Part shown: positions 1-64,000 of the stretch, one piece after another
How the letters are laid out: each line of letters starts with the position of its first letter
Numbering within the stretch: position 1 is the first letter of the stretch
Origin: Chondrosia reniformis
Taxonomy: Eukaryota > Porifera > Demospongiae > Chondrillida > Chondrillidae
DNA: 64,000 bases
Reading direction: 5' to 3'
NCBI GenBank assembly: GCA_947172415.1
Contig: OX359191.1
Coordinates: forward strand, 5,580,001 to 5,644,000
Program-made: the position numbers and the translations under genes
The notes under the pieces: model-generated
The model's database searches: none
Told to the model about the DNA's origin: nothing
What the model saw: the letters and a program-made list of their open reading frames with translations, nothing else

Positions 1-90
1 TTATGTTAAAAAGCTAATTATCTATAAGAGGTTCATTGGGTATAATACCTTTGACTGTTCTATTTATATTAGTATATATAACAGGGCTTA

Positions 91-574
91 CGGTACGTAC
101 AAAAAAAGGTTTACATCGAACTTCAATCGACTTCCAACATTCTACGCTTTTAATACCATCAAACTACAAATAAACCACGAACATCTTACGATAAAATGTC
201 AAAGATTATTCGTGCGAGTTATGGACGAATTACTATCGAAATTCGCTCTCAATTTGTATTTGGCTTTGAAATTATTAACACTTCTTGAAGTGGTAATAAT
301 TTCAAAGCTAAATACTCGAGTATTAATAGTGTTTGTTAATCGTCAGCAATCGGTTGTTTGAGGTGTTGATTTTTATTAAACATCTTGTTAACGTGTGTAA
401 ATCGTCAGCGCTTAATTTCGATGCCATTTCGTATGTAATTCGATCGAAGTACTATTGAAATTGCGTAGAAGTTCGCTCCCTTTATCATGCCATTTAGCTT
501 GAAAATCGCTCCCAATTCGATCGAAAGACGAGCACATTTCGCACGCAATGTAAACGTTTTTTTTGTACGTACCG
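91..574. mobile_element. TA-flanked MITE with 26-bp terminal inverted repeats
   Basis: Left end CGGTACGTACAAAAAAAGG (from 91); the right end is its inverse (548-574), flanked by TA on both sides. The gene B 3' flank at about 45365 reads straight through without it, so insertion followed the gene duplication or was lost from B. No coding capacity. Bases 1-90 show nothing recognisable. Confidence 0.75.
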
Positions 575-767
575 TATATATCACATTATCCTTAAGCTTC
601 AGTCTCAGTGGAAGTCCAAAATGTGTATATACGTATATCGTATGATAAATTGTTATTGCAAATACAGTTATTAATATAAAACAATCTTAAGAAAAGTTTG
701 TTTCAAACATATTACATATATATTGAAAACATTGAATAAATGATGCACATATAAGGCATTCACACTA

Positions 768-770
768 ACA

Positions 771-807
<37 letters not shown>
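768..807. repeat. (CA)n microsatellite in gene A 3' UTR
   Basis: Almost uninterrupted CA dinucleotides about 30 bp past the stop codon. Gene B has a matching, slightly longer run at 45569-45610. Confidence 0.9.
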
Positions 808-808
<1 letters not shown>

Positions 809-839
809 TTGTTAGGTGCAATATCACGGATCAGCTGCA

Positions 840-1428
840 TTAGATAGCAGTCTTGGTGTCAGTTGCTTCACTTTCATTTAACTCTTCTTGTTCTTCAATT
901 CCAAGCCTTTGCTTCATCTCCAATTCTTCTCCCCCAATGCTTCCATCTTCCTCCTTTAATGCATCAGTTCCACCAAATGAGCTGGTTGGTTTGGTTACAC
1001 TGACATACAAGGTTGACTTGGCAGTGGAATGCCCCAGTGTGCCTGTTGAATATAGAGTAGATTGCTTATATATCAAAAACATTTATCCTGCCCACTCATG
1101 TCTACAATATGGGAATACAGTCCACCTAAAAGGCATGAAGATGTTTTTAACAGTCGAAGCTTTAGATCTTAAATCTATTTAATTTCATTGCCTGTAGTAG
1201 TCAGCCACATTTCAATTGTTCTTTTATCTCCTAATAAGGAAACCAATACTGCTAATGAGTCCAAGAATGACTGTCACAAAACAGCAGTCTATGGTTTGGG
1301 CCATCTTTCAGAGTAGAAAGGCGGCAGCTCCAGTTCCCATTAAGTGGAAATATGTTGAAATTAATATACAAACATTATATGACATATACATTGGTACCTC
1401 TATTACTGCTGCTTGTTTTGAATATTTC
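840..1428 (-). CDS. Gene A cytoplasmic tail (31-nt microexon and last exon)
   Basis: Microexon 1398-1428 (phase 0 to 1) encodes [10 protein letters not shown]. The last exon 840-1042 encodes [20 protein letters not shown], then an acidic segment ([17 protein letters not shown]) ending DTKTAI-stop. The microexon is the only segment I found that connects the phase 0 donor at 1505 to the phase 1 tail, and gene B keeps it (46204-46234). Tail sequence is conserved with only a few substitutions. Confidence 0.78.
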
Positions 1429-4400
1429 CTACATTTTATAAAATGTGAAAGTTATTTGAAAGACTCTACGTACATTACACTGTCTATAAAGGTTTGAAAT
1501 TTACCTTAACTCTATTACAACTGGGCAAGAAGGTCTTCAGTTTGTTCCAAACTTTATCATGTCTTACCACGTGAAGAAGAAATATAAAAAATCCCTATAT
1601 CATGCATATTAGGTAGTTAATGCATAGTAACGACAGATTCAGATTTATATATACAGTAAGCGAGTATAATACGTAAATGTGTTATAGATAAGGAAATATA
1701 TGTGTGAAAAACTAAAAGATAGTACGAACATATATATACACAATGAATTTTTTTACCTGAAGTGATGTAGACACAATAAACAAAACTGCAAAAACCTCAG
1801 CTCCCGGTGCTACAGCAAACAGTCCAATGATCCAAGTGAAGCAGAAAAGTGGCAACAATATGATTATGGTCTTCAGCAGTTGCCTATAAATGGACATATG
1901 AATGATTAGAACTCTACTTATACTGGCTTTTGACTGTTTTGGTAAAACTCACTTTCCTGTTTCCATGAAATGGCTTTTTGATTCTCCATGTTGATTTTTA
2001 GGTTTGGAATTCTTACTCTTAATAAGAGATGCCACACTCAATATGAGCAGGATGGCATTGACCTGAGCATATACATATGGTAGAGTTTTACTTTTCTTAA
2101 ATATAAATAGATACTAATATTGTGAGTTAAAAAGTAATGTATATAGAAAGTATGCAGTGCATGTTTGAAAATCAATTAAACTTACAATGACAATCATAAT
2201 CATTGGAGCTATAAAAGCCCAAATCAATCCGAGATAGGGAGGTAGCCAGCAACTGTATACAGTGTAGTATTAGTGCTTGAATTATCAAGGTATATAAATA
2301 TATATATTAGCTTACGCATGAATATCTTCATAAAATGGACTATCTTTATTCCAATCCACTCTTCTGAAATAATACTCATTCCTAGAAGCAGCCGTTATAA
2401 TTACAATTGGAAGTGGGAGTCCTGAAGTCATAAAAATACACTGTATGTGAAAGGCAGTTGTTCTTAATGGCTGCTATACAAAAGATTGATATGTACATAT
2501 ATATATATATACAGTATACGTATATTCTTTTTGTAAAACAACACTTTATTCAACTGTTGGTTTCAGATTTCTGTAAGACACCCAGCTATATGTAGCCCAT
2601 GAGAGAGCCAAGGACTCACAAAAGATCAAAATGAAGACACAGACTCTCAGGGTCACTGATGAAGGGTGGAATTCTAAAACAGTTGTCTGACCCAATGGAG
2701 CAAAGAAGAAAATGAAACCTCTTGAATCCTCATCCAAATCTCTCATTCTCACTAGGTTTAGTCCTTATATAGGCCTTCTATTATAAAGTAAACATAGCAT
2801 GTTCAAAAATGACGTGTTGGATTATTTATATGTTAATATATACTTGATAAGCATTCACATTGTTCACACGTAAATTTTCAACTCTTCCACAAAGATGACA
2901 CAGACACAGTACATAAAACAAACACTTGTGGTTACTCTTTACCCCAGCCAAGGGATGAGTAGAGGTAAAGCCACTTCCTTTCATTTGCTCCAAATACTTT
3001 CACCAGAAGGTTGTAGATTTGAACAGCTTCACACAGAGACCAAGTAAACACACAGAGGAAGAAGTAATGTAAAAGACCCGTGATGGACTTGCAAATTTCC
3101 TATATACGTACATTTAATGTAGTAATACATGTATGTCCAATAAAGTAAGATTTAACTCTAATTAACAGTGGATTTATAAAACAAGATGTGTGTAAGTCAT
3201 TATATTTTCTGTTTACGTTGACCTCTATAGTCAGCATTTAATAATATCAATTTAGACATATATTGCATGGTTAACAAATTTCATTTAGTACAGATGTGAA
3301 ATATTAAATTTATACATATGTATTACATGTTATTCGGATACATGGAAAGCATCCACATCTGATATACTTACGGGTGATCCTGTAGCAGTGCTTATTCCAG
3401 CCAAAAACACTATCAGACCACAACTCAGAGCAATACACATGTTAAAATGAACAAAATTATGAACCTTGCTGACCAGATCCCTTCTGTAATATACATAGCA
3501 AAGCATGAATGCATAATAAGTATTTCAATTAAGCATTTACATTTTAATTTACAGGACTCTGAGAACACTTATGACTAACCTCAAAGAAATGAAGAAAATT
3601 ATCGAAAGTACAAGACAAAAGAGAGAGACACTACATCCTATGTAAGTCAGCACATCAAAAGCCAAAGGATTTGCCTGTAAGAAGTAGTGCAATATCAAAT
3701 AAATGTCCTTCTTCAGTACTCTTTTCAACATCAATAATGCAGTACTTACAACATCCACAACTTGCACTAGTACAACAAAACTTGTCAGATGTACACTTTC
3801 ACAAGTAACATGAGTTGAGTTAGTAGTTTCATTGAAGATTTCCTTTACTAGAGTTACACCATCTGTGGACCATCCTCCAGTACCATTGTTGGCCTCAAAG
3901 TCCCAAAACACACAGGTATACTGAAGCTTCTTCCCATTTGGAACTTTTATAGCGTACACATTATCCTACATGCATATGGTATTATACTCCTAGCTATATA
4001 ATCTTTGCGAGTATATATTTGGTATTATAGCAAGAAATACTTATACTAAATGCACACATACGTATACGTATACATATTATAATTTACATAGAAAGGTAGG
4101 AAGAAGCATATATATATATACGTACATATATGCAGTTGTATTGGTATATGCTGTTGTGTGTATGGATACCTTTTCAGTTAAATTAACAGACCTTCAAAGC
4201 AAAGTCAATCTCTACTTTCTCTTCAAAATCTTTAGGTACAGTTGGGTTCTTAAATCCAGTTATCTGACTTGATACAACCAGTGAAGCTGGCACTATCTCA
4301 GCATCTTTTGGGAAATTCCCTTTCCTATATACAAGGTTACTCACAGCAACACTGCAGTAATATATGTAAATTCCCTCATAAACTCACTCCTTTTCGGAAA

Positions 4401-7400
4401 GTTGTAATGGGAGATATTCTTCCATGTTATTCATTGTAAAACTGACTACTTCAACTGAATCTTGCTCATCATCAGTTACAGAGTTAGTTGGGGATTCAGT
4501 GGTTGTAGGACCTCCTGAGTTGACTGCTGGTTGAACTGAGGTTTCTCCTATGAATGGAATATTTTTACAAAAAATAATGATTATGATCAAGTGATTGATA
4601 ATAGTTACATACCTTTACTCTCTTTTATAGCAAAACCAACAAAAACCTGAGGGATCTTTAACTTTGGTACTAATCTGTGGTTTCTAAATGCTTTAAAATC
4701 TACACTTCCTGGAAATAGAACAGCAGATCCTTTGGGTTGTCTGAAGTTCAGCTTATTTCCCTTTAAACCTATATTCAAGCGTGTATACATATATTTGTAC
4801 CCCACTAGTACTGTTGCACAGACAGTATTTCAGTGGGTAATAATTTTTTGCAGGAGGGATAATATCTGATATTATCCAGAAATGTGATTGTGTTTTTCAA
4901 ATGAAAATGCAACTACGTAACACTTTTTAAAGGAATAAATGGAAATATATAGCAAAGGTAATATCAATCATGCAGTCAATTATAATTGAAAACAGTGGGT
5001 AAAATAGGATATTAAAATCCCGCTTCTTCAGACTTTCAGCATAATACAATTACTTGGCTTCATCTTGGCCTTGTATCGTATTTAGCCAGCAGTCCTGGAA
5101 AGTGGGTTATAACTATTACATGCATATACATACATTAAGCACATAATATATGTATGTAAATTATGTTCAATATTGCATAGATGTATGTATATATAATTCA
5201 GATTGACAGTAACATGGACTTGCCAAAGTTGGGTTTGATCAATTCAATTTCTACTTTGCTAGAAGACAAAACATTTCCAACACTATTAGCAATTTTTTCA
5301 GTAGTGTTAAGCAGACTAGTAGATTGTGCAGGGCGCCTTTCTTCTTCAGCCTTTCTTGCTGTGGCAGAGAAAGCTGGCTCATTTTCTTTGCTTAGTACAT
5401 TACTGATAACATTGGCCACATTCTATAGGAATAAATACAATATAAATGTAGGAAGTAATACAATATACGTAATACTATATACATTTAGAATTATGTCTAC
5501 TCTTATATATCATGGGACATACAGTATGTATGGCCCATGAAAAATATAAAGTACATATCGGATGATGGTATATAGAATACATATAGATATAGGAGCTAAA
5601 TATTTCATGACAAAAGGATGTCATGAATAATTATTAAATAAATATTAATATACTAATTGCAAACCTAACTGGAATGTTTATAAGTCACATATAATATGGG
5701 GAACATATAAGGACAAGTATTTAATGATATAATGGATATATAAGTACATACATGCTTATCCTTAACTAAATGTAAATATATGTAATCCATACCTCTATAG
5801 TGTCATCTGTTACATTACTTTCAGGAACAACCAGATCATTGTTCTCACTCAACCTTTATCACAATATACATACATACGTATATATTATACTCTCTATATA
5901 TCTATATATACTACAGATACCTGCTAATGTAAGAGAATTTATGAAGAAATTCAAAAATGAAATTAGAGAGTGCACATCAGGAAAAGTAACAAAACAAGAC
6001 AGCTAGTGATCATGTGATAAGGGTAACCATAAAGAAGTGGCATTCTGTATGAAATGTGAAGCTTAACCATACACATGTATTGCTGAAGTAGGGATGATGT
6101 GCCTAAAAGCACAATTTTGTTTGAATGCAATTAATGCGGGCACTCATGATCAGGTAGACAAGGAACTTCAGCTGATGGGTCCTTCCTGATGAGATATCAT
6201 TAATAACCAAAAACACTTTATTGTCAATTTATGAAGTGATAAATGATACTACAGGGTGGCCATTCCTGTAGCCACCATCCCTACTTAGAGAGCAGTACCA
6301 TTCCCTTAATACACTGTGAGTTAGGTAAACCTTTTTATATAAATAGTGTGAATGTTTTTTACAACTTGATTTTTGATATATAAATGCATCAATCACTAAC
6401 TGTGATATATCAACCAGTACTGATACTGTAGTTTCTAGGTCTTTTGGAAAGATTGTCACATTTTGAGGCTGAGTAACATTGCTTAATTGTAAGGTGATAA
6501 ATTCAACATCTTTGCGTGCTATTTCTGTTAATGGTTCATCTGTTTCGTTTGCACTTCTTAGAACATTTTTAAGACTTTCAGTCTAAACAGATATTGGTAT
6601 ACATAGAAAAATATACATTAAAGGTATATAAATAGTCAATATCACTTGTTTATATATTACAAGCTCACTTTAATAGCTACAGCTCTAAATTCTTCAGATT
6701 CACAATTGGACACATTAATGTTTTTGTCCCATTTTACATTTGAATGACATCTTCTTGAGGCATAATCTATAGTGTCAAACATATATTATACATACATACA
6801 CACAAACATAGTTACCATCCTCAGATTGATACACAGAATAATCCTGTTAGATTAGCAGTATTTCTGTTTGTGTTGACATAATACCACTATAGACAGCATT
6901 AATCACTCAAATCAACCTAGCTATTAGCTATCTATAGCTGTAATATACAAAGAAGTTTCGATGTAATCTAAAGTATACATTAATGAAATGACCATTTGTA
7001 ATAAGGGAACATGTAGACTATCATAATGTTCCAGGTCAATTGGCAACTATGATATTTATACACATATGAAATATACGTATATACTTATACATAACATGTA
7101 TGTATAATCTTATATAAATTCTGAAAGAGGTACATACGTACATCCATTCTAGTCATAATACTAGTAGGCTATATAAATATATAGTCTTTTAATAATTCAT
7201 GTGCCATTACAGTAGCACGTATTCATGACTAGTATTTCAAATTGTTTGCTTAGACTACGTACCTTTATTGTATACAGTGCCTTAAATAGTATACAAATGT
7301 AATTGGTAAATTAAATGTCATGTTAACTGACTCAAGGCTCTGCTTCCCTTTCTTACTGGACACAAAACATGTGCAATTTCACCAAATCCAGTTGAGGGCC

Positions 7401-10400
7401 ACTTTAAGTTCCATTTACTATCTGTTTCATTTGCACACACTTGAATATTGTTGTCTGTGACAAATGATTTAGCAAATAAAGAGATATCTACATATCTTTT
7501 ACAATAAATATTAGAAAGTACAGTAGGTAAACATCATGAAAAGGGGAAAAAATGAATAAAGCCATTGCTGAATGGAAATCAAGATTGCTGATAATAACCA
7601 ACAGCGCATGCTCTACCAATTGCAATTAATGTACAATTCATGTTTCATCTATTATAACTAAATATAAGTATTCATACTAATTAGGGGTGATTCTCTTTTC
7701 AGAAGAAGCTGATAATAAAATTAGCCCATTTCCAGTGGGAGGCTCAATCTTAAGCACTTATCACTGGCCACCATCACATTGTTCACAAGTTATAAGATAC
7801 CCAACATTCCCACTCTGGCATCCTAGGGGATCATTAGGGCTACAGACCTGATAGGTACTGCCAGTAACTCAGCTCTCAAAAGTAGGGCCAGTAACTAAAG
7901 AGGGACAGGTTTTATATTGCTTATTGATACATTTCTTAACTAGTCATGGGCTAGCATACAGGAATAGACACTATGAATAAGTTTAGCAATCTTGTCTTGA
8001 AGGAGATTATGGGGGATAGCTGTAGATAAGGTGGAGAATCTATCTATTCCATATTACTAAACAGTCCAACCAAGTGATTATATAATATTCAACAATCCAC
8101 AATAAAGGAAGCCCTGCATATCTTCCTCAGAGAACAGGGAGAATGTGTGAACAGGGATAAGGATCTCAGCATTGATTGTTGCTGGAAGTACCTCATCCAG
8201 TGAGAAAGACAGAGACAGAAGGTTAAACCTAGGCCTAGATGACGTTATATGACATCATTAGTTTCTGGTCAATCAGTGTGGAGATAACTATAGTTTGTAA
8301 AAACAGATTTCTCATTGTCAATCAGTTTTTGGTTAGCATATATGCTATACTTTGATGAAGGTCACAGCACATGGTTGAAACTTCAGTAATTTATTTTGAA
8401 TTGTTGTATGCTAATCACTTGGTTGGAATCAAAAGACTCAATATATAGCCAACCCAGAATCCCACTTCGCAACTATGTATATGGATGTACACTCATACAT
8501 ATTTTCCATTACAAAATGTTCCGTATGTGTTCCATAAGTAATTATAAAAATATATAGGTCTATTGTGAAAAAAGTGATATCTCTATAATCTACCACAATA
8601 TGCATATGTTGGCTAACTTTTGTAGCAGATTTGCATGATTGTGGATTATTAGGATTTTATATACAAAATTGTACCATACAAATATAATGTAAACAAATCA
8701 AAGAGAGCCCATTTTATATTAAATGGATATTCGTATATACGTATGTAGTTAAATGGAAAAAAGCTTTCACAATTTTGGGAGACCTGACTTACCAGAACAT
8801 AACTTTCCAGGAACAAAAGGACATTCATCCTGGAAGAATTTTAACATACAGTTACGCATTCTTAATGATATATGACTTTGTATACATCGAAAATACCTTA
8901 GAATCTGGCATTCCATCAAAGTCACTATCTAGCTCACACTTTTTCTCCGCATTAGCAATAAATGGAGGCACACACTACAAAAGTAGCAAAAATTAATGAA
9001 GATCTGGTCTATATAGATCGTATGATCTATATATGTATATCTACCAGTATAGTCAATAAAACTATTAATATCATAGTCCCTCACTTTACATCCATATATG
9101 CCAGAACAGTCACATGATCTTCCTTCACCAATACATAGTTGAGTAACGGTATCCTCATTTCTTGTGTTATCACAAGAGCACTCATCTTAACGTACAGGTA
9201 TAAAGGAAAGATTACAATATTAATATCTTAAGTAACAATGAAACAATTATTTAAGTATTAACTAAATAAGTAGTATGTAATAGTTTAATTTAAGAAATGT
9301 CAAATTCTTGATCATGAATATCAAACTGGAATATTCAGAGGATGCACAACATTTTACCTATCATGTGCAGGTCTTTTCAAGTTTAATAATAAGTAGTCTA
9401 ACCATGAAAATTCCATTTATAAACACTAATGGTACTCATCAATGTACGTAGGAAGTGCGATGTCACATTCCAGTTACATCAATATAATATGGCGGTTAAT
9501 TGTTGAGCTCGTTGTAGTGTTATGAAACAAAAATTTCAAGATATTTCAGTCAGCAGACCTTCATCAGACTGAAACATTTTGAAATTCTTGTTTCCTAACG
9601 CTACGGCAACATGTACTTGCTATGTTTGTCTTCATCTATATTTATGTTCTTACACACATACTTGAAGCTACATATACTGAAGATGTATTGTCTAGTGGTA
9701 TGTCTTTAGGCTCAATAGACGCATCTTCTTGCAGGAGTATTATAATAGTTAGTGTCTCATTGTCAAGTGTAACAACCTCAATGGAGAAGTTTGCAAATGT
9801 TTTTGAATCAGTTGTATTACTTCCATTTACAGCTGTCAAAAGGGTATTGATCTAATATCAAATATATATACGAAAGCTTGAACCATGTGCACATATGCAT
9901 AAGTATATACGTACGTATATTACTGTACTTATACGTACGCATATACATATATGTATTGTTAGAAAAGGGAGTTAAATTGTATTATGCAATGACTATAATA
10001 AAACATGAATAATCATTTGAATCATTGGTTGCCATATAGGATTTTCAGTTCATCAGCCAAGATAGAACTTTGGCTATTTAGCTTGCTCAGTGTAATAAAT
10101 ACAGTCTATCATATTTACATCATAATCTTTGTACAAGCTTTGTGAAACTAACTCTCATTGTTTATGAGTGTTCAGTCTAATATACTTATGTACTAGCTGT
10201 AGCCTTCAACTTCTTTATTATTAAGCCATATACTTGTTATGGACTACATAAGTGAAAGGCAGTTATTCAAACTTACCACCAAAGTGCACTCCTGGACCAA
10301 GCCAAGACAAGACGTCTGTCACTTGGCTGTGCATGGTTGGTTAGCCGCAATGAACACAATGATTATTCATCTTTTTGTGTGTTTATTAGTTAGCCATTCC

Positions 10401-13400
10401 CTGTTCTTTATATATATAGTGTGCAATATGCAGAATATGATTTGATATATACATACGTAGATATGTGAGTAATATAGTGTGCTGAAGATATAGTCTGAAG
10501 GCTAGTTCTTGATTTTGGGTGGCATAACTGATCATGACTTATCTACTATTATGCAGGACAAGACAGGTTTGTGTGTATGTGCATGTGTTAGCCTACCCTC
10601 ATTTTATATTCCTCCTTTACTTCAGAGATGGTTTCAGTAAGAGTCCCATTTTCAAATGTATCTTCTATATTTGGATTCACAACAATTATTCGCCCTTGAT
10701 TTGTACCATTAGCAAATGTACACAAACTGATGTCTACAGCTTCCCAGTGCCCATTTATACTGCATCTTCTTGTGGCTTGTGAATCTGAAAAGTTTCTGTG
10801 TATACTTGAACATCTAACTGTTGCATTAAATCCATGAGATGTTCTAGGCCAATTTAGATTGGCTGAAACTCTTTGTGCCTCACAACATCCAATGCAGTCA
10901 TCCTAGTAGTGTATAATACACACATTTTATTGTACATGGATTCATGAGTGCATATATAATATACATTATTTTATTAATAATAAAAACATTCTGGACTACC
11001 TTTGCATCTGGTATTTTATCACTGTCTTCATCTAGAGTACATTCATTTTCATCAAGAATATAGCGATAGGAACACTGTATGTGAATATGAAAAGATGGAA
11101 GAACTATAGTTTGGCAAAACATCAATCTTACAATATTACGATTTGAAGAACATGAACATGCAGTTGGAGCGCCAATGCTTCCCACACAGAGTGACTTAGT
11201 CAGGTTAAAAGGAGTTAACAGAGTAATGCCTTCTGTTTCACAACAATTACAGGTATCTATATAAAATGAAAAGAAAGATTCTTTAGGTAACCTGTATAGT
11301 AAGTAAATACAAAAGGTTTGAATTTTAAAATGTTACATTATAACAATATATACGCACATTTTTTCTCTAACAAAAGCAAAGAGCCTTGCAAATTCCTACG
11401 CTTCATAAACATCGTGCTTTGTGATATAATGTCACTATTATTCTCAAATACATATACACTGTAAGATGTTCCATTTCGTATATTTAGCTGCAAATAAAAC
11501 AAACACACATTTTATTAATTATAATTGTTATATATACATATATGCATACGTATATACTCACAGGAATAGTTTCAAAATTTGTGCTTTCAATTCTCCCTAA
11601 AATAAAGATATAGTCAATTGGTGTATTTTTAAAAGTACATTGTGATATATCCATTCCCTCCCAGACACCATTAGCTCCACACTTAGCATATATAGTGCCA
11701 CCATAAAGGTATGGACTGAGGTTTGAACATCTTATTGAGACAGTAACACCTTCTGGTATACTTCTGAAAACAAACGAGTCTGGACACATGGGCTCTATAA
11801 GAAGTGCATACAAAATGACAAATTAAACCAGCTAGGGTATATATATTAGAGAGATATATACGTATATATATGTATATTTATATAAATACTAATTGGAAGA
11901 TATTCTAGTAATAAGATAATTCGAAATGTGCAAAATATAAGTACATATATACGTATAAACCAACCAGTAGGCTCTGGAGTTGGTGAGACCTCTTTGCTTG
12001 AGGGTAACAAAGTGTAGGCTAACAAAAGATATCAAAGCAAAATTAATTTTGTGAAAAGTACATACGTACGTATATATATATGTACGTATATATGTATCAT
12101 ATTTACAGGTAAACTCACCATTTGATAAGATGATACTCATACTACTTGAGTTACATGGATCAATCTCATCTCTTGATGAAGTACAGGTCACATCGTTACT
12201 GGAATTAGCTGTCAGATGTACATACGTACGTATATATTTCTAATAATACTATTAAATGAATGTATTTAGTTTGATATGAACATAATAATTGGTTATATAT
12301 AAACATATCAAACAAAAGGTACCTGGTGAATGACTCACTTAAACACAACACACCAGCAACTCTACTGTGTTTACAGGTACTTGAATGTACTCCCCATCCA
12401 GAATGGTAACATTCACCAATAGTTCTCTCTCTACCAGTACACTCAACACTGTCCAACCAAATAGGACCACTTCCTTCTCCATAGTAAGAGGATGGTCTAG
12501 CTAAGAGTGCATAACTGTATCCAAGCATTCTACACACAACATTAGCATCATTAATATCCCAACTGCTGTCACAGATGGTTCCCCAAGTGCTGTTAAAGTA
12601 TATTTCCACTCTTCCTTCATTTGGGTGAGTGCTACCAGATAGTCTGACAGTCAAGCTATTACCTACAGCATACACGAACTAGTCTAAAACTGTACTGTCT
12701 AAAAAACAGATATGTACGTATATATGTCTGAAATATACAGCAATCAATATCCTTTATTTGCTATTGTAAGAGCCATCAGATTATGACAGTAAAGCGATTA
12801 CCTACGTATATATATCTACATAATATATAACAAAATGATTGAAGTTTGGCATTTATAAATTATATATACGTAGCAATGCAATACTGTTGGCATGTACACA
12901 GCATATATATATAATCAGAGAGTACGGCAGTACTCTCTACCGTATATTCTCTAATTTTTCGGCTCCCTAATATTTCGGCACGCGCCTAAAGAGGGTCGGA
13001 TTGTACTCTAATTTTTGACGAAAAATGGCTTTCCCTAATTTTTAGTCTTCGACTCTAATTTGTCGTCCGCTTCAAGTTTGAATTCGTTCTGTTCCTTATT
13101 GAAGCACACGAAAGCCTCTCCAATATTGGGGTTCCACACCTCCTTGTACACATGATACCTGCGAATGACGCACGATATGATAATGAGGAAAGAGCCAGCA
13201 GCGGCCATTTTATTTCTGTAGCTTTTCTAAAAATGGCGGCACAGACGCTTCCAAATTCGTAAGAAGGCTCTAATTTCCGCAATACGCAACTGAAGGGGAA
13301 CATATTTCCTCCTAAATTTCGAAAGGTAAGAAATTTAAAACGCATGATATCCACGAACAGGTGCCCCGACTGTTAACCAGAATTCCGCCATTTTGTTTCC

Positions 13401-16400
13401 TATTATTCCGTCGCGTACTCTAAGTAGTCGTCGTAATTTCCTAATTTTTCGTCACGCCTCTGATTGTGACCCTTATATTCCTAATTGCCGATTTGGATCT
13501 ACATTTTGCTTCGCCGAAAAATTAGAGAATATACGGTAAGTAGGGATGGCCGAAAAAAAAAACATGGCCGCCCTATTCAATGTATAATCAATTAACACCT
13601 CATAAATCAACAACGATGGGATTTTCGGTTGCATTCGAGTGTTTGCAGTCGTTTTTGCATGCTTTTCTAAACGCCAAAACATGTTTCGATGCTCTACAAC
13701 CTTCGCAAAGTGGTTAACCCGAAATAGGCTAAATTCTGAAATTCCTCATTTCTTGTTCTTCTTTTCTCAAATGAGCTAGCGCAAACATGTGAACTTACGC
13801 AGGTACATACAAATACTAAATCGTCATGAATGTTTCCGAACTAGGGAATAGGCCACCCTAGATTTCAACGCGCTCCATCCGAAGCGTGTTATTTTTCGAA
13901 GTTCCAAATTTAGGGTCTCTTCGAACGCCATTTTTTAATTAAGTTTCAAATTCTCTGTACCGTAAAGCGACAATTGTATGCGTGAGTTTTATTTATGCGA
14001 ATTATGCGAGTCAATTCCTGGGCGCATAAATTTCTATTCGCATTATATTAGTACGGCATAAAAGCACGTATTCACATTTGCAGCTGATTTTTACACGTAA
14101 GTACGTTAGCGCAGTGAATGATGGCTTTGTTTCGTTACTTCCAACCTGCGAATTCTTTGCCAACAGCCAGAGAAACACAGCTCGGAGATGTCGTGACACA
14201 GTCAGCAAATGTAGCCGTTCTACGCGAGGTACAACACAGACGCAGTCGAGAAAGCGTAAGGCTTACACGATGTTTACCGCTGAACAACGAGCTGCCATAG
14301 GGAGATACGCTTACGAGAATGGAAATGTAGCGGTAGTCAGTCAGTAATAAAAGATGTTGCTTAATCTTGATAGACATAAAGGCATAAATTTGTTCAGAGG
14401 CCAAATTTTCCAAATTCGCATAAATTTTCACACGCATACATTTGTACCTTTACGGTATATAAAATATGTAACTAGAGTTAGAAATGTTTGTGGTACTGCC
14501 GCCACCCGCGATCGAATTTCTTAGTCACTTTGCAGGGCCTATATACAGTCGTATTCTTAACGATTTTCGACCCTTTAATATCCTAAACTGAATGTTAAAG
14601 AACGGTAGAAAATATACTTAACAAATAAGGGATCTTTTCGGACGCCATTTTTTTAAATTTAGAGCTCTATTCTGCTACTTTATTTCGAGTTTTCGCCAAG
14701 AAAACTTTCAAAACAAATATTAACAAGAAAAAAGGGGCAATACAAGTTAAATAAAAATATTCAAAAATGAAGTTAAAAGTAGGGATGGCACTATAACAGT
14801 GATTGGCACATCTAGAAAAAGTAACGAAACAAGAAAGTGATCATATGGTAAGGCTAACATTACAGAAGTGGCATACTGAAACCTAACTATACACATCACT
14901 TCTATGTTTGGGCGCATCGATCCCTACTTCTAGTATATACATGATGCACCCAAACATAGAAGTGATGTGTATAGTTAAGTTTCAGTATGCCACTTCTGTA
15001 ACGTTAGCCTTACCATATGACCACTTTCTTGTTTCGTTACTTTTTCTAGATGTGCCAATCACCCCTACTTTTAACTTCATTTTTGAATGTTTTTATTTAA
15101 CTTGTATATAATAGTTTGGTATATACATGTGTGTATATATACATAACATATGCAGCTATATTAGCAATATTATTATATATAGGTAATTCAATGGAATATT
15201 GAAACAAGATCAACAAGTTCATGATCTTACAAACACAAGAATAATTGCACAATGAATGAGTGATGCATAATCTTACTTGCACACACCACACCAACATCAT
15301 TGCTATGACTGCAGTGTGATGATGTTGTAAATCCATTATGGTAACAGTCTGTTATGTTATTCTCTCTTCCTGTACAGGAGAGACCAGACATCCAAACTGG
15401 ACCATTTCCTGCTCCATAGTAAGCTGATGTTCTGTATTGAAGTGCAAATGGATAGCCAAGCATTCTACAGACTACATGAGCATTTGTGATATTCCATCCA
15501 CTATCACACACTGTACCCCAAGTGTTGTTGTAGTATAACTCCAGTCTACCTTCATTAGAAGATGCACCATCAGCAGTAATCAGTCTAACTGATGTTGTTT
15601 GATCTACAAACATGGATTGCAATATAGCATTTAAATGAAATACAGTATATACGTATGTACAATGCCTGACTCTATAATGTCTAACTAACATTTTGATCTG
15701 CATGCTTATTGTAGAATCTAAACTTTAATTGAAATAGTAAAGTGGATAGACCCTAACATTAAATAATAAGGACATGCAATTATAAAGAATAAAGTCTTTA
15801 AAATGTGAAATTATCAAGGTTAAATGAATAACTATAGTCATACAGATATATACGTACTGTACGTAGTTACATGTAACACACCATTTTCTTACATGCTACA
15901 TCTACGTACTTAAGAGAAGAAGGACTATGGGGAACTAAAGTTAGTGAGAGATGATGAAGTTATGAAAGGATTGTAGGCAATTATATTATATGTATGTTTG
16001 GGGTATAAAGATTATTAATGTAATAATCTGACTTTTACAGAAAAATGGACTAACATGCATTACAAGACACAGGTACGTATATATACGTAGGACAGATTAC
16101 ATAAGTGCTACTGTTACAACAGTCAGGGTTCTCAAATTAATCTCACTTGTACACTCAGCTCCAAAATCCCTATACACACTTCTACTGCATGATGTACCCC
16201 ATCCAGAGTGAGAACATTCTGTTATACTAGACTCTGTTCCACTACACTCAGGCAAATAACCTGATGTGGTCCCACTTCCTTCTCCAAACTGTCCTGCTCC
16301 CCAAGCTCTTATAGCAAAGGAATATCCCAGCATCTTGCAGATTACATTAGCCTCTCTGATGTCCCAACTGTTGCTGCATACTGAGCCCCAAGCATTGTTG

Positions 16401-19400
16401 TAGTACAGCTCAACTCGTCCTTCATTTGGTTGACTACCACCAATCAGTCTGGCCTTTATTGTTTCTATTACAAATATATAACATATTATAATTTACAAGC
16501 TATTAGCTAAATAACTGCATATAGTTGAATCAATAATTAAATACCAACCTGTATAGCAAACAATTCTTGCATCATAGTAATGCCAATAGTAATATATACA
16601 TTATCATTGAACTCTGGATATTACCCCATCATTTCCAGTAAAGTTCCCCTTTTCATCTATATTATCAGTTCATTGTCATGACAATGGGGTATATACGTAC
16701 ATACATACATATGTATACAGCATATTCATAAATCACCCATAAGAATGAATAATACAAAAATTACTTTACTACTATAAACTTGTTCAAAACATATAGAATC
16801 ATTCCATTAATCAGCAATTTATGCTATTATGGAAGAGGTAATCCCCTTATTATCAGACAGTTACGTACAATGGCTTACATATATAAACAGTATACAATTA
16901 CATAGTGTGAGTAACACTACACTACTCAACAGTCAGGGTCAATAATTAAATACCAACCTGTATAGCAAACAACTCCTGCATCATAGTAATGTGAATGGTA
17001 GTAGTACTGAGTATATAAGCTTGGTGTGTAAATACTACAATCAGCTATACTCCTTTCAGATCCAAGACAATTCAGATATCCAAACCACATTGGTCTGCTG
17101 TCATACCCAAATCCAAGGTATGAAGCCATGCCTGCTCGGATGGCAAATTGGTATCCAAGCATTCTGCAGACTACACTGGCATCTCTAATATCCCAGGAGA
17201 AGTAGCTAATTGTTCCCCATTCACCCTTCACATTAACTTCCACTCTACCCTCAGCTGAATTTGATCCATCAACAAGTCTGATTGGGATAGGATTCTTTAA
17301 AGTGTAAGGATCTATATATCATTGAAATGGGATACAAGTAATATACATTTATATATAATATACACATATATATGGTGGGATATGTATATACACATATATT
17401 TGAAACTAATGTAATATATATTATATATAACAATGACATGCATAATGACTTGTATAGACAGGCTTACCAAAACATTTAACAACAACATCCTGATTGTATT
17501 GACAACTATGTTCAAACCATCCATCATGTAGACATTCTGTTATATTTGTCTCATTTCCATTGCACTGTACATTATTCAACCAGCGTACTCTACTGTTGCT
17601 TATTCCATAAAAGTCTAAAAATTGACTTTCCACAGCATACAGGTAGCCAAGCATCTTGCAGATCACATGTGCATCTCTTATATCCCATCCGGCAGGACAG
17701 ACTGTTCCCCAAGTATTGTTGTAATACACTTCCACTCTTCCTTCAGCAGGATCAGTAACACCTGATAATCTTACCTTTATGCCAAGGGGAACCTCTACAG
17801 TTCAACAAAGGGATGAATATCTGTCTTATCTGTAACTTAACAGGTACGCATATCTAATTTTATGTATATATATTATAATATACATGTATTCAGCTTTCAA
17901 CATCAACAACGTCCTATCTGTACATAATTCAGTATATACTAAAAAGATCTATATATAGTATATATAACCCAAGACATGCTTAAGTCTAAGTACTGTACTT
18001 GGGACACCATTACATGCAGAATATCAACTCCAGAACAAGTGTTTCAAAAAACAATTATCAGAGAGTTCTCCATAAGTATATAGGTTGAAACATACTTCTG
18101 TGTTTGGGTACACTATCCTTACTTCAGCTGTCATAGTTTCCCAAAAACGAAAGTAATGTGTACGTATGGTTAAATCACTAATGTAAATTATGCCCTTTCT
18201 GTATGGTTAACCTTATACATGATCACTGTCATTGTTTAGTTACTTTTACCAGATGTGCTACTCATGCACAATTATAAAACAATCATCCCTAATTCTAGAT
18301 AAATATCATTCTTTTCAGCAAGTATAAGATTTGATTTTAAGAGAGATTATACTATCTGTGGTGTACGAAATTGTAAAAAACTATGACTAGTTAACTGTCC
18401 AATTAGTTATAACTATGCCACGGGTGAAACAATAACATATTCATTTTTGTATATATATACTTGAGCAAACTACTCCTGCATCTTGTGAATGTCCACCAGT
18501 GCAGTACTGACTCTGTCCCCATCCATAGTATACATTACAAGAAGCAATGTTAGACTCTGTTCCACTACAACTTAAATAGGTCAACCAAATGGGTCCACTT
18601 CCTTCTCCAAAAACAGCTGATGTGGCATGAATAGCTCCAGGGTATCCCAACATGTTACAGACCACTTTGGCAGCATTAATGTCCCATCCAAGGTTACAAG
18701 CTGTTCCCCATTCTCCTGCAAAATACACTTCCACTCTTCCTTCACTTGAATGTGACCCACCAGCAAGTCTCACAGTGACATTGGATAGTCCATTGTATGA
18801 TGAGTCTGTTAAAAGTGAATAATAAAGGTTCCCATATACAACTAAACCGATTTACACTGCATGTACGTATGTCAAAACAATTAAATCACTCACTGTAGCA
18901 GACAACTCCAGCATCTCTATCATGTCTACAATTGCTCACACCAAGTCCACGATGTGAACAATGAGTTAGATTGTTCTCAGAACCATCACAAATCACATTA
19001 TCCAACCAAACTGGACCAATTCCCTCTCCAAAATATGCTGATGATCTGGCCCTTACAGCATAATGGTATCCAAGCATTCTACAGACTACATTAGCATCTC
19101 TAATGTCCCATCCTTCATCACACACTGTACCCCAAGTGTTGTTGTAGTTTACCTCCACTCTACCTTCAGCAGGATGACTTCCATCAGCAAGCCTTACAGA
19201 TATGGACTGACGAAATGCTGTGTGCAGCAACAAAAAGTGACTAAAGAACATCGAAACTTACTACGTAGGTTGTACTCTATACAGAATTAATACAAAGACT
19301 TAATTAATAAACTTCTGTACCTGAACATACAATTGCTGCAGTATAAGTTGTTGAATAGTAGTAATTGCGAAAGGTGCAATTATAGATACTGGTTTCTGTT

Positions 19401-22400
19401 CCAACACATCCAAAGGAATATGCAACACTATACCAGGAACCAGATCCATATATTCCATAACCTCTTCTGGGATATATAGCATAAGGATATCCCAGCATTC
19501 TACAGACAACTTGAGCATCATTAAGATCCCAACCAGATGCCTCTATTGCACCATATGAGCCAGTGTTAGGATTGTACATTTCCACTCTCCCCTCAGCTGG
19601 ATGTTGGCCATCAACTAGTCTGACATACTGTGTCTGCGGGTATTCTGAGTGTATAGAATGAATATAAATAAGTATATAATTCTAGTCTGCATATTTATCA
19701 GAGAGTACAGTATATAGTAATCTATATTTAGGGATGACCAAAATAATTTGGTGGTAAGACCACTGCTGATATGATGGATAACTGTTGGTGATATATATAT
19801 ACACACACAGTGCACATGGGAAAAGATCTTCGTGCATTCATTTCTACAATTGTGGTTGTAACTTTAAAATATTACTTTATACAGCTATTCATTCACCTTT
19901 TCAATAGCACTCAGATAAACTCCATTATATTTACTAGCTATAGACAGACATATGTATACGTATATCTACACAAAATTGGTACATGATGCAAATTTTGTAT
20001 AGGTAATATAGCAGTATTCTTAAATAACAATCATAAATATGTAACTTGATTTGTATATAAAAAGTGCAAATAGAGCATCTCACCTGTACACACAACTCCA
20101 ACATCTCTATTATGACCACAATTCGTCACACCCCATCCACTGTGACTACATGCTGAGATATCTGACTCATTTCCTGAGCACTGTAAGTTGGATAACCAGA
20201 CAGGTCCAGCTCCTTCTCCAAAGAAAGCAGCAGACTTTGCATCAATAGCATGATGGAATCCAAGCATTCTACAGACTACATGAGCATCCCTGATGTCCCA
20301 TCCTTCATCACAGACTGTACCCCAAGTGTTGTTGTAGTATGCAACCAGTCTTCCACCCACATTGGTGGAATTAACTAACTTCATTGATGCTTTCCCAGAA
20401 ATCTTTCCTACATGAATATACAAAGCTCCTATATATGGAATTATCCCATACAAGTAGTTCAGTATGCACAAAATACCATGAAAAGCTAAAGACTGAATAC
20501 TCTGTAACAAAACCACCAAGGTCTTGTGTGCAAATTACAAGAAGATCTATAATCCAGAAGCCATGTACGTATATGCGTGTTTGAGGGTATTGAAATGTTA
20601 GTCTTAGCTCACTCTAAAAGGTACATTAATTATTGCGGTTGTTAACTAAGAATACTGTCACTTTTAGGAGTAAAGTAACACCAATGTATTATGAATAAAC
20701 ACCTCAAAAAATCAACGATGATAGCATTTTCGGATTTTATTCAAGTGTTTGCAGTCGTTTTTGTATGCTTTTCTAATGTTCTACAACCTTCATAGAGTGA
20801 TTAAACCAAAAGAGGCCAAATTCTGAAATTCCTCCATTTCATCTATTTTCAATGAGCTAGATTTCAAGGCACTCTATGTGAAGCATGAAGGTGCCAAATA
20901 TTCCAAATGTAACCACTATCAGTACATGAATATATAAAAACTATAACATATGTATATATAGATTATGCATGCAACTCTATGTTATGAGGACACCAGGTAG
21001 ATAACCTACCCAATCATGACTATATATATTTGTATGTAAGATGGCTTATGGATTAATGGAGCTTGATTACTGTAAATTATACATAGTACTCTATAGGGCA
21101 CTTGCACGGTTTTTGTGGGAACATTGCGGTAATGGCTTGATGACGTCACGTGTGGCAAAAACGTTTGTAGTAGTATAGAGTAAAACGCTATGGTGGAAGA
21201 TTTACTACAATTGGACGAATATTTCAAGCTAGACAAGGCACAGAAGGGATGATACTTGTCCAAATTGAAGCTGCTGGATAGTCAGGATCCGTATACACTA
21301 AAGGATAGTGTTTTAACTGAAGACCTATCATCTTTGCCACCTCTTAGGTAGGAAGTGAAAAATTACAAATCTTAAAGCTACAAATACTTTACTGCAGGTT
21401 GGGTTATTCAACACAAGTGGAAACCCTACTAAGATGTCTGCTGTGTAATTGCAAAAGTCAACCATAGCTTCTCATTATCATCACCTCCATTGAAACCCTG
21501 AATGATAATTAATAAGAATAGTACTGTGGTATGTGGTCATTGCACGAGTATGGCTGGCCTTGGAGAGACCTGTTCACATGTTAGTACATTATTATATTGG
21601 ATTGAAAACACAGTTAGAGGACGGGATGAAGTAAGCTTCACCTGAAAAGAATACAAATGGTTGGAACCAGCTGCTATTACAAATATTCCATACCTCCAAC
21701 TGGAAGATATTGATTTCACCACAGCAGAGAAGAAAATGAAGAGAATGCATAATCCAGAAGAATTCAATGTGTCAACTGCAATTACACAACTGTCAGGTAT
21801 CCAAAAGGTAACCAAAAAGGAATTGGAAGAATTCGTTATGAAAAGCAACACAAGCACAGAGGCTTTACCAATTTTATTTTCCATAGAGGAGGAACCTTTC
21901 AATGAAACATTTACTAAGTCAACAGACCACCTGCCACTTCCCCTGCAATCTATTTACTCCTCTGGAAATACAAATTGCAACTATGTTGAACTGGTTAACA
22001 TGCATATGGGAGAGAGTATGCATGGTTTAACCTTTTAACGCCTGCGTTAAACTGTTAACACCACCCCCGTTGCTGCCTGATAGCCACTATATATAGGGTA
22101 AACACTGCCTATTCTAACCTTTTAAAGGCATCTATTCACCTTTAATAATTGTAAAATCCTCCAAATAACCTTCACTCACGATATTAAGAGCAACAAATAC
22201 TAAAAAACCAAAAAGCGCTAAAGAAAATAGGTACTCCTTTCAGATGACCATTTTAAAAAGTTATTAACACTTGCATAATCTGTATACCTATAATACATAT
22301 TTCTTCCTTTTAGAATATAGTTATACTATGGTTAAACCAATAATATTTTAGATGAAGATTCTTATACATAAGCGCTATCGATACATATAAAAATCAAAGA

Positions 22401-25400
22401 GATTGAACGATTATGAAAGTTTACGGGCAGCTGCAGGCCAAATGGTTTCATGCCACTATAGTGGTATTTGGGCAGCAAGGGGATAATGGAGGTGACCAAG
22501 GAACAACAAAAACACCTTGAGGAGCTCACACGGACATGAGCACTGTCTAGACTATGGATGAAATTTAGGAGTGGAAGGATCACTGCATCAAGGTTTTACC
22601 AGCCAGCCATATCTTTGGTAAGAGCTATCTGTTATCCAGAGACTGTGAGTTTTGTTACATCAGCCACAAAATATGGATGTGATCATGAAAAGGAGGCCAT
22701 AGAATCTTACAAGTTGAGAACTTTGGATTCCCACAAGGACCTGAAGATTACTCCTGCAGGATTTGTCATATCCACATCTGATGTACATATATCTAGGTGC
22801 ATCACCAGATTCATTCTTGGAATGCACCTGCTGTGGAGCTGGTGTGTTTGAAGTAAAGTGCTCCTACTAGCTGTGCTAGATCTGCCACCCTCAGTGAGAT
22901 TGCAAAGGACAAGTCCACTTTCTGTCTTATTGAAACTGCTAATGGCCTGAAATTGAAGTCTGAACATCCCTATTTTTACCAGTGCCAATTACAGATGATG
23001 GTCATTGAAAGAAAATACCATGAAATTGTTCACCTTCAGGTGAATTGCATGTAGAGAGAATTTTACCCATGGCCACTGGTGAATTTTCTATCAAGATTCG
23101 AAAGGCAAAAAAGCTTTTTCATTATGCCATTTTGCCGGAATTCTTGGGAAAGTGGTTTACAAGAGAGCATGTTGTAAACACTGAGCCTTGCATTCATCAT
23201 GGTGCAATAGATGATCACGATGATGGTACATGGTGTTATTGCCAGGAAGCTTAGGGTGGAGATATGATCAATTGTGAAAACAGTAACTGTAATACTAAAT
23301 GGTTCCATTGGAGTTGCAAGCAAATAACAGAAGCACCTAAGGGCAAGTAAATTTGTCCCACTTGTCATGCTAACTCAGTAAACAACTTTTAAGTTATATA
23401 CCATATGCATTATGTAGACAAATTATAGATTAAATTAGTTTATAGTTTACATTCAATGTTGTACCTTAGCAAGCTGCATGTCATTATTCAAATGGAACTA
23501 TACCCTCAGAGAGATTATTGAGGGAGCAGCATACTCTTACTATTGCATCTAATATAACAGAATGCCATCTTCATTCTTCTGTTGAAAGAAATCCTTTGAA
23601 AGTACTCCTGTGGCACTTAAGATGGTATAGTACCAATTACACGTTTATTGTGTATACGTACGTACATTGGCAATGTTTCTTGTATATTTCACTTCCTTTG
23701 CAGCCAACTGATGTTTACCTCTTGTAAAGGAAGGTATCTGCAGAGAATACCAACACTATCCTCTATATTGAAGCATCTGTCAGCTAATATTACATCACCT
23801 GCATGGGAGGATATTGTTCAAAAACCCAGAGTTTCCACAATATACCTATCTGAAGCCTGTCTACCCCAGCCTTTGGAAATAAAATTTACAACCCCTTGGG
23901 GAGTAATACTGATTAAATACTTGGCTGTATTGTAGTGTTCATACTGTGACAATGTGGATGCTTTAGTAAGTAAGTTGGACGGCTTCTCGATGAATATTTC
24001 AAAACAGTCTATAATTGCTGCCACTCTAAGCCCATAGTGAACCCCACGGTCACTTAATCCATGCAAAACTCATCCTAGAGTCCAGAGCATATATCCAACG
24101 TTTTAAAATTCTACCAACTGTAGACTCAGATATACCAAAACGATAGGCCAAGTCCAAATTTGGAGTATTTAATCTTAGTTTCATCATAGTTAATTGTTCC
24201 TTCAGTAGGGTAGCTTCCTTCTGTCTGGAAACGTTATCACTCTCCAGCTGATGTAGTTCTGCAATAGTCGTATCTGACTGCACACCAATGTCTACACTGT
24301 CGTCATTAGCAATATCTGGATAAACTTTAGTGGCAGATGATTCTTCAATAGAAGATGGAAAATCCTCATCAACTGTTTCTGACGGTTCTGCTTGAATGGA
24401 TGCTTCTTCAGATCTTCCTTTGCTGTCTTCCATCTCTCTAGGTTTGTGTTGCTTGGCGCTTCTTAGGACTGGATGTAAAGGAGAACAGTGTTGGTACATA
24501 TGCTGGTGAATCTCTTTCATCGCTCTTTACCCCTCCAACAAAATGGTCACTACAAATAGCAGCATCTGGTGGTGGATTAAAATCCTTTCTATTAATGGCA
24601 CTAAGCCATAACCACCTCTTTTCCACATTTACCGGAATACGATAGAACTTTAAACCTCCTCTTCTGTTCTCTTTGGTGTCTCTGTTGCTACAACCGAATG
24701 CGGAGCAAGATCGGACCATCGTCGCTTGCAATAAAACAAAAACGTTTCACTTTCCCTATACTGCAACACACTTTCTTGCCACACATTCAATTTTGCAATC
24801 GCTTTGTGACATCACGTGCAAGTGACCTATACCGCCCTATGCAAGGCCGGCGCCACTGGTGCGGCTGGTATGGCCATGACCGCACCACATTTTCCCAAGA
24901 CTTGAGGTACACATATTAAATGTATAGTGTAAATATTTATTCAAAGACGAATAAAGCTACCAACTGAAATATCTTTATCCCTACTTCAGTTATCATGTTT
25001 CGCTACTTTTTCCAAATATGTTTGTCATTTGTTGCATGGGCCATCCCTACTTTTAATTTCATTTTTTTAATGTTATTATTTTGCTTTGTATATATAAAAC
25101 TGATAGTGGTTACATTTGCATTTGGTAGATTGTATCGTACATATAATGACTCACTTAAACAAAACACACCAAAATCACTACTGTGGTTACAAGTACTTGA
25201 ATGTACTCCCCATCCAGAATGGTAACATTCACCAATAGTTCTCTCTCCACCAGTACACCCTACTCTGTCCAACCAAATAGGACCACTTCCTTCTCCATAG
25301 TAAGAGGATGGTCTAGCTAAGAGTGCATAACTGTATCCAAGCATTCTGCACACAACATTAGCACCATAGATATCCCAACTACTGTCACAAATGGTTCCCC

Positions 25401-28400
25401 AAGTGCTGTTAAAGTATACTTCCACTCTTCCTTCATTAGGGTGAGGGCTACCAGATAGTCTGACTTTCAGGCTGTTAGCTGCCACAAAAATTAACAAGTA
25501 AAAAATGAACAATGCATTTAACAACATCTACGTATATAAACCAAGTATAAACTGCGTATGAATATACAGTCCAAACCAATTATATGCTACATATGTAGTC
25601 TAATCTACATATATATACAAAGATTATACAATAATCTGCACGTCTTATATATGATTGTTGTCTGCACCTTTGCACAACCAACTTTATAAATGTATTGGAA
25701 AGTAAAATTACACAAATATGGACACAGAGAGTGAGATAAAGTTGATCTGATTACAAAAGCATGTTTTTGCTATATAAATATTCAAATTGATAAGTTATTT
25801 ACTATGTACTTCATTATATTTAGTTTACTATAAAAAAACATACTGCATAATATACACATATACGTATATGTAATTGTGGTTTATTGAAAGTACTGTATAT
25901 AGTGGGAAAATTGCCAATTTTGGCATTTGACGAGTTTTATATTTGGTGGATTCTTAATTGTTTAAATGGAAGACGGTACCATTGCATTTGAAATCGAAAT
26001 TTGGCGAGGAATTAAATTTGATGAGCTTCCAACTACTCGACAAATCGCCAAATTTACATAAATCCTCGCCAATTTTCCTGCTATAGTTGAAATACATAAT
26101 TTCACATTCTTACTTAAATGAATGAGTGATGCATGATCTTACTTGCACACACCACACCAACATCACTGCTATGACTACAATGTGATGATGTTGTAAATCC
26201 ATTATGGTAACAGTCTGTTATGTTATTCTCTCTTCCTGTACAGGAGAGACCAGGCATCCACACTGGACCACTTCCTGCACCATAGTAAGCTGATGTTCTG
26301 TATTGAAGTGCAAATGGATATCCAAGCATTCTACAGACTACATGAGCATTTGTGATATTCCATCCATTATGACACACTGTACCCCAAGTGTTGCTATAGT
26401 ATAACTCCAATCTACCTTCATTAAAAGTTGCACCATCAGCAGTAACCAGTCTAATTGATGTTGTTTGATCTGCAAACAAGGATTGTAATATAGCATTTAA
26501 ATGAAATATAGTATATATGTATGTACAATGCCAGACCCTATAATGTCTAACTAACATTTTGATCTGCATGCTTATTGTAGAATCTAAACTTTAATTGAAA
26601 TAGTAAAGTGGATAGACCCTAACATTAAATAATAAGGACATGCAATTATATGAAGACATAAAGAATATAGTCTTTAAAATGTGAAATTATCAAGGTTAAA
26701 TGAATAACTATAATCATACAGATATATACGTACTGTAGTTACATGTAACACACCATTTTCTTACATGCTACATCTACGTACTTAAGAGAAGAAGGACTAT
26801 GGGGAACTAAAGTTAGTGAGAGATGATGAAGTTATGAAAGGATTGTAGGCAATTATAATATACGTATGTATGTTACATTAATAAAGATTATTAATGTAAT
26901 AATCTGACTTTTACAGAAAAATGGACTAACATGCATTACAAGACACAGGTACGTATATATACGTAGGACAGATTACATAGGTGCTACTGTTACAATAGTC
27001 AGGGTTCTCAAATTAATCTCACTTGTACACTCAGCTCCAAGATCTCGTATACTGCTACTGCATGATGTACCCCATCCAGAGTGAGAACATTCTGTTATAC
27101 TAGACTCTGTTCCACTACACTCAGGCAAATAACCTGATGTGGTCCCACTTCCTTCTCCAAACTGTCCTGCTCCCCAAGCTCTTATAGCAAAGGAATATCC
27201 AAGCATCTTGCAGATTACATTAGCCTCTCTGATGTCCCAACTGTTGCTGCATACTGAGCCCCAAGCATTGTTGTAGTACAGCTCAACTCGTCCTTCATTT
27301 GGTTGACTACCACCAATCAGTCTGGCCTTTATTGTTTCTATTACAAATATATAACATATTATAATTTACAAGCTAGGTATTAGCTAAATTACTGCATATA
27401 GTTGAATCAATAATTATAAATACCAACCTGTATAGCAAACAACTCTTGCATCATAGTAATGCCAATAGTAATAGTAGTAGTAGTAGTACTGAGTATATAA
27501 GCTTGGTGTTTCAATACAATCAGCTATACTCCTTTCAGATCCATGGCAATTCAGAAATGTTATGTTTGGGGTATAAAGATTATTAATGTAATAATCTGAC
27601 TTTTACAGGAAATGGACTAACATGGCCAGTTAGAATCAAGTATAAGCAAAAAGTAGCTAGTATGCTTAAGGACTGTCTTGTGTTACCCCATATTGTGTTA
27701 CCCCACCTCCAAAGAAATGTTACTACTAGAAGACCTAAGGGTAGACTTACGTAATATGTCCTACTTTTGTCTATAGTTATGCTGAGTCTGTTTTACCTGT
27801 ACAAGCAAGTTTACTAATAGATTTATAATTAATTCATAAAAGTTAATTGGACCTACATTCCTTTCATAAAATTAAATTTCATCATGTGTCTTAGTTAACA
27901 CCTTATTTAACTTTTGGCGCCAAAATAGTGTATATAAGGCCCCTAGATTTAGCATAGTGAGCCAAGGATTCACAGAAGATCAAGATAAAGAAAAAGACAA
28001 AGACTCCCAGGATCACTGATGAAGGGTGAAATTCCCAGAAACGGCTGTCTGACCCAGTGGAGAAGAAGATGAAAGAAGGGAAAAGAAGGAAGAAAAGACT
28101 CCTGTATCTTCATCTAAAGCTCTCTTTAGGTTTAGTTCCCCTATAGGCTCTTTTTACAGAATAGGCATATAGCATGTAGGAAAATGGTATCTTAGATTTT
28201 TCATGCATTACAAGACACAGGTACGTATGTATATAGGACATATACATAGGTATAAGTCTTTTAGTATATAGTAACATTATTTGGAGGCAGCATAACACAG
28301 TACGTACGATGTATGTACTTGAATCAGAGACTGACAGGATAGGACAATTTTAAAGGTTTAAGGTTATGGTATTTGTAACCCCGTTTGATATATATTACTA

Positions 28401-31400
28401 TATAATTGCAAATTTCAGCCTGAAAACTACCAAAGTCACTATACAGCATCATTATCATTGAACTCTGGATATTACCCCATCATTTCCAGTAAAGTTCCCC
28501 TTTTCATCTATATTATCAGTTCATTGTCATGACAATGGGGTATATACGTACATACATACATATGTATACAGCATATTCATAAATCACCCATAAGAATGAA
28601 TAATACAAAAATTACTTTACTACTATAAACTTGTTCAAAACATATAGAAACATTCCATTAATCAGCAATTCATGCTATTATGGAAGAGGTAATCCCCTTA
28701 TTATCAGACAGTTACGTACAATGGCTTACATATATAAACAGTATACAATTACATAGTGTGAGTAACACTACACTACTCAACAGTCAGGGTCAATAATTAA
28801 ATACCAACCTGTATAGCAAACAACTCCTGCATCATAGTAATGTGAATGGTAGTAGTACTGAGTATATAAGCTTGGTGTGTCAATATTACAATCAGCTATA
28901 CTCCTTTCAGATCCATGACAATTCAGATATCCAAACCAAATTGGTCCACTGCCACTCCCAAATCCAAGGGATGAAACCCTACCTGCTTGGATGGCAAATT
29001 GGTATCCAAGCATTCTGCAGACTACACTGGCATCTCTAATATCCCAGGAGAAGTAACTAATTGTTCCCCATTCACCCTTAACATTAACTTCCACTCTACC
29101 CTCTGCTGAATGTGATCCATCAACAAGTCTGATTGGGATAGGACTCTTTAAAGTGTAAGGATCTATATATCATTGAAATGGGATACAAGTAATTAATTAC
29201 ATTTATATATAATATACACATATATATGGTGGGATATGTATATACACATATATTTGAAACTAATGTAATATATATTATATATAACAATGACATGCATAAT
29301 GACTTGTATAGACAGGCTTACCAAAACATTTAACGACAATATCCTGATTGTACTGACAACTATGTTCAAACCATCCATCATGTAGACATTCTGTTATATT
29401 TGTCTCATTTCCATTGCACTGTACATTATTCAACCAGCGTACTCTACTGCTGCTTATTCCATTAAAGCCTAAAAATTGAATTTCCACAGCATACAGGTAG
29501 CCAAGCATCTTGCAGATCACATGTGCATCTCTTATATCCCATCCGGCAGGACAGACTGTTCCCCAAGTATTGTTGTAATACACTTCCACTCTTCCTTCAG
29601 CAGGATCAGTAACACCTGACAATCTTACCTTTATGCCAAGGGGAACCTCTACAGTTCAACAAAGGGATGAATATCTGTCTTATCTGTAACTTAACAGGTA
29701 CGCATATCTAATTTTATGTATATATATTATAATATACATGTATTCAGCTTTCAACATCAACAACGTCCTATCTGTACATAATTCAGTATATACTAAAAAG
29801 ATCTATATATAGTATATATAACCCAAGACATGCTTAAGTCTAAGTACTGTACTTGGGACACCATTACATGCAGAATATCAACTCCAGAACAAGTGTTTCA
29901 AAAAACAATTATCAGAGAGTTCTCCATAAGTATATAGGTTGAAACATACTTCTGTGTTTGGGTACACTATCCTTACTTCAGCTGTCATAGTTTCCCAAAA
30001 ACGAAAGTAATGTGTACGTATGGTTAAATCACTAATGTAAATTATGCCCTTTCTGTATGGTTAACCTTATACATGATCACTGAAATAGTTTAGTTACTTT
30101 TACCAGATGTGCTACTCATGCACAATTATAAAACAACCATCCCTAATTCTAGATAAATATCATTCTTTTCAGCAGATCTGACTGCAAGTATAAGATTTGA
30201 TTTTAAGAGAGATTATACTATCTGTGGTGTACGAAATTGTAAATAACTACGACTAGTTAACTGTCCAATTAGTTATAACTATGCCACGGGTGAAACAATA
30301 ACATATTCATTTTTGTATATATATACTTGAGCAAACTACTCCTGCATCTTGTGAATGTCCACCAGTGCAGTACTGACTCTGTCCCCATCCATAGTATACA
30401 TTACAAAAAGCAATGTTAGACTCTGTTCCACTACAACTTAAATAGGTCAACCAAATGGGTCCACTTCCTTCCCCAAAATAAGCTGATGTGGCATGAATAG
30501 CTCCAGGGTATCCCAACATGTTACAGACCACTTTGGCAGCATTAATGTCCCATCCAAGGTTACAAACTGTTCCCCACTCTCCTGCAAAATACACTTCCAC
30601 TCTTCCTTCACTTGAATGTGACCCACCAGCAAGTCTCACAGTGACATTGGATAGTCCATTGAATAATAAAAGTTCCCATATACAACTAAACCGATTTACA
30701 CTGCATGTACGTATGTCAAAACAATTAAATCACTCACTGTAGCAGACAACTCCAGCATCTCTATCATGTCTACAATTGCTCACACCAAGTCCACGATGTG
30801 AACAATGAGTTAGATTGTTCTCAGAACCATCACAAATCACATTATCCAACCAAACTGGACCAATTCCCTCTCCAAAATATGCTGATGATCTAGCCCTTAC
30901 AGCATAACTGTATCCAAGCATTCTACAGACTACATTAGCATCTCTAATGTCCCATCCTTCATCACACACTGTACCCCAAGTGTTGTTGTAGTAGACCTCC
31001 ACTCTGCCTTCAGCAGGATGACTTCCATCAGCAAGCCTTACAGATATGGACTGAGGAAATGCTGTGTGCACAACAAAAAGTGACTAAAGAACATCGAAAC
31101 TTACTACGTAGGTTGTACTCTATACAGAATATAATACAAAGCCTTAATTAATAAACTTATGTACCTGAACATACAATTGCTGCAGTTGAACTTGTTGAAT
31201 AGTAGTAATTGCTATAGGTGCAATTATAGATACTGGTTTCTGTTCCATCACATCCAAAGGAATATGCAACACTATACCAGTAACCAGATCCATATATTCC
31301 ACTACCTGTTCTCGTATATATAGCATAAGGATATCCCAGCATTCTACAGACAACTTGAGTATCATTGAGATCCCAACCAGATGAGTGTATTGCACCATAT

Positions 31401-33335
31401 GAGCCAGTGTTGGGATTGTACATTTTCACTCTCCCCTGAGCTGGATGTTGGCCATCAACTAGTCTGACATACTGTGTCTGTGGGTATTCTGAGTGTATAG
31501 AATGAATATAAGTAAATCTAGTCAGACTGCATATTTATCAGAGAGTACAGTAGTAATCTATAAGTAGGGATGACCAAAATAATTTGGTGCATGGTAAGAA
31601 CACTGCCATTATGATGGATAACTGTTGGTGATATGGTGCACATGGAAGAAGATGTTTGTGCATTCCTTTCTACAATTGTGGTTGCAACTTAAAGTTTATA
31701 AAATTAATTATATCATTTACCTTTTTATAAGCACTCAGATAAACTCTATTATATTTACTAGCTATCGACAGACATATGTATATATCTAGTTTAACAAACA
31801 AAATTGGTGTATGATGCAAATTATGTATATGTATAATAGCTGTATTCTTAAATAACAATCATAAATATGTAACTTGATTAGCTATTATGGCATGTAGCTG
31901 TACCTATAATGTAGAAGAGACATACATCAAGATTGGACAATGGGACAAGATTGCATGGTGTTGGTGACACTGGAATCTGCAGTACTGGCCTAGGGACAAG
32001 CTACTCCAATTGTGCTTGGATAAATTTCAACTGGAGCTGAAATGACTCGAACAATGACTGCAGAAAATGATGTCTTCATTGCTGTCAACAATCTCATCAA
32101 GCAAAGAACAAGAGAAATTTTTAAAAATAGGATGCGTGTTCAATCCTTCGTGATCATTCTCTTCCTCCTCCTTCCCTTCTTTTGTCCTCTTCATCTGTTC
32201 TTTCTCTTCCTCCTGCTGATCACAATCGTTGTCTTCTCGAGGTGAATACGAAGCTATACAGACGCTTCGTGAATCTTCAGAAAGGGCTTCTCCTCTTCTT
32301 AGCAATATTTCTGTCCTCTGGGCTGCTCTTTTTTCTTCTACGAGAGGCTTCTGGGTTTGTGCCCTACACGACCGCCTTCCAAACTCTCTTCTTCGTCTTT
32401 ACGTATATAATTTCTCCAACAGAAAGCTCTCCTTCAGCTCCCTCGGCTCTTAATTCGTATATCTTGTCCAAACGTTCAAGATACTCTTTGCCGTCATATC
32501 TAGGCGAATCGTTCTCCTGGTAGACGACGAGTATGTATTCCATTCTTTCGTTTGGTTTCGTTTCACGTTTGACTGCTACACGTATACGTAATTTGGTGCT
32601 TTCAACGCCTTCCCGAGAGCCGCCAACTATAAGCGTTAATTAGAAGAATAAATAACGATAGAATAAACGACAAATGCTTTAAACAGAAATTTCTAAACCG
32701 TCAAGCGACGATCACTTTGTCGCTTTTTGTTTACTCTTATCCGCTAAACGAAGACCGATTATCTGAAAAACGGCATTACCGTTACCTCTTTTTGGACGTG
32801 TACTGAACGTATATACATGATAGCTTGCCCCATATATAAAAAGTGCAAATAGAACATCTCACCTGTACACACAACTCCAACATCTCTATTATGATCACAG
32901 TTCTGCAAACCCCATCCACTGTGACTGCATTCTGAGATATCTGACTCATTACCTGAGCACTGTAAGTTGGATAACCAGACAGGTCCAGCTCCTTCCCCAA
33001 AGAAAGCAGCAGATTTTGCATCAAGAGCATGATGGAATCCGAGCATTCTACAGACTACATGAGCATCCCTGATGTCCCATCCTTCATCACAGACTGTACC
33101 CCAAGTGTTGTTGTAGTACACAACCAGTCTTCCAGCCTTATACTGAGTTCCGTTTACTAACTTTGCAATGATAGTGGCCCTTGTAGCTTCTACAACTATA
33201 TATGAAGAAAGTGACACTTAAATATGCTTAAAGAGCAATAAACGTACATCACCCTATACCTTTTGCTGGATCATTATTCACAGCAAGAATTGCGAAAAGA
33301 GCGAGTGATAGTAGGCCAACAGTACGCTGAGGCAT
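840..33335 (-). CDS. Gene A: SRCR-array adhesion G-protein-coupled receptor, full-length 48-exon model
   Basis: Predicted plasma-membrane receptor. The model joins a signal-peptide exon, 17 spliceable SRCR exons (an 18th, type D of block I, has lost its acceptor), two linker exons, HRM-like, Cys-knot and TSP3-like modules, a GAIN domain with GPS, seven transmembrane helices and a cytoplasmic tail. Every junction used is GT-AG except one GC-AG. Phases agree at all junctions, and exon lengths total 9516 nt, divisible by three (3171 aa plus stop). All SRCR exons are phase 1-1, so units can be gained or lost without breaking frame. In known adhesion GPCRs the GPS cleaves itself and the new N-terminus acts as tethered agonist; an SRCR array in front would bind proteins or polyanionic ligands (inference). 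Alternative: the locus could produce two or more transcripts, because in-frame hydrophobic leaders can be read at 25527 and 20519. Transcripts would settle this. Confidence 0.8.
1505..3674 (-). CDS. Gene A seven-transmembrane domain, adhesion-GPCR class (eight exons)
   Basis: Exons 3580-3674 (TM1), 3372-3483 (TM2), 2943-3099 (TM3), 2316-2421 (TM4), 2186-2252 (ECL2/TM5), 1953-2062 (end TM5/ICL3), 1757-1883 (TM6 to start TM7) and 1505-1594 (end TM7). Class B2 marks are EICKS before TM3 and ACWLPP in ECL2 (disulfide pair), [20 protein letters not shown] in TM3, [10 protein letters not shown] in TM4, FTWIIGL in TM6, and [12 protein letters not shown] across the last junction. All eight exons join in phase. 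ICL3 is Lys-rich ([10 protein letters not shown]). Confidence 0.9.
2576..2825. repeat. Interspersed repeat R1, copy in TM3-TM4 intron of gene A
   Basis: Sequence found four times in the window (2576-2825, about 27955-28200, about 45025-45200, 47395-47650), always on the same strand. It contains an open frame that translates to hydrophobic segments and looks like a membrane exon, but TM3 and TM4 exons join in phase without it. No terminal repeats identified. Confidence 0.6.
3750..4768 (-). CDS. Gene A GAIN subdomain B and GPS autoproteolysis site
   Basis: Four exons: 4613-4768 ([20 protein letters not shown]), 4388-4547 (Thr/Ser/Asp/Glu-rich insert), 4192-4324 ([24 protein letters not shown]) and 3750-3965. 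The last holds the [41 protein letters not shown]. It has the two Cys, both Trp and the HL|T cleavage triad, so self-cleavage is expected and TSFVVLV would be the tethered agonist. Present and nearly identical in gene B (48781-49814). Confidence 0.85.
5224..6582 (-). CDS. Gene A GAIN domain, helical subdomain A (three exons)
   Basis: Exon 6401-6582 (phase 0-2) has [20 protein letters not shown] and [15 protein letters not shown]. Exon 5793-5853 (2-0) has [20 protein letters not shown]. Exon 5224-5422 (0-1) has [35 protein letters not shown] and [11 protein letters not shown]. The last exon ends at a GC donor (TTTG|gcaagt). No GT donor in that region gives the phase 1 needed by the next exon. 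The acceptor of 5793-5853 could instead be six bases further in (5847). Confidence 0.7.
6669..7454 (-). CDS. Gene A third HRM domain (two exons)
   Basis: Exon 7332-7454 encodes [31 protein letters not shown] and VRKGSRAL. Exon 6669-6766 encodes [20 protein letters not shown], then C, and a helix ending AVAIK. The C-P...G.A.R.C...W......C order is the class B2 hormone-receptor motif. The donor of 7332-7454 is gtcagt, chosen because it alone gives phase 1; gene B keeps it. Confidence 0.7.
7455..8792. repeat. Gene A intron with tRNA-like SINE remnant and repeat body
   Basis: At about 7560-7630 lies a damaged copy of the tRNA-like sequence better preserved at 54035-54125; half of its A-box is deleted. 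The next 700 bp (7680-8460) match gene B 54180-55230 with no coding frame. Two bistable-looking inverted stretches (around 8350-8420) resemble the hairpin at 9486-9620. No exon found. Confidence 0.45.
8793..9185 (-). CDS. Gene A Cys-knot module copy 2 and TSP3-like repeat
   Basis: Three exons. 9085-9185 encodes [18 protein letters not shown] and [12 protein letters not shown]. 8897-8974 encodes [20 protein letters not shown] with GMPDSK. 8793-8829 is a 37-nt microexon encoding [12 protein letters not shown]. Joined, the last two give a clear thrombospondin type 3 pattern (DxDxDGxxDxxDxCP). Phases 1-0, 0-0, 0-1. Confidence 0.7.
9486..9620. repeat. Hairpin element beside exon 9662-9851
   Basis: Inverted repeat with arms of about 45 bp around a loop containing cagaccttcatc. 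The left arm runs GTTATGAAACAAAAATTTCA and the right arm is its near inverse. A matching hairpin sits in the same intron of gene B (56785-56890), so it predates the duplication. Confidence 0.7.
9662..9851 (-). CDS. Gene A GAIN-A-like segment, copy 2
   Basis: Encodes [37 protein letters not shown] and a tail with [11 protein letters not shown]. The pattern (helix with LL..AVNGS, later a PKD) resembles the start of the true GAIN at 6401-6582 ([19 protein letters not shown]). Phase 0 to 1. Gene B has it at 56938-57127. A hairpin repeat lies just downstream in the next intron. Confidence 0.62.
10597..11074 (-). CDS. Gene A TSP3-like Ca-binding repeat and second HRM-like domain
   Basis: Exon 11000-11074 encodes [20 protein letters not shown]. 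With the start of exon 10597-10902 (DDCIGCCE) it forms a CxLDxDxDKxPDxxDxC calcium-binding pattern like thrombospondin type 3. Exon 10597-10902 continues with an HRM-like domain ([27 protein letters not shown]) and an acidic helix ([11 protein letters not shown]). Phase 0 at both ends. Confidence 0.65.
11132..11487 (-). CDS. Gene A GAIN-A-like segment plus Cys-knot module, copy 1
   Basis: Exon 11358-11487 (phase 0 to 1) encodes [20 protein letters not shown] and [15 protein letters not shown]. Exon 11132-11256 (phase 1 to 0) encodes a cysteine-rich unit, [12 protein letters not shown] then [20 protein letters not shown]. The same order returns at 9085-9851, so this is one of two copies of a composite module. 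Confidence 0.65.
11562..11794 (-). CDS. Gene A first HRM-like (hormone-receptor motif) exon
   Basis: Encodes [12 protein letters not shown], a VTVSIRCS segment, [18 protein letters not shown] and [11 protein letters not shown]. The order of cysteines, the GxW and the C-terminal SxC fit the HRM found before GAIN domains, although a CCP/sushi-like fold is an alternative. Phase 1 to 0. Conserved in gene B at 58907-59139. Confidence 0.65.
11965..12208 (-). CDS. Gene A linker exons (Cys/Ser and Pro/Thr-rich)
   Basis: Two small phase 1-1 exons. 12119-12208 encodes [19 protein letters not shown] followed by a Ser-rich stretch with two cysteines. 11965-12018 encodes [18 protein letters not shown], a probable flexible hinge. 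Both are conserved in gene B (59440-59529 and 59308-59355, the latter six bases shorter). Confidence 0.7.
12339..12662 (-). CDS. Gene A SRCR 18 (block II, type I), last of the array
   Basis: SRCR exon of 324 nt, phase 1-1, with [66 protein letters not shown] and VLC; six cysteines. The gene B equivalent is 60017-60340. It is followed by short linker exons, so this is the membrane-proximal SRCR. Confidence 0.88.
13958..14457 (+). mobile_element. Nested TA-target DNA transposon remnant with transposase N-terminus
   Basis: Terminal inverted repeats CCGTAAAGCGACAATTGTAT and its approximate inverse, flanked by TA. The related element at about 51028 reads CTCTGTATATAAA straight across, which is the empty site with one TA. 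On the plus strand a short frame from 14118 ([12 protein letters not shown]) and, after a frameshift, [20 protein letters not shown] look like the N-terminal DNA-binding start of a transposase. The rest is missing, so the copy is non-autonomous. Confidence 0.75.
14759..15089. mobile_element. Foldback MITE, arms about 150 bp
   Basis: Near-perfect palindrome. Left arm contains AGTTAAAAGTAGGGATGGCA, right arm its inverse (TGCCAATCACCCCTACTTTT); the centre is around 14930. A second copy is at 51352-51676. No reading frame. Confidence 0.8.
15277..15603 (-). CDS. Gene A SRCR 17 (block II, type H)
   Basis: SRCR exon of 327 nt, phase 1-1, with [50 protein letters not shown] and VGVVC; six cysteines. 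The acceptor is atgtttgtag. The intron that follows in transcription order holds the composite transposon of 12.9-15.1 kb. Confidence 0.87.
16147..16464 (-). CDS. Gene A SRCR 16 (block II, type G)
   Basis: SRCR exon of 318 nt, phase 1-1, with [60 protein letters not shown] and GAEC; six cysteines. Donor A|gtgag. Confidence 0.86.
16549..16595 (-). pseudogene. Remnant of type-F SRCR exon (block II)
   Basis: About 47 bp corresponding to the last codons ([12 protein letters not shown]) and donor of the truncated F exon seen at 27428-27554. Homology then jumps to sequence found at about 28445 in block I, so roughly 0.9 kb present in block I is missing here. Confidence 0.6.
16958..17311 (-). CDS. 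Gene A SRCR 15 (block II, type F, four-cysteine)
   Basis: SRCR exon of 354 nt, phase 1-1, starting [17 protein letters not shown]2 is replaced (GTISYFSW) and C7 lies in a Tyr/His-rich loop without cysteine. C3, C5, C6 and C8 are kept. The twin is 28809-29162. Confidence 0.86.
17468..17794 (-). CDS. Gene A SRCR 14 (block II, type E)
   Basis: SRCR exon of 327 nt, phase 1-1, with [39 protein letters not shown] and VVVKC; six cysteines. The intron that precedes it in transcription order (17795-18460) is nearly identical to 29649-30326 in block I. Confidence 0.87.
18461..18805 (-). CDS. Gene A SRCR 13 (block II, type D)
   Basis: SRCR exon of 345 nt, phase 1-1, with an intact acceptor (cttttaacag) and donor gtatat. 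It starts [19 protein letters not shown] and has [30 protein letters not shown] and AGVVC; six cysteines. This is the functional reference for the damaged copy at 30327-30660. Confidence 0.86.
18894..19217 (-). CDS. Gene A SRCR 12 (block II, type C)
   Basis: SRCR exon of 324 nt, phase 1-1, with [49 protein letters not shown] and AGVVC; six cysteines. The twin is 30738-31061, with only a handful of substitutions. Confidence 0.87.
19321..19644 (-). CDS. Gene A SRCR 11 (block II, type B, four-cysteine)
   Basis: SRCR exon of 324 nt, phase 1-1, beginning [21 protein letters not shown]3, C5, C6 and C8 are present ([17 protein letters not shown]). C2 is replaced (AIEASGW) and C7 is replaced by a Tyr/Thr run. 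The twin is 31165-31488. Confidence 0.85.
20084..20407 (-). CDS. Gene A SRCR 10 (block II, type A)
   Basis: SRCR exon of 324 nt, phase 1-1, with [51 protein letters not shown] and VGVVC; six cysteines. The acceptor is attcatgtag. An open frame also runs through the intron to an ATG at 20519 with a hydrophobic stretch, an alternative but weaker start. Confidence 0.85.
20408..21091. other. Intron sequence upstream of SRCR 10
   Basis: No exon recognised. 20690-20880 matches, imperfectly, part of the 13.5-kb repeat body (tcaacgatg, gtttgcagtcgttttt). The frame of SRCR 10 stays open to an ATG at 20519. Confidence 0.4.
21191..23372 (+). pseudogene. YqaJ-type nuclease / PHD-finger accessory protein of ISL2EU-like element, broken
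   Basis: Starts around [16 protein letters not shown] (21191). 21661-22038 gives an open segment ([20 protein letters not shown]). 22558-22860 matches the YqaJ family start: [34 protein letters not shown], then a Cys-rich GVFEVKC segment. 23224-23372 shows a PHD finger ([31 protein letters not shown]) interrupted by a TAG and a TAA. Inactive remnant. Confidence 0.75.
23650..24731 (-). pseudogene. THAP-HTH-DDE transposase of the ISL2EU-like element, broken
   Basis: 24731-24438 encodes a THAP zinc finger: [13 protein letters not shown] (first two Cys), [21 protein letters not shown] (Cys/His) and YVPTLF. A frame change leads to 24520-24050 with a coiled-coil ([19 protein letters not shown]) and helix-turn-helix ([20 protein letters not shown]). 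After a probable internal deletion, 24066-23818 gives the DDE_Tnp_4 core: [36 protein letters not shown] and [12 protein letters not shown] further shift gives [17 protein letters not shown]. At least three frame breaks make it inactive. Confidence 0.82.
24832..25130. repeat. Repeat flank between ISL2EU-like element and SRCR 9
   Basis: A GC-rich 60-bp stretch (GCCGGCGCCACTGGTGCGGC and a partly inverted partner ATGACCGCACC), then a GTAGGGATGG-family fragment at 24968-25070 in inverse orientation. No coding frame. Confidence 0.45.
25155..25478 (-). CDS. Gene A SRCR 9 (block I, type I)
   Basis: SRCR exon of 324 nt, phase 1-1, with [53 protein letters not shown] and GVFC; six cysteines. Upstream the frame stays open to an ATG at 25527, giving [17 protein letters not shown], which resembles a signal peptide. 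The same bases also make a good polypyrimidine tract ending in gtggcag. I use the spliced reading, but an alternative first exon here is possible. Confidence 0.85.
25479..26142. other. Intron between SRCR 8 and SRCR 9
   Basis: AT-rich with TATACGTATA-type palindromes. 25930-26080 has an inverted pair (gccaattttggcatttgacg and ggcgaggaattaaat against tcctcgccaatttt), a likely small foldback. No exon. Confidence 0.4.
26143..26469 (-). CDS. Gene A SRCR 8 (block I, type H)
   Basis: SRCR exon of 327 nt, phase 1-1. It starts [20 protein letters not shown], with [40 protein letters not shown] and VGVVC; six cysteines. The twin is 15277-15603. No copy is present in gene B. Confidence 0.87.
27023..27337 (-). 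CDS. Gene A SRCR 7 (block I, type G)
   Basis: SRCR exon of 315 nt, phase 1-1. It starts [20 protein letters not shown], with [31 protein letters not shown] and GAEC; six cysteines. Three nucleotides shorter than its block II twin (16147-16464), in frame, near the C7 loop. Confidence 0.86.
27428..27554 (-). pseudogene. Truncated type-F SRCR exon remnant (block I)
   Basis: The 3' third of an F-type SRCR exon: an open frame from [12 protein letters not shown] through a run of Tyr codons to DARVVCYTG, followed by the normal donor (gttggta). Upstream homology stops abruptly at about 27554 in unrelated repeat DNA, so no acceptor or domain N-terminus exists. It suggests a former tenth SRCR unit between F and G. 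A shorter remnant of the same exon lies at 16549-16595. Confidence 0.7.
27555..28808. repeat. Block I-specific intron segment with repeat R1
   Basis: From 27565 it repeats the sequence at 26893-26935 (aaagattattaatgtaataa), then has about 350 bp of unassigned DNA and an R1 repeat (27955-28200). From 28445 on it matches 16597-16957. Block II lacks 27475-28445, best explained by deletion there because its truncated F exon is shorter. Confidence 0.5.
28809..29162 (-). CDS. Gene A SRCR 6 (block I, type F, four-cysteine)
   Basis: SRCR exon of 354 nt, phase 1-1. It reads [19 protein letters not shown], so the usual C2 is Ile-Ser-Tyr; further on, a Tyr/His-rich loop ([15 protein letters not shown]) lacks C7. 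C3, C5, C6 and C8 remain. The same paired loss occurs in 16958-17311 and in gene B 61776-62132, so it predates the duplications. Confidence 0.86.
29322..29648 (-). CDS. Gene A SRCR 5 (block I, type E)
   Basis: SRCR exon of 327 nt, phase 1-1, starting [20 protein letters not shown]. Motifs are [37 protein letters not shown] and a C-terminal VVKC, with six cysteines. It has N-glycosylation sequons (NNT, NET, NIT). The twin is 17468-17794 and the gene B copy is 62307-62633. Confidence 0.87.
30327..30660 (-). pseudogene. Gene A SRCR 4 (block I, type D) with lost 3' splice site
   Basis: The reading frame of this SRCR is open and complete ([44 protein letters not shown], six cysteines), with its donor at 30321-30326. 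Compared with its twin at 18461-18805, a 22-bp stretch holding the acceptor (ttttaacag) and the first codons is deleted at about 30660. No usable AG in the right phase remains, so the exon is probably skipped. Skipping leaves the frame intact because neighbouring exons are phase 1-1. Confidence 0.7.
30738..31061 (-). CDS. Gene A SRCR 3 (block I, type C)
   Basis: SRCR exon of 324 nt, phase 1-1. The acceptor is gcacacag; the donor reads ACA|gtgagtg. Motifs are [45 protein letters not shown] and AGVVC, with six cysteines. It is nearly identical to 18894-19217 in block II. Confidence 0.88.
31165..31488 (-). CDS. Gene A SRCR 2 (block I, type B, four-cysteine)
   Basis: SRCR exon of 324 nt, phase 1-1. 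It keeps [12 protein letters not shown] and the FGC..YNC pair but has SGW where other types have VCxxGW, and Tyr/Ser/Thr residues where C7 should be. Both C2 and C7 are absent while C3, C5, C6 and C8 remain. The region from YSVAYSF to YYYST is Tyr/Ser-rich. The counterpart at 19321-19644 has the same loss. Confidence 0.85.
31880..32825 (-). pseudogene. Inserted gene fragment of unknown family within intron 2
   Basis: About 945 bp present in block I but absent from the matching intron of block II (19645-20083), and richer in CpG than its surroundings. On the minus strand an ATG at 32543 opens 59 codons ([57 protein letters not shown]) to a TAG at 32364-32366. After that stop the translation continues in other frames ([17 protein letters not shown], then [17 protein letters not shown]). 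I do not recognise the family. No introns or poly(A) are visible, so a decayed retrocopy is possible but unproven. Confidence 0.5.
32863..33195 (-). CDS. Gene A SRCR 1 (block I, type A)
   Basis: Single-exon SRCR domain, phase 1-1, acceptor tatatag and donor gtgaga. Hallmarks are [38 protein letters not shown] and a C-terminal VGVVC. Six cysteines match the group A pattern (C2, C3, C5-C8). Its block II counterpart is at 20084-20407, from which it differs mostly in the N-terminal 20 residues. Confidence 0.88.
33260..33335 (-). CDS. Gene A exon 1: signal peptide
   Basis: The ATG at 33335 opens a 25-codon leader beginning [19 protein letters not shown]: a short basic start, a hydrophobic core, then NNDPAK. 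It ends in phase 1 at a GT donor (gtataggg) that joins exactly to the first SRCR exon and completes a Val codon. No strong TATA box is visible upstream. It is the best-supported translation start of the locus. Confidence 0.8.
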
Positions 33336-34380
33336 CTCTTTGAGAAGACAGTAGACCTTTCTTTTAGTAGAATACTTTTAATTACAGAAACGTTAAACTG
33401 AGTGACAGTATCTCAAGCCATCACCAGCTAGCTAGTTTGCCAGCGAAAGGTAATATTATCTAACCTTGGTATAACTTAACTATAAGTTAAGGAAGTAGGA
33501 AATCTTAATTATACATTGGTATCAGGAAGCCAGAGTAAGTTTACATATATATACAGTACAGCCCACTTAATTTAAACTCACTAAATTTCTATATACAGTA
33601 CCTTAATAACAACTAAATAATAATAAACATTTACAAAAATGATGGTAGCTATAGAAGTAGGAATGGCAGTGTTCACTAATACATCTGCAAAAAGTATCGA
33701 AACAAGACAGTGATTATTATGATAAGGCTAATCATACAGAAGTTATATACTGAAATTTAAGTAACTTCACCATACACTTCTGTGTTTGGGCGCACCAAGC
33801 AGAAGTAGGAATGGTGCGCCCAAATTAAACACAGAAGTGTATAATTAGCAATACGCAACTTCTGTATGATTAACCTTATCGTATACTGATTTGTTAGTTT
33901 TCTTGGCGAAAATCTCGATGCCAAAAACCATGATCTCTTATTGAAAAAAGGCGTCCGAGCAGACCACAATTTTTGCTTTTCAAAATTAACATACACCTTG
34001 TAGAGCACATTCAGACTTAGGGCAGTCTATTTCCTATAGTACGGAAATATTTATGACGATTTATAACTTTTACGTGTCCACATAAGTTCGCATATTAGCG
34101 TTAGTCCATTCAATTCAATTCAATTCAATTATCTTATTTAGGCTGGGAAGTCCCATTAGCCAATTAAGTGGCTACTTCTCAGGGAGCCCAGACATACATA
34201 CAACATTATGAATGGGGGTGCTGGTGGTCTAGAGCTAAGGCACAAGATTCAAGAAAATAAAGAAGAATGATATTTTGGAAGTGAGCCTATTCTTTTCTGA
34301 ATGCTGTAGGGCTTCGTCGGTGATTTATGAGGTGTTGCTTGCATAAGGCTTCCATTTTTTTCGGCCATCCCTACTTAGAG
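33336..34380. repeat. Upstream flank of gene A with foldback and (TTCAA)n
   Basis: 33336-33500 is the presumed 5' UTR/promoter side of gene A, with no clear TATA or initiator. 33655-33900 is a foldback related to 14759-15089 (GTAGGAATGG on one side, its inverse centred near 33800). 34108-34132 is a TTCAA pentamer run. 34360-34400 ends a GTAGGGATGG element with CATCCCTACTTAGAGAGTAC. Confidence 0.5.
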
Positions 34381-36750
34381 AGTACTACCGTACTCTATTG
34401 AATTATATCTATTGGATGGTTCATCTTTCAGCCTTTTTATTAAGACTGGGATACACTTATATACACAAGTGGTAAATGTGTACTAAACATAATAGAATGG
34501 ATAGTACAAAAAGTTCAAAGAAACTCAACATGTTTATAATTCCAGTTAAACCTGCATACTTCCATTTGCAAGTGAAAATTAAATTTGAATACCTATTATA
34601 GCTAAACATAAAATTTTCAAGAACATAGCCTTGTAAAATGGAATTAGGCTGTATTTAAAGAAAATGCCGACTTCAAAAACTTCTATATATCAGGAGGATA
34701 TACATACATGTATATAATATTCATGTATGTCTACATATACGTATGAAACGGTACAGCCTATAGTTAATTGCACTAAAGCCTGTACTAAAAGCAAATAACT
34801 ACCTGGAGATAGTATGCTTGACCAACAAAGTGAGCAGAGTTGGGAAACCAGAGCTAACAAGTGATCCCCTCCCAGTCATCCAAAATGACAATGTAATTTC
34901 AAAAAAACACGGATAGCTGCTCATTTTGGCTGATTTGGATGACTGGGAGGTGATAATTGCTTGCCATTTATAAGGATTTCAATTTCCCAACCAATGCAAG
35001 TGAGCAAATTAAAGTCTCATCATTGTTGGGAGACAAGCTATCCAATTTTCTTTTGATCATCTTGGATGACTGGGAGGTGATCACTGGTTGCCATTTAATA
35101 GGACTTTGGTGTTATGCCCTCCCTACTTAGGTTCATGTTCATCAATGTAGTATATTTAGATGGTGAGTTTGAATGACTGGCTTTAACTTATTATAACCCA
35201 CCACAAATGAAACAAAAGTGATTTAAAAAGCAAAAATGGAGGCTACAGTCTATAGGCAAGACTGACCACTCACAATGCCTTACTGTGAAAAGGTTATAAT
35301 TAAGATGTGATAGAAATATAATCACTAGGAGATATACTATACCTGACCAACCAAGTTACCAAAATCAGATCTCGGTTGAGTTCACAGGGGAAATGACTGG
35401 TAGCAATTACTCCATTTAATAGGACTTTCATCTCCCAACCAATTGAAAGATCAGATTTCAGTTACTTGATTGGTCAGGTGTATATAATATAACTCCCAAT
35501 GATTATTTTTATCACACATAACTTATGTAAATTGACTGTTGAGATGCAGACAAAGTGAGGTGCATTAATAATACTTGCAATTGGATTCTAAACATATTTT
35601 CTGGTACAAATACTGCTATTGACAAATGGGGAATCTCTTAGACAAGAATCATATTAGTAAACACTAGAAAAACAGTAAAATGGACACAAAATTAAGCAAA
35701 TTTAGGGGAGACTTAATTACTGGAAGTCAACACTTGCAGTTTACATTATATTCATAAACTGAATTATTATACATACAAAATCAAATCATACATACAGAGT
35801 AAATGCATGGTCTTCATATTTCATCTAGTACACAGCAAGTAGTTCAGAAAAACATACATAAATACATACCAGTATTTACAATTTAAAAATGGTCCAGTGG
35901 AAACAGGTGGTAGAAAAATTATATACACACTATCCAGTCCTATAGGCTTTCCTTAATTACTATATATATGTATTTCATAGATTTAGTTCCTTGGACTTGA
36001 ATGCATGTTGACCATATCTACAGGAAATGGTGTTTAAAGATAAATCCTGAAGTAACAGTTTTCTGTTGTACACAACTGCTAAAATGTACAGTGTAACAAC
36101 AGAGAAATAAAATCAATTCATCCAGCCTGCATTCTTTTACATAAGAGAAATCATTTACCAAAACCTATTGGTATAGGTACGTATTTGTTATCAAAAATCA
36201 TATATAGTGTATATAAGAACTGCACTCTGTTGGAAATAACAGTTGTATATAATAGTATATAAATCATACATTACTACAATTTATAAAAAGTATCATTTCA
36301 GTGATCAAATTAGCAATCTGAGAGTTACGTAATTGTTAATAAATTAAACACATGCACATATAGAATGAGGCTATAGTAAAAGGCTTGCAATTGATCATTT
36401 TTGCATGTACACTATTCACAGGAAGCTCAACAAACTTAGTGGATGATATATATGACTGTTAGTAAACAACATGCATTGAAATATTGTGTATATTATATTT
36501 ATATGTATGGTTAGCCTTTTCCTTTCTTTTTCATTGCTTTTCCGGATGTATTAGTCACTGTTTCAGGCACGCAATATTTCAAGTATCTACTTTTTTCAAA
36601 TAACACATAAGATTGAGTAGGTTCAACAAATCGGTTTGTCCTTATACACTCACTACACTGTACTCTCTAATTTGGATAATATAAGATTTGAAAAATGTAT
36701 TTTACTTTTCTTAAATTTTAAAGATTCTCAATGCCATATAAGATAGAGAA
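34380..36750. other. Intergenic AT-rich DNA with short repeat units
   Basis: 34855-35110 carries three copies of GATGACTGGGAGGTGAT or its inverse (34863, 34936, 35063), with looser versions at 35390 and 35460. No gene, RNA or long ORF recognised; 35520-36740 shows nothing beyond AT-rich sequence. Confidence 0.4.
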
Positions 36751-36759
36751 CAATAAAAA

Positions 36760-36970
36760 ATTTCTACAAAAATAGTAAAGATGTAGGGATGGCACAAAAA
36801 CAGAGAAATAAGAAAGGGATATTACACAGTGAAGCCTTAGCTATGCATGAATCATACAACACCCTTGCTTGTAGGATTCATGCATAGCTAATGCTTCACT
36901 GTGTAACATCCCTTTCTTGTTTCTCTGCTTTTTGTGCCATCCCTACATCTTTACTATTTTTGTAGAAAAT
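36760..36970. mobile_element. Palindromic foldback MITE, arms about 100 bp
   Basis: Left arm ATAGTAAAGATGTAGGGATG (from 36772), right arm its inverse ending CATCCCTACATCTTTACTAT; short centre near 36866. Arms are nearly perfect. A CG-rich tail runs to CCATCCCTACATAGAGAGTA at 37230-37250. Confidence 0.8.
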
Positions 36971-37849
36971 TTTTTCGCTTAAGAAGTAGTCCGAAGGCTT
37001 ATTTCGTTTTTTAGTTACAGCGGGCGAAGAAGATGAAGAAGAAGAAAACGAAAATGGGAGATTTCAAAGTTCGTTCATTTGCCAACGATACACGGTCGCT
37101 TGCCTTCAAGGCCAATTTATAGCATGGCTATTCTATATTTAACTCTACATAGTCTCGTTTCGGCGATTTTCAGCCTAATTCGGAATTTCGCTCCTATACC
37201 TATGTATGGGGAAAACGAAACAACCAGTACCATCCCTACATAGAGAGTACTACCGTACTCTCTGATACATGTATTTATGGAATAAGACTAGTCTTAAAGG
37301 ATTTAAAGCTTTCTTCACACTTTCCTTTCTTGTGCAATAGAGAGATAACATAATAAAGAATGTTTAACCTAAAACATTATGATTGATTAGTATTTCATCT
37401 AAAACAGAGCATTACATAGCAGCTGTTCAGTAAAATTATCAGTGACATCTTGACATACATATAGTCAATCAGACTATGTGTACGTATGTAAATCAGAATA
37501 AAAGCAGTATTTGGCGGCTCCATCAAAAAATCATCAAAACACTTCATCACAATTTTACAAGACTGGCAATTATTGAAATGACACTTGATATTCAAAGTAT
37601 GCCTTCTGAAGTACTTATTTTATAACTCAATGTTTAATGCATACCATTTGTATATTTTGCAAAGTAATACAAAATCTTCAATTAAGGACCTTTTTCCTAT
37701 TATTTATGAAGGTGCCTAATTTAGTTCATACCACCAAAGAGTTCATATGAAATATCAGTACTTATTCTACAATAAAGTTCACAGAAAATCTATAGCAACA
37801 TAAATAATCAACATTTTCAAAATGATATATACCACACTGTACTTTCTAT

Positions 37850-40800
37850 CTATAGCATCTCCTGTCCAACTCCAACTTGGAATCCAGACATTAATCTGAA
37901 TATAAACAAAGATGTAGCAGTAGAAGTACGGCAAAAAAGAAGTACACATGTAATGAAGTGGCTAGATTACTAACTGCCAAATAATTTGTGTATACGTAGA
38001 TTGAAGATCAAGTATTGTACTTATTCAAAAACAAAAAAGAAATAGAAGTGACATCATCATTAAACTCTGGATATTACCCCTGCACACTCATGTCTCCTGA
38101 GGAGCACAATGAACTAATGGGCAGAACTGAAGTTCGCTTGATGAGAACCAGAGTCTCCCCCTAGCCACTCAAAAGATGGTAGAGCCATAGACAGTTGTTT
38201 CGTCCTTATTAGGACTGATCAGCATGGCATACGATGGAACTTTGAATGGCTAGTTCCACTGTGTTTCCAAATGAAGTCATCCTCGTTTAAGTTCTATAGG
38301 TAACATACGTACAGCTACAAAAATGGTTCTGAGATTACACTCATGTTAATTGCTTTTAAATATGTTTTCAGTATGCCTTATGATGTGTATCAGTACAATT
38401 GCTTCCAGATCTATTCTTACTTGTCATTCTTCCAATACCAAATAGGCCATACATAGTTTAGTTCTATGGTTGCTATGCCAACCCTTAGTATCAGTCCACT
38501 TCCAATAGATAACCTTGGGCTTAATCTAAGTCTTCCCAGGTCCTTCAATTCCTTTATGTCTACAAGTAAATAAAATGTGAATGTACATATGCTCTACGTG
38601 GCCTGCCAAAATGTTGCAAGTGATTATAGCTATTACTGAAGAATATTTCTTTAAATATATACATAATTAAAATAAACAATATGTTTCTATTTTTGGATCT
38701 TGCTTTCTATGATTACCTCTTTCTGTGGGTACAGGTGTTTTTATACTTCTGATCAGAGAAGGATTTCAAATAATATAGACTAATTTATGATCCTCAGTAT
38801 TGTTTGTTTATAGACTACTGGATATTTGGTGCAATGATTAATTAGCTAAAGTAATGGGCATAACCTGTTGATATTAGATTTCCTGAATTCACAAATCCAT
38901 GTCCTTTGAGATGCTGTCCTGTCAACCAACTCATAACAGGAAGTGGTACATACAAGTGGCTACCAACAGCCCAATAGGCCTCTCCTCCAACCCTCCAGTC
39001 TAATGGAAACAGGTTCACAGGCATAATCTATACATCTAACTGATTTTAGTCTACGTACATGCGTAGTTAGTGTATACGTAGTGCTGTGTATAATGATATA
39101 TAGGGACTTTCATTTTACATAAAGTCAATTAAATGCATTAAATGGCTGCATGTACCCCTCTCTCTGGGTCCAAGTCCCCACATTCCAAATCCTCTCACTG
39201 TAGTTGGACCACTGAGGAAGAACCTGAGAAGAGCAGCAACTTGATTCGGAGAAGTGACAAGTAGTATAATGACTGACCTGTCACTGACGCAGTTTGTGCA
39301 GTTAAATGGCTTTAACAGTCCTCCCCAAAAAGAAAAGGAAGTTGTCTACATACAATGCATGTACTGTAATACCAAAAGTGAGGACACACATTTACATACA
39401 TACGTACAAACTGGAGTATGCATATATACAATCAGATCTAAGCATGTCCAAAAAGAGAGGAACCTCAATAACAGCTTCTTAGAAATCAAACTTTCAAAAA
39501 GAATTTAAACCAGAAAGTAATCTTATGTTGCCTATTTCAATAGGTTAAATTTCACTAATAAAGCTTTTATTAATGGGAGAAACTAAAAATGCGCTTGTAT
39601 TGTATTATGACTAAAGCTAATAAATACATGACATGCTATTACATGCAACATTAACCCCTCTATTTGCATTATTATTCATCTGTTTTGATAATACAGTAAA
39701 TGTGGACATTTGGAATTTTGATGAAACTTAGTTGTAATTTGTTCTACTAGTACACCATACACGCCTGTAGTTAGTAATTGTTATACAATGCAATAATATT
39801 ATAAATAAATATGTTTATACTACTACTGAAAATTACATTCCAAGATACAAATAATACCGAAAATTAAATATATTTAAATATATTAGGATGTTGTGTTCTT
39901 AAAAATATATCTAATAAGCAACTACGATGTAGGCAATACAATTTTATTGATATGCACACCTTTGTATACCTGGTCAGTACACAAACATTAGCTTCATTTA
40001 AACTTAATAATTGCACTAATGCCTTTTTGTGTCCAAAGGTATTGATACATTGGTTTATGGACTGTCCTTCAATTAGGTACAGAATAACAGGTTATAAACA
40101 TTGAATAATAATAGCAGCTGTGACACATACTAGTTCAGAGTAAATTTCATTGAACACTTCAGTCTGGATTTCCATCTTTCCAAAAGAAACATTTCCACCT
40201 AAACCAGCCAATTCCTATAGCAAACATAAGGTTACAATAATCCATACATCAAGCTACGTAACTGCCTACAGTAAACAAGAAATTAAAACATAAAGTAAAC
40301 CCAATTACAGCAACTAGAGCCAATAATAGTAAACAAAAACGATTAAAATGGTTACTGTACACTACATATACACAATATTTATCCCAATAAAATGCAAACA
40401 AGTAGAATATTAGATATAGTACTGTGACATTTCACAGTCACAGAGATCCTTGAAGACAAACACACTGATGCCAACCCTGAAGTAATGATTTTTGTTGATG
40501 CTGAAAATGTATTCAATAGACTGAATAGACAAGTTGCCCTGTGTACCACTCAAGCTATCTTCCCGGCCCTCGCCCCTATCCTGATCAACACCTATATACC
40601 ATGACTCTTCCTGGCTGTTTGTGGACGGTGAATGTGTGCTATCCAAAGAAAGTACCACCCAGGGGGATCCCCTCACCATGGCCATGTACACAATTGGAAC
40701 TCTGCCCCTGATACACAGTCTTGACAATATTGCCAAGCAAGTCTGGTATGCTGATGACTCTGCTGCCGGATCAAGTCTATATAGACAGACTTAAGGCATG

Positions 40801-42666
40801 GTGGGACATGTTGGAGGAGATTGGTCCACACTATGGTTACTTCCCACACACATAGGCACAATGAGGTAAGAGACATGACAGGATCCCTACTAAAAGAGGT
40901 GTGTCATGGAGTGTCCACGGAGCCACACTTGCAACCCTTGTCTGGAAAGCAATGTTCCATGGATCTGCTATGTGGAGGACGGTGCAAGATTGGATGTTGC
41001 AGTGTACGGATTTGGGGAGGCATGTTCAAGAAGGCATTTCTGGATGTAAGGGTGTTCAAACCTAGCGCCTGATCAAATGAGTAAGCTTCTCTGCAGGCAG
41101 TGAACAGACGACATGAACAGGAGAAGAAGCACCAACATATAAGAGAAGTGGATATATACTTTAATTAGTCCGAGTACCTAATAATGAAAGTACTATTGGC
41201 AGTATTAAGTACAATAGAACTGCTCTTAACACTGCCAATGTCACTTATATATATACAAACTTACAAACAAGGATTACATACGTACATATGTACATATTAA
41301 CTTACTTGTGTTAGTCTGGACACATATCCAGAATGAGGGTTCCATGCACAGTCTCTAGTATCAGCTATCAACATATGCTGCATGGAATATGAACATAATT
41401 AAGCATTTAAGAAGTTGCAAAATATAATAAATTATTAAATTGCAACCGAATTATTTACCATAATTACAAGTAAAGTGGTGTTCAGTATGAAATGCTGCAT
41501 TTTGATTACTAATCATAGTATCAGTATTGAAACTACGTATATATGTATGTATAAACACATATAGTGCCAATGAAAATTGTTTATTTTGAGTAAATTCGGA
41601 ATTCAATCCAGCCACAATAGATTACTTTTGTCGTATAAAGTACTTCTATTATAGTAAGTATGCAACTTGTATACTTTGACTGAAGACTTCAGTGAGTGTC
41701 CTCCTTGTTCCGTTATTGAAAGGGGAACAGTGTTACTGAACCCAAAAAGCTCTCTCCAGTCCACTGACCATCCTAAATAATGCTCACCTAACCAAGATGG
41801 CACCTGAATAAAAACATGATTGTCCACAGAATATACAGTAGCTTGTAGCAACAGCAAAGAGTAGAGTAGCAATGCACAGACAAATGTAAATGGCACAGAT
41901 GGCCACACCCAGTCATTGCACATACACTGATAGTATGTCCTAAAAGCTAATCATAATCACCCTATGAGTATAGTGCTGGTATTGAAAATGAGTATAAAGT
42001 GACATACAACAAGTTGAAATGAGGCATCAGTAGTCTGCTGCTGGTAGCCACTGAAAGGATGGTCAGTCTTTGAAGTTCCAACAGAGAGGAAAATCATAAA
42101 AACACACAAAAGAGGCAGTCACAAAGTGATCATAGCAGATACCTACAGTGTATGCTCATGTGAGAGTACTATAGGAATAATGGGTATGAGAAAACTGCTT
42201 TAATTATAGTACTCATTTGAATCTACAACAGGTTACCGCAGAGTGAAACTGGAAATGTTTATCATTTGAAATAACAAATTCTTTAGAAGAGGAAACTAAG
42301 TATTCTAAATATTTAAAATACTGATACACTAAATGCTACTTAGGTATGTAGCACCTACTCTCAATTTTAAATCTATATTATATGCACTTAATAAACTAAG
42401 TGTAGACCAAGTGTTAAACCACTGGTCCACTAGTATGGCTTATGGTAAAGAATATAAACCACTGCACCTTTTTTGAATGTCTTGCGTCAATGGCTTCATA
42501 AAATTCAGCTGCAGGTACGTATGATATACATATAAAGGGCACTTAATGAAGACAGTGGACACACAAGACTGGACAGACAGGTACACATACCTGAAATGTC
42601 TGCCCCCAGTGTGGAAATTGTGTTGACGTTGTAATCTTCACTTCTTCTGCTCTGCCAAAGGTATTT
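37850..42666 (-). CDS. SAMM50: SAMM50/Sam50-like outer-membrane beta-barrel assembly protein, C-terminal exons
   Basis: Sam50 folds beta-barrel proteins into the mitochondrial outer membrane. Exons recognised 5' to 3': 42591-42666 (NTFGRAEEVKITTST), 42468-42508 (LNFMKPLTQDIQKR), 42008-42095 (LSVGTSKTDHPFSGYQQQ), 41675-41803 (VDWRELFGFSN, GGHSLKSSVK), 41306-41377 (HMLIADTRDCAWNPHSGY), 40131-40214 (ELAGLGGNVSFGKMEIQ), 39156 to about 39277 (FFLSGPTTVRGFGMWGLGPR), 38865-38999 (VGGEAYWAVGSHLYVPLP, GHGFVNSGNL), 38421-38559 (SIGSGLILRVGIATIELNY) and 37850-37895 (KLMSGFQVGVGQEML-stop). All match Omp85/Bac_surface_Ag strands in the family order. The N-terminal POTRA part was not found. The acceptor of 42008-42095 is AT instead of AG, and the phase into 39156-39277 does not fit, so gene or decayed copy is open. 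Confidence 0.72.
40488..41165 (+). pseudogene. Retroelement reverse-transcriptase fragment in SAMM50-like intron
   Basis: Plus-strand RT pieces. FVDAENVFNRLNRQVA starts at 40491; after a frameshift near 40600 come LFVDGECVLSKESTTQGDPL and VWYADDSAAGS at 40741. YADD is the RT active-site motif. Downstream are RHNEVRDMTGSLLKEVCHG, a frame-shifted LDVAVYGFGEACSRRHF and LDVRVFKPSA, a C-terminal region shared by a retroelement family common in sponge and cnidarian genomes. Frameshifts and internal deletion make it inactive. It lies in the intron between 40131-40214 and 41306-41377, opposite to the host gene. Confidence 0.8.
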
Positions 42667-42807
42667 CTGAATAAAAATTAACTGACTGCAAAAAGGCCAT
42701 TTGCAGATGTACAACATGAGTAAAGATAGCATTTCTTCAATGATTGCTGATTCGTTCCATCAGATTCAACAGTTGGAACATCTCTATCATTGGATACCCT
42801 GTTATTG

Positions 42808-43178
42808 TCAGGCATAATGCTCTTGGGCTTCAGGGTCCATGGAGAGTGCAAGTGCTTTATTAAGATCCTGATCATACTGCCGCTCATCTCTTGAAAGCCT
42901 TCTACGCTTTGCATTAGATTGAACTTCTGAAGGGGATATCTCAACATTTGATTTCCTTTTTGATGACTTTTCTGCGTTTTTAGTTTCTTTAGCTGGATCT
43001 GATTTTCTTTTCTTCCTTTTGGTAGGTCAATCACTAAAATCATCTGTAAAAGAACGGGCACAATCTCAGTACTATTGGAAGGTCTATTAGCCCATCAATT
43101 TAAGTTCCTATATACAAATGGTACAAACCTTCATCATCCTCTTGAAAACCAGAATAGTAATCTATCTTCGCTTTATTC
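42808..43178 (-). pseudogene. RAD51AP1-like fragment with in-frame stops
   Basis: Two exons. 43129-43178 encodes NKAKIDYYSGFQEDDE. The next starts at 43043 with DDFSD, then TGA (43027-43029), then PTKRKKRKSDPAKE, SSKRKSNVEISPSE, RLSRDERQYDQDLNKALALS and a second TGA at 42808-42810. An N-terminal acidic DDDF-type motif, Lys/Arg-rich linkers and a YxxDLxxALALS helix resemble RAD51-associated protein 1. The stop lies six codons from the acceptor and no alternative phase removes it. Confidence 0.5.
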
Positions 43179-43850
43179 CTGTAGGATTTAAAATATACGT
43201 ACAACTCTACCAATCACACACGCTAACTCCAGTATTTCGTTAACTAGGCAATAATTGTATATGCCAACTTTTGAAAGACATAGTTGTATTATATGTTGAT
43301 TCTCCTACCCCACCTTGAAGATCTGCTCATTGTACGTATATACAAAGAAATTAATTAAGATAAACACCAGTTCAAGGTAACTCCTAGCTATATATATGCT
43401 GACAGACAAGCATTTAGATATATGATCTTTTGTTTCGCTTTGGCTCGTCATTTTCTCATGCATATAGTATTAAGGCCAAACGCTCTGGAGTGTATGCTAA
43501 TCAACCCATGAAATAATCACCTATGTACATCAAAGATTGATACTTTCCGGATATGCTATGTATATAAAATTGAAGTTTGCCTTAATGCAGCAGATGTTGA
43601 TATTGTGAACAGTCCTTAAGGGTCATTAAGATCAAGAAGAACCAATGAAGATATATTTAATCATTTGTTTGAAATTTATTCAATCTTGCAAGTGGCCATG
43701 TTTTATGCATTGTAGAGCACATGTTGTATTAATGTGGTGAAGGCATGTAGATTTCAATTGCCATTCGACCACAGAGGCATGGAGTCAAACAGTGGTCATC
43801 CATTTTATACAGATATCACATGTGACAGCTCTTTTTATTGTTTTTGATAA

Positions 43851-44187
43851 TTACATGCTTGCTTTTGTGGTTATTTTACAAAGTACAGTTGGCTGCTTGT
43901 GACAGAGCTGGTCACTTTTACATTCTTGATCACAGGGTCCAACCCATTCAACAGGATTACAGAGTGTTGGCTTAGGGCTATCACAGTAACCAAAACCTCT
44001 TAATCGATATTTCTCTTCAGCCTGATGCAACCAGTCATCATATGCATATTTAGCCTTCTGTTTTCTCATATCCCTTTCAATTTCCTACACAAATACATAA
44101 AAAGTACGTATGTGCAACTAATTACGTACAACCTTCTCACCCTCCAATTCTTTTAATCTTTTTTTCTCTTTCGCCTTAGAGCAGACA
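43851..44187 (-). CDS. Unassigned coiled-coil protein, two 3' exons
   Basis: A first exon ending about 44187 (VCSKAKEKKRLKELEGEKV) joins in phase 0 by a gtacgt donor to 43851 to about 44083 (EIERDMRKQKAKYAYDDWLH, EEKYRLRGFGYCDSPKPTLC, VEWVGPC, stop after TTKASM). The charged helix followed by a YxxWL motif is seen in several coiled-coil (CCDC) families; I cannot name one. No further 5' exon was found before the foldback at 44395. The stretch 43179-43850 shows no exon. Confidence 0.45.
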
Positions 44188-44394
44188 CTAAATCAAAAGA
44201 CATTTATCAAATTCTGTTTAAGAAAACACAAATAGCTTTCTTTAGTCCCGAGTAGCAAATTTTAAGAAATGAACCTAAGTCATCATATACCTTTTAAACA
44301 ATGAATGCCTTACATAGTATACTGTGCTGGTTCAGTCTACAAGTCACTAGTACATTAAAATGAACTATAGGTACAAATGTACATATATATAATT

Positions 44395-44680
44395 AGATGA
44401 AGGGATTTCTTCTAACTGAGTCAACCTATCTTTGAGATGGTTCATCTGTAGCCTTTTAAGCGTCTAAGGAAGTAGTTCGTTTCTTGAGAATGCTGACGTT
44501 GGTTGATGAAGAAGACCCCAGGGTTGAAACATCCAATTTTCAAGAACAAACTGTGTCTCCAGACATTCAAAAGACTATAGATGAACCTTCTCCAATGTTA
44601 CATTCATGCTTAAGAAGCTTAACACTTTATTCAGGAGACTTCAACATTATTTGTAGCTATAGGTTTGATGTAAATACGTA
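44395..44680. mobile_element. Degenerate foldback related to 54591-54856
   Basis: Shares GGATTTCTTCTAACTG, GAAGAAGACCCCAGGGT and GATGAACCTTCTCCAATG with the element at 54.6 kb, but the arms have diverged. The plus-strand ORF 44484-44681 is the arm read through, not a gene. 44700-45020 contains nothing recognised. Confidence 0.55.
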
Positions 44681-45024
44681 AATCAGAGTAATACATTATT
44701 TAACCATTTAGAAGACTAGAAGAGGAAAATATAAGTGACAACCTAGAAACCTCAGGGCTGGGTCTAATAAGTGGTCTTCCCCATGAACCTCTTATCCCCT
44801 TTACTTCCCATGATATCGAACCTCTTATTCCACTTCACATGAGCTAACTTATCTCCTCCACTTAGGAAAATCAGTAGGTGATTTGATTTCAAACAGACTT
44901 GTCTACGATTCTGTATACCCATGCATAGCTCCAACTAGCTCAATATGAGTAGACACCCACATTGTAATATGCACATAATATAATTAACTCAGTTTACCAT
45001 TTTACATACATATATATGAAAAAT

Positions 45025-45200
45025 CTAAGATACCATTTTCCTACATGCTATTTGCTTATTCTGTAAAAAGAGCCTATAGGGGAACTAAACCTGAAGAGAG
45101 CTTTGGATGAAGATACAGGAGTCTTTTCTTCCCTTCTTTCATCTTCCTTTCCACTGGGTCAGACAGCAGTTTCTGGGAATTCCACCCTTCATCATTCATA
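45025..45200. repeat. Interspersed repeat R1, intergenic copy
   Basis: Same family as 2576-2825 and 27955-28200; contains GGTCAGACAGCAGTTTCTGG and CACCCTTCATCA. Closer to the 28-kb copy than to the two in TM introns. 45200-45560 holds the region downstream of gene B, homologous to 590-760. Confidence 0.55.
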
Positions 45201-45568
45201 GCATAGGAAGCAATTAGAAAGCTAGTGGTCCAGAATTAGTGTGAACCATTACTTCACCAGTACATCCTAACAGAACGAGTAGCTATATAAATGGATGTTG
45301 ATAACTATAAGATTTATAAATGAATAATGTATAAATGTAGGCCTAGGTTGACCACACTATAACAGGGTATATATATCATAAGCTTCAACCTCAGTGGAAG
45401 TCCAAAATGTGTATATATGTATATCGTATAATAAATTGTTGTTGCAAATACAGTTGTTACATTAATGTAAAACAATTAAGCCTAAGGAAAGTTTGTTTCC
45501 AAAACATATTACATAGTGAAAACATTGAATAAATGATGCATAATGCATTCACACTAATAAGCTACACA

Positions 45569-45610
<42 letters not shown>
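45569..45610. repeat. (CA)n microsatellite, gene B 3' UTR
   Basis: CA dinucleotide run at the position equivalent to 768-807 in gene A. Confidence 0.9.
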
Positions 45611-45611
<1 letters not shown>

Positions 45612-45658
45612 TTGTTAGGTGTAATAGCTGTCTTAGATGATATCATGGATCAGCTGCA

Positions 45659-46234
45659 TTAGATAGCAGTCTTGGTGTCAGTTGCTTCACTTTCATGTAA
45701 CTCTTCTTGTTCTTCAATTCCAAGCCTTTGCTTCATCTCCAATTCTTCTCCCCCAATGCTTCCATCTTCCTCCTTTAATGCATCAGTTCCACCAGATGAG
45801 CTGGTTGGTTTGGTTACACTGACATACAAGGTTGACTTGGCAGTGGAATGCCTCAGTGTTCCTGTTGAATATATGGTAAATTGCTTATCAAAAACATTTA
45901 TCCTGCCCACTCATGTCTACAATACGGGAATGCAGTCAACTTAAAAGGCATGAAGAGGTTTTAACAGTTGAAGCTTTAGATCTTAGTTTCATTGCCTGTA
46001 GTAGTCAGCCATACTTCAGTTGTTCTCTTATCTCCTAATAAGGAAACCATGCAATGCTGCTAATGAGTCCAAGAATGACAAAACAGCAGTATATAGCTTG
46101 GGCTATCTTTCAGAGTAGAATGGCGGCAGCTCTGGTTCCCATTAAGTGGAATATGTTGAAATTAATATACAAACATTATATGACATATACATTGGTATGG
46201 TACCTCTATTACTGCTGCTTGTTGTGAGTATTTC
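45659..46234 (-). CDS. Gene B cytoplasmic tail
   Basis: Microexon 46204-46234 (EILTTSSSNR) and last exon 45659-45861 ([20 protein letters not shown], acidic C-terminus ending DTKTAI). Only the phase 1 reading is open here; phase 0 hits a stop after two codons, which confirms the frame chosen for gene A. Confidence 0.78.
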
Positions 46235-49200
46235 CTGCATTTTATAAAATGTGAAAGAATGTTATTTGAAAGACTCTACGTAAATTACACTGTCTATAAA
46301 GGTTTGAAAAGTAATAATAGCATATATACCTTAACTCTATTACAACTGGGCAAGAAGGTCTTCAGTTTGTTCCAAACGTTATCATGTCTTACCACGTGAA
46401 GAAGAAATATAAAAAATCCCTATATTATGCATATTACATAGTTACGACAGATTCAGATTTATATATATAGTAAGTGAGTAATTATATATAATATTTGAAT
46501 GTACATGTGTCATAGATAAGGAAATATACGTATGTGTGAAAAATTAAAAGATCGTATGAACATACATACACAATGAATTATTTTACCTGAAGTGATGTAG
46601 ACACAATAAACAAAACTGCAAAAACCTCAGCTCCCGGTGCTACAGCAAACAGTCCAATGATCCAAGTGAAGCAGAAAAGTGGCAACAATATGATTATGGT
46701 CTTCAGCAGTTGCCTATAAATGGATATATAGGAATGATTAGAACTCTACTTAAACTGGCTTTTAAACTGTTTTGGTAAAACCCACTTTCCTGTTTCCATG
46801 AAATGGCTTTTTGATTCTCCATGTTGATTTTTAGGTTTGGAATTCTTATTCTTAATAAGAGATGCCACACTCAATATGAGCAGGATAACATTGACCTGAG
46901 CATATATACATATGGTTGAGATTTACTTTTCTTAAATAAAAATAGATACTAATATTGCGAGTTAAAAGTAATGCATATAGAAAGTATGCAGTGCATGTTT
47001 GAAAATCAATTAAACTTACAATGACAATCATAATCATTGGAAATATAAAAGCCCAAATCAATCCAAGATAGGGAGGTAGCCAGCAACTGTATACAAGTGT
47101 ATATAGTATTAGTGCTTGAATTATCAAGGTATATTATATATAAATACTATTACACGCTTACGCATAAATATCTTCATAAAATGGACTCTCTTTATTCCAA
47201 TCCACTCTTCTGAAATAATACTCATTCCTAGAGGCAGCTGTTATAATTACAATTGGAAGTGGGAGTCCTGAAGTCATAAAAATACACTGTATGTGAAAGG
47301 CAAATTGTTCTTATAGCAGCTATATAAATTAAAGGTTGATACGAATGTCTGTATGCATACAGTATAAGTATATTCCTTTTGTAAAGCATAATTCAACTGT
47401 TGGTTTCATATTTCTGTAAGACTCCCAGCTATATGTAGCCCATGAGAGAGCTAAGGACTCACAAAAGATCAAAATGAAGACAAAGACTCTCAGGGTCACT
47501 GATGAAGGGTAGAATTCAAAAACAGTAGTCTGGCCCAGTGGAGCAAAGAAGAAAATGAAAACTCTTGTATCCTTGCCCAAATATCTCATTATCACTAGGT
47601 TTAGTGCCTTATATAGGCCTTCAATTATAAAGTAAACATAGCATGTTCAAAAATGACGTGTTGGATTATTCATATGTTAATATATACTTGATGATATATA
47701 AGCATTCACATTGTTCACACGTAAATTTTCAACTCTCCCACAAAGATGACAGAGACACAGTATATAAAACAAACACTTGTGGTTACTCTTTACCCCAGCC
47801 AAGGGATGAGTAGAGGTAAAGCCACTTCCTTTCATTTACTCCAAATACTTTCACCAGAAGGTTGTAGATTTGAACAGCTTCACACAGAGACCAAGTAAAC
47901 ACACAGAGGAAGAAGTAATGTAAAAGACCCGTGATGGACTTGCAAATTTCCTATATACATACATTTAATGTAGTAATACATGTATGTCCAATTATGTGAG
48001 CTTTAACTCTAATTAACAGTTGATATATAAAACAAGATGTATGTAAATGAGTCATTATATTGTACAATATAATATGCCTGTATATATATACATATATGCT
48101 GACCTTTATAGTCAGTATTAAATATTATATAATTTAGACATATATTGCATGGTTAACAAATTTCACTTAGTAATGTGAAATATTAAATTTATACATATGT
48201 ACGTATATACATGTTATTCAGATACATGGAAACCATCCACATCTGATATACTTACGGGTGATCCTGTAGCAGTGCTTATTCCAGCCAAAAACACTATCAG
48301 ACCACAACTCAGAGCAATACACATGTTAAAATGTACAAAATTATGAACCTTGCTGACCAGATCCCTTCTGTAATATACATAGCAAAGCATGAATGCATAG
48401 TAAGTATTTCAATTAAGCATTTACATTTCAATTTCAAGGACTCCGAGAACACTTATGACTTTTAAGTAAATGTAGCATGTATGAAAAATGGTGTAATTAA
48501 AGAAATGTACATCTGTACCTATGTAGTTACTGACATTAGTTATATAAAGTGATAATATTTATGTGAATAATCATACATCATACAAAATTCTGAAAACAAT
48601 TATGACTAACCTCAAAGAAATGAAGAAAATTATCGAAAGTACAAGACAAAAGAGAGAGACACTACATCCTATGTAAGTCAGCACATCAAAAGCCAAAGGA
48701 TTCACCTATAAGAAGTAATGCAATATCCACTAAATGTCTTTCTTCAGTACTCTTTTCAACATCAATAATGCAGCACTTACAACATTCACAACTTGCACTA
48801 GTACAACAAAACTTGTCAGATGTACACTTTCACAAGTAACATGAGTTGAGTTAGTAGTTTCATTGAAGATTTCCTTTGCTAGAGTTACACCATCTGTGGA
48901 CCATCCTCCAGTACCATTGTTGGCCTCAAAGTCCCAAAACACACAGGTATACTGAAGCTTCTTCCCATTTGGAACTTTTATAGCGTACACATTATCCTAA
49001 ATATAAAGGCATATGGTATTATACTCCTAGCTAATGTTAGAGAGTATATGTTTGATATAGCAAGAAAGGTGTAAGTGCACATACGTATACATATTATAAT
49101 TTATATTAAAGGTAGGAAGAAACATATATCTATCTACATCTATATATCTGGTATATGCTGTTGTGTGTATGTATACCTTTTCAGTTAAATTAACAGACCT

Positions 49201-52200
49201 TCAAAGCAAAGTCAATCTCTACTTTCTCTTTAAAATCTTTAGGTACAGTTGGGTTCTTAAATCCAGTTATCTGACTTGATACAACCAGTGAAGCTGGCAC
49301 TATCTCAGCATCTATTGGGAAATTCCCTTTCCTATATATATATACAAGGTTATATACAGTGCATATACGTATATATACGTATGTAACTCACATCAAGTCT
49401 GCAGTAATATACGTAAAATCCCTCATGAACTCACTCCTTTTCAGAAAGTTGTAATGGGAGATATTCTTCCATATTATTCATTGTAAAACTGACTACTTCA
49501 ACTGAATCTTGTTCATCATCAGTTACAGAGTTAGTTGGGGATTCAGTGGTTGTAGGACCTCCTGAGTTGACTGCTGGTGGAACTGAGGTTTGTCCTATGT
49601 ATGGAATATTTGTATACAATATAATGATTATGATCAGTCATTGATACTAGTTACATACCTTTACTCTCTTTTATAGCAGAACTAACAAAAACCTGAGGGA
49701 TCTTTAACTTTGGTACTAATCTGTGGTTTCTAAATGCTGTAAAATCAGCACTTCCTGGAAATAGAACAGCAGATCCTCTGGGTTGCCTGAAGTTCAGCTT
49801 ATTTCCCTTTAAACCTATATTCAAGAATGTAAAATATATAATTGCCTGTATACATATATTTGTACCCCACTGTTGCACAGACAGTGGGTAATAATTCTTT
49901 TCAGGAGGGATAACATTTGATATTGCCCAAAAAGATGATTGTGGTTTTAAAATGAAAATGCAACTAAATCTTTTTAAAGGAATAAATGGAAGTATCATGC
50001 AGTCAAACATAATTGAAATACAGTGGGTAAAATAGGTTATTAAAAACCTGCTTCTTCAGACTTTCGGCATAATACAATTACTTGGCCATGGCTTCATCTC
50101 GGCCTTGTATTGTATTTCACTTGCAGTCCTGGGAAGTGGGTTATAACTATTATATTACAAGCATGCATATACATACATTTAGCATATACAGTATATACGC
50201 GCCCGAGGGTGAGTACGTATAAAATCCATATACACCGAAGCGCTGTGGTATGAGTGATATATACTCCGTAGCTTCTTATCGTTATTTTGGCGGGACTTTC
50301 AGGATGGCTCATCTGACGTCTGGTTAGTTTGGCTTAAATGCTGACGACTTTATAGAATGCTCTTGCCCTGACTACTCCAACTGTCCTAAATGTATGGAGA
50401 ATTGTCCACCCTCCAAGTAGAAACGTCTTAGTTTACCATATTTGGGCAGGGATATAACAGGATTTAAGAAGCCGATGCAGTATATAGCTTCTTAAATCCT
50501 ATTATATCACGGTTACGAAATTTAAACACAGGCGGTTGCCCCGGCAACGGATTATATGTATGTTAATTATGTTCAATATTGCATAGATGTATCAGAGAGT
50601 ACGGTAGTACTTTCTAAGTAGGGATGGCCGAAAAAAAACATAGCCACCCTATTCAATGTATTATCACTTAACACCTCATAAATCAACAACGATGGATTTT
50701 CGGTTGCATTCGAATGTTTGCAGTCGTTTTTGCATGTTTTTCTAAACGCCAAAACATGTTTCGATGCTCTACAACCTTCGCAAAGTGGTTAACCCGAAAT
50801 AGGCTAAATTCTGAAATTCCTCATTTATTCTTCTTTTTTCAAATGAGCTAGCGCAAACATGCAAACTTACGCAGGTACATACAAATACTAAATCGTCATG
50901 AATGTTTCCGAACTAGGGAATAGGCTACCCTAGATTTCAATGCGCTCCATCCGAAGCGTGTTAATTTTGAAAGATCCAAATTGAGGGCCTCTTCGAACGC
51001 CATTTTTTAATTAAGTTTCAAATTCTCTGTATATAAAATAAGTAACTTGAGTTAGTAATACTTGTAGTACTGCCGCCACCCGCGATCGAATTTCTTAGTT
51101 GCTTTGCAGCGCCTATATACAGTCGTATTCTTAACGATTATGGACCCTTTAATATCCTAAACTGAATATTAAAGAACGGTACGTAGAAAACATACTTAAC
51201 AAATTTGGGATCTTTTTCGGGCGCCATTTTTTTTAATTTAGAGCTCTCTATTAAATCGTCTATTCTGCTACTTTATTTCGAGTTTTCGCCAAGAAAACTT
51301 TCAAAAAATATTAACAAGAAAAAAAAGGGCAATACGAGTTAAATAAAAACATTAGTTAAAAGTAGGGATGGCACATTTAGAAAAAGTAACGAAACAAGAA
51401 AGTGATCATATGGAAATGCTAACATTACAGAAGTGGCATACAGAAACTTAACTATACACATCACTTCTATGTTTGGGCGCATCGATCCCTACTTCTATAT
51501 AGTATATACATGATGCACTCAAACATAGAAGTGATGTGTATAGTTAAGTTTCAGTATGCCACTTCTGTAATGTTAGCCTTACCATATGATCACTTTTTTG
51601 TTTCGTTACTTTTTCTAGATGTGCCAATCACTGTTATAGTGCCATCCCTACTTTTAACTTCATTTTTGAATGTTTTATATATATAATTCAGATTGTCAGT
51701 AACATGGACTTGCCAAAGTTGGGTTTGATCAATTCAATTTCTACTTTGCTAGAAGACAAAACATTTCCAACACTATTAGCAATTTTTTCAGTAGTGTTAA
51801 GCAGACTAGTAGATTGTGCAGGGCGCCTTTCTTCTTCAGCCTTTCTTGCTGTGGCAGAGAAAGCTGGCTCATTTTCTTCACTTAGTACATTACTGATAAC
51901 ATTGGCCACATTCTATAGGAATAAATACAATATAAATATAGAAAGTAATACAATATAACTATGTACATATAGGTACTTGTTTTAGTCTTATATATCATGG
52001 CACATACGTAAGTATATGTTTGGCCCATGAAAAATATAAAGTGCATATCGGATGATGGTATATAAAATACATATACCTAGATACAGCAGCAGAATATTTC
52101 ATGACAAAAGGATGTCGTGAATAATTATTAAATAAATATTAATATAATTGCAAACCTCACCTGGAATGTTATTAAGTCACATATGTGTATAATATGGGGA

Positions 52201-55200
52201 ACATATAAGGACAAGTATTTTATGAAATAATGGATTTTTATATATATCTCAACCAACTGTAAGTACATGCTTATCCTTAACTAAATGTAAATATGTGTAA
52301 TGCATACCTCTATAGTGTCATCTGCTACATTACTTTCAGGAACAACCAGGTCATTGTTCTCACTCAACCTTTATCACAATATACATACATATGTATTACA
52401 TTCTACAGATACATGCTAATGTATACAAGAGAAAACATGAAAATGAAATTAGAGTGTGCTCATCAGGAAAAGTAACAAAACAAGACAGCTAGTGATCATG
52501 TGATAAGGGTAACCATAAAGAAGTGGCATTCTGTATGAAATGTGAAACTTAACCATGCACATGTATTGCTGAAGTAGGGATGATGCGCCCAAAAACACAA
52601 TTTTGTTTGAATGGTAATAATGTGGGCACTCATGATCAGGTAGACCAGGAACTTCAGCTGATGGGTCCTTCCTGATGAGATATCATTTATAACCAAAAAC
52701 ACTTTAATATCAATTTATGAAGTGATAATTGATACTACAGGGTGGCCATTCCTTTAGACACCATCCCTACTTAGAGAGCAGCACCATTCCCTTAATACAC
52801 TGCGTGTTAGGTAAACCTTTTTATATAAATTGTGTGAATATGTTTTTTACAACTTGATTTTTGATATATAAATGCATCAATCACTAACTGTGATATATCA
52901 ACCAGTACTGATACTGTAGTTTCAAGGTCTTTTGGTAAGATTGTCACATTTTGAGGTTGAGTAACATTGCTTAATTGTGAGGTGATAAATTCAACATCTT
53001 TGCGTGCTATTTCTGTTAATGGTTCATCTGTTTCGTTTGCACTTCTCAGAACATTTTTAAGATTTTCAGTCTAATGAGATATTGGTATACATAGAAAAAT
53101 ATATCTTAAAGGTAAATAAATATTAATAATAGTTAATATCACTTGTTTATTACAAGCTCACTTTAATGGCTACATCTCTAAATTCTTCAGATTCACAATT
53201 GGACACATTAATGTTTTTGTCCCATTCTCCATTTGAATGACATCTTCTTGAGGCATAATCTATAGTGTCAAACATATGCGTATATTATGTGCTCTTCAAA
53301 AAAACTTTCCCTCAATTGATATCGTACAAAAAACATTAGAAGTTTAAAAGCCATGAGAGTACTACCGTACTATCTGATTCATACACGCACACAAACATAG
53401 TTACCATCCTCAGAGTGCCACATAGGATAATCCTATTAGATTTGCAGTATTTCTGTGTGTTCACATGATACGACTATATAGACAGTATTAATCACTCTAA
53501 TCAAACTATTAGCTATATCTATAGCTGTAATATACACACAAGTTTTGAGGTCAAGCAGCTATATATGTATGCACATATATAGGAAATGTATAACATGTAT
53601 GCAAATATATAAGTTCTGAAAGAGGTATATATATATATATAACTTGCACTGTATATACGTACATCCATTCTATATAATCATAATACTTGTAGGTTAAATA
53701 TAGTCTTTCAATATAATTCATGTGCCATTACAGTAGTTCGTATATACATGTATAGGATTTTAAATTGTATTTTTACTTCTATTATATACAGTGCCTTAAA
53801 TAGTATACAAATGTAATTGGTAAATTAAATGTCATATTAACTGACCCAAGGCTCTGCTTCCCCTTCTTACTGGACACAAAACATGTGCAATTTCACCAAA
53901 TCCAGTTGAGGGCCACTTTAAGTTCCATATATTATCTGTTTCATTTGCACACACTTGAATGTTTTTGTCTGCAACAAATGATTTAGTATATTAGAAAATA
54001 CAGTAGGTAAACATCATGAAGAAGGAAAAAAAATCAATAAAGCCCTTGCTAGGAATGGAAACCAGGACAGCTGATAATAACCACCAGTGCATGCTCTACC
54101 ACTGAACTACAGTTGCACAGCAATTAATGTTCAATTCATGTTCATCTATTATATACAACTAAATATATAGCCTGTATTCATACTAATTAGGGGTGATTCT
54201 CTTTTCAGAACAAGCTGATAATAAAATTAGTCCATTTCCAGTGGGAGGCTCAATCCTAAGCACTTTATCACTGGCCACCATCACATTGTTTACAAGTTAT
54301 AAGGTACACAACATTCCCACTCTGGCATCCTAGGGGACCATTAGGGCTACAGACTTGATAGGTACTGCCAGTAACTCAGCTCTCAAAAGTAGGGCCAGTA
54401 TCTAAAGAGGGACAGCTTTTACATCGTTTGTTGCAACATTTATTAACTAGTGAGGGACTAGCATACAGGAATAGGCACTATGAATAAGTTAAGCAATCTT
54501 GTCTTGAATGAGATTATGGGGGATAGCTGTAGATAAGGTGGAGAATCTATCTATTCCATATTACAAAACAGTCCAACCAAGTGATTAGTAATGGAATAAG
54601 GATTTCTTCTAACTGCGTCGAACTTATCTTTGTAAAGGTTCATCTTTCGACTTTTAGAGCGTCTAGAGACGCAGTTTTTTCCGATTCTTCTGTCTGCCAA
54701 ACGTTTCGACCCTGGGGGTCTTCTTCAGTGACTGAGTGAGTGAGTGACTGAGTCACTGAAGAAGACCCCCAGGGTCGAAACGTTTGGCAGACAGAAGAAT
54801 CGGAAAAAATGCGTCTCTAGACGCTCTAAAAGTCGAAAGATGAACCTTTACAAAGACAAGTGATTAGTATTCAACAATTCACAATAAAGGAAGCCCTGCA
54901 TATCTTCCTCAGAGAACAGGGAGAATGGGTGAACAGGGATAAGGATCTCAGAATTGATTGTTGCTGGAAGTACCTCATCCAGAGAGAAGGGTAGGATAGA
55001 CCTAGGCCTAGAGGACATTATATATGATATCATTAGTTACTGGCCAACTTCAGTGTGGAGATAACTATAGTTTTTAAAAACAGATTTCTCATTGTCAATC
55101 AGTTTTGCTTAGCATATATGCTATACTCTGATGAAGGTCACAGCACATGGTTGAAACTTTTAGTAATTTATTGTGAATTGTTGAATGCTAATCACTTGGT

Positions 55201-58200
55201 TGGAATCAAAAGACTCAATATATAACCAACCTAGAATCCCACTTCACAATTATATGGATGTACAATCATAATATCAGCTACAAAATATGATATATGAGTT
55301 CCATAAGTATTGTATAAAAAGTGTTATCTCTATATATATAATCCACCACAATGTGTTGGCTAACATTTGTAGCAGATTTGTGTGTGGTGGATTATTAGGA
55401 TCCTTTTTATATGCAAACAAATTTAATGAGAGCACATTTTATATTAAATGGATATGCAGTCATACCTCGTTAAGACGAACTTTAAGGGACCGACTATATC
55501 AGTTCTATTTAACAGAAGTTCGTCTAAACAGAAATTGTAAAATAGAAAGAACTTGTCCTTGTTCTTTAAGATCGTTGATAAAGACGACTTCAGTATCATG
55601 TACTTCGCAGCCTTTGAGCGTCGTTCCTGACATCGCTCAATCTCTTTCCGTATCCGTACATTTTATGGAGCGTTAGAGTCTACTTTGATACAATTCATCT
55701 CAAAAAAGGTGTAAAGTTGGTATTAAAGGCGAGGAATATATTTTATGATGTGTAAATTGTTCTTACTAAGCGAAAATTTGAAATAAATGGTTCACTTTAA
55801 ACGTAGAATTTGATATTCACTACATACAGAAACCAACCAAAAGTTAATGAAATGTTCTTAATAGGCGAAAATTCTTATTAACCGTGTTAGTCTTAACGAG
55901 GTTTGATAAATGGAAATTTACTTTCACAATTTTGTGAGAACTGACTTACTTAAACATAAATTCCCAGGAACAAAAGGACATACATCCTGGAGGAAAATTT
56001 ATAATTACATACAGTTACACATTCTTAAACTTATATATGTATACATCTAAAATATTTGTAAATACCTTAGAATCTGGTATTCCATCAAAGTCACTATCTA
56101 GCTCACATTTTTTCTCCGCATTAGCAATAAATGGAGGCACACACTACAAAAGTAGCAAAAATTAATGAAGATCGATCTGGTCTATACAATTTAATAATAT
56201 CTTTTAGAATACAATCATATAAAGAATCCAATGATCTATATCTACCAATACAGTCAATTATTATGTATAACTACATATTTTACATATACACGTACATACG
56301 TATATATTTATATATCAGAGTCCCTCACTTTACATCCATATATGCCAGAACAGTCACATGATCTTCCTTCACCAATACATAGTTGAGTAACGGTATCCTC
56401 ATTTCTTGTGTTGTCACAAAAGCACTCGTCTTAACGTGCAGGTATAAAGGTAAGATTACAATGTTAACATCTTATAGAATCAGTAATAATGAAACAATTC
56501 TTTAGGTATGCAATAACTAAATACGTAAGTAGTAAGTTTTATAGTTTAATTTAAGAATTGTCAAATTCTTGATCATGATTATCAAACTTGAATATTCACA
56601 AGATGCACAACATTTTACCTATCATGTGTAGGTCTTTTCAAGTTTAATAATGAATGAACACGTCTAACCATGAAAATTCCATTTATAAACACTAATGGTA
56701 CTCATCAATGTAGGAAATGCAATGTCACATTCCAGTTATATCAATATAATATATATGCAAATGGCGGTTAATTGTTAAGCTTGCCGTAGCGTTATATATG
56801 AAACAAGAATTTCAAGATGTTTCGGTCAGCGGACCTTCATCAGACTGAAACATCTTGAAATTTTTGTTTCATAACACTACGGCAACATGTACTTGCTATG
56901 TTTGTCTTCATCTATATTTATGTTCTTACACACATACTTGAAGCCACATATACTGTTGATGTATTGTCTAGTGGTATGTCTTTAGGCTCAATAGACGTAT
57001 CTTCTTGCAGGAGTATTATAATAGTTACTGTCTCATTGTCAAGTGTAACAACCTCAATGGAGAAGTTTGCAAATGTTTTTGAATCAGTTGTATTACTTCC
57101 ATTTACAGCTGTCAAAAGGGTACTGATCTAATATTAAATATATATACAAAAGCTTAAACTATGTATGTGCACATATGCATAAAAAAGCATATAATATATT
57201 ACAGCACTTGTACATGCATACCTACATATTTATATGTACGTATATACATTATGAGAAAAGGGAGTTAAACTGTATTATGCAATGACTATAATGAAACATG
57301 AATAATCATTTGAATCATTGGTTGCCATAGAATTTCGGTCCATCAGCCAAGATAGAACTTGGTTATTTAGCTGGTTCAGTAAACACAGTCTATCATATTT
57401 ACATAATCTTTGCACAAGCATTGTGAAACTATCTCTCTTTGTTTATGAGTGTTCAGTCTTATATAAGTATTAATATAAGTCTTATATACGTACTTACGTA
57501 CTAGACTGTAGCCTTCAACTTCTTTATTATTAAACCATACTTGTTATGGACTATATAAGTGGAAGGCAGTTATTCAAACTTACCACCAAAATGCACTCAT
57601 GGGCAAAGCCAAGACAAGACATCTGTCACTGGTTAGCCGCAATGAACACAATCTTTTTGGGTGTTTATTAGTTATATATAGCCAAACCCTGTTCATTATA
57701 TAGTGTACAATATGCAGAAGATGATTTTGTACGTATATACGTAGACAGGTGAGTAATGTAGTGTGCTGAAGATATGGTCTGAATACTTGCTATACTCTTG
57801 ATTTGGGTGGCATAACTGTATTATGCAGGACAAGACAGGTTTGTGTGTATGTGCATGTGTTAGCCTACCCTCATATTATATTCCTCCTTTACTTCAGAGA
57901 TGGTTTCTCTAAGAGTCCCATTTTCATATGTATCTTCTGTGTTTGGATTCACAACAATTATTCGTCCTTGACTTGTACCGTTAGCAAATGTACACAAACT
58001 GATGTCTACAGCTTCCCAGTGCCCATTTATACTGCATCTTCTGGTGGCTTGTGAATCTGAAAAGTTTCTGTGTATACTTGAACATCTAACTGTTGCATTA
58101 AATCCATGGGATGTTCTAGGCCAAGTAAGATTGACTGAAACTCTTTGTGCCTCACAACATCCAATGCAGTTATCCTAGTAGTATACATATTTTATTGTAC

Positions 58201-61200
58201 ATGGATTCATGAGTGCATAATATATATATTATTATAATGAAAAAGTTCTGTACTACCTTTGCATCTGGTATTTTATCACTGTCTTCATCTAGAGTACATT
58301 TATTTTCATCAAGAATATAGCGATAGGAGCACTGTAAGGGCATATGTGAATGTGAAAAGATGGAAGAACATGCAATAGTTAGGCAAAACATCAATCTTAC
58401 AAGATTCCGATTTGAAGTACATAAACATGCAGTTGGAGCGCCAATGCTTCCCACACAGAGTGACTTAGTCAGGTTAAAAGGAGTTAACAGAGTAATGTCT
58501 TCTGTGTCACAACAATTACAGGTATCTATAGAAAAAAAAACATTCTTTAGGTAACCTGTATTACATATAGTAAGTAAGTACAAAAGGCTTCAAATGCCAA
58601 CAAATAAATGGTCTGAGAATAGACTGTCACATCCATGAAATGTGGATTAAACAATAATATATGTGTTACATTATAACAACATACGTACATTTTTTCTCTA
58701 ATAAAAGCAAAGAGCCTTGCAGATTCCTACTCTTCATAAACATCTTGCTTTGTGATATTATGTCACTATTATTCTCAAATACATATACTCTGTAAGATGT
58801 TCCATTTCGTATATTTAGCTACAAATACAACATATACACATGCATATATACGGTGCAAGTTACAAAATACCATGCATATATATATACTGTAATATATATA
58901 ACTCACAGGTATAGTTCCAAAATTTGTGCTTTCAATGCTTCCTATAATAAAAATATAGTCAATTGGTGTATTTTTAAAAGTACATTGTGATATATCCATT
59001 CCCTCCCAGACACCATTAGCTCCACACTTAGCATATATAGTGCCACCATAAAGGTATGGACTGAGGTTTGAACATCTTATCGAGACAGTGACACCCTCTG
59101 GTACACTTCTGAAAACAAACGAGTCTGGACACATGGGTTCTATAAGAAGTGCATATACTATACAAAATCACAAAATAAATCAGCTAGGGTAAATTTATAT
59201 ATATATATATATAGAGAGAGAGATATATATACTATGGATATTAATTGGAAGATATGTATTCTATATAGTAATAAGATAATTTGCAATGTGCAAAATATAC
59301 AACCAACCAGCAGGCTCTGGAGTTGGTGAGACCTCTTTACTTGATGTAACATAGGCTAACAAAGCAAAATTTACACAAATAACCTTTGTGAAATGTACAT
59401 ATATACATATGTATGTGTACAATATCTAGGTAAATTTACCTTTTGATATGATGATACTCATACTACTTGAGTCACATGATTCAATCTCATCTCTTGATGA
59501 ATCATAGGTTACATTATAACTGATATTAGCTGTCAGACCTATTTACATATACATACATATATATCCAATTCGTAAGTACAAGTCTAATAACTACATACCT
59601 TCGTATATATTTCTAATGATACTATTAAATGGAATGTATTTAGTTTGATATGCCAGTGGCGTAGGAAGCATATGAAAAGTGGGGAGGCCATGCATGATAG
59701 GGCTGCATTTAAAACACTCGTAAGATAGAAGTAGTGACTTGGAAAACATTTTCTCATTTGAACAAAATGGCATCTGGCAGCCTGGGTCAATTCCAAGCTT
59801 CAAATATGTGAATACTATTTATTTTATACGTAAAGCAGCTAAAAGTTTAAAGGAAGTAATTAGGCCAGTAATTAGTTAAATGATACTTTTTGTGCTAGGG
59901 AAATCGGGGCGGTCAAAGCCCTCTAAACTCCACTGTTCCTACACCTATGTATGAACATAATTATTGGCTATATAATATAAACATATCAAATACATGGTAC
60001 CTGCAGGATGACTCACTGAAACACAACACACCAGCATCTCTTCTGTGATTACAAGTACTTGAATGTACTCCCAATCCAGAGTGGTAACATTCACCAATAC
60101 TGCTCTCTAAACCAGTACACCTAACACTGTCCAACCAAATAGGACCACATCCTTCTCCATAGTAAGAGGATGGTCTAGCTAAGAGAGCATAACTGTATCC
60201 AAGCATCCTGCACACAACAATAGCATCATTAATATCCCAACTGCTGTCACAAATGGTTCCCCAAGTGTTGTTAAAGTATACTTCCACTCTTCCTTCATTA
60301 TGGTCAGAACCACCAGATAGTCTGACATTCAAGTTATTACCTACAGCATACATGAAATAGTCAAAAACTATAAAGGATCTGGGTACGACTAATGTCGTAC
60401 CCAGATCCACTCGCGCCCCACACAAAAGTCGGAAAGGCACAAGTGGGTCTGGGTACGAGGTTATTCAATTTGATTTGATTTTTCCTTGGACGGACCAAGG
60501 GAAAATGCACTGCTACACCTCTGTGGGGGTGTATATCAGTACATTGTTTTGGACTTTTGGCTATAATCTATGCCACTGAGCTTCAACTATAACATATACG
60601 TATATTAAATACAGTGCAAGTTACCATATACTAAGGAAATCTAATCTAATCTAATGTGTTCAGATTAAATGATTGTATAATAAAAAAGGGAGAAATAAAT
60701 CTACTTATGGCTCCTTAAGGGTGCATTGGATGGAGATTGCATTCCCTTACCATAAGGGACATAACGTCTGAGACCTTTAATCTATTTCATGTACAATGTC
60801 CCTTGTGTGCAAGTTACCAAATGGTCTCTAACCCTGTTGTTTATGTGAATGCATGCAATCATAACCTTGAATTCTTCATTATATATAGCTTGCAATTTTA
60901 ATTAAGCAAAACTTCACCAGATGTTTGATACACACATGTACCATGCATAATATTTGTTGGTTTCACAGTTATCAGAAATTTTTATCAATATAACACATGG
61001 TTTCAATATAAATTTCCTATAGGTTTTCAATAGTCCTATGGCCTTTTATATGCAGATTTTGTCCTTCGTTATTAAACAAACGGAGGCCTAAATAAAAAAT
61101 CCCTTACTTTAAAAATGAGTTTTATATCCTAAACTTTATGATAATAGGCCCATTCTGTTTTTAGGTCCTTTCTTGGTGCCATATATATGAATTAATTATA

Positions 61201-62633
61201 TTAGATAAGATTAGATTAGTATTATTGTAACTTGTACGGTAGGTATATACAGTATACAATTACAGGGTGTATTAACATTTAATTTACAGAACATGTAATT
61301 GATTATGGAGATGTGCTACCGTTACAATAGTCAGGGTTCTCAAGAAGACAAATCAATCTCACTTGTACACTCAGCTCCAAAGTCCCTATACATACTGCTA
61401 CTGCATGATATACCCCATCCTGACTGAGAACATTCTGTTATATTAGACTCTGTTCCAATACACTGAGGTATATAAACTGATGTGGTCCCATTTCCTTCTC
61501 CAAACTGTCCTGCTCCCCAAGCTCTTATAGCAAAGGAATATCCAAGCATCTTGCAGACTACATTAGCCTCTCTGATGTCCCATTCCCAGTTATAGCTGCA
61601 TACTGATCCCCAAACATTGTTGTAGTACAACTCAACTCGTCCTTCATTCGGTTGACTACCACCAACCAGTCTGGCCATTATTGTCTCTATTACAGTATAT
61701 TACATAATATATGAATTAACATGATAGGAACTGATTTATATTATTTTATAGTTGAATCAATCATTATATACCAACCTGTAGAACAAACAACTCCTGCATC
61801 ATAGTAATGTGAATGGTAGTAGTAGTAAGCAGTATATAACCTTGATGTGTCAATACTACAATCAGCTATACTCCTTTCAGACCCAAGACAATTCAGATTT
61901 CTAAACCAAATTGTTCCACTGCCACTCCGAAATCCAAGGGATGAAGCCCTGCCTGCTCGGATGGCAAATTGGTATCCAAGCATTCTGCAGACTACATTGG
62001 CATCTTTAATATCCCAGTTGTAGTAATTAATTGTTCCCCATTCACCCTTCACATTAACTTCCACTCTACCCTCTGCTGAATGTGATCCATCAACAAGTCT
62101 GATTGGGATAGGACTCTTTAAAGTGTAAGGATCTATATATTACATGAAATTGTATTATAGGATACAAGCAATTTATTGATTGTTTTATACATTTACATAT
62201 TATACACACACATATATGCATGAATATGTACATAATTATTATAAATTTGAAAATGATGTAATATTATAACAATGACATTCATAATGACTTGTATAGACAG
62301 ACTTACCAAAACATTTAACGACAATATCCTGGTTGTACTGACACCTATGTCCATCATGTGGACACTCTGTTATATTTGTCTCCTGTCCATTGCACTGTAC
62401 ATTATTCAACCAGCGTACTTTACTACTGCTTATTCCATAAAGTCTATAAAAGTCTAAAGATTGACTTTCCACAGCATACAGGTAGCCAAGCATCTTGCAG
62501 ATCACATGTGCATCTCTTATATCCCATTCAGTAGGACAGACTGTTCCCCAAGTATTATTGTAATACACTTCTACTCTTCCTTCAGCAGGATCAGTACCAC
62601 CTGACAGTCTTACCTTTACATCAAGGGGAACCT
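45659..62633 (-). CDS. Gene B: paralogous SRCR adhesion GPCR, 3' part (5' end not in window)
   Basis: Every exon of gene A from SRCR type E to the stop has a counterpart here, with identical phases and almost identical lengths, except type-H SRCR, which is missing. Order 5' to 3': SRCR E, F, G, I, linkers, HRM-like/Cys/TSP3 modules, HRM, GAIN/GPS, 7TM, tail. No stop or lost splice site was seen in the exons. Types A-D are not found between 62634 and 64000, where homology to gene A ends at about 62970 in retroelement debris. The gene may continue past the window or be 5'-truncated. Confidence 0.78.
46330..48705 (-). CDS. Gene B seven-transmembrane domain (eight exons)
   Basis: 48611-48705, 48256-48367, 47794-47950, 47162-47267, 47020-47086, 46786-46895, 46587-46713 and 46330-46419, all the same length as in gene A. 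Key motifs are conserved: [44 protein letters not shown] and [11 protein letters not shown]. About 150 bp extra sits in the TM1-TM2 intron (48441-48600). R1 repeat in the TM3-TM4 intron. Confidence 0.88.
48781..49814 (-). CDS. Gene B GAIN subdomain B and GPS
   Basis: 49659-49814, 49435-49594, 49199-49331 and 48781-48996. The GPS retains [34 protein letters not shown], so cleavage is expected as in gene A. Confidence 0.84.
50170..51676. mobile_element. Gene B-specific composite insertion
   Basis: Not present in the matching gene A intron (5100-5220). 50195-50560 is GC-richer DNA with an internal inverted pair (GATTTAAGAAGC / GCTTCTTAAATCC). 50590 starts ATCAGAGAGTACGGTAGTAC, GTAGGGATGG follows at about 50622, and 50630-51350 matches 13540-13957 plus 14458-14760. 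51352-51676 is the foldback end. Confidence 0.65.
51714..53070 (-). CDS. Gene B GAIN subdomain A (three exons)
   Basis: 52889-53070, 52308-52368 and 51714-51912. Lengths and phases equal gene A. The GC donor (TTTG|gcaagt) is kept. A foldback MITE (51352-51676) ends only about 40 bp downstream of that donor. Confidence 0.7.
53162..53968 (-). CDS. Gene B third HRM (two exons)
   Basis: 53846-53968 ([35 protein letters not shown]) and 53162-53259 ([18 protein letters not shown]). Gene A has SNVKWD where B has SNGEWD; the latter is closer to the family C..xGxW, so B looks more canonical here. Confidence 0.7.
53281..53390. repeat. Short gene B-specific insertion with GAGAGTACTACCGTACT end
   Basis: About 105 bp between AACATATG and CATACACGC that gene A (6780-6800) lacks. 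Ends in GAGAGTACTACCGTACTATC, the same terminus seen at 12917, 34380, 37240 and 50592. Confidence 0.5.
54035..54125 (-). repeat. tRNA-derived SINE head
   Basis: On the minus strand TGTAGTTCAGTGGTAGAGC matches a polymerase III A-box in tRNA context, and about 35 nt later GGTTTCCATTCC resembles a degenerate B-box. The sequence after it (in minus direction, 53995-54030) is AT-rich. The gene A copy (7560-7630) has lost part of the A-box. Not a functional tRNA: the cloverleaf arms do not pair. Confidence 0.5.
54591..54856. mobile_element. Foldback transposon with 13-bp target duplication
   Basis: Near-perfect palindrome of about 105-bp arms around a GTGACTGAGTGAGTGAGTGA centre (54735). It is flanked by CAAGTGATTAGTA on both sides (54578-54590 and 54857-54869). 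Gene A at about 8070 has one CAAGTGATTA and no insert. Confidence 0.85.
55456..55905. mobile_element. MITE with CAGTCATACCTCGTTAAGAC ends
   Basis: Left end CAGTCATACCTCGTTAAGAC, right end the approximate inverse (GTCTTAACGAGGTTTGA). Missing from gene A (8725-8760). Such ends are typical of pogo/Tigger-type elements. The ORF read across it (55287-55676) is not a host gene. Confidence 0.7.
55950..57127 (-). CDS. Gene B GAIN-A-like segment, Cys-knot 2 and TSP3-like repeat
   Basis: 56938-57127 ([20 protein letters not shown]), 56329-56429 ([17 protein letters not shown]), 56066-56143 ([14 protein letters not shown]) and the 37-nt 55950-55986 (DVCPFVPGNLCL). The CSCD of gene A is CFCD here. Phases as in gene A. 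Confidence 0.68.
57869..59139 (-). CDS. Gene B HRM-like 1, Cys-knot 1, TSP3-like and HRM-like 2 (five exons)
   Basis: 58907-59139, 58689-58818, 58401-58525, 58257-58331 and 57869-58174. Content mirrors gene [72 protein letters not shown] and [15 protein letters not shown]. All five lengths are identical to gene A. Confidence 0.7.
59308..59529 (-). CDS. Gene B linker exons
   Basis: 59440-59529 (ANISYNVTYDSSRDEI, Ser-rich; the first linker cysteine of gene A is replaced by Tyr) and 59308-59355 (Ser/Pro/Thr hinge, two codons shorter than in gene A). Phase 1-1. Confidence 0.68.
59653..59950. mobile_element. hAT-like MITE in gene B intron
   Basis: Begins CAGTGGCGTAGGAAGC and ends with the approximate inverse (CTCCACTGTTCCTACACCTA). 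Gene A at 12270-12290 is uninterrupted (GTTTGATATGAACATAAT), giving the empty site. The CAGTGGCGTAGG end is typical of hAT elements; an exact 8-bp target duplication is not clear. Confidence 0.65.
60017..60340 (-). CDS. Gene B SRCR type I
   Basis: 324 nt, phase 1-1. [53 protein letters not shown] and GVLC. An extra cysteine (GEGCGP instead of GEGSGP) makes seven, so one is unpaired or pairs between domains. Confidence 0.86.
60341..61362. repeat. Gene B intron replacing SRCR H, with transposon ends
   Basis: 60376-60460 shows GGATCTGGGTACGACTAATG meeting its own inverse, and GGGTCTGGGTACGAGG further on: ends of an unidentified element. 60640-61225 is bounded by CTAATCTAATCTAAT and an inverse (ATTAGATAAGATTAGATTAG). 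No trace of a type-H SRCR exon remains. Confidence 0.5.
61363..61686 (-). CDS. Gene B SRCR type G
   Basis: 324 nt, phase 1-1. [38 protein letters not shown] (two extra residues versus gene A), [20 protein letters not shown] and GAEC; six cysteines. Confidence 0.86.
61776..62132 (-). CDS. Gene B SRCR type F (four-cysteine)
   Basis: 357 nt, phase 1-1. EWGTINYYNWDIKDANVVC lacks C2, and the Tyr/His loop ([16 protein letters not shown]) lacks C7. No F-type remnant follows it, unlike gene A. Confidence 0.86.
62307..62633 (-). CDS. Gene B SRCR type E
   Basis: 327 nt, phase 1-1. [48 protein letters not shown] and VVKC; six cysteines. The intron beyond it still matches 17795-18150 of gene A. Confidence 0.86.
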
Positions 62634-63129
62634 CTACAGATCAATAAAGGGATGAATATCTGTCTTACCTGTAACTTTATAACTCTAACAAGTATGCATA
62701 TTTAATAGTATATGCATATGCATCAAATGTTATATTTACTGTACCTTTTCTGCAACATCCCATCTGTATGTATATCTGTCATTGGATGATCATATATACA
62801 TAAAATAGACCACAAGACTACAAATCTGCTAAAAAGTCTACAAATCAATACAGGGTTAAATCTCCACTGCATGCGTAATGTAATACATATATCAACTTCT
62901 TCGCTTTAAGTAGGAATGGGTGAAAAACTCTTCTGTATTTCGACACACTACCCTATTTCAGCTCTCACAGTTTACAAAAGTGTTATGATAGGGGTTTATT
63001 CTATACAACTGTGACAAACTAATAATTGAGATCGCTCCTTTAACTTTTCTCTCTTCTCAGCAGCCTCTGTTAATCTAGTCCATTGCATTGTTCCCAGTAG
63101 CCTCAAAAAGATTCATAAATTAATTTCAT
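62634..63129. other. Gene B upstream intron, homology to gene A fading
   Basis: 62634-62970 matches 17795-18150 of gene A; after that the sequence is unrelated. No SRCR type D exon is found at the expected distance (about 0.7 kb). Confidence 0.5.
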
Positions 63130-63890
63130 TACAGAAGCTGAATTAACCTTAGATCAGAACCCCCTAGAGAGGCGTCTAGACATCTCCAGAGTGCTTGGGA
63201 TATTCTCTCATCCAACACTAGGGTTGAATACTTACTGGCTAACACCAAGGACCTGTCAGGTTGATGGCCTCCTTTTCACTAGAGTCTGGAGCTTGGCTTA
63301 ATGCTTTGCCCACTTCTTCTCTTGGTCTCCATATTGACGATATTTGTGAGGGTGACAGCAGGCCTTCATCTCAGGGCTCCTCTTTGCATTCCTCACAGAT
63401 GTCAGCATTGCTCAGCCTGGGTAGATGAATTGGCAACTGATGGACTTATATAGCTGTAATTGGAGTGAGGGCCGCCATAAAAGCCATGGAGAGCTTAAGG
63501 AAGTTATCCATAGAGCTCTTACTTCAGCCATGCAGAGTCCCTTCTCACCTGGAACACTCCAACTTTTCCCTCTCAGATGGCAAACGTCCTGATGGTGCCT
63601 CCATAATCCCTTGGAGTGTGGAAAGGCCAGATCTGGGATGCTAACTAACTACATTCCAACAGCCACAAGGGAAACAGATGCTGTAGCTTCTCATGCTGAA
63701 GCTAGAAAGCTGCAAAAGTAATCTTCTTTCCAGGCCTCCCATATTTTTGTTCCCGTGGCAGAGACCTCTGGTGCTTGTGGCCCCCTTACCTTGGCCTTCC
63801 TATCAGGCTTCCGGGGGAAAAAAGGAGAGAAATCGTTTCTTCTGCAGAGAGTGTCAGTGGCCATTCAAAGAGGAAACTACGTTTCAGTGA
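63130..63890 (+). pseudogene. Retroelement ORF C-terminal fragment
   Basis: Plus-strand translation in shifting frames: RHKSHGELKEVIHRALTSAM (about 63472), an inferred KRPDG segment near 63580, NYIPTATRETDAVASHAEAR (63651), then HIFVPVAETSGACGPLTLAF and FLLQRVSVAIQRGNYVSVMG. These match the C-terminal region of RT-bearing retroelements common in sponge genomes. GC content is higher than in neighbouring introns. Stops and frameshifts show decay. It starts where gene B homology ends. Confidence 0.6.
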
Positions 63891-64000
63891 TGGGCACTCT
63901 CACTGGCGGCAATACACAGTAAAACTATTATTTCATTCATTTAATATGCTCATTTTTATTTTATTAAAACTTATATATTCATCATCTAATACTTTAAGAT

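Follow-up and report, generated by a model that had tools for sequence, protein, structure and literature searches.

The minus strand of a 64,000-nt stretch of Chondrosia reniformis chromosome 3 (C3:5580001-5644000, hereafter the window) holds a long series of SRCR exons followed by exons of an adhesion G-protein-coupled receptor (GPCR), which raises the question of whether the two parts form one gene and one receptor. Position numbers refer to the window unless a chromosome is given. The odChoReni1.1 assembly is reported as 117.37 Mb in 14 chromosomes plus the mitochondrion, chromosome 3 measuring 9.42 Mb (PMC12181767, consulted in excerpt); the sequence searched here amounted to 117,379,552 bases in 15 contigs, C3 comprising 9,415,654 bases. 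Very probably the locus, called G3 here, is a single protein-coding gene for a demosponge class B2 adhesion GPCR with a long SRCR N-terminus, working in the manner proposed below.

Gene model and domain content of G3

The predicted G3 model ran on the minus strand from an ATG at 33335 to a stop at 840-842, the same two ends as in the first-pass annotation of this DNA. It comprised 46 exons (1 signal-peptide, 17 SRCR and 28 tail exons) coding for 3117 amino acids, with GT-AG at every junction and a single terminal stop. Signal peptide, SRCR array, HRM repeats, GAIN, GPS and a complete 7TM region followed each other in one frame; the earlier claim of a single frame from SRCR through HRM and GAIN/GPS to 7TM thus stood. 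The frame measured 9354 nt here and 9516 nt in that annotation. Curated Pfam cut-offs were exceeded by all five modules, namely SRCR (E=0, 17 separate stretches), 7tm_2 (PF00002, 1.9e-48, profile positions 4-250 of 250), HRM (4e-13, two stretches), GPS (PF01825, 8.4e-11, full length at 1-45 of 45) and GAIN (PF16489, 9.5e-7, 8-208 of 210); TSP_3 fell under its cut-off. Among solved structures (PDB), ADGRL3 was the best match (7wy5, E=1.4e-48), followed by ADGRD1 and other adhesion receptors, and the top secretin-type receptor, CRF1 (7.7e-13), ranked above a few adhesion receptors. Regarding class B2 membership, GAIN directly preceded the 7TM region, the order was GAIN-GPS-7TM, and 7tm_2-type helices were present.

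With an SRCR profile derived from this region, 18 SRCR exons were detected on the minus strand between 12339 and 33195, in the order A1 B C D F G H I J, A2 B C D F G H I J, i.e., two blocks of nine, with no type E exon found in either. Upstream lay the signal-peptide exon (33260-33335, ending in a phase-1 donor), conserved in all four paralogues of the cluster described below. Block a consisted of A1 (32863-33195), B (31165-31488), C (30738-31061), D (30327-30636), F (29322-29648), G (28809-29162), H (27023-27337), I (26143-26469) and J (25155-25478). Beyond an inter-block intron (20408-25154), block b (12339-20407) consisted of A2 (20084-20407), B (19321-19644), C (18894-19217), D (18461-18805), F (17468-17794), G (16958-17311), H (16147-16464), I (15277-15603) and J (12339-12662). 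The two blocks were 94-95% identical over kilobases. Eight of the ten SRCR types (A, C, D, E, F, H, I and J) had six cysteines, and types B and G had three and four within the match, respectively, as counted in G1 and both G3 blocks (type E in G1 only).

The first-pass annotation had counted 17 of the 18 SRCR exons as spliceable, and the same number had an in-phase AG acceptor and a GT donor (phase 1-1) here. The remaining one, the D exon of block a, encoded an open domain but had no usable in-frame acceptor, because the acceptor-bearing stretch kept in its block-b copy is missing. It was omitted from the model; to judge from the symmetrical phase (1-1) of the block-b copy, skipping it preserves the frame. 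For the second I exon, the acceptor was set by hand and differs from the automatic pick.

The last SRCR exon and the HRM-like exon HRM1 (11562-11794) were separated by 544 bp, with matching phases (phase 1). Downstream, all on the minus strand, were cysteine-rich and TSP3-like exons together with HRM2 (10597-10902) and exon 9662-9851 (8793-11487 overall), HRM3 in two exons (7332-7454 and 6669-6766; 6669-7454 overall), the GAIN exons (6401-6582, 5793-5853, 5214-5422, 4613-4740, 4388-4547 and 4192-4324; 4192-6582 overall), where PF16489 matched and part aligned to ADGRL3, and the GPS exon (3750-3965), with the cleavage motif and the presumed tethered agonist. The 7TM exons matching PF00002 (3580-3674, 3372-3483, 2943-3099, 2316-2421, 2186-2252, 1953-2062, 1757-1883 and 1505-1594; 1505-3674 overall) preceded a 31-nt exon (1398-1428) and the terminal exon (840-1042), which encodes the cytoplasmic tail and the stop (840-1428 for the pair). 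Exons 11000-11074 and 8897-8974 were short and carried aspartate-rich motifs resembling thrombospondin type 3 repeats, under the TSP_3 cut-off; together with HRM exons they appear to have been duplicated internally.

Tail exons were predicted with a script gene finder combining codon, splice and conservation scores, run on each of the four paralogues. Core exons common to the paralogues were HRM1, HRM2, 9662-9851, the first half of HRM3, GAIN, GPS and most of the 7TM region. Elsewhere the runs disagreed: 11358-11487 and 11132-11256 were dropped from the G4 prediction and the DEDSDKIPD exon from that of G2, the GPS-TM1 intron was read through in G1 and G2, the final C-terminal frame was reached only in G1, and exon 1505-1594, last of the 7TM exons, was obtained only in G3. 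Given these inconsistencies between the four genes, along with added micro-exons and wrong ends, the raw output was not taken as the model. Alignments guided the manual placement of the 31-nt exon, the terminal acceptor and 3' end, exon 8793-8829 and the HRM3 junction; exons 11358-11487, 11132-11256 and 8793-8829 are the less certain ones of G3. Reading conservation directly from a comparison of open reading frames was rejected, as non-coding frames matched too, the paralogues being about 92% identical across the tail region.

The HL/T cleavage motif of the GPS was intact in G3 and kept in all four paralogues. Aligned to ADGRL3, the sponge GPS lacked two of the four cysteines, which, from GAIN structures, we take to be a matched disulphide pair lost together. 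Autoproteolysis in G3 therefore appears likely, as does a tethered agonist with T as its first residue.

Tandem paralogues, selection and the probable unity of the gene

G3 is one of four head-to-tail, minus-strand copies. The SRCR profile called 67 SRCR exons in the 239 kb around the window, distributed as 10 in G1, 20 in G2, 18 in G3 and 19 in G4. A two-block array was found in G2, G3 and G4, while G1 had one block. The next paralogue, G4 (45662-64000, minus strand), runs past the window, which contains its 3' tail and 4 of its 19 SRCR exons. The segment between the tandem receptor genes (39783-44863) had 87-95% matches beside the paralogues; one of its frames (43854-44084) weakly resembled CCDC34 (23.2 bits, cut-off 35), and three others had no Pfam match. 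A second gene may have been co-duplicated there with the receptors.

The tail of G3 is under purifying selection. All 1227 codons were comparable with each paralogue, and dN/dS was 0.41 against G1, 0.37 against G2 and 0.46 against G4, values that became noisy once the tail was cut into parts (small parts reached 1.38 or gave no defined value). Tail exons were 96.1-96.9% and introns 89.4-90.7% identical to those of the paralogues, with a single 3-nt exonic insertion, in G2. Pooled SRCR types B to J gave dN/dS of 0.40-0.71 over all 21 block pairs, and type A alone gave lower values (0.09-0.47). Between G3 and the other genes, dN was 0.059-0.087 for SRCR B-J compared with 0.025-0.029 for the tail; as dS was also higher in the SRCR exons, this denotes faster change overall and is no proof of positive selection.

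In trees, the three A2 copies formed a clade (97% support) distinct from A1. With B to J pooled, the two blocks of a same gene paired at 100% in G3, 92% in G4 and 61% in G2. With B and C alone, the G4 pair and the G2 pair did not group and the G3 pair reached 68%, while H and J gave 100% for the G2 and G3 pairs and 67% for the G4 pair. When the two G3 blocks were aligned to the paralogues, both alignments broke around the missing E exon, at 18416/18424 and 30282/30290, with the same offset of 11866. Block trees and matching break points indicate that much of the array has been homogenised within a gene while A units hold their position, a receptor gene here showing concerted evolution across its tandem domain array.

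Whether each unit is one gene was addressed by counting exons that should be unique. The signal-peptide exon had four strong matches in the 239 kb, each adjoining an A1 exon, the remaining matches being weak or tiny, and HRM1, HRM2, GPS, TM3, TM7 and the terminal exon had exactly four matches each, one set per gene. Neither the signal-peptide exon nor any of these six tail exons was found between the blocks of G2, G3 or G4. Each unit therefore has one start and one receptor tail, neither of them between blocks, and the predicted linkage of SRCR to GPS-7TM rests on one open model in G3 and on this one-to-one arrangement in the four paralogues. These counts go against a split in which block a codes for an SRCR-only protein of its own (secreted, or ending in some unrecognised way) and the GPCR begins at block b with nine SRCR domains, since no signal-peptide exon accompanies A2 in any of the three two-block genes. 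In addition, the phase-1 acceptor of A2 is conserved in all three, and J of block a in G3 retains a good phase-1 donor. Such a division into two transcription units would find some footing in G1, where a single block suffices for a gene, and in the inter-block introns, which are long (4.7 kb in G3, 7.4 kb in G2 and 5.6 kb in G4) and whose conservation between paralogues is limited to stretches near the ends plus a few short pieces that do not match in position, leaving room for a second promoter or an early end. A scan of these introns in the three genes for signal-peptide-like frames gave none, a weak result as the donor demanded was stricter than that of the true exon and there was no positive control. 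On this evidence we judge two units improbable and infer that splicing crosses the 4.7-kb gap of G3.

A larger share of doubt concerns the main product of the single locus. Alternative splicing or internal promoters could yield several isoforms with varying SRCR number, the full 17-SRCR form being rare, which would be compatible with the gene model and would challenge no more than the status of the long form as main product. Since each of the 17 modelled SRCR exons is symmetrical (1-1), any subset would stay in frame, and one SRCR exon has already lost its acceptor; the SRCR dN/dS values below 1 argue against wholesale disuse of the array. We hold a predominance of shorter forms possible, though we lean against it. 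The lost acceptor and the near-identity of the two blocks would also fit a double block created by misassembly, or a decaying pseudogene. As the two-block plan recurs in three paralogues, where A1 differs from A2, and as all 18 SRCR matches and the entire modelled tail are open and under purifying selection, an artefact of either kind is very hard to credit. The single gene with a long SRCR array is retained as the preferred reading.

Candidate related receptors elsewhere in the genome

A genome search with the HRM2 exon, in which all 67 candidates were scored, returned 49 matches, of which 23, at E<=3.1e-16, were on C1, C2, C3, C7 and C9; at least some of the other 26 were HRM1 exons of the same genes, as within the window. 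SRCR totals for the genome are lower bounds (150 of 893 candidates scored). Three of the loci, on C7, C2 and C9, were examined, with linkage taken from position and strand rather than from a gene model. At C7:7.284-7.303 Mb (7284001-7303000), at least five SRCR exons were followed by FN3-like frames (one tested against Pfam) and then by relatives of six exons of the HRM-GAIN-7TM chassis, 42-63% identical; the stretch examined starts just before the first SRCR exon. At C2:7.895-7.913 Mb, a chassis HRM had two SRCR exons upstream of it, along with FN3-like frames (one tested) and a retroelement. The retroelement-like frames, at about C2:7901500-7905500, stand between the FN3-like and SRCR exons of this candidate receptor gene. 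At C9:1.664-1.674 Mb (1664001-1674000), Calx-beta frames (two tested) preceded a chassis HRM exon, and no SRCR exon was found in the 10 kb.

Another array, at C3:6337224-6350581, showed 25 SRCR matches about 545 bp apart, many equal in score, among the candidates scored. The neighbouring stretch C3:6354001-6363000, separated from it by 3.4 kb, displayed an HRM just under the cut-off, a GPS (6.2e-6) reading CYCDHFGDYAAIQ and a frame that looked GAIN-like by eye and had no Pfam match; the reading of this locus covers these two flanking stretches. Downstream of the GPS, a single hydrophobic segment led into a basic tail and a stop, for which reason the locus was rejected as another 7TM receptor. 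It is apparently a single-transmembrane relative without HLT, in which 25 SRCR domains would be carried on an HRM-GPS stem. No paper on a protein combining GAIN, SRCR and a single transmembrane segment was found in the open-licence PMC literature.

Grouping these loci allows a tentative and, to our mind, rather unlikely generalisation, namely a large family in which one conserved HRM-GAIN-7TM chassis would carry exchangeable phase-1 arrays (long SRCR, SRCR plus FN3, perhaps Calx-beta). In its SRCR members, block duplication and homogenisation within genes would make the arrays grow and turn over, with less change in the signalling half. If true, it would amount to a recognition repertoire diversified in the germline and coupled to G proteins, sorting microbes in a filter feeder.

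Proposed working and comparison with known receptors

Judging from domain content, the signal peptide of G3 would direct the receptor to the cell surface, and GAIN would cut itself at HL/T, the SRCR-HRM-GAIN fragment remaining attached to the 7TM portion. The SRCR array, which would reach 18 domains if the D exon were somehow used, may bind multivalent ligands, the likeliest being polyanions and glycans from microbes or the matrix. Either binding or traction could then uncover TSFVVLVQV as the tethered agonist and switch on G-protein signalling. Surface delivery, autoproteolysis, ligand class and signalling are thus predicted from sequence, and coupling of pattern recognition to a tethered agonist is plausible by analogy. 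Sponges eat bacteria and also host them. Should the model hold, a single sponge molecule would unite recognition of the scavenger-receptor type with GPCR signalling, and a faster-changing outer array on a steadier signalling half would provide named candidates for how sponges tell symbiont from food. In Aplysina, one SRCR gene and one GPS-bearing gene were reported to respond to microbial patterns (PMC6208332, in the part consulted).

Parts of this architecture occur in several known systems. ADGRL3 (Latrophilin-3, PDB 7wy5) shares the GAIN-GPS-7TM layout and the HLT motif with G3 but has four GPS cysteines where the sponge GPS has two, and is not known to carry an SRCR domain. The HRM/GAIN/7TM module predates animals according to a choanoflagellate GPCR paper, whose consulted portion does not mention SRCR (PMC12716839). 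Placozoan adhesion/secretin GPCRs likewise bear a recognition domain, although a C-type-lectin one (CTLD) and not SRCR; they account for 28 of the 36 CTLD receptors described there (PMC6321704). BAI1/ADGRB1, an adhesion GPCR without SRCR, is listed with lipopolysaccharide as a ligand, ENT and TSRs forming the binding part, in a 2026 adhesion GPCR review that mentions neither SRCR nor sponges in the portion searched (PMC13197933).

Multi-SRCR proteins of sponge and sea urchin resemble G3 in being expanded and partly tandem (158 of 296 in Amphimedon). Most of the sponge SRCRs described there have three exons per SRCR, whereas the G3 array has one; in a word search of that main text, "GPCR" was absent and "7tm" occurred once (PMC10855680, seen in part). 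The closest parallels are Aq712029 and Aq715659 of Amphimedon queenslandica, demosponge adhesion GPCRs with multiple SRCR repeats, as modelled for G3, reported by Krishnan et al. in 2014 along with at least eight sponge adhesion GPCRs with HRM and called unique to those authors' knowledge (PMC4302439). The accessible text speaks of "multiple repeats" without an SRCR number and describes no tandem cluster or two-block array (PMC4302439). The first-pass annotation knew of no characterised example of such a receptor; this holds for function, as no functional work on SRCR-bearing adhesion GPCRs was found among the open-licence PMC papers reached, but not for the architecture, given these two receptors. 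An SRCR-bearing adhesion GPCR is therefore already known from Amphimedon since 2014 (PMC4302439), and what Chondrosia adds is the length of the array, its two-block structure, the clustered family, and the conserved HRM-GAIN-7TM chassis found elsewhere with other upstream exons (SRCR plus FN3, or Calx-beta).
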